Source of the DNA: Ianthella basta
Lineage: Eukaryota; Porifera; Demospongiae; Verongiida; Ianthellidae
NCBI GenBank assembly: GCA_964019415.1
Contig: OZ025884.1
Location: 3,727,193 to 3,791,192 of the forward strand
Direction: 5' to 3'
DNA length: 64,000 nucleotides
The notes under the pieces were generated by a model that saw only the letters and a list, made by a program, of their open reading frames with translations, was not told the DNA's origin and searched no databases. A program made the translations under genes and the position numbers. Positions 1 through 64,000 of the stretch are shown one piece after another; within the stretch, counting starts at the first letter, position 1; the number at the start of each line of letters is the position of its first letter.

Positions 1-2632
1 ACATTAAGTTAATCTTTGGAAGATCTTTTGTTGAAGATTATTCCTCTGTTGCATGCATGCACATACAAGTGCATGGAACATGAACTCCTTGATCCATGAT
101 CATTCATTGCCTGAGACTATATATTACAGGATTATATAATAAATGTATATTGTACAGTTATACAAATACTTAGCTTGCAGCCCGTGAACGTCTGCATACG
201 TACATAATGTAGCTGCCTGGATACATAATTGTACTTTTGCAGGATGTGGTTGCATTAGTCAGGGTTCAATGGTACGGCCATGCACGTGGGAGAAGCCTTA
301 CGCTCCTGTCAACCTAATTTCTATGTTTTCACATGTGTCCCACTTTAACACGACCAAATATGGTATTAACTCATACAGTAACAAGATGGTGCCTGACGCG
401 CGGTTGCCTAGGTAATATATAGTATTTCATTGCTCCTTTCATCTTACATGGTGCAGTTGTGTGGGTGGAAGTAGGAGTGACTACACTGTTGTAAAGTGTC
501 AGCAATTATGTATGCATGTGCCTAAATGGGAAACTAAGTGTCATATGACATAATGATTAGAATGAGAATGCTTTGAACTGCATTTAGTAATGTTGCAAAA
601 CTGTATTGCTTGTAACTGGATAGTCCATTGAACTAAAACTAGCAAATTCATACATACAAATATGGGTATTGCTTGTACACACACATTGTGCTATTTAGTG
701 TTACATTTCATATACCATATACACTAGACAATGCAGTGTGTGGTAAAATCAAAGCTCCAGTGTACGAGATGGTGCAGGTTTTTGGTAACAAATTACAGAT
801 CAGACTGCACCTTGTAGTAGCAGGTCTAGAGGCTGCACAGTTTTGTATGGAGAAAGCCAATATCCTAGGACATGCAGTGCCATGACATTGAAGGAAGCAA
901 TTCCTTCGGTGCAAACTGAACCATGCTAAGGAAGCATTCTTGTGAGAAGTCACCAAGTATTGTTAGTGAAATAGAATTGTGGTTTCTTCAGATAAATATG
1001 TTTACTACTGCCTCAGACATGCCTAAGGGACATCATGCCACTTGCATGAACACACTGTCCTGAGCTACCTTGCTAAATACGGATTGCACCATGCATAGTG
1101 TATTCCACATCACATGCAGGATGCAGCTGCACTTCCTCAATCACATGCTTCCACACATATACAGTCAATGTGTTCTGCATATTATTCTGTAGTACATTAT
1201 CTCACTGTGCATAATTTGCACAACTAAAAATTATGTTCATCCATTGTCAGTACTCCACATGAAACATACAAAACACTGGATTCTGGTGTTTGTGAGGAAT
1301 TACATCTGCTATTAATGTATTTTATCAGTTACCAATAGGCCACAGGATGCAGTTACACTACAGTTGTATTTCAGCTGCAGTGGACTTGTGTGAGCTATGT
1401 ACATACACACCATCCGGTGAGGAGCAGCCATATAAGTTGCTCTGGGCAAACAGTTGCCTGGCAACTTTATCAAAAGCATTTGTTGAACAGGATGCACTGA
1501 CTGCAGGAGCTAGGATGTGGGTGCATGCTAGGCAATCTGTAACTTTGGGTATACGTATACAAGGGTTCTATTGATTCTAATGAGCATTGCAATGGTAATA
1601 TATAGTATTTCATTGCTCCTTTCATCTTATATGGTGCAGTTGTGTGGGTGAAAGTGGGAGTGACTACACTGTTGTAAAGTTTCAGCTATTATGTATGCAT
1701 TATGTATGCATGTGCATTAATGGGAAACTAAGTGTCATATGAAATAATGATTAGAATGAGAATGCTTTGTACTGCAGTTTGGCAACTTGGCATTTGCTCC
1801 ATCAGCTTGTAAAAAGCTGTATCATACAAATATCAAAATTATTGAGACAACAATAGACAGTGTTCACTGTACATTTGCAATGCACATTGCATCATACATA
1901 GTATTGAGCAGATATCTATGTAAGTCCACAGACTGCAGCTGCTAGTATCCATTATAGGTTTGCCTGTATGGTGCAGAAACCAGGACACTTGGGTCAAGTA
2001 GAAACTGTTGTGAGATGACCAAGGGTCTAACTCAGGCAGGAGCAAATAAGAGTAAATCTTCATTTGTGGGCAGACCCAGCTTATGGGTACCTCTTATCTG
2101 GGTCAGGAGTAGAGTGGGGTTTTGTACCGTTGACACAGCAGCTTGGGCTGCTGGAACCATGTGCACCCCTGCTCCAAACACTTAGTAGACCCATCTCCCG
2201 CTAGGGGGTAGTGCAGCAATGGTGATGCTACACATGCATGAACGAGGCCTTGGCTTCTGGAACACGGAAGCATAGTATTATCATTTTTCATTTTAGCACA
2301 TGCACAGTGTGTGATCATGAGATGGAAATACACCTGTAGAATTAACAGTGTCGATCTCATACATGTTGCTCCTAGTAATAGCTACAAAAAGAAAGGTTAA
2401 ATGCTTTTGAAAGCAAAACCACTAGGTAGTTGTCAATTGGGCTGCACAGGCATGGTGTCCATTGCTTTGCATTTCTAATTAAGTTGCTAGGTAACAGCAC
2501 GTGACAACCTAATGAGGCATCTAACGGTTGCTAGGGCAGTGTATAGTGCTACCAAAAGAAAGGTAAAATGCTTTTGAAAGCAAAACCACAAAACCACTAG
2601 GTAGTTGTCAATTGGGCTGCGTAGGCATGGTA

Positions 2633-2793
2633 CAGCGGATTTATGCAATCTTGCAACAGTTTCAAATCTTGGGCAGCTGTTACCTAGGATACGGACTGTG
2701 TGACATCATAGTTGTGTACAATTTTGGTTCGTAACCTAGGTAACGACTACCCACAGTTTGGGGAACCTGTTGCATGATTGCATAAATCTGCTG
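2633..2793. mobile_element. Tc1/mariner-type MITE, copy A
   Basis: A 161-bp element with imperfect terminal inverted repeats starting cagcggatttatgcaatc, flanked by TA on both sides (2631-2632, 2794-2795). The paralogous local copy about 180 bp upstream has the same flanks (ggcatgg ... tccattgcttt near 2450-2460) without the element, so it supplies an empty site. TA duplication plus inverted repeats is typical of non-autonomous Tc1/mariner elements. No transposase is present. Confidence 0.75.
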
Positions 2794-2949
2794 TATCCTT
2801 TGCTTTGCTTTTCTAATTAGGTTGCTAGGTAACAGCACATGGCAACCTAATCGGGCATCCAACGGTTGCTAGGTACTGTATAGTGTTTCCTCTTCCATAA
2901 GTATTCTGTTATGGACTAAACTGAGGGAGTCCAAAGCAAATGGTGTGCT

Positions 2950-3182
2950 AATGAAGTGAGGGCTATTCAGCTGGCGTAGGCATGAGAAAGGGCCGGGCTA
3001 CTTCTCCAATTGCAAATACCAGCTTGATCTAACATGGTTTGAAGCATTGCCAACGTTTGAACCCTCAGGGCTTAAAGCATTGTCGCCCTGAGCGAGACCA
3101 GAGCATCTGGTCAAAACGTCATGCAGCAAGGTTTCAAACCATGTTGCATCAAGCTGGTACTTGGAGAACTAACCCCTTTCTC
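2950..3182 (+). mobile_element. Hairpin element HP1, copy 1 (SINE-like)
   Basis: A roughly 233-bp insertion with a leader (aatgaagtgagggctattc) followed by a long imperfect hairpin whose arms meet near 3070-3110. It is flanked by a 10-bp direct repeat, atggtgtgct, at 2940-2949 and 3183-3192. It is absent from the matching place in tandem copy B. It is the most diverged of three HP1 copies; the others are at 28283-28505 and 34664-34876. Confidence 0.7.
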
Positions 3183-3431
3183 ATGGTGTGCTGTGGATAC
3201 AAAAGGATAGTTATGTGCTAGTCTGTAGCCACTGCCTGGCAACAGCTACTTCGGACAAGAATTGCAAGAAGCTAGCCATAACTATTAAAGGTTGTAGAAG
3301 GAATCGCAAAAGCTCTATGTGTGCAGAGCTTGCATTACTGAAACTGCAATGCACTGACATAGTTATATGCTGCTGGATGGTGTACCTGCAGCTGTATATG
3401 TGCAGTACCTTAACTGACAGTAGTGAAGAGT

Positions 3432-3476
3432 ATGTTGCAACAATTGCAGTTCACTACAGCCGCAGCAGTAAACATG
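3432..3476 (+). pseudogene. Relic of a sushi-gene signal exon in copy A
   Basis: The sequence beginning ATGTTGCAACAATTGCAG matches the start of the intact signal exon at 7183 but lacks the hydrophobic core and the splice donor. It is the first exon of the gene as duplicated with its 5' flank and then decayed. No further sushi exons follow in 3490-4290, so the duplication copied only the promoter side of the gene or the rest was lost. Confidence 0.55.
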
Positions 3477-3490
3477 TTTATATATAGTTG

Positions 3491-4290
3491 ATAACAATTA
3501 AGGAGGAATGTAGTAAGTAGCTGTGGTACTATAGTTATAGTTATACTGTGGTCATTCCTGATGTGTGTATATATTATAGTAGTTAAATGTACATACGTGT
3601 GTGTATTATATGTGTGCTCATGATTGAGTTGCTGTGGTAACCATATGTCGTATATACAATGTACATTGCATTCATCAAACTGACGTACTGTTTCCTACCT
3701 GATCAGTGTAGTATAGCCTAGAAGTGATCAGTTACAGTAATAATGAATATAATTGTGACTGCATGTTTTATAAAGCATGCATAGCCATGGTGACAATGTA
3801 CAATCAAGCTATAACAACCCCCTATAGGCATATATCTGAATGACATCATCCCTGCTAACTATCACAAGCTCACATAGCCATGGGCACAAAGGGTGCAGTA
3901 AAGGAACAGAGGAACTCAAGTATTGTACTGGCAAATGTATTTTTACTGATTCAAGAAATAAAAATTGATTTAATCACACACAGTGAAGGGACAGTCAGCT
4001 ATATTCAGCTAAGTACATGCTGAATTTGTTATAATTAATTCAAATTAGTTAGCTACAAATGACCAACACCTTACATGTTCTGCTATACATGTGACTACTT
4101 GCATGCATAAGTACATGGCCAAATCCAAGTCTTTTGAGTCATATGCACTTTGCTATTTATGCAGCATCAGCAAACCCCACTTCTTTTACTTGATGCGATA
4201 TAAAACACTTATGCATGTGACCATAGACATAATGCCAGTATAATGATACCTGGGGCACCCACAAACTTTCCCTTTGCATTCAACAATATC
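3491..4290. other. Spacer between tandem copies
   Basis: AT-rich sequence between the end of copy A and the start of copy B. I see no gene, no splice-flanked open frame and no obvious inverted repeat. If the duplication is a clean tandem, the matching segment lies upstream of the window. Confidence 0.5.
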
Positions 4291-7252
4291 ACATTAAGTT
4301 AATCTTTGGAAGATCTTTTGTTGAAGATTATTCCTCTGTTGCATGCATGCACATACAAGTGTATGGAACATGAACTCCTTGATCCATGATCATTCATTGC
4401 CTGAGACTATATATTACAGGATTATATAGTAAATGTATATTGTACAGTTATACAAATACTTAGCTTGCAGCCCGTGAACGTCTGCATACGTACATAATGT
4501 AGCTGCCTGGATACATAATTGTACTTTTGCAGGATGTGGTTGCATTAGTCAGGGTCAATGGTACGGCTATGCACGTGGGAGAAGCCTTACGCTCCTGTCA
4601 ACCTAATTTCTATGTTTTCACATGTGTCCCACTTTAACATGACCAAATATGGTATTAACTCATACAGTAACAAGATGGTGCATGACGCGCGGTTGCCTAG
4701 GTAATACATAGTATTTCATTGCTCCATTCATCTTATATGGTGCAGTTGTGTGGGTGGAAGTAGGAGTGACTACACTGTTGTAAAGTGTCAGCAATTATGT
4801 ATGCATGTGCCTAAATGGGAAACTAAGTGTCATATGACATAATGATTAGAATGAGAATGCTTTGAACTGCATTTAGTAATGTTGTAAAACTGTATTGCTT
4901 GTAACTGGATAGTCCATTGAACTAAAACCTAGCAAATTCATACATACAAATATGGGTATTGCTTGTACACACACATTGTGCTATTTAGTGTTACATTTCA
5001 TATACCATATACACTAGACAATGCAGTGTGTGGTAAAATCAAAGCTCCAGTGTACGAGATGGTGCAGGTTTTTGGTAACAAATTACAGATCAGACTGCAC
5101 CTTGTAGTAGCAGGTCTAGAGGCTGCACAGTTTTGTATGGAGAAAGCCAATATCCTAGGACATGCAGTGCCATGACATTGAAGGAAGCAATTCCTTCGGT
5201 GCAAACTGAACCATGCTAAGGAAGCATTCTTGTGAGAAGTCACCAAGTATTGTTAGTGAAATAGAATTGTGGTTTCTTCAGAAAAATATGTTTACTACTG
5301 CCTCAATCATGCCAAAGAGACATCATGCCACTTGCATGAACACACTGTCCTGAGCTACCTTGCTAAATACGGATTGCACCATGCATAGTGTATTCCACAT
5401 CACATGCAGGATGCAGCTGCACTTCCTCAATCACATGCTTCCACACATATACAGTCAATGTGTTCTGCATATTATTCTGTAGTACATTATCTCACAACTG
5501 TGCATAATTTGCACAACTAAAAATTATGTTCATCCATTGTCAGTACTCCACATGAAACATACAAAACACTGGATTCTGGTGTTTGTGAGGAATTACATCT
5601 GCTATTAATGTATTTTATCAGTTACCAATAGGCTACAGGATGCAGTTACACTACAGTTGTATTTCAGCTGCAGTGGACTTGTGTGAGCTATGTACATACA
5701 CACCATCCGGTGAGGAGCAGCCATATAAGTTGCTCTGGGCAAACAGTTGCCTGGCAACTTTATCAAAAGCATTTGTTGAACAGGATGCACTGACTGCAGG
5801 AGCTAGGATGTGGGTGCATGCTAGGCAATCTGTAACTTTGGGTATACGTATACAAGGGCTCTATTGATTCTAATAAGCAAGGCAATGGTAATATATAGTA
5901 TTTCATATTTTGCCTAGGTAATATATAGTATTTCATTGCTCCTTTCATCTTATATGGTGCAGTTGTGTGGGTGAAAGTGGGAGTGACTACACTGTTGTAA
6001 AGTTTCAGCTATTATGTATGCATTATGTATGCATGTGCATAAATGGGAAACTAAGTGTCATATGAAATAATGATTAGAATGAGAATGCTTTGTACTGCAA
6101 TTTGGCAACTTGGCATTTGCTCCATCAGCTTGTAAAAAGCTGTATCATACAAATATCAAAATTATTGACACAACAATAGACAGTGTTCACTATACATTTG
6201 CAATGCACATTGCATCATACATAGTACTGAGCAGATATCTCTATGTTTAAGTCCACAGACTGCAGCTGCTAGTATCCATTATAGGTCTGCCTGTATGGTG
6301 CAGACACCAGGACACTTGGGTCAAGTAGAAACTGTTGTGAGGTGACCCAGGGTCTAACTCAGGCAGGAGAAAATAAGAGTAAATCTTCATTTGTGGGCAG
6401 ACCCAGCCTATGGGTACCTCTGTCTGGGTCAGGAGTAAAGTGGGGTTTTGTACCGTTGACAAAACAGCTTTGGCTGCTGAAACAACGTGCACTGGTGTGT
6501 GATCATGAGATGGAAATACACCTGCAGAATTAACAGTGTCGATCTCATACATGTTGCTCCTAGTAATAGCTACAAAAAGAAAGGTAAAATGCTTTTGAAA
6601 GCAAAACCACAAAACCACTAGGCAATTGTCAATTGGGCTGCGTAGGCATGGTACAGCGGATTTATGCAATCTTGCAACAGTTTCAAATCTTGGGCAGCTG
6701 TTACCTAGGATACGGACTGTGTGACATCATAGTTGTGTACAATTTTGGTTCGTAACCTAGGTAACGACTACCCACAGTTTGGGGAACCTGTTGCATGATT
6801 GCATAAATCCGCTGTATCCTTTGCTTTGCATTTCTAATTAGGTTGCTAGGTAACAGCACATGGCAACCTAATCAGGCCTCCTATGGTTGCTAGGACAATG
6901 TATAGTGTTCTCTCTTCCATATGTATTCTGTAACCTTGTGCTGTGGATATAAAAGGATTGTTACTGGTTAGTCAGTAGCCACTGCAGAGCAACAGTAAAC
7001 TTCGGGTGAGAATTGCAAGGAGCTGCGTAACTATAAAAGGCTGCAGAAAGAAAAGTCAAGAGCTCTCTGTGTGTAGGTCTTCACATTTCTGGAACTGGTA
7101 TTCACTGAATGTTCATATGAACAGCTAAGTATGTTCCTGTCTGTTGTACTTGTGCAGCCTACCTAAACTAGCGGTGAAGAGAATGTTTCAGCTATTGCAG
7201 TTTGCTGCAGTTGCAGCAGTACTGCTGGGATTGAGTGCGGCAGTTAGTCATG
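4291..7252 (+). repeat. Tandem duplication, copy B (5' flank and first exon of the sushi gene)
   Basis: Second copy of the unit that begins the window. It runs directly into the signal-peptide exon of the secreted sushi gene at 7183, so it is the promoter-proximal copy. It has a single version of the mariner-type MITE block at 6654-6814, where copy A has one filled and one empty version. X-box-like motifs (gttgcctggcaac at 5746-5758, gttgctaggtaac at 6842-6854) are kept in both copies. Confidence 0.93.
6654..6814. mobile_element. Tc1/mariner-type MITE, copy B
   Basis: Orthologous position and nearly identical sequence to the element at 2633-2793, with the same flanking TA dinucleotides. It was therefore inserted before the large tandem duplication. 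Confidence 0.75.
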
Positions 7253-9840
7253 GTTAGTGACTTGTGTACATATAATATATAACTACTGCTATGTTTGTTT
7301 GTGTCTAGGGCAACTTACATAATCAGTGCTGTGTTTAGAATATTCTTCAAGGGGGCAAAACTTAGGTTCCAAGAATTAAAGGGGGAGAGACATAATGTTG
7401 CCATATGGCTAGCTAAAGTTTCAATGGGGAGGGGGATTATTGAAAGGGGGATGGGGCTTAAATACTAGGGTCCCCCTAATTGCACCCTGTAATATGCATG
7501 TGTTTATTTCTCGCAGTTGTTAGTTAGTTATCACTAACATACAGCAGTCTCTGTTTAGTCATTTAATAGTCATCAATGTATGTCATCCAATGCTCCTTAT
7601 ACAGACTTGACTTCAGCTCCTGTCCCATCCTGCCATGATATAATCCAGCCTGGTGTATGGCCATGTGACTTCCCTCCACCACCTTGTGAAGGACGTACAG
7701 ACCTACAGCTTCCTGGCCCGAACCTTGACGACTATCTGACATGTGACGTAGTAGGGGATGGAAGCATTGCCTGGCTATCCCTGGCATGTGTTGTGCCATG
7801 CTACCATATATATAGAGAAGAGCACCTTTTGCGAGCCAATGGAATATGGGATCCTTTGCCACAGTGCATCAGTGAGCCCACCATATGCACTCAACAGTTT
7901 ATGTAAACAACTGCATAATATAATATCCTCTGATTCAGCCTTTGTAGAGAATATATACTGGTGATGCTGCCATGTATAGCTGACACTATTACAACATGCA
8001 ATCTATAATATTACAATGAGTTTCAATGTTGACATTATAATATATTCAGTCTCTAATTAAAGTAATGGGTACTGTCAAAGTCTTGTACAGTAATACCATT
8101 TTACCTCAATATGAGAAAACTTCTATAATTAACCATGCAACTGCTCTTTGCCATTCTGTATATGTGTCACCATACATTAGCCACAGAAAATATGCAGGTA
8201 TGCTCAGACCCAGTGCCTCCAGAGAATGGTGTGGTAACAGGGTACCCTGATGAAAATGGTAACTACACATGTGGCACACACTTGGTAAGGTCCTGTCCAG
8301 CCTGTCATAGAATATTTGATGGCTTTGTGCGAGACACATGCACTTGTCTGATCATAAGTGGAAGACTTCAGTGCAAGTGGAGCAGTGATTTCACCACATT
8401 TGAAAACAAGGATGCCAATCCTCATGGCATTTGTGAACCAATTCCTGGCTGTTGCATGCAAGAAGATCCAATTCCCTGTAAGAAGAGTCATGGTGTTTCC
8501 TCTTGATATAATCCTGTGCAATAAAGTGAAGTGTATGTTCATTTTATTAACATTGCCTCAGGTTATGCCTCCAAAATTCACTGTGGTACTACAAGATACC
8601 TATCTGAAGAGAAGGAAGGAAAATATATGGCAGGAACAATGATAACATGGAATGCGGCTTCTGGGTATGAACTGTGCGAGGAAACATGGAATGCGACCAC
8701 TGGGTATGAACTGTCGGAGAAAACATGGAATGTGACTTCTGGGTATGAACTGTGTGAGAATTACACAACTGCAGTGTGTCAGTGCAATGGAACCTGGAGT
8801 AAACCCACCCCATGCTGTAAGTTTACCTCATGCCTACATGGACAGCAATCACTATGTAACTTCAATATATTATTCATTTAATTTTACATATTACTAAAAT
8901 CATACAATGGTATTTCTAAATGTATACACAGGGTTGCCTGTACTTTATTCCAGATAATAATAGTCTAATAATTGCTATTAGTAATGTTGAGTAAGAATTT
9001 GGTGCTACTGCAAATGTGTATATAATTCAGTCTTTCAGTATTATTACAATTGTCTCATGTTCTTCATCTCAAACCACATAAAAATGGTGCACATGTACCA
9101 ACTGCTACGTATGTACAGCCCATGAGCCCGTGTGACTCACAGCAAAACGTGATTAATACAGTATGTTGGCCTATGAATTATTGTAGGTACCTGTCCTGCT
9201 ATCCCTGATGTCATCCCAAATGGGCGTATCATTAAAGGTAACTGCACTAATGGAACGGAATTAACGTACACAGTGGAGTGTGATGATGGGTACCATCTCC
9301 TTGGACGCAAGTTTTATTACTGTTGGAAAGGAAACGTTAAACCAGTTCCATTCAGCAGCAGATGTCTGCCGACTTCATGTGAGTTGTGGGAGTCTATACA
9401 CCACATACTGATATAAATTTGATATCACTCTTGCTATTGTACATAGCCATATAGAAGTAAATACTGTAGCTACATACTGTGCACTGGCAAGTATAACAAC
9501 ATGAACGTATTTATTTCATAGTGTGAGGAAGAGCAAAATCATCCAGTGCTTGGCGTAGTTTTAATGATTACTTAATTGCATGGCAGCCTACTATATTGCA
9601 TGTAGCGCTACTTGCAACTGCCAGATTTATAGTGACTGCTTCCTCATTGGTATAGGTCCCTGTGAAGCACCTGAGGAACTTCCAAATGCTGAAATGATCA
9701 GATATAGAAGTGCCTTCATTGCTACCCGTGGCATCTGTTATGTGTCATCTACATACAAATGCAAGAATGGCGGCACTGCAAGCTACTCGTGTACTTCCTT
9801 TCCTGGGCGCATCAGCCGTAGAGAGCTCCCGTGCAAGTGA
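7183..9840 (+). CDS. Secreted multi-sushi (CCP) protein, six exons
   Basis: Spliced model: 7183-7252, 7605-7871, 8181-8477, 8562-8816, 9187-9378, 9656-9840; 421 aa. Every junction is phase 1, as usual for sushi-domain exons, and all donors and acceptors are GT-AG. Exon 1 encodes a signal peptide (MFQLLQFAAVAAVLLGLSAA). The later exons carry Cys-rich CCP-like modules, with module starts such as CSDPVPPENGVVTGYP, CPAIPDVIPNGRIIKG and CEAPEELPNAEMI. There is no transmembrane segment or GPI signal, so the product is probably secreted. Sushi modules bind proteins or glycans, as in complement regulators and selectins; the ligand is unknown. Exon 4 contains three in-frame 39-bp repeats. Exons 2 and 3 are atypical sushi modules with extra cysteines. 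An alternative start in exon 3 (8135) would also give a signal-like N-terminus, but the phase-1 acceptor at 8179-8180 fits the full model better. Confidence 0.85.
8645..8761 (+). repeat. Three in-frame 39-bp repeats inside a sushi exon
   Basis: The 13-residue unit TWNAASGYELCEE is repeated three times with small changes (TWNATTGYELSEK, TWNVTSGYELCEN). GYEL is the central hairpin motif of a sushi module, so the expansion lengthens one domain. It adds cysteines in units 1 and 3 but has a serine instead in unit 2. Confidence 0.9.
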
Positions 9841-11570
9841 AGCAGAAACACACACACACATATTGTGAGACGTAAAGTTTAATTAATTAGGCAGTGCACT
9901 AACAGCTTACTATGGCTCATACTTACTATGTATGATTCCATCCAATTGTAGTTAAACAATGTCATTCATACTATTACATTTGCATACATGTACTACTAAA
10001 ATATAATACTATAATGTGTCTTTGAAAATCGTTTATTCATTCATTTACAATCATTACTGTATGCATTATGCAGCAAGCAAATTTGGTGAATCATTCAAGC
10101 CATGTTACAATTGCGGTGCACGACAAATCTATGAATGTGACTACTGCAGCATGAAAATGATCAGTGAACGCATGCTATACCATCTTTGACAGAGCAAGAT
10201 ATTTCATTTTCAACCACAAATCACAAATTATGCAGTATAATTATTCAATTTCCGTAAGGTTCCAAATTGATGAAAGAAATGAAATGTAAATAAGTAATGC
10301 AAATATCACTAAACTGTTCACCCAAAGAATTATTATAGAGGCAAAAAGTTTGTATGCGCAAAAATTTCTAAATTAATAAAAGCACCCTCCAAATTCAGCT
10401 AATGAAGTTAAATCAAGTAAAGGCCCAGTGTGAAAGGTTTAGCAGTGAGTTGCATAACTGAATGCTGGAGTATGTTGAGACTGGATGTCTGAGAGCTGCT
10501 TGTGTACTTTAGATAATTTCACTACCCTCACATGCTGTCCCAAGGCAGCTAGTACCTATAGTAGCTATACCGTATATGACCCTTGTGCCCGTGTATGCTG
10601 AGAGAACATGCAGGTCAAAGTGAAGGGTCCCCAGGGCCCATTTGGGATAATTGCACACATAATAGAACATGCTTTGAGACCCTAATTCCATCTTTACATA
10701 TGTGGTCATGGAACAGCTGCATACTGGTAGGAGACTGTAGTGTGGTCAATACATGAGTCTAGAAGATCACTGGTGGCTAGCATGATCATGATAGTAAACT
10801 CAAAGTGTTGTAGCAGCAAAAGTACCACTATACGTAGTTCATGCAAGCTTCACTCAGAGTTATTGATAACACAATCAATGTTTGAATTTTAAATTTATAT
10901 AACATACAAATACTGGATTGATTAGGGAAACCACACTAGCCGGTAACTTGAGAAAGATTTCAAGCTACCGGCTAGTGGTTTTCCTAATCAATCCAGCATG
11001 CAAGAACCTAGCCACAAAGAAGTTCTTCAGCATACAAATATGCATCATCAGTGTACATAGGTTGTAGGGTACTGCCTAGCATGGGCACAACATGCTACCA
11101 ACTGCACTGCATAGCTAATCATGAGGGAAGTAACACAGAATGATAAAATCCTAATTATTATTACTGGTTTATCACCTATCACTCCTGCATGACAACAGAA
11201 AACAGCAAACATATAACCCTAATTGGGAGACTCCCAATTAGGCTGAGCCTCCCTTATCCAGACATTGTAGTTGCAGGCACCTCCCTCTACTGGGCAGGAA
11301 AAAAAGTTTGCATAAAATAAAAATTACAGCAGCAATCATTTAGTAGTGCAGTGGTTTAGGCACTGCCCATTTTCAGTACTAGTAATTAGAAATTTTATTA
11401 TATTATTCTTATGTAATTGCTTCTCTTAGTGATTTATTTTGAGTGTACAAAAATATTACATTAAAATCCAAAAAATTATAACTTAAAAACTTTTAATATG
11501 TGTACTGTATTACAGTTTAATTGTAATTATGGTAAATACATTGCATTTTAACCTTATTGTTGGTACAGTA
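9841..11570. other. Intergenic, repeats only
   Basis: No supported gene lies between the sushi stop codon and the NLR relic. It contains a foldback element at 10913-10996 and a perfect short palindrome at 11218-11242 (cctaattgggag arms around one base). Confidence 0.6.
10913..10996. repeat. Foldback MITE
   Basis: An 84-bp palindrome with arms of about 38 bp: ctggattgattagggaaacc at the left and its complement, with few mismatches, at the right, plus a short loop. No coding capacity. Probably a MITE or MITE remnant. Confidence 0.75.
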
Positions 11571-11575
11571 TTTCT

Positions 11576-12800
11576 TTGACACAGACATTTCTGAGTTACG
11601 GGCACTGCCCTGTCCCATGGTGCCCGTTTAAGGGAGGTTCTACTTTACACACATGTAGTATGCATTACCTGCTTTATGCATGGAAATCTATAGTTAGGTA
11701 TGACATCATCCATTCTTGGAAATGTCCACATCTTACAATGACAGGAGTCCGGATGGAAGGTGGAAGGTGCCTCCTGTTCATTGGCAGTGAAGAAGGTCTG
11801 GGAATCATCACAGGCCAATTCAGCAGGAGGTATTCCTTCCAAGAGAAAGAGGATGGATGCTGAGCAGTCCGGTAAGCTGGGATAGACAGCAGTATTTTTG
11901 CATGCACTTGATCGTTATACAGTAGGTCACTCAGCCTCTGCCCACTCTAGTTAAACACTGAAGAAACCAGCAAAAATGTTTCATGTTTTTCGTTATTCAT
12001 TAACCATGGATTCGTTCACCCTCATGGTAGCTTACCTTCACTATGGTAATTCTGTCACTGTGTGTTCATGCAGATTAGATAATCTATGGTTCCTCTTCCT
12101 ACAAATTAAGTTTGAGTAAACAGTAACTTGCAGTGCGGCCGGCCATTCTTACACTTAATTGTATGTAGATTGAGTGGATATACTAAATAGGTTGTCCATT
12201 GGCAATCTTACATCGCTAATGGACAACCTATTTAGTACCCACTTTAAGTCAAACTTATTTATTTAAACAAATTTATGGTTAAAACTTTCAAAGGCTATTA
12301 GTTAGAATAGCTGACACACTAGGAACAATTACATGACTGATAAAATTATTCAGCAGATATCTGGATGTGTGGATACCTAATATCCGTTGCAGTCCTATAA
12401 CTTGCTATTCAGCCAGATTGAGTTTGCCATAGTTTACACTGTAGTTGCACCAATTCACCATGCACACTAATAGTTATAGCATGTGTGAGTGGACGTGTAC
12501 TTCACCACCTCTCACGTCTGCTGAACAGCCATTTTGTGTCCATCCACAACCTATCCCTGAAGTCATGTCACCTCATTACCTGTATGTGTGCTGTGTGTTT
12601 GTACATAGCTACAGGAGAGGACTGGTGTAGTATACTGAGCACAGTTAGAGGAGGCAGCCAACTGTGCTAAAGTGATGAAGGTGAAGGTGGAGAAAATGCA
12701 TAGTGGCAGAGCTAGCAGAGTTCGGGCTACTGGGTTCAGCAAGAAGAAGCTACTCAGAAAAGTGAAACAGACGGTGTATCAAAGGAGTTAGTATGGTGCT
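11576..12800 (+). pseudogene. Deletion relic of an NLR paralogue
   Basis: Two parts of the neighbouring NLR gene are present here close together. The piece at 11781-11871 is homologous to NLR exon 1 (13443-13536), with the same phase-1 donor (tccg/gtaag) and similar basic residues (PSKRKRM against SAKRERT), but its start codon reads TTG. Upstream flank at about 11690-11780 and downstream intron sequence also match those of exon 1. The piece at about 12420-12800 matches 22215-22640, that is, the last intron and terminal exon of the NLR gene, with the reading frame disrupted. The Death, NACHT and LRR exons that should lie between are missing. The simplest reading is a tandem NLR copy that lost its middle. 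Confidence 0.8.
12182..12236. repeat. Short palindrome in the NLR relic
   Basis: Arms of about 19 bp (actaaataggttgtccatt and its complement) around a 17-bp loop. The matching place after NLR exon 1 (about 13770-13800) keeps only a degraded half. Confidence 0.7.
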
Positions 12801-13442
12801 TGTTAAAGAACACCTACTATATATCGCCAGTTGTCCAACCACAGCATAATAATGAAGGAAGAAACACTGAATCGGCTAAATTCCCAATTATTAGTATTAC
12901 TAGTTGAATACCCGTCTAAAGGAGTCCAGCGGCGAAGGCGCTAACCACCTTAGGTCACCCCACGGATTGCCGTGATATACTCTTCCACGTTTTGCGAAGA
13001 TTGTCAGAAAATTGAAGGATGAGTTTATGGACAACAAAACACGATCTTTTCCCTACCTATTAGCTAGATATGGCGGCGACCGTAAAAGTGGCAAGAACTC
13101 GGACGGAATGACTTTAAACAAAATTTCGCTCGACCAAGTTACTCTCGCCATCTACGCCTCTTCATTACCCTACCAGTTCCGTGACGTTCCGTCCTGAATT
13201 GAAGGAGTAATTCCTGAATATTGTATGAGCTATTATTGCTGGTAGAAGAAATGCTCTAGATCACCTGACTACTCCTGCTTGAATCATTGATGTCAAAAGC
13301 AAACGTTTACATATGCTCTCCATATTTTGGGCACACGTGGGGGTATTACCCGCTTATCGCTCGGAAATCTATAGTTAGGTATGACATCATCCGTTCTAGG
13401 AAAACTACAGAAATCCCAAAATGTAAGGTGCCTCCATGTTCA
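12801..13442. promoter_or_regulatory. Spacer and probable NLR 5' flank
   Basis: There is no recognised gene. A small open frame at 13012-13197 has no family features. The stretch 13360-13442, directly before the NLR start codon, is homologous to the flank of the relic exon at 11690-11780, including the shared gaaatctatagttaggtatg and atgacatcatcc, the latter containing a CRE/AP-1-like core. This shared block is a candidate core promoter or 5' UTR. Confidence 0.4.
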
Positions 13443-16400
13443 ATGGCAGAGAAGAGGGCCTCGGGATCATCACAGGTAGACGTCTCAGCAGAAGGTAGTT
13501 CTGCCAAGAGGGAGAGGACGGACGTTGAGCTGTCCGGTAAGGCGGGATATATAGCTGGACAACAGTAGCTATTTGGCATGCGCATAGCTAGGTCACAGAG
13601 CCTCTGCTCACTCTGCATGTAGCGAAATATTTCGTGATTTTAGTTATTCATTAGCCATGGGCTTTTTAGCCCTTCTATGGTGCAATGTTAGTTACCTTCA
13701 TTAGGGTAATTCTGTCACAGTCTTGGTTCCTCTTTTCCACATCTCAATTTGAACAAAGCACACACACTACTAATGGACAGCCTACTTAGTGCCCACATAG
13801 AAACCTAAGATGTCAGGTTTTGTTTATAAGGAATTCCTAACACATTGGCAAGGTGCTTTCTGGAAAATCCTCCAAATGTAATAACCCACCAATACGTATT
13901 TCTAGCTGCATACAGTTATGCCAGTGTACACGGTATTACACATAGTCATGCATAGCACAAGATGTGCAGTATAGTGTAATGAGAACAATCTACATATAGC
14001 TATATACATTTGCAATCGATGTGACCATACCGAAACATCTACTGAGGGAAGATTCTTTGCACACTTGCAGTTCTCTCTCAAAGGAGAGAGAATAGATGAA
14101 CAAAAATGTGAGACTAGCCCTTGTACTTGATGAGGCAGAAGCAAAGCTTGGCAAGAATCACCTTGCTAGACCTACACTGGCTACAGCCCTGAAGAGAGAG
14201 CACTGTTGGGAGATAAGCTAAGTAGTCCTCCATTGTCACCATCGAATGTGCCACCATATTCTGTGATGTCATTCATATATGGACTCGGAATCTGCCAAAT
14301 TATAGCCCCCCAAAGAGCACTCTGTCTTATTTTGTGCCTGCCACTGGTTCCCATGATACAGTAGCTAATGGTAGTAGGTGTACGGTGCAGCATCATAATT
14401 CAATCTGAAATACAGTGGAACCCCTATAATGCGGGCACCCTTCGGAACACGAGAATGGCCGGCATGGCTGAAGTACCATGCTGGCCGAATTCTGATACCA
14501 CACCCAACCTATAATACAATGGGTGCTTTGGGCTTAAGTGAATTGTATATTTGTTCTATGTAGTTGAGGGCAGTAGCTGCAGTGGTTGTTTCAGTATTGC
14601 AACAGCGTAGTTGCTGGTATGGCTTCACAATCGGACAGCATGATAAATTGGCCAATGCTACACTCTTTCTCTACAGCCAGCTCAGGTACAACATCTTAAT
14701 TTTGCAAAAGATACAGTGTAACCGCTAATGCTTTCAAGCTTCATCTGTTACTGTGTGTGTGTGTGTGGCTTGTGTGCTTTGACCACAGCAACCTCCTTTC
14801 AAATTGCTTTGGTGGCCATACAACCATTGGGTGAACTACATACAATTATAAATATGCATTTTGGCTATTTTCTTGATATATGCCGGTTCCTAAACAATGC
14901 GACAGTAGCAACTAGCCAAGTGTCCTCATACTGCTAAATGTGGTGGTGGAAAATGGGTGGCAGAATATTGAACTGCACCCTATTTGCAGTGGTTTCACAA
15001 GTTGTATAAAGTACCGTATTTGCTCTAAAAGTTCTTTCTCATTTTCTTAAGGGGAAAATCTGATCAAGTGTACTCTAATCATGACTACTATCCTGTCTGT
15101 CTAATTTCTTCCATTTGGCTCTAATTTTCATTATGTACAGGAAGCGTTCTTAATACTCATTGTAAGTGGCTGCAATCAGACAGCCTATGGGAACAAAGCT
15201 GATGCTAGTTGCTGCTTTTGGCTTTGTTTCTGTGTGTATATGCCTTCTTGAGCTGAGTATGCTGGCGCTGTTCATTTCATTCAGCTGGTGCAACAGTGGA
15301 CTTAAGGGATTGCAAGACGTGCACAGTAGCCTGGAATTTTTGCATGGTCAAAAGGAAAGTGGCCAATTCAGTGGAGTGCCCATTATGACAGCGCGCTAAT
15401 GATTCGTCTTCACTCTAATGTTTTATCCCAAACCTGTGACAACTTGTCGCCTTCGATGGTCTTCTCTATTCCAGCTCTAATGGCTCCAAATGACATGCCT
15501 TTTGCTTCACAAGGGGTGACGTATTTTTGAGAGGACGCAGTAATTGTGCTATAGCTAGTCGCATTGTTGTACTGTATTTGAATGCTAGCTGCATCTATTA
15601 CCCTCATTCCTCCTAATTAATGCTATTACAGATTTTCTCCAATCAAAGCCAACAGAGATTGACATCCGTACTCATGTTTGTCAGAAGGCTGGAGACAAGT
15701 GGCCAGCTGTGTGTACCTACCTGGGAGTGCCCCTTCCTCAGGTCCAGACAGCACGAGGTAACAACCCTCATCAGGAGGAGGATGCCTGCTTTGAGGCTGT
15801 CATGTTCTGGCGGAATGGGAACACGAGTGTGGTCGTCAGCTGGTTGAGTTTGTTGGAGGCCCTGAAGAGAGCTGGCCTCGGTGTTGTTGCTGACAGACTA
15901 GCTATAGAGAACGAAATTGAGCCAGTGAGTTGTTGTACATTGAGTTAATATTTGTTCTGTACATGAAATAATATAGTGAGCCATGCAACTAGCAGCATCT
16001 CTGGTGACTTCAAGGTACTTTAGATACCAAGCATATCTTGCCATTGACAATGGCATATTATTTGATCACTAGGGTAAATAATAAGGATCGCTGTTAAATC
16101 ACAACAGGTACGTACCCTACCAATTAAGTATAAGTATTGTGGCTATTTGCATTATTTTGTCTGCATGGTGAGGGTGTGCATTTTATGTTAATAATAAGCA
16201 GTGACTAAAATTTCCTTCCTAACAAACCCCATTGAGTCAATATTCTATTCAAAGTTAATTCAAGGGTAACATGAGCTAACCTCTGTCACACACATATAAC
16301 AGCTGTAATGGTGCTTGTATGGTTATTAATACTATCAGTGGTTGTGTGCATAAGTGTGGTCGCTTCACTGTGTTCGCTATTAAAAGTCACACGGCATGTG

Positions 16401-19400
16401 TTTGATCTATGTTAACTGCGAAGTATACAAAGAAGTCAAAAAAGGAACATGTGGGTTGCGAAGGACACAGTGCCCTTCAGTAGTATTATCTCTCCCTCAC
16501 CTCAGAGCAGTTCGATGCAGTTTAGAGCTAGCCTGCTGAAGTAGGCCACAGCTTCATGTGCATGGGTACGGGGTTATTGTACCTACTGTTTTGTTCAGAA
16601 TCTTCCTCCTTATACCCACTTTGATGTCCATCTGTGCAAATGTTGTAAGATGTCAGTACTTTTCTGTTGGGCCTCCCTCTGACAGAGGTAACTAAGCCAT
16701 GGTGAGCATTCTCATGGATAGACGTCTTTCTGAAATGCAGATAACATGCAGAAGAGCAGCTAAACTGATTCACTACGTCATTTTGAACAAGCAATTGACA
16801 ATGCTGTCAATGTATTGGTGTCATACCCTTGAGCCTTATGATCTAGAGTTAGAGACACCTCTTGGAAAGCATTTGCATATCTAGTATGCATGTAGCTGTA
16901 GTGCCTAATTCAAAGCTGCAACTGGGATCCTTCATACAAATGAAGCCAATCAAAACAATTAGTTCCCTTTCATTACAGACCACAACATTCAACCTACCTC
17001 ATTGTGTAAACGATTATTCTGCTACAATCCTCAGTGACCTACAGTGAAGCATATAGCACATTATTACAGTGCCACATCACCGGGCATGCTGAGCACATGC
17101 AGAAAACGAGGCCTCATAGAGACCATACCCCGTGCACGTGGAGACTGTGTAGACCTAGCTATATAAAGCAAACTCTTTCCGCATAATTATGGCCACTGAC
17201 CGTTTAGTCTGGCTTGCTAGACCGTCCTGTAAGCGCCCAGAGGTGCGGAAGGGGATGGACCATCGACCCGCAAAAGACTAGAAAGAGCCGTTCTAATAGC
17301 TTTTGCGTGGTTGTTGCAGTCCTCGATTGTATACAGGCTGTTTTTTTGTGAAACCTATCTTTCAGGAGCTACATGAGCCTTGAAAGTGCCTTAATCACAC
17401 AAACAGCCCAAAAAGTGCGCCAGACAAACTGACACACAATCCAAATGCATAACCCCTGTTGCGCAATCGCGCACGGGGTAAACATAGTTGTCTATCTCTA
17501 CTGCTAGTAGCAGAGATGTGTAAGTACTAAGTCCTGCTATATGTAGCTAGCTTTCAACTCATCAACAACCTTTAACCTTTTATATTTCTCCTCAGTTATG
17601 GATTTTGACTTCATCTCTTTAGGCTGTATCTCTTCTTCATGATCATCTGTTAGATCCTATTCACCAGACCTTCCTGAGCAGTCCTCTCAATGGACATTGG
17701 TATGAGATGTAGTGTGTCACATGAATTAAAATGTGGCATTCCCAACTGAGACAGTTCCTTTCCACAAGCTGAGTTAACTCATCTATTTGCTGCCAGACAA
17801 TCCTTCCTCTGTAGAACTACCTGATAGCTATGACAGCTCTTAAACAAACTTAGATACCACCGTAGATTAGTCATCAGTTCTTTGGTTCATGCAAATGATG
17901 ACTGATACATTCCGTATAGAATGAAGTCACATTCATTTTTGTATGATCAAGTGCACACTTTAATTCACGACAAAACCAGAAATATCTTCAGAAAATGGTG
18001 AGGTACATACCTGGTCAACCGAAGCATGTGTATAAGACTGAACAAAAACCACTTTAGAAATGTAGGTGCAAGTTGAACGGTTAATTGGCTTATCAGATAA
18101 TTTTCCCCTCCCCATTTATTGTAGATTGAGTTGGGGTCTATTCTTCCAGAGGCATTCCAATATGCAAGATCACTTGTTTATGACACATTCAAGCAAGACC
18201 TCACAGACAGTATGCACAGGCCACAGTTCACCAAAGTAGCTATAATGCAGAATTACCCTCAACCCAGAAAGAAAGGAGACATAGATGACAATGAGATTCT
18301 CAAACAATACCGTGACTGTGGTGTTCGACTGTCCGAGGGAGCTACCGAACTAGTGACAGTCAGAGACTTTCTTCATAAAGGACCTTGTCGAATCAGGGTA
18401 ATTTACGGGCAGCCTGGCACAGGTAAAACCACTTTCCTCAAACATATGTGTCAGAAAGTGGCCAATGATGAACCCAGTGATTTCTCACTCATTCTTTTCT
18501 TCCCACTGCGTGACAAAGCAGTGTCGCAAGCTCTGAATAACTCCACCCCATATAATTCTGGCTTGAATCAACTTCTCCAGTACTACATCTCTGATGAGTC
18601 TTGTTCTGAAATCGTTTCAGAAATGCTGCAGCTTCGAGGAAAAGGTGTTCTTGTCATCTTTGATGGAGCCGATGAGGTGCGTGGCCTAATGGATAGCCCT
18701 GATGGTTCCCTTCTAGCAGCCTTTTTGGAAGGTCGTTTACTGCCCCAAGCACATATCATTGTGTCCACCCGACCTGGTGCATGCCCCCTTCTGCAAGAGC
18801 ACAGCACTTCCTTCTACGTGATTCTCGGATTTGATGAGGAATCAGTCGAGTTGTACATAGAAGATTTCTTCAAGAGTGAGCCAGGCAAAGGGAAAGTCAT
18901 GTTGTCTAATCTAAGGGCTCGTCCAGACCTCATGGGAGGTGCTTACATCCCAATGAACCTATTTATCTTCTGTTGCATTTATGAACATGGTGTTCAAGGC
19001 AAGGCAGCATTCCCTGCAACAATGACCGCATGCTACAACTCGTCAATTGCCAAGACCGTCACTCGAGAGAAACAGAAAGTGAAGAAATCATCACGTATTG
19101 ACCCGTCACTCACTAACGTACCTGATGACATTGCAGAACTCTTGTCCAACCTCGGTAAGCTTGCCTTCATTGGCCTCACACAGGACACTCCCAACTACAT
19201 TTTCCAAGAAGAAGAAGTGCGTGATGTTTTCGGTGCTACAATCAAGCATGATGTGATCCTTGAGGATTCATACTTTCTAGGCTTACTTCACTTGCACCCT
19301 GATCAAAATGGTTTATCGAGTACACTTAGCTTCAGTCACACTACGAAGCAGGAGTACTTTGCCGCTTACCACCTCGCTTCATTGCCCAAGGCAGAACAAG

Positions 19401-22400
19401 TTTCCTTCTGGAGAACAAACCATCATAACCCCAATTTTGCTGTTGTCCTGAAATTCTTTGCTGGTCTGACACAGTTCAAGTCATCAGAGATCAGTGCCAT
19501 CTTCACTTCACATTCTGACTTACCATCAAAATGTGACTATAACAATCCTCACCTTTTGTATGGGTTTCATACTCTGTTTGAGTCTCAAAATGAGTCCCTC
19601 ACACAGAGCATTGTCACTCAGTTGAACACCTGTCTTACTTTTGATTTGTACTTCACTCCTTTTGACACCATGGTTCTTAGTCACTGCCTCACTAAGTGTA
19701 AGCACCTGACAGAACTGCACTTATGCCATCCTGTACCCCCCACCAGTTTCCATCATGTGTGTTTAGTTGTACAGTCCAATCCTCTATTGCAGTCGCTGAC
19801 ACTGCGTGTGGACTGGTTTTCCCCTGAAAGTGAGTGCAATGCACTACTTGTAGCTGTCAGCCCTGTTATATGCAGGTCGTGCAAATGCTATCCTGTTAGT
19901 AGTTGCATGTTAGCTTAAGTCTGTGAAGTATATAGCCCTTTATGTAGAGTTGTGTTTTCAACTTTATTCCTGGATGTAGATGCCCGGGAACTGTGTGAGG
20001 CTGCTATTTCGCTAAAGACATTAGAGCTGACTGTGGAGCAAGGCTCCAAACAGTTTTCCACTTCAGAGGCACTGGCTGTGATCTTTGACCACAAATCATT
20101 AGAGGAATTGGATCTTATCCCCTTCCAAACTGTTGAAGTACGTAAGAAGTGCTTATATACAGTAACCATATCGTAACTATATAATTGTAGCTGTCAGCCA
20201 TGTTATATGCAGGTCATGCAAATGCTATCCTGTCAGTAGTTGCATGTTAGCATTTTTGCATGCACTACAAAGTTGGTCGATCTCTCTGGTTATGTGGTTC
20301 CAAATCCTGATAATTACATGTGATGGCTGTGATTCACGCTACATCATGTGTGTTGTGGTAGGCCTTCCTAGCTTTTTGCTATGTCACACTCATTTCTTGG
20401 CAGCTAGAGTAGCATATGAAATGAATCACTATTGACTATCATGCAGTATCGCAACAATTGATTCACAGATATAACTGTAACAAACCCCCTGAATTTTATT
20501 ACAGTACTTTTGATAGGAGTACAGTGCTGTAGTCAGCTGCCAGAGCTATTGGCGTGTGCACCAAACAACTGATTGTTAAATGCTATATTACTTGGGTTGT
20601 TTGCCTTATGGAAATTGTCCATTTTTCTCTATAAAATAAGGTAATGGCCTTACTGTGTGGCGAAATGTGATGTGAACCAGTTTGACATGCATCACATTGT
20701 GTAATGGATTTGTCAGTGTATCTCTCCGTTCTTGTCAACATTGCTGCTATACTCTGATCCACACAATAATGCACACTGCTCCCTCCCTGCTTCACTGTAC
20801 ATTATGTCCATGCAGCTAGCTGACAGCAGTGTATTGAAGGAGAAGGTCGCACATTGCCATCTGAGGGTACTCCGACTCACTGCTGACAAAGCCCAGCTTC
20901 CTTCTATTCTGAATGGAGTCAAAGACAACTGTTCTATAGAAGATCTTGCTGTTGCAGGTGAGTTTATCAGTACTGCATGCCTTTAACTACACCATACCAC
21001 ATGCGTACCTACTAGTTACATTTGTATGAAGCCAGTGGCAACTAAGCATGCTTGGTCTTGGGGGGCTGCTTGGTTGCAAAGCTAGTACCAGTGGCAAATG
21101 TAGGAAATGGGATGGGGGAGGGGGCCAGGAAGAGGTCAGCCTGTAGAGCTCAAGGGTCCAGGAAATCCTCCCCCAGGGAGAAGTGTTTTTCATGGTTTTT
21201 TATTAAGGCTCACATCAGCCTGCTAGCTACTACTTTCAGGTCCCTTGCTAAGCATTCAAGTTGTCATTTTTAGTGTTTTTCCATTCACTGATCTTCTCCA
21301 TAGCCTAATTCACGCCTGAAAGAGCACCATCTGCTACTGCAATACCGTGGCCCTTTTTTATGTTGTCACTGATTAGATAAAATGGCTGTCTTGATAAATT
21401 GATATTGTTGTGCTTGATTGATTTGGTAGAGGCTCATAGCTGTGATTGTAGATTTAGCAAATAATTAGATGAGCGATACTGCAGCTTGAAGAAAGGAGGG
21501 TCGCAGGACGTTTCGGCTCGAGAGCCTTTGTCAACTGCTTACAGTGTAACACTGCAAGCAATTGACAAAGGCTCTCAAGCCAAAACGTCCTGTGACCCTC
21601 CTTTGTGCTTGATTCTTTGGCTAAAATTGAAATTGGATAAGTATTCAAGGAAATAGGACCAAATATTTCGGGGCTGGCTAACTACTGCATCAACAGTTAT
21701 TTATAGCTGATGATACCTTTGAGCCATCTGCAGTGTGTTGTAGATGCATGTGTACATATATAAATGAATGAGTTGATTGTGAGCCCCATAATTTAAGGTC
21801 CTTCCATGCAGTCAATATTACCATGCAATCAATGTTATGATTCTCTACCTTAGATCCAACACTAGGTGATCATACACCTCTGGCTGTGGCCAGCTGTGTT
21901 CAGGCCATGCCTCAGTTGCAAACGCTTTACATGCGTTGGATTGATCCTCTTCCTGTGCTCCAAGCACTGGTGCATAGAGACGGACCTTTGGACTGTGTTG
22001 AAATGTGTACACCACAATGGGTATGTCATAACACCATTAAATTGCATTGGGCATATTGTGGACTGAAGTATGCATGCAGTTGATTTATGTAGGACATACA
22101 TGCTGGGACACAGTGCTACAGAGTTTAGGGGTAAAACTGTGTGTTGCAGCTGAAAACAACAGCGACAGTATAACATTGTTGACAATGTTTTGAAGCTTAG
22201 TGTATTACTGAGCTATAGTGTTTGCCGTAGTGTACACTGTGATTTGACCATTTCAGTTGTTTAAATCATGTGTGCATAGATGTGGGCTTCACACATAGCA
22301 CATATATAGATGTTGTTAACCCAGCCCTCTCGTGTCTGTTGAACAAGAATCCACTTTGTATCCATCCACAACTTGCTCCTGAAGTCATGTCATTCAGTAC

Positions 22401-22615
22401 CTTGTGCTTTGTGTTTGCACCTACAGTGGAGGACCAGTGAAACATACTGGGGACAATTAGAAGAGGCAGCCAGTTGTGCGAGAGTGATGAAAGTGAAGGT
22501 GGAGAAAATGTATAGTGACAGAGCTAGCAGAATTCTGGCTACTGGGTTCAGTAAAAACCAGCTACTCAGAAAAGTGGAACTAGAAGGTGTATCAAAGGAG
22601 TTAGCAACAGTATAG
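13443..22615 (+). CDS. NLR protein: Death-like, NACHT and LRR-like regions
   Basis: Seven exons: 13443-13536, 15632-15924, 18125-19829, 19980-20137, 20816-20957, 21854-22020, 22427-22615; all GT-AG, phases agree, 915 aa. Residues about 32-129 form a Death-like domain (KWPAVCTYLGVPLPQVQ ... WLSLLEALKRAGL). Exon 3 holds the NACHT ATPase: Walker A GQPGTGKTT near residue 224, Walker B LVIFDGADEV near 304 and sensor STRPG near 343. The C-terminal exons carry degenerate leucine-rich segments (LKTLELTVEQ, LRVLRLTADK, LQTLYMRWI). NLRs are cytosolic sensors that oligomerise through NACHT and signal through the N-terminal domain. Exon 1 is short, charged and basic (SSAKRERT). The last exon encodes a basic tail (KVKVEKMYSDRASRIL). 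A degraded paralogue lies just upstream, so this is part of a tandem family. The ligand is unknown. Confidence 0.88.
13537..15631. other. NLR intron 1
   Basis: A 2.1-kb intron whose start is homologous to the sequence after the relic exon upstream. Around 14411-14530 is a piece of a MITE family that begins cagtggaacccctataatg. The hydrophobic open frame at 15166-15399 has no supporting features. The rest is AT-rich and unremarkable. Confidence 0.6.
15925..18124. other. NLR intron 2
   Basis: A 2.2-kb intron. Near 17200-17300 is a block containing a small hairpin (agtctggcttgctagact-like) that looks like a degraded repeat. No coding sequence was recognised. Confidence 0.5.
21420..21603 (+). 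mobile_element. Hairpin element HP2 (SINE-like) in NLR intron 5
   Basis: A leader of about 65 bp (gatttggtagaggctcatag ...) is followed by a long hairpin with arms at about 21486-21530 and 21559-21603. The arms contain gacgtttcggctcgagagcc. An 11-bp direct repeat, tgtgcttgatt, flanks it at 21409-21419 and 21604-21614. The architecture and the ACGTTTCG motif are shared with the HP1 family. Confidence 0.7.
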
Positions 22616-22780
22616 CTAGAGCAAAAACACTAAAAAAAGGAAGAATTCACTATTGTGAATTGCAACGTTAACCAGCGCATGAAAAGCCAATGTAAACTCC
22701 TTTACTTTCACTTAGTTATGCAGCTTGCATGCAGTATGCAGTCGGCCATTTTCGAGTGCACGTGCACTAGCAATATGCAT

Positions 22781-24235
22781 ATGGCTGCTTTGGCTGTCGA
22801 GGAACCAGAGGCGAAGCGACTTTGCACCACTACGGTGAAACTACGTCCTGTATCAAGTGTTAACAAACTTCGCGAGAGGTACACTGAGGACAACGCGGAT
22901 GTGGTCTTTGTGGACCAAGAGACCACGAAGAGGCTCCCAGCTCACAGAGAAGTGCTGAAGGTCGCTTCTGATGTCTTCTTTCGCACGTTCAGCGGAGACT
23001 GGAAGGAGAGTGTAGAGAAGGAGATCAAAGCCCCGAAAGAGTACAGGTGGGAGTCCTTTAAGGCAGTTATTGCTCTTGTGTATGGTGAAGAAATTGAAGT
23101 GGAGGAGGCTACCATTCCAGACATATACGGGTTAGCACACCTCTACGACTTTAGGGAGGTGACAGCCATGTTAGGCAGTGCGATCCGTCAGTGGGACAGC
23201 CACTTGTTGGAGACTGTAGTGAAGCTGTGTGTCCTTGCACAAGACAGGCCTGAAACAGGTACTGGCATAGGCCTACTGCATCCAACTCTACAGTACATTG
23301 CTCGTCATCTAGAGCAGGTGCAAGCGCAGTCTGTGGATATCGCTCACTTATCATATCACACAATGCTGATGCTTGTTCAGTCTGAGGATGTCACAAGTGC
23401 AGAGCTTGTTCTTCTCCAGGTCCTCAATCAGTGGACGAATGAGCATTCAGATATATCTTTGAAGCAGGCAAAGCAGTTGTACTTTCATATTCGTTTTGGC
23501 ACTATCCCATTTGAGAGTTTGACTGAGTGCATTGCTGCAACTGGCCATGAACACCTTGAATTGGCTGTTCTGAATCGCCAACAACTGACGATTGATCGTG
23601 TCCGAGTCAACGTACTCCAGGTGACCCCTCGCATGAGTCAGAAGGAAGTCTTCAAGGTGTATCCAATGGCTACAGGATTTGCATTATCAAGGCCAGAAGG
23701 AAAATACCGATATTCTCATATTTCGTTCTCTCCTGCTGTGGCAGTGATGTACTCAAATAGAGAAGACTTGGAGTTTGAGATAACTCACACTGTTGATGTG
23801 AGTGTGGATACTAGCTATGAGAGCTATGGTCATATAAGAAGTCATGCCTTTGATATGAGTGTGGATACTAGCTATGAGTGCTATGGTCATACAAGAACGG
23901 TACCATGTCTTGTTTGTGAGTTGTCCAGTATGACAGTGGTAGAAGAAACTAAGACAGTCAAAGTCGATTTAAGAGAGCATGACCACTTACTGAGAAATGC
24001 CTCCAAAGCAGCAATGATCTTCAGGCGTATCCGTGTCACGCTCAGTGGTGCTGGAGCTTGTCTGAACTTCCACCCTGACCTAGAGTCATATGAAAGTGTC
24101 ATTGATAAAACTGTATTCAAGACGGTTGATTTGCCTTATAGCCGTCCATTTCCTTGGCTCATGACTTTTAGTGTGGATAAGGGTAATGATTATTCTTTTG
24201 AGTTTACCCATCCCATTGTGCCCAAAGACCAGTAG
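22781..24235 (+). CDS. BTB-BACK domain protein, single exon
   Basis: Intronless frame of 484 residues from the ATG at 22781; ATGs at 22775 or further upstream are possible. The BTB/POZ fold is at residues about 30-130 (ADVVFVDQETTKRLPAHREVLKVASDVFFRTFSGDWKE, quoted here only as DVVFVDQ ... LPAHREVLKVAS ... FF). A BACK-like helical region follows (about 140-270), and then a C-terminal beta-rich region that is not a recognisable Kelch or MATH domain. Such proteins commonly act as substrate adaptors for Cullin-3 ubiquitin ligases; that role is inferred from the family. A 57-bp in-frame duplication lies in the C-terminal part. The gene starts 165 bp after the NLR stop on the same strand, and its lack of introns contrasts with its neighbours, which would fit an old retrocopy. 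Confidence 0.82.
   Translation: MAALAVEEPEAKRLCTTTVKLRPVSSVNKLRERYTEDNADVVFVDQETTKRLPAHREVLKVASDVFFRTFSGDWKESVEKEIKAPKEYRWESFKAVIALVYGEEIEVEEATIPDIYGLAHLYDFREVTAMLGSAIRQWDSHLLETVVKLCVLAQDRPETGTGIGLLHPTLQYIARHLEQVQAQSVDIAHLSYHTMLMLVQSEDVTSAELVLLQVLNQWTNEHSDISLKQAKQLYFHIRFGTIPFESLTECIAATGHEHLELAVLNRQQLTIDRVRVNVLQVTPRMSQKEVFKVYPMATGFALSRPEGKYRYSHISFSPAVAVMYSNREDLEFEITHTVDVSVDTSYESYGHIRSHAFDMSVDTSYECYGHTRTVPCLVCELSSMTVVEETKTVKVDLREHDHLLRNASKAAMIFRRIRVTLSGAGACLNFHPDLESYESVIDKTVFKTVDLPYSRPFPWLMTFSVDKGNDYSFEFTHPIVPKDQ
23795..23908 (+). repeat. Two 57-bp in-frame repeats in the BTB gene
   Basis: The unit gatgtgagtgtggatactag ... recurs 57 bp later (23852), encoding DVSVDTSYESYGHIR and DMSVDTSYECYGHTR. 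The second unit is close to the first, so the duplication is recent. Confidence 0.85.
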
Positions 24236-24546
24236 TTATAAGAAAGGGCTTGCAATCAGTTTTCTGTTTTAGTTAGCTGTTTGTAGCAGCCTGAGTGTTC
24301 TTCACCATCCTTCATAATGCATAGCTGAACTGTTATTATTAACTCTAACAATTAATGTAGACCCCTTCATGATAGTGCTGTATTATAATCAATGTATATA
24401 CTTCTTTTCTGCTTAATACTTTCTTGATGGATCACACATTATACTATGTATAACTGTACTATATGTGATATATAGTATGGCGAGTGCGCAACAGGAATGA
24501 ACCTTCCGCAGCAATATCGAGGCCAGACCTCTCCGGAGACGACGCC

Positions 24547-24712
24547 ATTTGCATTTGATAAGCTCCTGCCTTACGTCATTGCTCCTGCTGGGACAGGCCT
24601 GCTACGGCACCATTTGCATTCAGTAGAGACACCTCCGATCCGTGACGTCACAACAGGCTTCAGGGCTGACCAATGAGAATACTGCGCGCCATTTGACAGC
24701 ATGCTGACCAAT
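24547..24712 (+). promoter_or_regulatory. Promoter-like module: octamer, CRE and CCAAT pairs
   Basis: Two degenerate repeats each hold an octamer (atttgcat at 24547-24554 and 24612-24619) followed by a CRE-type site (ttacgtca at 24571-24578; the palindrome tgacgtca at 24643-24650). Two gaccaatgag CCAAT boxes follow at 24668-24677 and 24706-24715. The block is more GC-rich than its surroundings. Octamer plus CCAAT recalls histone promoters, but no histone gene follows. Confidence 0.6.
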
Positions 24713-24786
24713 GAGATGACAGGGAACCGAATTCAAAATAAATTCAGTCAGCAGTTTTGGTTGTGGTTGTGACAGGGTGCTGCACG

Positions 24787-25032
24787 ATGGATCTGGAAAA
24801 TGATTCTTTTGTGGAGGAAGACTATCTTCGATGCGAAATCAGAATTAGAAGGGGCAATCATAAATACATGTGGGAGCTTTCGATGGTGTCCAGCTGGACT
24901 TTGTTTCTCGTCATCTCAGGATTATACCTTTCCATACATCCAATGCCGCAGATGATCTTACATACACTGATATCGGTTGTTCATTGGCAACTGCATGTGC
25001 ATAATATATACTTTCATTCCACAACATTATAG
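24787..25032 (+). CDS. Small uncharacterised frame downstream of the promoter-like module
   Basis: A frame of 81 residues starts MDLENDSFVEEDYLRCEIRI and includes a hydrophobic stretch (WTLFLVISGLYLSIH). The charged N-terminal part could be a first exon, but I cannot identify a donor and continuation with confidence. It is listed because it sits 75 bp after a well-formed promoter-like module. It may not be coding. Confidence 0.25.
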   Translation: MDLENDSFVEEDYLRCEIRIRRGNHKYMWELSMVSSWTLFLVISGLYLSIHPMPQMILHTLISVVHWQLHVHNIYFHSTTL

Positions 25033-25367
25033 GGTATACTGCTTACTAATAACAAAGGTGCATCTGCATGATTGTACATAAATTATTTATATGAAAAATA
25101 ACTCATATTAACAGTGGGTTAAGTATCGATAATTCTGAATCGTAGCTATGTGTTATAGATTGAAGCACTGGCAAACAGTGCAACTACTGTACTGCTAGCA
25201 TATGCACCGCTAAAGCAGGAAATCAAATACGTAATATACGTACATCAAAATCAAATCTATAACGTATGAATCTATAATGATAAGTCAGCCTATTGCGGTA
25301 ATAGGCTGACGACTACACCACACAATGTACTGATTTCATATATACAGTCCTTCACTGCACAGAACAT
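25033..25367. other. Spacer with a perfect stem-loop
   Basis: AT-rich spacer between the small frame and the PEX11 stop. It holds a perfect 11-bp stem with a 5-nt loop at 25284-25310 (gtcagcctatt and its complement). This could be part of a MITE. It is not followed by a T-run on either strand. Confidence 0.5.
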
Positions 25368-26747
25368 TCAGCACTGCTTGAGCTTCATGGATTCATTCCA
25401 CACTGTATACAGCCCAATGACTGATGAGAGGGTGCCCAGTAAGCCAATAACTCCTGCTGGGAGTTTTAGGTACTGCAAGTTATCTAAAGGTATGAAGATG
25501 TCGGCACCGTTCTTCACAGTGTCCAGTACAAGAGGCTGGTGGTTAGCGACGACAGTGATGCAGGTCCCCAGGATAGAAGGAGGGTTGGAGGTGCTCACAG
25601 ACTTAGAGTTCTGCTTCAGGCGACGATACTCAAGTGTAAACATGAGAATGAACTCGTAGACATCACGTGTCAGGAAAAGGATAAGTGAGAGAAGCCAAAA
25701 ACGCGATGCAAATCTGCTCCAGCGCTTCTCGTCCAGGCCGCCCAGCTTCATCCGTGCAGCCCAGACAAAATGATCACAAAACAAGTAGAGGCCTGAAGCT
25801 ATTTTGGACAGAGGGACCACCACACGAACAAATTTGTCTCGTGCGTGCATGGCTTTGCGTGCTGCATCCATCTGCTCCAAGCTCTTGCCAATCCTAAACA
25901 CTGCATGGCAAGACAAGAACACACCACAGAAACTGAAATTTTACACAGTGCAGCCAGCAATCACTGTAGGTTACACCGTGCAGAACATCATATTTCCATA
26001 AAGTCAAACAAAATGCTACACAGTGGAACCTGTCTAAGATGATCACTGCATTAGGCAGCCACCTCTCTAAAACAGCCATAACTACTAGCCAGATTACTTG
26101 TCTGCAGTTGATCTGCTGTGGTTAATCGCATTATTGAATACTAATGGTGACAGTAGCTTGCTGTAATGTTCGATACGAACAAGTGACTTAGATACAGCTA
26201 ACCGACATTTTCAAAACTTACAGCTTAAGTGGCCAGTTAGGGGTCAATTCAATAAAAATGATCCTTTGAATGAAGCATTGAGGAGGAGTACAGGATAGCA
26301 TTATAGTGGTCTAGAGCAACACCCAATAACGCGCCAATGACAGTCTGCAAACTCAATAACGTCACGGACTCACATTTTCGAGCTGTGCTAACGAACCGCT
26401 CCAATGCTTTGATCTTCAGAACCAGGTCTTCGCTGAGTCCCCTCTGAGCCATGGCCCACGAAACAAACTTGGAGGAGTACTGCAGAATCCTGCACAAACA
26501 AAGATTACCCAAAAGACAGTTCAATGGCGAATCCCACGGAACGCTAGTGAGATAGAAGCTTCGGGACAGTCACCAAATGTCCAAGGCAATCGGCATCTAC
26601 CAATGCCAGCTGCATTCGCTAGGCTGTTTGCTTTACTCGATATTGTACAATTAAGAAGTGGACTTACCTGCATATTCTGTCCCGTCCATATGTTTTAGCT
26701 GTTACTCTAAACACGGCAGCCAGCAAATCCCCACGCTTGTCCGCCAT
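25368..26747 (-). CDS. PEX11: Peroxisomal membrane biogenesis factor PEX11
   Basis: Three exons on the minus strand: 26668-26747, 26374-26489, 25368-25900; phases agree, 242 aa, the usual PEX11 length. The N-terminus (DLLAAVFRVTAKTYGRDRIC RILQYSS, split here) and the block ARKLFRIGKSLEQMDAA match the conserved N-terminal amphipathic region of PEX11; AARKAMHARD, LYLFCDHFVWAARMKLGGLD and the hydrophobic WLLSLILFLTRDVYEF follow. A C-terminal hydrophobic helix (LKLPAGVIGLLGTLSSVIGL) completes the topology. PEX11 bends and elongates the peroxisomal membrane before division. The sequence looks closest to the alpha/beta type, but I cannot assign the subtype firmly. The gene shares a 30-bp start-to-start promoter with RBM8A. 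Confidence 0.92.
26016..26245. mobile_element. Probable mariner-type MITE in PEX11 intron 2
   Basis: The sequence begins acagtggaacctgtctaaga and includes gcagccacctctctaaaaca, both of which also occur in the MITE at 50699-50863. The other end is not clear. It lies wholly within the intron 25901-26373. Confidence 0.45.
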
Positions 26748-26777
26748 TTTGTCCCACCCACAGAGCACGTGAACAAA
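26748..26777. promoter_or_regulatory. Bidirectional start region between PEX11 and RBM8A
   Basis: Only 30 bp separate the two divergent ATG codons. The interval contains an E-box (cacgtg, 26767-26772). Both start codons lie in an AAAATGGCGG context (the RBM8A start reads aaaatggcggcaa, the PEX11 start reads aaaatggcggaca), which matches the YY1 motif found over many animal start codons. Transcripts from each side must begin inside the other gene's first exon or use leaders of only a few bases. Confidence 0.8.
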
Positions 26778-29700
26778 ATGGCGGCAATGGATGATGTGCA
26801 AGTTCAAGAGGAATACGACGAGTTTCGAAATGAAGATGGTCAGTTTGTATATATTCAAGGTTTCCTCTGTTGGTGTTTCTAATGGTTTCAATTGCTTTAC
26901 CCTTTGTCCACGGGCTTAGATGCTGTTACTCGTTTGAAGCAATCGGCCACCAGAAAGAAAGGAAGAGGCTTTGATGGTAAGTAGAAGGGCAGAAATGACG
27001 ATCTAGGGTAAGCAGATTAGCGATGTGACCCAAGGGTATGTACAGTATATCTGTAAGTCCATGAACTGTTCGGTAGTGGAGGTTGTTCAGTTACACATGA
27101 CACATGTATTCGCGCGTTTAGCTGATAGTTATGTGCTAACGTAGGCCATTCATGCTTATCAGCTTCCCTACATCGTTAACTGTTGTATGCTAATGCTGTA
27201 CAGAGAAACTGTCGTGTTCCACTGATGGAGTGTGTAGTAATGTATGGTACCCTGGCGGTCTAGACTGGACTGCTAGCTTGTCTTAATGTGTGTACCAATG
27301 TTCTTACAACGTTATTGGCCATTCACCATGATGTGCGTGTACCAGATGCTGCATTTTTTCCCCATGTACCTGGCTTGAGGCAGATTTTATTACAGTCGAA
27401 GTTGCTAGCCATCTGAATGGCTGTATACACATGTATAGACATGTGGTTGTTAGTCTAACTGTTTCTCCAAGCTTAACTAACTGTTTCTTCAAGCACTTGC
27501 CGCAATGAATGTTGGGATGTTGCTGGCTAGACAATGTACGTAATAGTGTCTATCCCTTGTGCCTGCAGACAGAGGAGATATGATGGACACTGATGCATTT
27601 GAGTCAGTGGCTACTGAAGGTGGACAGGGACCACTGAGATGTGAGCAGCCTGCTGTGCATGTTAGCACTGCTACTGTTGCATACTAGGCACTTGCAATTG
27701 TATCTATAGCATTATCACATGCATTAGTTGTAAGATATCCATGGGTATGAATTCTAAACAATTGTTGCACTAGTACATTCACTGTCTTCAGTTTGAAATG
27801 CTAGTATTTTGTGCCATAGTCCAGTTTGGTCAAAACTGAATGTGTTTTTGTGTATAGTTGTGAAAGAGCTAGTGATGTTGCCTTTTACATCTCTTGTATC
27901 CAGCTGTTGAGGGGTGGATCGTGTTTGTCACTGGAGTACATGAGGAGGCTCAGGAAGATGACGTAAATGACAAATTTGCGGAGTATGGTGATATCAAAAA
28001 CATTCACGTAAACTTGGACCGCAGGACAGGCTACCTCAAGGGGTATGCCCTGGTAGAGTATGAGACACTGAAGGAAGCACAGGCGGCCATCGACAACCTG
28101 GATGGTGCAGACATTCTGGGGCAACGGATCCATGTCGATTGGGCCTTTGTGAAGCCACCAGCTGGAGGGAGAGGGAGAAGGTAGGTAATTTAGTGTCAGA
28201 ATGGTTGTGGAAAATGTTTAACTGAAATCATCGTGTTAGTTACTGGAGTACATGAGGAGGTTTAGGAAAATGATGTAAATGAAGTGAGGGCTTCTCAGCT
28301 GGTTCAGGAATCGGAAAGGGTTGATTCTCCAATACCAGCTTCACAACAGGGTTGAAAACCTTGCCGACGTTTCAACCAGATGCTCTGGTCTTCTTCAGGG
28401 CGAAGATTCTTCTTCACCCTGTAGAAGACCAGAGCATCTGAGCCAAATGTCGGCAAGGTTTTCAACCCTGTTGTGAAGCTGGTATTGGAGAACCAACCCT
28501 TTCAGATGATGTAAATGACAAATTTGCAGAGTATGGTGATATCAAAAGCATTCACGTAAACTTCCAGGGCGAGGATCTAGATACAGAAGTGTGTACTGGG
28601 TGCTGATTCAATGGTCTTTGGCTAGACAGAAGCACTAATAACAAATGGCCATGGCAGTGATGTGGAACAATGGAAATTGGAGGATAATTTTTTTTCCGGC
28701 CTGGTTGGTTGGCTTGAGCTGCTGAAACCCCGCGTTAGGGCGTAAGTTGTCCTGGGTTTGGCTGCCAGCTGGTGTCAATTTTCCCTTTCTTTCCAACATT
28801 TCTTCCAAGTCGTGACTTTCATTAGACTTAACACTGAAATCATCAACTGTTACAAGTAGCAGCATTCACTTCACTTGCTGCTACTACTTGAGTGGGTAGT
28901 GTACCCATCTACGTTGGCTTACCTGGTATGGGGAGTCCAGCATTGGCTACTGTAGCACTATTCATTGGGCCACTTTATGCATTATTAGCTGCATTATATG
29001 TTAGATCTGCTTAATGCTGTGCTGACGTACATAGTACCACACATTGTGTGATCTAGATACAGAAAGTGTGTATTGGGTGCTGGTTCAACGATCTTTGGCT
29101 AGACAGAAGCACTAATAACAAATGGCCACGGCAGTGATGGGAAACAATAGAAATTGGAGGATAAAGCCCTCTGAAAAGCAGAATTGGTCATCTCCATCCC
29201 CTTACAACCCTTTCACGGAGGGCAGCTTTTTCAGTACCACAGGTTTGGAGCTTATCAAGGCTCTTGTTAATCTTCAAGACTGCCTCTGATGCTTGCACAA
29301 TGACTCAGTTTCCTAAATCAATTTGTGCAGGATGGCTAGTTGACTTGAGTAAGTCGTGGAAGAAGGCACAGCCAAAGAGTACCTTTGAGGCTTGCCACTT
29401 ACGACAAACATGTACCCACCATTGGCTTATAATTTGTCCTTGTGCACTTTACATTTAAGGAGGCCTGTCATGCCAAATTTGTCCCCCCCCCCATAATTAG
29501 GCCCTCTGCAGAACTGAAACAGCAACTGAAATGATTCCCCCTCTGCTAAAATCACCAGCGCCAGCGCGGATTGACGGTCAGATTCATTGTGTACTTGTAC
29601 CCTAACATCTTTCTCAAGTTGGGACACACTCTCAATCCGGGACAGCATGTTTTGTTTGATGAAAAGGCAATTTCGTTCATTAGATGGGCACTTTGGTTCG

Positions 29701-31623
29701 ATTTATAGGCAATTTCGTTCAATGAGTGGACAATTTTGTTCAGTGAATAGACGATTTCAGCTGACATGACGTCGCTGCGCGCTCAAGATCTACGTACCAC
29801 AACAACGAATATTGGCTGACAAAAGGGACTTTGTCACTACAGCGGAGCCGTTATAGCAGCCATTTTCTGCCGTTTTTGGCCCAGCGGAATCATTTCGGCG
29901 TGGGGAACTTTTACGCCATGACAGGCCCCTCAAACCTCCTTGTGAGGCTAAAAGTGACTTTGACTGCTTTTGCATATTCAGTAGAATGTCCTGCTGCTCA
30001 TACGCAATGAAATGGCACAGGCTTTGTCATTGTGGTAATCCAACCCCAAACCTGCGCTGTGATACTCCTTCATCTTTGAGAATGCCAGCTTCTCCTTGGT
30101 TATCATGTAGCTATGCTTCTTTCAACATTCAAGACCCACAAAGACTGTGCTTGCACCTTTGCAATTCATGAATGTGCCTCTTTGGTGGCATGAGGTTCAT
30201 TGTCACCAGTCGATGATCACTAGGCAAAGCACACCCTGACAATGAGTGGACGTTCTTCACAGATCGCTTGAATTGGTTGGAAATGGCAATGTAGTCGATC
30301 TGATTGTAGATAGGTATTGATTGCATTGTCTGAGCCGTGGTGGTATCCCTGCCATGTGGTAATGTGTCTAGAGGTGTGTTTGAAGAGGCTGTTGGCAATA
30401 TAATGAGGTTGGAACATTCACAGAAGCTCAGGCAAGCCTCTCTATTTTCATTGCGTTTCCATTTTGACCAAGCACCGATACAAGAGTAGGTGTCATTATC
30501 GTGTCTCTTCCCGATCTTGGCATCTTGCAGTGCCAGGAAGTCCAACTTGTAGCGCTCAAAGTCTAGGCCCAGTTGTTCCAACTTGAGGTTTGACGAAAGA
30601 CTTTGGCAGTTATGAGTAGCAAATAGTAGGGGACGCACACAACGAGAGAAGAGATGTTGAGTCAAAGACTTTGGGACAAAGCCCGGCTGTGTCAAGCCCG
30701 AGATTGAAATTACCGCCATTTTAAGACTGTGCTTGCACCTTTACAATTCATGAATGATTGCAAGGCCCACTTGACTGCATGTACATAGCATGCATGTGCA
30801 TGTCAGTCTCTGTGCGGTCCAAACAGGTAGATATGCATACGTTAGATGTACATTTGGCTGATAATATTCCTTGTAGAAGGCACAAAAGAGGTGAAATTTG
30901 TCTTCAAAACCCTTTTGCAGGCATACTTCCAATAACAACTGCTCCTAATTGCAGTACACTTTATATATAGCCAGGCTGGTTAAAGCGATCTCCTTATGGC
31001 AGTGAATGACATTGTCTATTGCTGACATTAGGGATTGGAGAAGTATGAAAATGCCTCTTGATGAGACAGGATTGAACTGTTTTGGCATCCTACAATGGCT
31101 TGGAAGTTGTGCTCTTCAACATCAACAGATTCTGTTAACGTATAATCACTTCTCCCCAAAAAATTGTTATGCAGTGTGTTTATGCCATTGCACTTTTACC
31201 TCCTACTGATGAAAGAGGAACAATGCAGAACAGATGCAATTCATTGTAGAGAAATGCTTCTTAAGTTCAATAGTACTCTAAAAGGTATTTGAATAGATTT
31301 GTAGTCTACTTGGCATGGCACCACTGCTAAGAGCACTAGCTTAAACACAGCTGCTTACTGTGCTCTGAGGGTAGCTAGCTCTGTAATCAATACTTAGCTA
31401 TGTAACTATTACTGCATTTTCTTTTATGTGTCAGGCCCAAAAAGTGGTAGGGCCAAAGCCCTACTAGCCCTACTGCTTCCTACGGCCCTGATGATCTGGA
31501 AATGTTTAGTCTCTTGTTTCAGCACAGCTGTGCTAGCATGTTACTTAGCATGGCTTTGTATATAATGTAAGGTCGATTAACTCAAAACGTTTGTGTGTAA
31601 ATCCTTGCAGGGACCGAAGATGA
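26778..31623 (+). CDS. RBM8A: RNA-binding protein 8A (Y14), exon-junction complex
   Basis: Five exons: 26778-26838, 26920-26976, 27569-27640, 27904-28180, 31611-31623; 159 aa. All phases agree. The acidic N-terminus and KKGRGF segment are followed by [13 protein letters not shown], the start of the RRM, with RNP2 IVFVTG and RNP1 KGYALVEY; the C-terminus GRGRRDRR is basic as in Y14. The protein forms a heterodimer with MAGOH and is deposited on spliced mRNA upstream of exon junctions, acting in export, decay and localisation. The last coding exon adds only four codons and the stop; reading on past 28180 would give GRGRR and an immediate stop, so unspliced and spliced ends are nearly equivalent. 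Intron 4 (3.4 kb) is full of repeats and contains a broken copy of exon 4. Confidence 0.95.
28230..28564 (+). pseudogene. Broken copy of RBM8A exon 4 inside its own intron
   Basis: About 50 bp (28230-28282) matches exon 4 from gtgtttgtcactggagtaca to gacgtaaatga, and about 60 bp (28506-28564) continues it to cattcacgtaaactt. The two halves are separated only by hairpin element HP1. The left half has an in-frame TAG where the gene has CAG. The copy is close to the real exon and in the same orientation, so a local duplication is more likely than retrotransposition. Confidence 0.88.
28283..28505 (+). mobile_element. Hairpin element HP1, copy 2
   Basis: It inserted into the RBM8A exon copy, which gives exact boundaries: atgatgtaaatga (13 bp) occurs at 28270-28282 and 28506-28518, while the intact exon has the site once. 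The element has the leader agtgagggcttctcagctgg and a hairpin with arms of about 80 bp meeting near 28395. The arms include gccgacgtttcaaccagatg and its complement. Confidence 0.85.
28577..28687 (+). repeat. Direct repeat, left copy, RBM8A intron 4
   Basis: About 110 bp (from tagatacagaagtgtgtact to ggaaattggaggataa) recurs at 29053-29164 with about 90% identity. The intervening 365 bp begins with a T-run and may be a separate insertion. Confidence 0.8.
28688..28870 (-). mobile_element. Possible SINE-like insert
   Basis: On the minus strand the segment ends in an A-run (complement of tttttttt near 28689) after a moderately GC-rich body. It follows directly on one copy of the 110-bp direct repeat. 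I cannot place pol III boxes with confidence. Confidence 0.3.
29053..29164 (+). repeat. Direct repeat, right copy, RBM8A intron 4
   Basis: Partner of 28577-28687; it starts ctagatacagaaagtgtgta. Confidence 0.8.
29655..29759 (-). repeat. Five 21-bp repeats with a heptad reading on the minus strand
   Basis: Five degenerate 21-bp units (ttcgatttataggcaatttcg type) lie end to end. On the minus strand they read as seven-residue units ([28 protein letters not shown]), a coiled-coil-like pattern, in an open frame at 29552-29767. No gene model connects to it. It lies upstream, in transcription order, of nothing recognisable, so it may be a remnant of a repeat-encoded ORF. Confidence 0.6.
30175..30722 (-). 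mobile_element. LINE endonuclease fragment flanked by a 34-bp duplication
   Basis: The minus strand encodes a shortened APE-type endonuclease: [16 protein letters not shown] at the start, then [10 protein letters not shown] and [12 protein letters not shown] near the end (the SDH catalytic motif). The central part of the domain, between the LALQDAKIG motif and the segment that follows GDFN in intact enzymes, is missing. No reverse transcriptase follows. A 34-bp near-perfect direct repeat (aagactgtgcttgcaccttt..., one mismatch) flanks it at 30141-30174 and 30723-30756, as expected of a LINE-made insertion. The reading frame begins four bases inside the left end. Confidence 0.8.
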
Positions 31624-33557
31624 GGAGACACAGACAAGCTTTAGGAATAACATGTAGAGCACTAGTTTGCATGAAGCTCGGGTGTAACTGTTCTTATGAT
31701 TGGAGCTTTTTTCATCAAGACCTGGTATGATCCTACTTGCTGATTCCTATAACTGACAATAGTGAGTGCTGGGATGCTGTATACACGTGAGTCGCATTGC
31801 ACAGAGTAGAACTGCTGTAGTTGTAGAAGTCACAGATTAGCCAGAGTAATTGGGTTTAACTCTAAAAGCCACATGTGGCCACCATCTTGGATCATTACGA
31901 CATACAGTATCATCAGCACGTGCACAATGTACAAGTAACACTGCCTATAGTAATCATAAGCACTGTAAATCACACACATGTGTTTGCACAACCACATACT
32001 ACATAGTCATCACATGCTAGGACTATACCAACCCCACATGCATTTTGTATATACTGCTTGGCAGGAAATATGTTCACTTTGAACTTGCAGCTAAGGTGCA
32101 TCTTGCTTCCAGGCCTATTCTTCCCACCCAAGGAACAGAAATCCCAGGCTAAATGCCCCTAGCACGTGTCCCTTGTCGTTGCTTTTGCAGTGAATTTATA
32201 TAGGCACAGTGTACAAGAAATTCATGGGTGCATGCTATCAACTATTTACATAAGTTAAGCCTGGTAATAAGTGCTCAATATAATTATTGATCCATCATTC
32301 TTATATCTGTAAGAGATACTTGTGGCAATGCTCACTGTGGCAACCCACCCTGGCTCCTAGTTGCTAGGTAACAACCCACAAGTGTAAACAAATCTGCTGG
32401 GTGGAGCCTGTTAGTGGTGGGAGTGGCCCAAGAGTGGGGGCTGTGGAGTCCTTGTTTGCTTAAGCCTACCATAATCAGTAATCATATTCATTGTTTGCTC
32501 ACAGACAGACCTGTAGGCTTTGTTTGGCTGAGTGAGTATTTTAGTCATGTATCTGTAGCTATGATGATATTTATGGCATATGCTTAGGGAGGAAACGTTA
32601 GCAGTACTGTGAAGTTGCAGCAATGCATCAGTAGTCATTTAATTTTGCTGCTAGCTGTACTACTGTAGATGTGTATGTATAATTATAGTGCTACATGCAT
32701 GCACATGCAGATTTATTCTGCGTGACAGATTCTATCCCTGGCACGTATGAAGTCAACTTTGTGTCCACACAGCCTTGAGGCACAGCCCACACATCACAAA
32801 TGTATATATTATTGGGACAACTTATACAATTATGTATACATTGATGTAATTGTTAATTTCCAGGTGCATGTGCACATGTATAGTATACCACTGGGGGTGC
32901 TGCTGTTCACCACTGTTGGATAATTTGGCCAGGTACATTGTGAGCATGCATGCACTTCTGCTGGACACATAATGTATACAATTATGCCATGTGTGTGTGG
33001 TTGCACATTGCATTAATTCTGTGAATAGCATGCAGCCACAGACTTGTGCCTGCATGTGTGGTGTGTGTGTGTGTGTGTGTGTGTGGACATCAGACACTGA
33101 CAATGCAGATCACACCACCTTGGGCATATAAGCATGTTTGTTTGTTGACACTATACAAACATGTTAAGCATAATGCAGTGTCACAGATCGGCCACCTGCA
33201 GGCTATAACAGTATTCACAAGGTGCGTGGGTGTATCCGGATCCTAGTAGGAGAGGCTAGTCTGCCAGTTCACTGCAGTTTTCTTTACAGCCCCTTGGAAC
33301 CACGTGTGAGTGACACAGTGCAGATTACCTGGTAAATAGTCCTGTAGGTTTGTCTGTGAAGCGAGAGCAACAAAATGAAACTTATTCTCTCTGATAGAGC
33401 ATGCATTAGCGGAGCTGTTTTTGGCAATGATAAATCGCTGGGTTTAGGTAAAGATAAACATCAGCTATGGACGCTGTCACAAACAGGGTACGCTTTATCG
33501 GGTGGCATGCAGACGACACATACAAACATATGAAGAGTGGAGAGTTTTACCTTGCCA
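31624..33557. other. RBM8A 3' flank and intergenic repeats
   Basis: This region includes the probable RBM8A 3' UTR, an X-box-like motif (gttgctaggtaac, 32360-32372) and a (TG)n tract at about 33058-33085. I found no supported gene. Confidence 0.5.
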
Positions 33558-34035
33558 TAATTATATCACGGCTGATTCGCAACGGCAACTTAGTTTCATT
33601 GGCCGCAGATTGGGAATCGGGATTCGGTCTAGAGCTGTACTGTGGGAAAGTTGCTTTTTAGCCTTTTACTCTGTGAAAGAGGATGCAATCCATAGGAAAC
33701 TCCGTATCAAGGTGAGCAGAACAGTGGGTAATGTGCTGTAAAGGATAAAAGCGTTGTTTATGCTGTTATGTTAGCGATATTTTGGCAAACAATTGCTCGT
33801 ATTAAACGGCTCGTTGTGCGTTTCTCCGGGTTTTCCTGCCAACATGCTATGCATGTCGTGATAGCCCAACTACTCTACTACATAGAAAAGGAGAGCTTGT
33901 TCTTGAGCCATTTTCTTACTTAACGTTTTAAACGAAAATATAATAGAGACAGCTAATGAATAGTGCAGCATGTGTAGGGTAGGTGACTACACAGTGTACT
34001 TCCCTACGACCCCAGCTAGTGTGACTAAGTCTCAA
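33558..34035 (+). repeat. Large inverted repeat, left arm
   Basis: The segment from atatcacggctgattcgc to ctacgaccccagctagtgtg is the inverted counterpart of 35172-35650. The match is good in the inner 400 bp (for example ggataaaagcgttgtttatg against its complement near 35430-35455) and weaker at the outer end. About 1.1 kb lies between the arms. Confidence 0.8.
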
Positions 34036-34256
34036 TGAATCAAGAAAGTCTCTTTATTGTAGTTTCTGCTTTACCTTTGCTATATTGAATGTGCAGTTTT
34101 TGATTGTGTTACTGTTTCATGCATGCATGGTATAGCTGTTAGCTAGCTAGCTTTTTGATCTGAAAAGACATGAACAGTTCATGACTGTTATCCCAGCCTG
34201 GAAACTGCTGCAGTTGCAAGACTACTGACTAGGAACTTCCAAAGAAGCATATGCGA

Positions 34257-34385
34257 TGTGATGGCACTATTCAGCTTGCATATTTAATATATGTAGTTAC
34301 GTAGAAGTATAGTGCCATCACATAGTAATTCAGTGCACTACCAGTTCATACCTATAGGTATGAACTGGCTGTGTACTGAATTATA
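34257..34385. repeat. Two adjacent palindromes in the spacer
   Basis: The first pairs tgtgatggcactat (34257 on) with atagtgccatcaca (to about 34322). The second pairs aattcagtgcactaccagtt with its complement around the centre catacctataggtatg (34328-34384). Confidence 0.75.
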
Positions 34386-34663
34386 TTATCATGCATCCAT
34401 GCCTGCAAACGACCATACAGCAATAGTAGCTATGTATCATTGAATCAATTGAATAAAACATAGTATATTCAATAGTGACTCCTTCCAACATTGCATGCAT
34501 GTGTCATTGTGGACACATTTTTACTGTTCTACCGAGTAATTTCCCACATGCCAGCCTTGAAGAAAAGGAAGGAATGTCGGAACAATATCTTAGCACATAC
34601 ATAACATACTGAACTTATATATAATTATCTGCAGATTATGTAATACACCTAGACTTATTCAAA

Positions 34664-34876
34664 TGAAGTGAGGGCTTCTCAGCTGGCTCAGGCATCAGAA
34701 AGGGTTGGTTCTCCAATACCAACTTCACAACAGGGTTGAAAACCTTGCCGACGTTTCGACCAGATGCTCTGGTCTTCTTCAGGGCGAAGCATCTTCACCC
34801 AGAAGAAGACCAGAGCATCTGGTCGAAACGTCGTCAACCCTGTTGTGAAGCTGGTATTGGAGAACCAACCCTTTCT
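34664..34876 (+). mobile_element. Hairpin element HP1, copy 3
   Basis: The best-preserved copy, 213 bp. Leader tgaagtgagggcttctcagc, then arms at about 34698-34781 and 34802-34876 around a 20-bp loop. The arms contain gacgtttcgaccagatgctc. The flanks gacttattcaaa (34652-34663) and gacttatttaaa (34877-34888) form a 12-bp duplication with one difference. Confidence 0.88.
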
Positions 34877-35171
34877 GACTTATTTAAAGCTTATGCTTAG
34901 ACTAGTAGTTACTGGGAAAAAGAAAACTATATATATATTCAGTGTAAGCATTTGACTATCGTGAAGGCTGTGATTACAGCTCTGAGCTGCTGATGCCCTG
35001 TGTCCTGTGAGATCAAATGCTAATGAATTGTCTATATAGCAAGCATGCAGCTAGCTATAGCTTACTTAACTATACTTTATAGTCAAAGCATTCCAGATTC
35101 AATTTAGCGAGGGTAAGGCAAACATTTTAACTGCAGTACAGAGGCATTTTTAATTCACTGTGACTTATTCA

Positions 35172-35650
35172 CACTAGCTGGGGTCGTGGGGAAGTGCACT
35201 ATGTAGTCACCTAGCTACCCTATACACATGCTGCTCTGTGACTGTTTTATTTTCGCTCAAAACATGAAGTACAAAAATGGCTCAAGAACAACTCTACTTT
35301 GCTGTGTTGTAGAGTGGTTGGGCTATCACGACATGCATAGCATGCTGGCAGGAAAACTCGGAGAAATGCACAACGAGCCATTTAATACAAGCAAATGTTT
35401 GCCATAATATTGCTAACATAACAGCATAAGCAACACTTTTATCCTTTACAGCACATTATCCACTGTTCTCCTCACCTTGATATGGAGATTCCTATGGATT
35501 GCATCCTCTTTCACAGAGTAAAAGGCTAAAATAGATTTGCTCCACGATACAAGGTGAAAACTCGCATACTATTGACAGGTTTCCAAACCAAAACTAAGCT
35601 GCCGCCATTTATACATACGAAACAGCCGTGATATATCAATCAATAACTTT
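35172..35650 (-). repeat. Large inverted repeat, right arm
   Basis: Inverted partner of 33558-34035. No transposase was found between the arms, so this is a foldback pair or a non-autonomous element with long terminal inverted repeats. Confidence 0.8.
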
Positions 35651-35817
35651 CAAGTGCCTCATGTGCTAGGCACACTAGGGCCACTGCCCCATGCAGCACT
35701 AAAAAACACAGTGTCATTCATTATGAAAGGAAAGACAACAGATGACAGTCATAATATAATTATATATGTCAGGTGACGTATACAAGCAGGGGCTTGATCA
35801 CGAACTTGTGGTACCTG

Positions 35818-36310
35818 TTATCCAAACCTCTTCCTCCACATCTCTTCTACTGCTTTTCCTACTCTTCTATCTAAACATGCCTCATCCAACACCATCACCA
35901 CCTTCTCTTCATCACATTTATCCTGAAAATCAACTACAAACTTTTCCATCTGCTTCTTCATTTCTGCTCTCTCACTTGCCATCCTGCTGCATCTCAACAA
36001 AAAGTGCTCTACATCTTCCACCTCTCCTGAGTCACATTGTGTGCAAATTCTGTCCTCTCTTGACAGCCCAACCCATCTGCCTGACTCTGTTCCCATAAGG
36101 CCTGTAACACCCTCAGCTTCGATCTTTCATTTGCCTCTGATAGCCACTCTTTCCTTACTTCCCTCCATACACAATCTTTCAACATATGACTAACTTTGCT
36201 CCCTGACACTACTCCCTTCAGCTTCTCAGCCACCTCACTTGTCCATCCAATCCTTTCCAGACCACGTTTCAAATCCTCCCACCATTTTACCTTATATTTT
36301 ACCTTATATA
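35818..36310 (-). mobile_element. 3' end of a LINE, C-terminal zinc-binding segment
   Basis: On the minus strand two overlapping frames encode a helical segment (GWTSEVAEKLKGVVSGSKVS ... LRVLQALWEQ) and then ICTQCDSGEVEDVEHFLLRC, a CCHC cysteine-histidine motif usual at the C-terminus of LINE polymerases. One frameshift separates them (near 36010-36090). The reverse transcriptase core is missing, as in a 5'-truncated copy. The family cannot be assigned more narrowly. Confidence 0.75.
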
Positions 36311-36879
36311 CGTACGTCTAACATCAAACGTCCGTGTGACGTCACCACGTTACACGTTCATGTACACATATGTGTACGTAGGCCGGTGGAAGAAAAAGTA
36401 ACTTTAGATTGGCATGTAAAGAAGTACGTACGTACGTACAATGAGATTACAGGGTCCAAAAGTTGGAATGGAGGTAAAACTCAGGTTTGTTCAGCCGCAG
36501 ACTGCACTGGTAGAAGTGACACACATTCGTCTTTCCATTTCAAGGAAGTTCTGGAAGAGACGGCATACGAAAATAGCAGCCCCGACTCTTGAGTCAAGCT
36601 GCGATGAAAACAACTTGAACTTTTTGTTGGTCAATTAGCAACATCGGTGCGAAGTCCTGCACAGAAAAAGGCTAGGAACAACGTAGTTAGCGCGAGACTT
36701 ACCATCTCTCATATAGCGCAGTTTTACTCTGCGAAAGACTACGGATCCCACATAAATGGCATTCGAATGGCTGTACAAGATGTTATTCTACACAATTCAA
36801 CTCACAAAATGGCAAACAAGCGAAGAAGAGTGAAAAGCGCTGTGACTAAAACCTTACAGCTAGCAAGGGGTCTAGCCGT
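36311..36879. other. Unassigned stretch
   Basis: Contains short open frames (36441-36638, 36647-36910) rich in basic residues, with no recognised family. It includes short gtac repeats at 36426-36440. Confidence 0.3.
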
Positions 36880-37650
36880 AACAAGTATTTCGAGTTTAAA
36901 AAACTCATGAGGCGCCTGAGCGCCCCTGAACTCAAACTACTTGCTAGCAATTTTCCCATGTATTATTATGTTCACTAAATCAGATATATAGTTGGGGGTA
37001 CAGCATTGCAGATGGCCTTAAAGATACATCAAGATACAATAGACTGTTGGGTTTGCAACAGTTTCAAGTCTCCAGAGCAGCCAGTCATCCAGTGAAAGCA
37101 CCCCTACTAAACTGTCAGAATGTTGGCAGACTGCATTTAACCTATATAACATTCTGAATGAGGATGTACTTGTTACTTTGTGCCTGGAGGAAGAGCATGC
37201 TGGCTACAAGGCTACTCTATGAGGTAATGCCATGCTTCGCTTCTCTGCCATTATTGGCTAATGGGTCATTCGACCTCTGTTGTATTTGAGGCTGTACCTC
37301 GAAGGAGAACAGTCAGGTAAGCTCTCTGCTACGATACTATTACTTTAACTTGTTTTAGAAACACTTTGTATTCTTTGGATACACGGCGAAGTATAAAGAA
37401 AGATGATTCTGAACCTAGCAACAAAAAGTGTCGGGCGCGCGTCCATTTTACAATGTCCGTCTGCAATAATTGGAACTTTATCTCGCAGAAGAGACGATCC
37501 TCAGGGTTTTTATTAGTATCACTCTATTAACACATGTTCACGACAACATTTCAGTCGATTCAAAGACGGAGAAACGCCATTAGAGGCGATTTAAAGCATT
37601 GTAAAGAGCGACATGAGCGTCGCCATTTGCAATGACAGAAATATAATAAT
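36880..37650 (+). mobile_element. Dispersed repeat DR1, copy 1
   Basis: A repeat of about 770 bp. It starts near gcccctgaactcaaactact and ends near gccatttgcaatgacagaaa. An inverted copy lies at 56048-56900 and a partial inverted copy at 60890-61110. A related terminus is at about 39615-39680. It has no coding capacity I can recognise. Confidence 0.8.
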
Positions 37651-37652
37651 TA

Positions 37653-37965
37653 CAACTAGTGTATGAAAATTCCTTTAGAAGTAAAAGGATTTAGGAATGT
37701 GCAGCAGAAAAAGCATAGAAACAAGCAACTGTAACTCAGCACCATGATAAGCCACTTTCCATGGAGTTCACCCTGCATTCCTAATTTCCTTGTAGCTGCA
37801 TGGACCAAATACCATGTAGTTACAAGGAAATTAGGAATGTAGAGCAAATGTCATGGGAATGTGGTTTATCATGGTGTTGAGTTACTGTTGCTTGTTCTTA
37901 TGCTTTTTCTGCTGGCCATTCCTATATCCTTTTAACTCTAAAGGAATTTTTATAGACTAGTTAAA
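37653..37965. mobile_element. Long palindromic foldback element
   Basis: About 300 bp with arms of about 95 bp: aaaattcctttagaagtaaa ... gcagcagaaaaagcatagaa at the left and the complement at the right, with an inner palindrome (cattcctaatttccttgtag) at its centre. The flanks contain ctagt and actag. It abuts the end of DR1. Confidence 0.8.
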
Positions 37966-38200
37966 CAGTTACGGATGTGAAGTGTCGCGAATAATATTTC
38001 GGGACAGCAGTAGCTCGCACATCGTGAGGCGCATGTATCTCCCCGCTTTAATTTGCTGGTGATTTTGGTCCATACTTTCGCCCTGTGTAGCCTGTTCTTG
38101 TCACTAAGTAGCAAGTAAACCTGCGACAATAGCTACTTGTGCCTGGGAATGTGTACTAGAGCTATCAGGCCCAGCGTACGCAGCTCTGGGACTTGGGGGA

Positions 38201-38219
38201 GGGGGGGGGGGGGGGGGGG
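38201..38219 (+). repeat. G19 homopolymer
   Basis: Nineteen consecutive G, preceded by ggggga. It is able to form G-quadruplex structures. Its exact length may be a sequencing artefact. Confidence 0.85.
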
Positions 38220-38829
38220 TTGTTCTGCTCCTAAGTGTAACTCATCATATAGATTAACATGTAGCACAATTCTGGTGTCTGCAAGGAGAATGTCTAGAGT
38301 GTGCTCTGCTCTTTTCAAGCTTAACAGGGTTATGAGTGGTACTGTCCATTGCAAGACTACTGTTTGGTAGTACAACTCAGATTCTGCATAGCTAAAAAGT
38401 TATAGAAGTTGCTTCACAGGTGGACCTCCTAAGCGAGTGGGGGGTTCAACCCCCCCGAACCCCCGAACCCCCCCGTGTATGGTCCTGGCTATTCATATCT
38501 CCGACCATAGTTTCCCGAAATGCGTTATTGGGGTACTTCGCATCTGTGTCTATATTCTTTGTAGAAAGGGCAATTCGCCTCTAGGCTGGTGCCGCATGTT
38601 GTTGGGACTTCTGATAGATTGTTTTAGCTAATGGTCGCATTACGAATGCATTGGCTGTTTACCGGGCTGAAAGAGTCTGATTGAACCGTGTGTGGTCTTG
38701 TCTTGGATGCAGTGATGTAGCTACTCTAGGGCCTGTGCCCTGGTTAGTTTGGGGGTGCCATAGGCAGCCCCTATATACTTTTTGTTTTGACATTTTTGTC
38801 GTATGACTTCATGCCCCACTTCCGGTGGC

Positions 38830-38884
38830 ATGTATGTATGTAGGTATGTATGTATGTATGTATGTATGTATGTATGTATGTATG
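38830..38884 (+). repeat. (GTAT)n microsatellite
   Basis: About thirteen tetranucleotide units with one interruption. A second short (GTAT)n tract lies at 49211-49238. Confidence 0.9.
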
Positions 38885-39961
38885 CTTATATAATACGTAA
38901 ACTGTGGTAGTATAACTGTGTTTGTATTTATCTAATAATGTATCGACGGAAGTATTGAAGATAGGGAATTTATATTGTCGGCCATTATATTTGCCTTTCT
39001 CACGCTGGAAGAACCGAGGGAAAAACTTTGAAACCGGCTTCTAAACGTTGCTCCGCGGGGAGCATAGGCGTCTTCTGCCTTCGAAAGTTGTAGAACAGGC
39101 AACCATATCACCTCTGGTCTGAAGACTTATAGAAAGCAGCGAGATAGCATCCAGCAGTTCAGCGACTTGGTTCACACGACGTTTTAAATCAAGGCACTTT
39201 TCAATCCTGCACAATCGGCGTTTTGAATCCCGTTGAAGGATTTTAGTTCCCTGTCTCAGATTAGTGACAGGAGTGATGTAGAACTTGGTGAGTCCCACGA
39301 ATTCTGTACGCAACTTTTGCTAGCAGTCTATAGCGTTTAAAGCTTAAGCGCACACAGTTACCCTTCTAAATTTCCTCCTATGTAGTGTGGTTGAGCGAAC
39401 TGCCTTCTTCCACAACAGACTGTGGGTGTGCTGTAAAGCACCTGCAGCTATCTGTGTGCCCTCAATTCATGTCCCTCTCCTCTCATCCTATCTCCTCCCA
39501 TTCTCATTCAATCATTTGTGTTCATTCTTGCCTGTGAAGTGTGTTCACAAGTGTGTTGATGAATTACACAGAATTAGTTAAAAAAGCTACTACATATTGA
39601 TAGCACAGCAGCAACCGGAGGGAGCAAGTATTTCGAGATTGCGTGGCAGCCCCATGAGTTTTTAACACGAAACACTTGTTTACTTGTGCCCTGATAAACT
39701 AGTCATTCTTGTAGCCTAGTAGCTAATGGCATGAATTAGCCAGCAGTGTAATATGGCTACATGACAGTATTGTAGATATTGAATAGGAAAAGAATGTACT
39801 GAGTACATATTATTGTCACTAGGACAAGTTGATGTAGAGCGCTAACAATGGATCACAACATATGACTACATGGTTGTAGCTATTCATTTCTGATACTGTT
39901 TCCTGTGCCAAATCATGAGTAATAGTGTTTTCATGCAGAGCACAGCTAGGGAAGGTCTCCA
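38885..39961. other. 5' flank of the EMI-EGF gene
   Basis: The minus-strand open frame at 39041-39313 (MRTEFVGLTKFYITPVTNLR ...) has no known family. At 39615-39680 is a fragment resembling the end of DR1. No promoter motif stands out. Confidence 0.35.

Positions 39962-64000
<24,039 letters not shown>

What the first reader, a model, noticed from the sequence alone, without database searches (positions are those of the whole stretch)
2950..34876. Hairpin elements with 10-13 bp target duplications: a possible hairpin SINE family
Three HP1 copies (2950-3182, 28283-28505, 34664-34876) and one HP2 copy (21420-21603) share one plan: an unpaired leader of 35-65 bp, then a hairpin with arms of 45-80 bp holding ACGTTTYG. 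All four have direct flanking repeats of 10, 13, 12 and 11 bp. Ordinary MITEs make short duplications of fixed length and have inverted repeats right to the ends; variable duplications of 10-13 bp suggest LINE-type target-primed insertion. The leader (tcagctggctcagg; tagaggctcatagctg) and gtttcgaccag/gtttcggctc resemble degenerate pol III A and B boxes. If so, these would be SINEs whose RNA folds into one long double-stranded stem. The TSDs are seen; the SINE nature is inferred.
Basis: partly seen in the sequence, partly recalled or inferred. Interest (0 to 1): 0.78.

Follow-up and report, generated by a model that had tools for sequence, protein, structure and literature searches.

The report
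Palindromic scars of Penelope-like retrotransposons
The hairpins are not a new SINE family but short double-ended insertions made by Penelope-like retrotransposons, whose messenger RNA seems to be copied onto both cut strands of the target, and their ends show where that copying starts and stops.

Summary
In detail: all four hairpins and their direct repeats are present, and HP1a has an empty paralogous site in the window. The SINE reading is not supported. HP1 and HP2 are insertions of two Penelope-like element (PLE) families; longer copies of each run into PLE genes. Of 75 distinct HP1 hairpins sampled, 72 carry the ~33-nt tail end on one side and the tail-less end on the other; none has two tails. 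Exact target duplications of 9-15 bp occur in 56 of 64, against 1 of 1250 shuffled pairs. Centres differ between copies (microhomology, filler), so most hairpins formed independently. Arms preferentially end about 30 nt downstream of a TATA box in both families, and HP1 sites fall from 1415 to 237 genome-wide across that point. Best reading: PLE mRNA is copied from two nearby internal start sites, one onto each nicked target strand, and the cDNAs are joined, giving a palindrome with one tail. This argues against the published idea of self-priming on antisense RNA. PLE inverted repeats and optional tails are already known; the one-start-site-per-strand rule and the start-site centre are what I think is new.

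The parts
2940..2949 (.). left TSD of HP1c (ATGGTGTGCT)
2950..3182 (-). HP1c: divergent HP1 palindrome, tail at left; PLE RNA sense of the tail-side arm reads on the - strand
2950..3058 (-). HP1c tail + first arm (R1-95, antisense on + strand)
3083..3185 (+). HP1c second arm (R126-32, sense on + strand), tail-less end
3183..3192 (.). right TSD of HP1c
21408..21419 (.). left TSD of HP2 (TTGTGCTTGATT)
21420..21602 (-). HP2 palindrome (second PLE family), tail at left, second arm starts internally (R2 73)
21603..21614 (.). right TSD of HP2
27918..28015 (+). empty paralogous site of HP1a: 98 bp, 92% identical to the joined flanks, no insert
28270..28282 (.). left TSD of HP1a (ATGATGTAAATGA; its last bases coincide with the element's first bases)
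28278..28407 (-). HP1a tail (R1-31) + first arm up to R130, the inferred mRNA 5' end
28411..28508 (+). HP1a second arm (R129-32), tail-less end
28506..28518 (.). right TSD of HP1a
34652..34659 (.). left TSD of HP1b (8 bp exact, about 12 with one mismatch)
34662..34789 (-). HP1b tail (R1-33) + first arm (to R128)
34791..34878 (+). HP1b second arm (R130-34), 88 nt for 97 ruler positions, so a 9-nt deletion (near R79-88 by eye)
34877..34884 (.). right TSD of HP1b

Best explanation
HP1 and HP2 are 5'-end insertions of two Penelope-like retrotransposon families. Shown by sequence: arms and tail belong to PLEs; TSDs; one tail per palindrome; arms tend to end about 30 nt downstream of a TATA box; centres are individually joined. 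Inferred: PLE protein cuts both target strands about 9-15 bp apart. The two freed 3' ends prime cDNA on sense PLE mRNA at two internal start sites about 33 nt apart (T, end of the tail; N, about R34), one on each target strand. cDNA runs to the mRNA 5' end or stops short, and the two cDNA ends are then joined by end joining. Because RT starts internally only about 130 nt from the inferred mRNA 5' end, an RNA starting there can give only this short product; longer palindromes need RNA that starts upstream.
For: Link to PLE. HP1: tail+arm continues past the TATA in L050, L053, L059, L068, which share sequence; the L053 ORF matches RVT_1 at 28.7 bits, just under Pfam's 29.6 cut-off, and ends in sequence I read as GIY-YIG-like. 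HP2: of three long copies extended by 2.5 kb, two run into a PLE ORF (49% identity over 540 aa to the L022 PLE in L190; 44% over 145 aa in L189), the third (L191) does not. End rule: 72 of 75 hairpins T/N, 2 T/internal, 1 N/N, 0 T/T; arm-sampled part, 31 of 33 T/N. One-armed loci of the arm sample start at T (9) or N (8), so N is a start site in its own right. HP2: 15 of 17 two-armed copies T/N, 2 T/internal. A third family with long arms (4 palindromes of 792-1554 bp, 99.4-100% alike): 4 of 6 palindromes joined have one tail and a 12-14 bp TSD (one TSD read by eye); the other 2 gave no TSD, one of them with a flank that reads N. Template 5' end: N-arms end at R128-131 in 35 of 67 and T-arms in 23 of 67 (the 8 best-hit loci left out); TATA first T at R160 (HP1) and 156 (HP2), HP2 arms ending at 125-129 in 14 of 17 T-arms and 12 of 17 N-arms; 26-base words at R62-87, R104-129, R133-158, R170-195 have 2023, 1415, 237, 213 sites, controls 0. 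Independence. Orientation: among neighbouring GIY-YIG hits 13 head-to-head, 2 tandem, 0 tail-to-tail (two of the 13 look like one duplicated locus); among the 100 listed of 237 R133-158 sites 26 head-to-head, 3 tandem, 0 tail-to-tail. Literature: a lizard PLE protein extends both target strands and starts RT at two internal sites whose gap is the 'tail' (PMC11167929, main text read).
Against: No RNA or protein data. [quoted passage not shown] Exceptions: L176 (N/N, no TSD), L146 (a compound with T..T and N..N units, left out of the count), and the L039/L169 pair (tail on both sides, no shared TSD seen). Central changes after insertion can also make arms unequal (L057/L063 against L068, same flank). 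Four copies with different TSDs share the 96/129-130 junction, so a little unit spread, or a hot spot, is possible. Arms match at the diagnostic site 53 (71 of 73), which self-copying would also give. Sampling covers 125 of the listed places plus 8 best hits, not the whole genome. The 26-mer counts depend on how well each word is conserved.
Confidence: 0.82

Rival explanations
1. Self-priming (snap-back): one cDNA, or an antisense RNA as proposed for rotifer PLEs, folds back on itself and copies its own arm; the palindrome comes from one priming event.
For: Arms agree at site 53 in 71 of 73. Some junctions (A..129/S119 with a 5-base overlap) look like fold-back annealing. In 15 of 67 hairpins the T-arm is at least 8 nt longer towards the RNA 5' end, which fold-back could give. 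Proposed in print for head-to-head PLE repeats (PMC3846280 Discussion).
Against: Each arm holds sequence that the other lacks: the T-arm has the tail, and in 33 of 67 hairpins the N-arm reaches at least 8 nt nearer the RNA 5' end than the T-arm, so there neither could be copied wholly from the other unless trimmed later. The second arm starts at R31-37 as a rule, which is also the start of one-armed insertions. The centre lies at the inferred sense start site.
Confidence: 0.1
2. A hairpin SINE/MITE-like family: the hairpin RNA or DNA itself is the mobile unit, copied by PLE enzymes.
For: Many copies; four share the 96/129-130 junction.
Against: Centre junctions, filler and lengths (149-344 bp) differ between copies; 66 of 81 distinct arm-specific differences are private, and 36 of 112 events fall on CpG; no A/B boxes above chance.
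Confidence: 0.05
3. DNA-transposon fold-backs (MITEs) with a transposase partner.
For: Inverted arms; a DDE transposase ORF pair lies in the window at 53588-54599, not tested for related ends.
Against: Variable 9-15 bp TSDs, an unpaired end on one side, and continuity with PLE genes.
Confidence: 0.01

Closest known systems
Penelope-like elements with inverted pLTRs and optional tail (Adineta vaga Pen2a and others, PMC3846280; passages and Discussion read)
   Same: Head-to-head inverted copies, TSDs of 8-10 bp in the cases given, a 31-bp tail on one of the inverted pLTRs, TATA in the pLTR
   Different: Here the inverted unit occurs alone at high copy number, its centre sits at the inferred sense start site, and the one-tail rule is counted; that paper favoured self-priming on antisense RNA
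Poseidon of Anolis (PAc), in vitro PLE (PMC11167929; abstract and main text read)
   Same: Two internal RT start sites separated by the tail; extension of both target strands; hammerhead at the ORF start
   Different: In vitro no strand difference in start site was seen; the text I read does not treat palindromic insertions; reads beginning or ending at the hammerhead cut were not detected there, whereas a few copies here end at that point
Metazoan type I hammerhead retrozymes (PMC7229834; one of six parts read)
   Same: Non-autonomous non-LTR elements of a few hundred bp in animals with TSDs longer than 4 bp when present
   Different: Those are direct tandem repeats with canonical hammerheads giving circular RNA; here arms are inverted and Rfam finds no hammerhead

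Membership tests
Penelope-like element insertion | RT related to PLE RT, with GIY-YIG endonuclease, in the parent element | tested here: met
   RVT_1 and GIY-YIG above cut-off in L022 and L025 ORFs; RVT_1 alone, just under cut-off, in the HP1 parent L053 ORF. The HP2 parent L190 matches the L022 PLE over residues 1-605 in two pieces that include its GIY-YIG region. Relatives of L022 carry RVT_1, PF28514, PF26215 and in part GIY-YIG
Penelope-like element insertion | pLTR with optional 30-40 bp tail at the 3' end | tested here: met
   about 33 nt in HP1, 29-35 in HP2, about 34 in the L017/L022 family
Penelope-like element insertion | TSD on insertion | tested here: met
   56 of 64 with 9-15 bp
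Penelope-like element insertion | hammerhead ribozyme in the pLTR | tested here: inconclusive
   CUGANGA..GAAAC core found by regex in HP1, not in HP2 (motif recalled); no Rfam hammerhead hit
SINE | internal pol III A and B boxes | tested here: not met
   no better than shuffles
SINE | pol III transcript | not testable with these tools
   no RNA data
MITE | terminal inverted repeats to both ends and fixed short TSD | tested here: not met
   one unpaired tail end and 9-15 bp TSDs
Retrozyme | tandem direct repeat with type I hammerhead | tested here: not met
   inverted arms; no Rfam hammerhead; ribozyme activity itself not tested

The most novel reading that the evidence does not exclude
Two RT protomers work in tandem on one and the same PLE RNA: one starts at N and leads, the other starts at T and follows, each primed by one strand of the same target break. 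This would explain the T+N pairing, the shared source variant in both arms (71 of 73), both arms ending together at the hammerhead-like cut point in L045 and L151 (expected 0.18), and the more frequent shortening of the trailing T-arm (26 against 12, p=0.03) (all).
Probability: 0.3. Interest if true: 0.82.

Novelty: new variant of a known kind. Interest (0 to 1): 0.62.

Why it matters
How Penelope-like elements make their head-to-head inverted copies was left open in print (PMC3846280). This genome holds more than a thousand tail-bearing HP1 sites, many of them short end-to-end records of the reaction. The copies sampled point to sense mRNA as template, to two start sites used once each, and to end joining of two cDNAs, and they make each of these directly testable.

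Tried and rejected
Rejected: SINE (A/B boxes), MITE/DNA transposon (TSD and end structure), a hairpin family spreading as a unit, retrozyme (no direct tandem, no Rfam hammerhead). Rfam 'miRNA' hits below gathering score on the hairpins I take for ordinary long stems. A target motif that would fix which side bears the tail was looked for in 56 copies: moderate AT richness (TSD 66% AT, flanks 62.5%, window 57%); the last three TSD bases are 73-76% AT with no C at the last one, which may come from overlap with the element's first bases; no clear motif beyond that. Shared rare variants in both arms: 5 against 1.5 expected, 119 unpaired, weak support for one source RNA. Species not determined: the protein search gave mostly unnamed sources. 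My first link of HP2 to a PLE (HP2 arms about 1 kb beyond the ORF in L025) may be a separate insertion; the link now rests.

Sampling and dropped rows: HP1 tail sample 70 loci of 1358 sites (from the 100 listed); arm sample 55 loci of 2187 sites (from the 100 listed), plus 8 best DNA hits, one of them the window's own HP1a. For one search, 133 loci were entered; 12 repeats of the same locus or duplicated insertion and the compound L146 were dropped, leaving 75 hairpins and 45 one-armed. Some 'one-armed' rows are in truth hairpins with a short or internally started second arm (L046, L047, L135, L140) or long copies cut by the fetched stretch. HP2: 20 loci fetched from the hits, chosen mainly for full length, plus the window copy; 4 of these 21 had no second arm in reach.

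Full report
Observation. Each is flanked by a direct repeat, and HP1a has an empty paralogous site in the same window at 27918-28015; for HP1c a diverged duplicate aligns across the joined flanks at 74.5%, which I count as weak. The HP1 leader occurs at 1358 places in the 209-Mb genome at up to 3 mismatches, with no match to the reversed control.

What they belong to. HP1: longer copies with the same tail and arm run on past the TATA. L053, sense strand, has an open frame with PLE-like RT motifs and an end that I read as GIY-YIG-like; Pfam gives RVT_1 at 28.7 bits, just below its 29.6 cut-off, while ORFs of L022 and L025 (other PLE families) pass both RVT_1 and GIY-YIG cut-offs. L039 joins the antisense HP1 arm to sense RT sequence. 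HP2: three long copies were extended by 2.5 kb; L190 holds a PLE ORF 49% identical to L022 over 540 aa and L189 a C-terminal piece, both reading towards the HP2 unit; L191 shows none.

Anatomy. I numbered positions R from the first base of the HP1 tail, antisense, using one locus (L053) as ruler. Of 75 distinct hairpins sampled, 72 have one end at R1-12 (T) and the other at R18-45 (N); in the 56 the N end falls at R31-37 in 47. Two have T and an internal start, 1 is N/N without TSD, none is T/T. In the arm-sampled part, which does not require a tail, 31 of 33 are T/N. One-armed loci in that sample start at T (9) or N (8), so both are start sites and free pairing would give about half T/N. HP2 shows T with N at 30-36 in 15 of 17 two-armed copies. 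In a third family, 4 of 6 palindromes show one tail and a TSD; the other 2 gave none. One long HP1 palindrome (L170/L171) is T/N with an imperfect 13-bp repeat read by eye; another pair (L039/L169) has tails on both sides and no shared TSD.

TSDs. 56 of 64 hairpins have an exact repeat of 9-15 bp, mode 12-13; 1 of 1250 shuffled pairs reaches 9.

Centre. Junctions vary in position, microhomology and filler. The hot spot for arm ends is R128-131: 35 of 67 N-arms and 23 of 67 T-arms. In the parent pLTR a TATA box has its first T at R160, 30 nt from R130; in HP2 the TATA is at 156 and arms end at 125-129 in 14 of 17 T-arms and 12 of 17 N-arms. Counting 26-base words over the genome gives 2023 (R62-87), 1415 (R104-129), 237 (R133-158), 213 (R170-195), controls 0. 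The drop falls where the TATA box predicts the start of transcription. Transcription itself was not measured.

Independent origin. Arms within a copy differ at 112 of 4590 sites (2.4%); of 81 distinct arm-specific differences 66 occur once, and 36 of 112 events are at CpG. Both arms share the base at polymorphic site 53 in 71 of 73 hairpins where it can be read, so both come from one source RNA type; C-type copies are older on average (arm divergence 4.2% against 2.1%) but the ranges overlap.

Hints about the reaction. T-arm short with N-arm full 26, the reverse 12, p=0.034. Two hairpins (L045, L151) have both arms ending at R86-89, expected 0.18; L183 shows 88/88, though the aligner did not place its second arm there; one-armed L040, L070 and L085 end at 87-88. 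That is the place where a hammerhead of the form CUGANGA..GAAAC..GUC (recalled motif) would cut. Rfam did not recognise a hammerhead, so this stays a hint.

Mechanism. I favour two-sided target-primed reverse transcription on sense mRNA with one start site per target strand, then end joining. It rests on published in vitro work (PMC11167929: abstract and main text read) and on the end structure here. The self-priming proposal (PMC3846280: passages and Discussion read) does not explain why the second arm starts at N, nor arms that each hold sequence missing from the other; later trimming could explain part of the latter.

Novelty. Searches of the held library (listings) and passages read in PMC8969392 and PMC12910113 showed inverted pLTRs, tails and both-strand extension in separate papers; in what I saw no paper joins them to a start-site-centred palindrome with one tail. 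Most subscription papers are not held, including the 2021 PLE survey, so this is a statement about what I could search.

Noticed in passing
window 1-2886 and 4291-6907: Tandem duplication with about 4.0-4.3 kb spacing, 97-100% alike in its longest blocks; HP1c lies just beyond the first unit
   Followed up: partly
window 37654-37962: A separate fold-back with 107-nt arms (88%) and a second inner inverted repeat; no match to the HP1 or HP2 rulers
   Followed up: partly
window 27918-28015 and 28213-28282: Duplicated exon-like stretch; HP1a sits inside one copy (the look of an RNA-binding protein is my own reading, not searched)
   Followed up: partly
window 53588-54599 and 55199-55723: DDE_Tnp_4 ORF pieces and a Myb/SANT-like ORF on the other strand, the make-up of a Harbinger-type transposon (name recalled)
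   Followed up: partly
window 58119-61026: Two minus-strand ORFs with zf-RVT matches (one below cut-off) and GA-rich simple repeats, LINE-like
   Followed up: no
window 18131-19915 and 22655-24232: NACHT-domain ORF and BTB/BACK-domain ORF
   Followed up: no
L039, L057, L063, L068: Four HP1-related copies share nearly the same left flank but differ inside, consistent with duplication followed by central changes in a palindrome
   Followed up: partly
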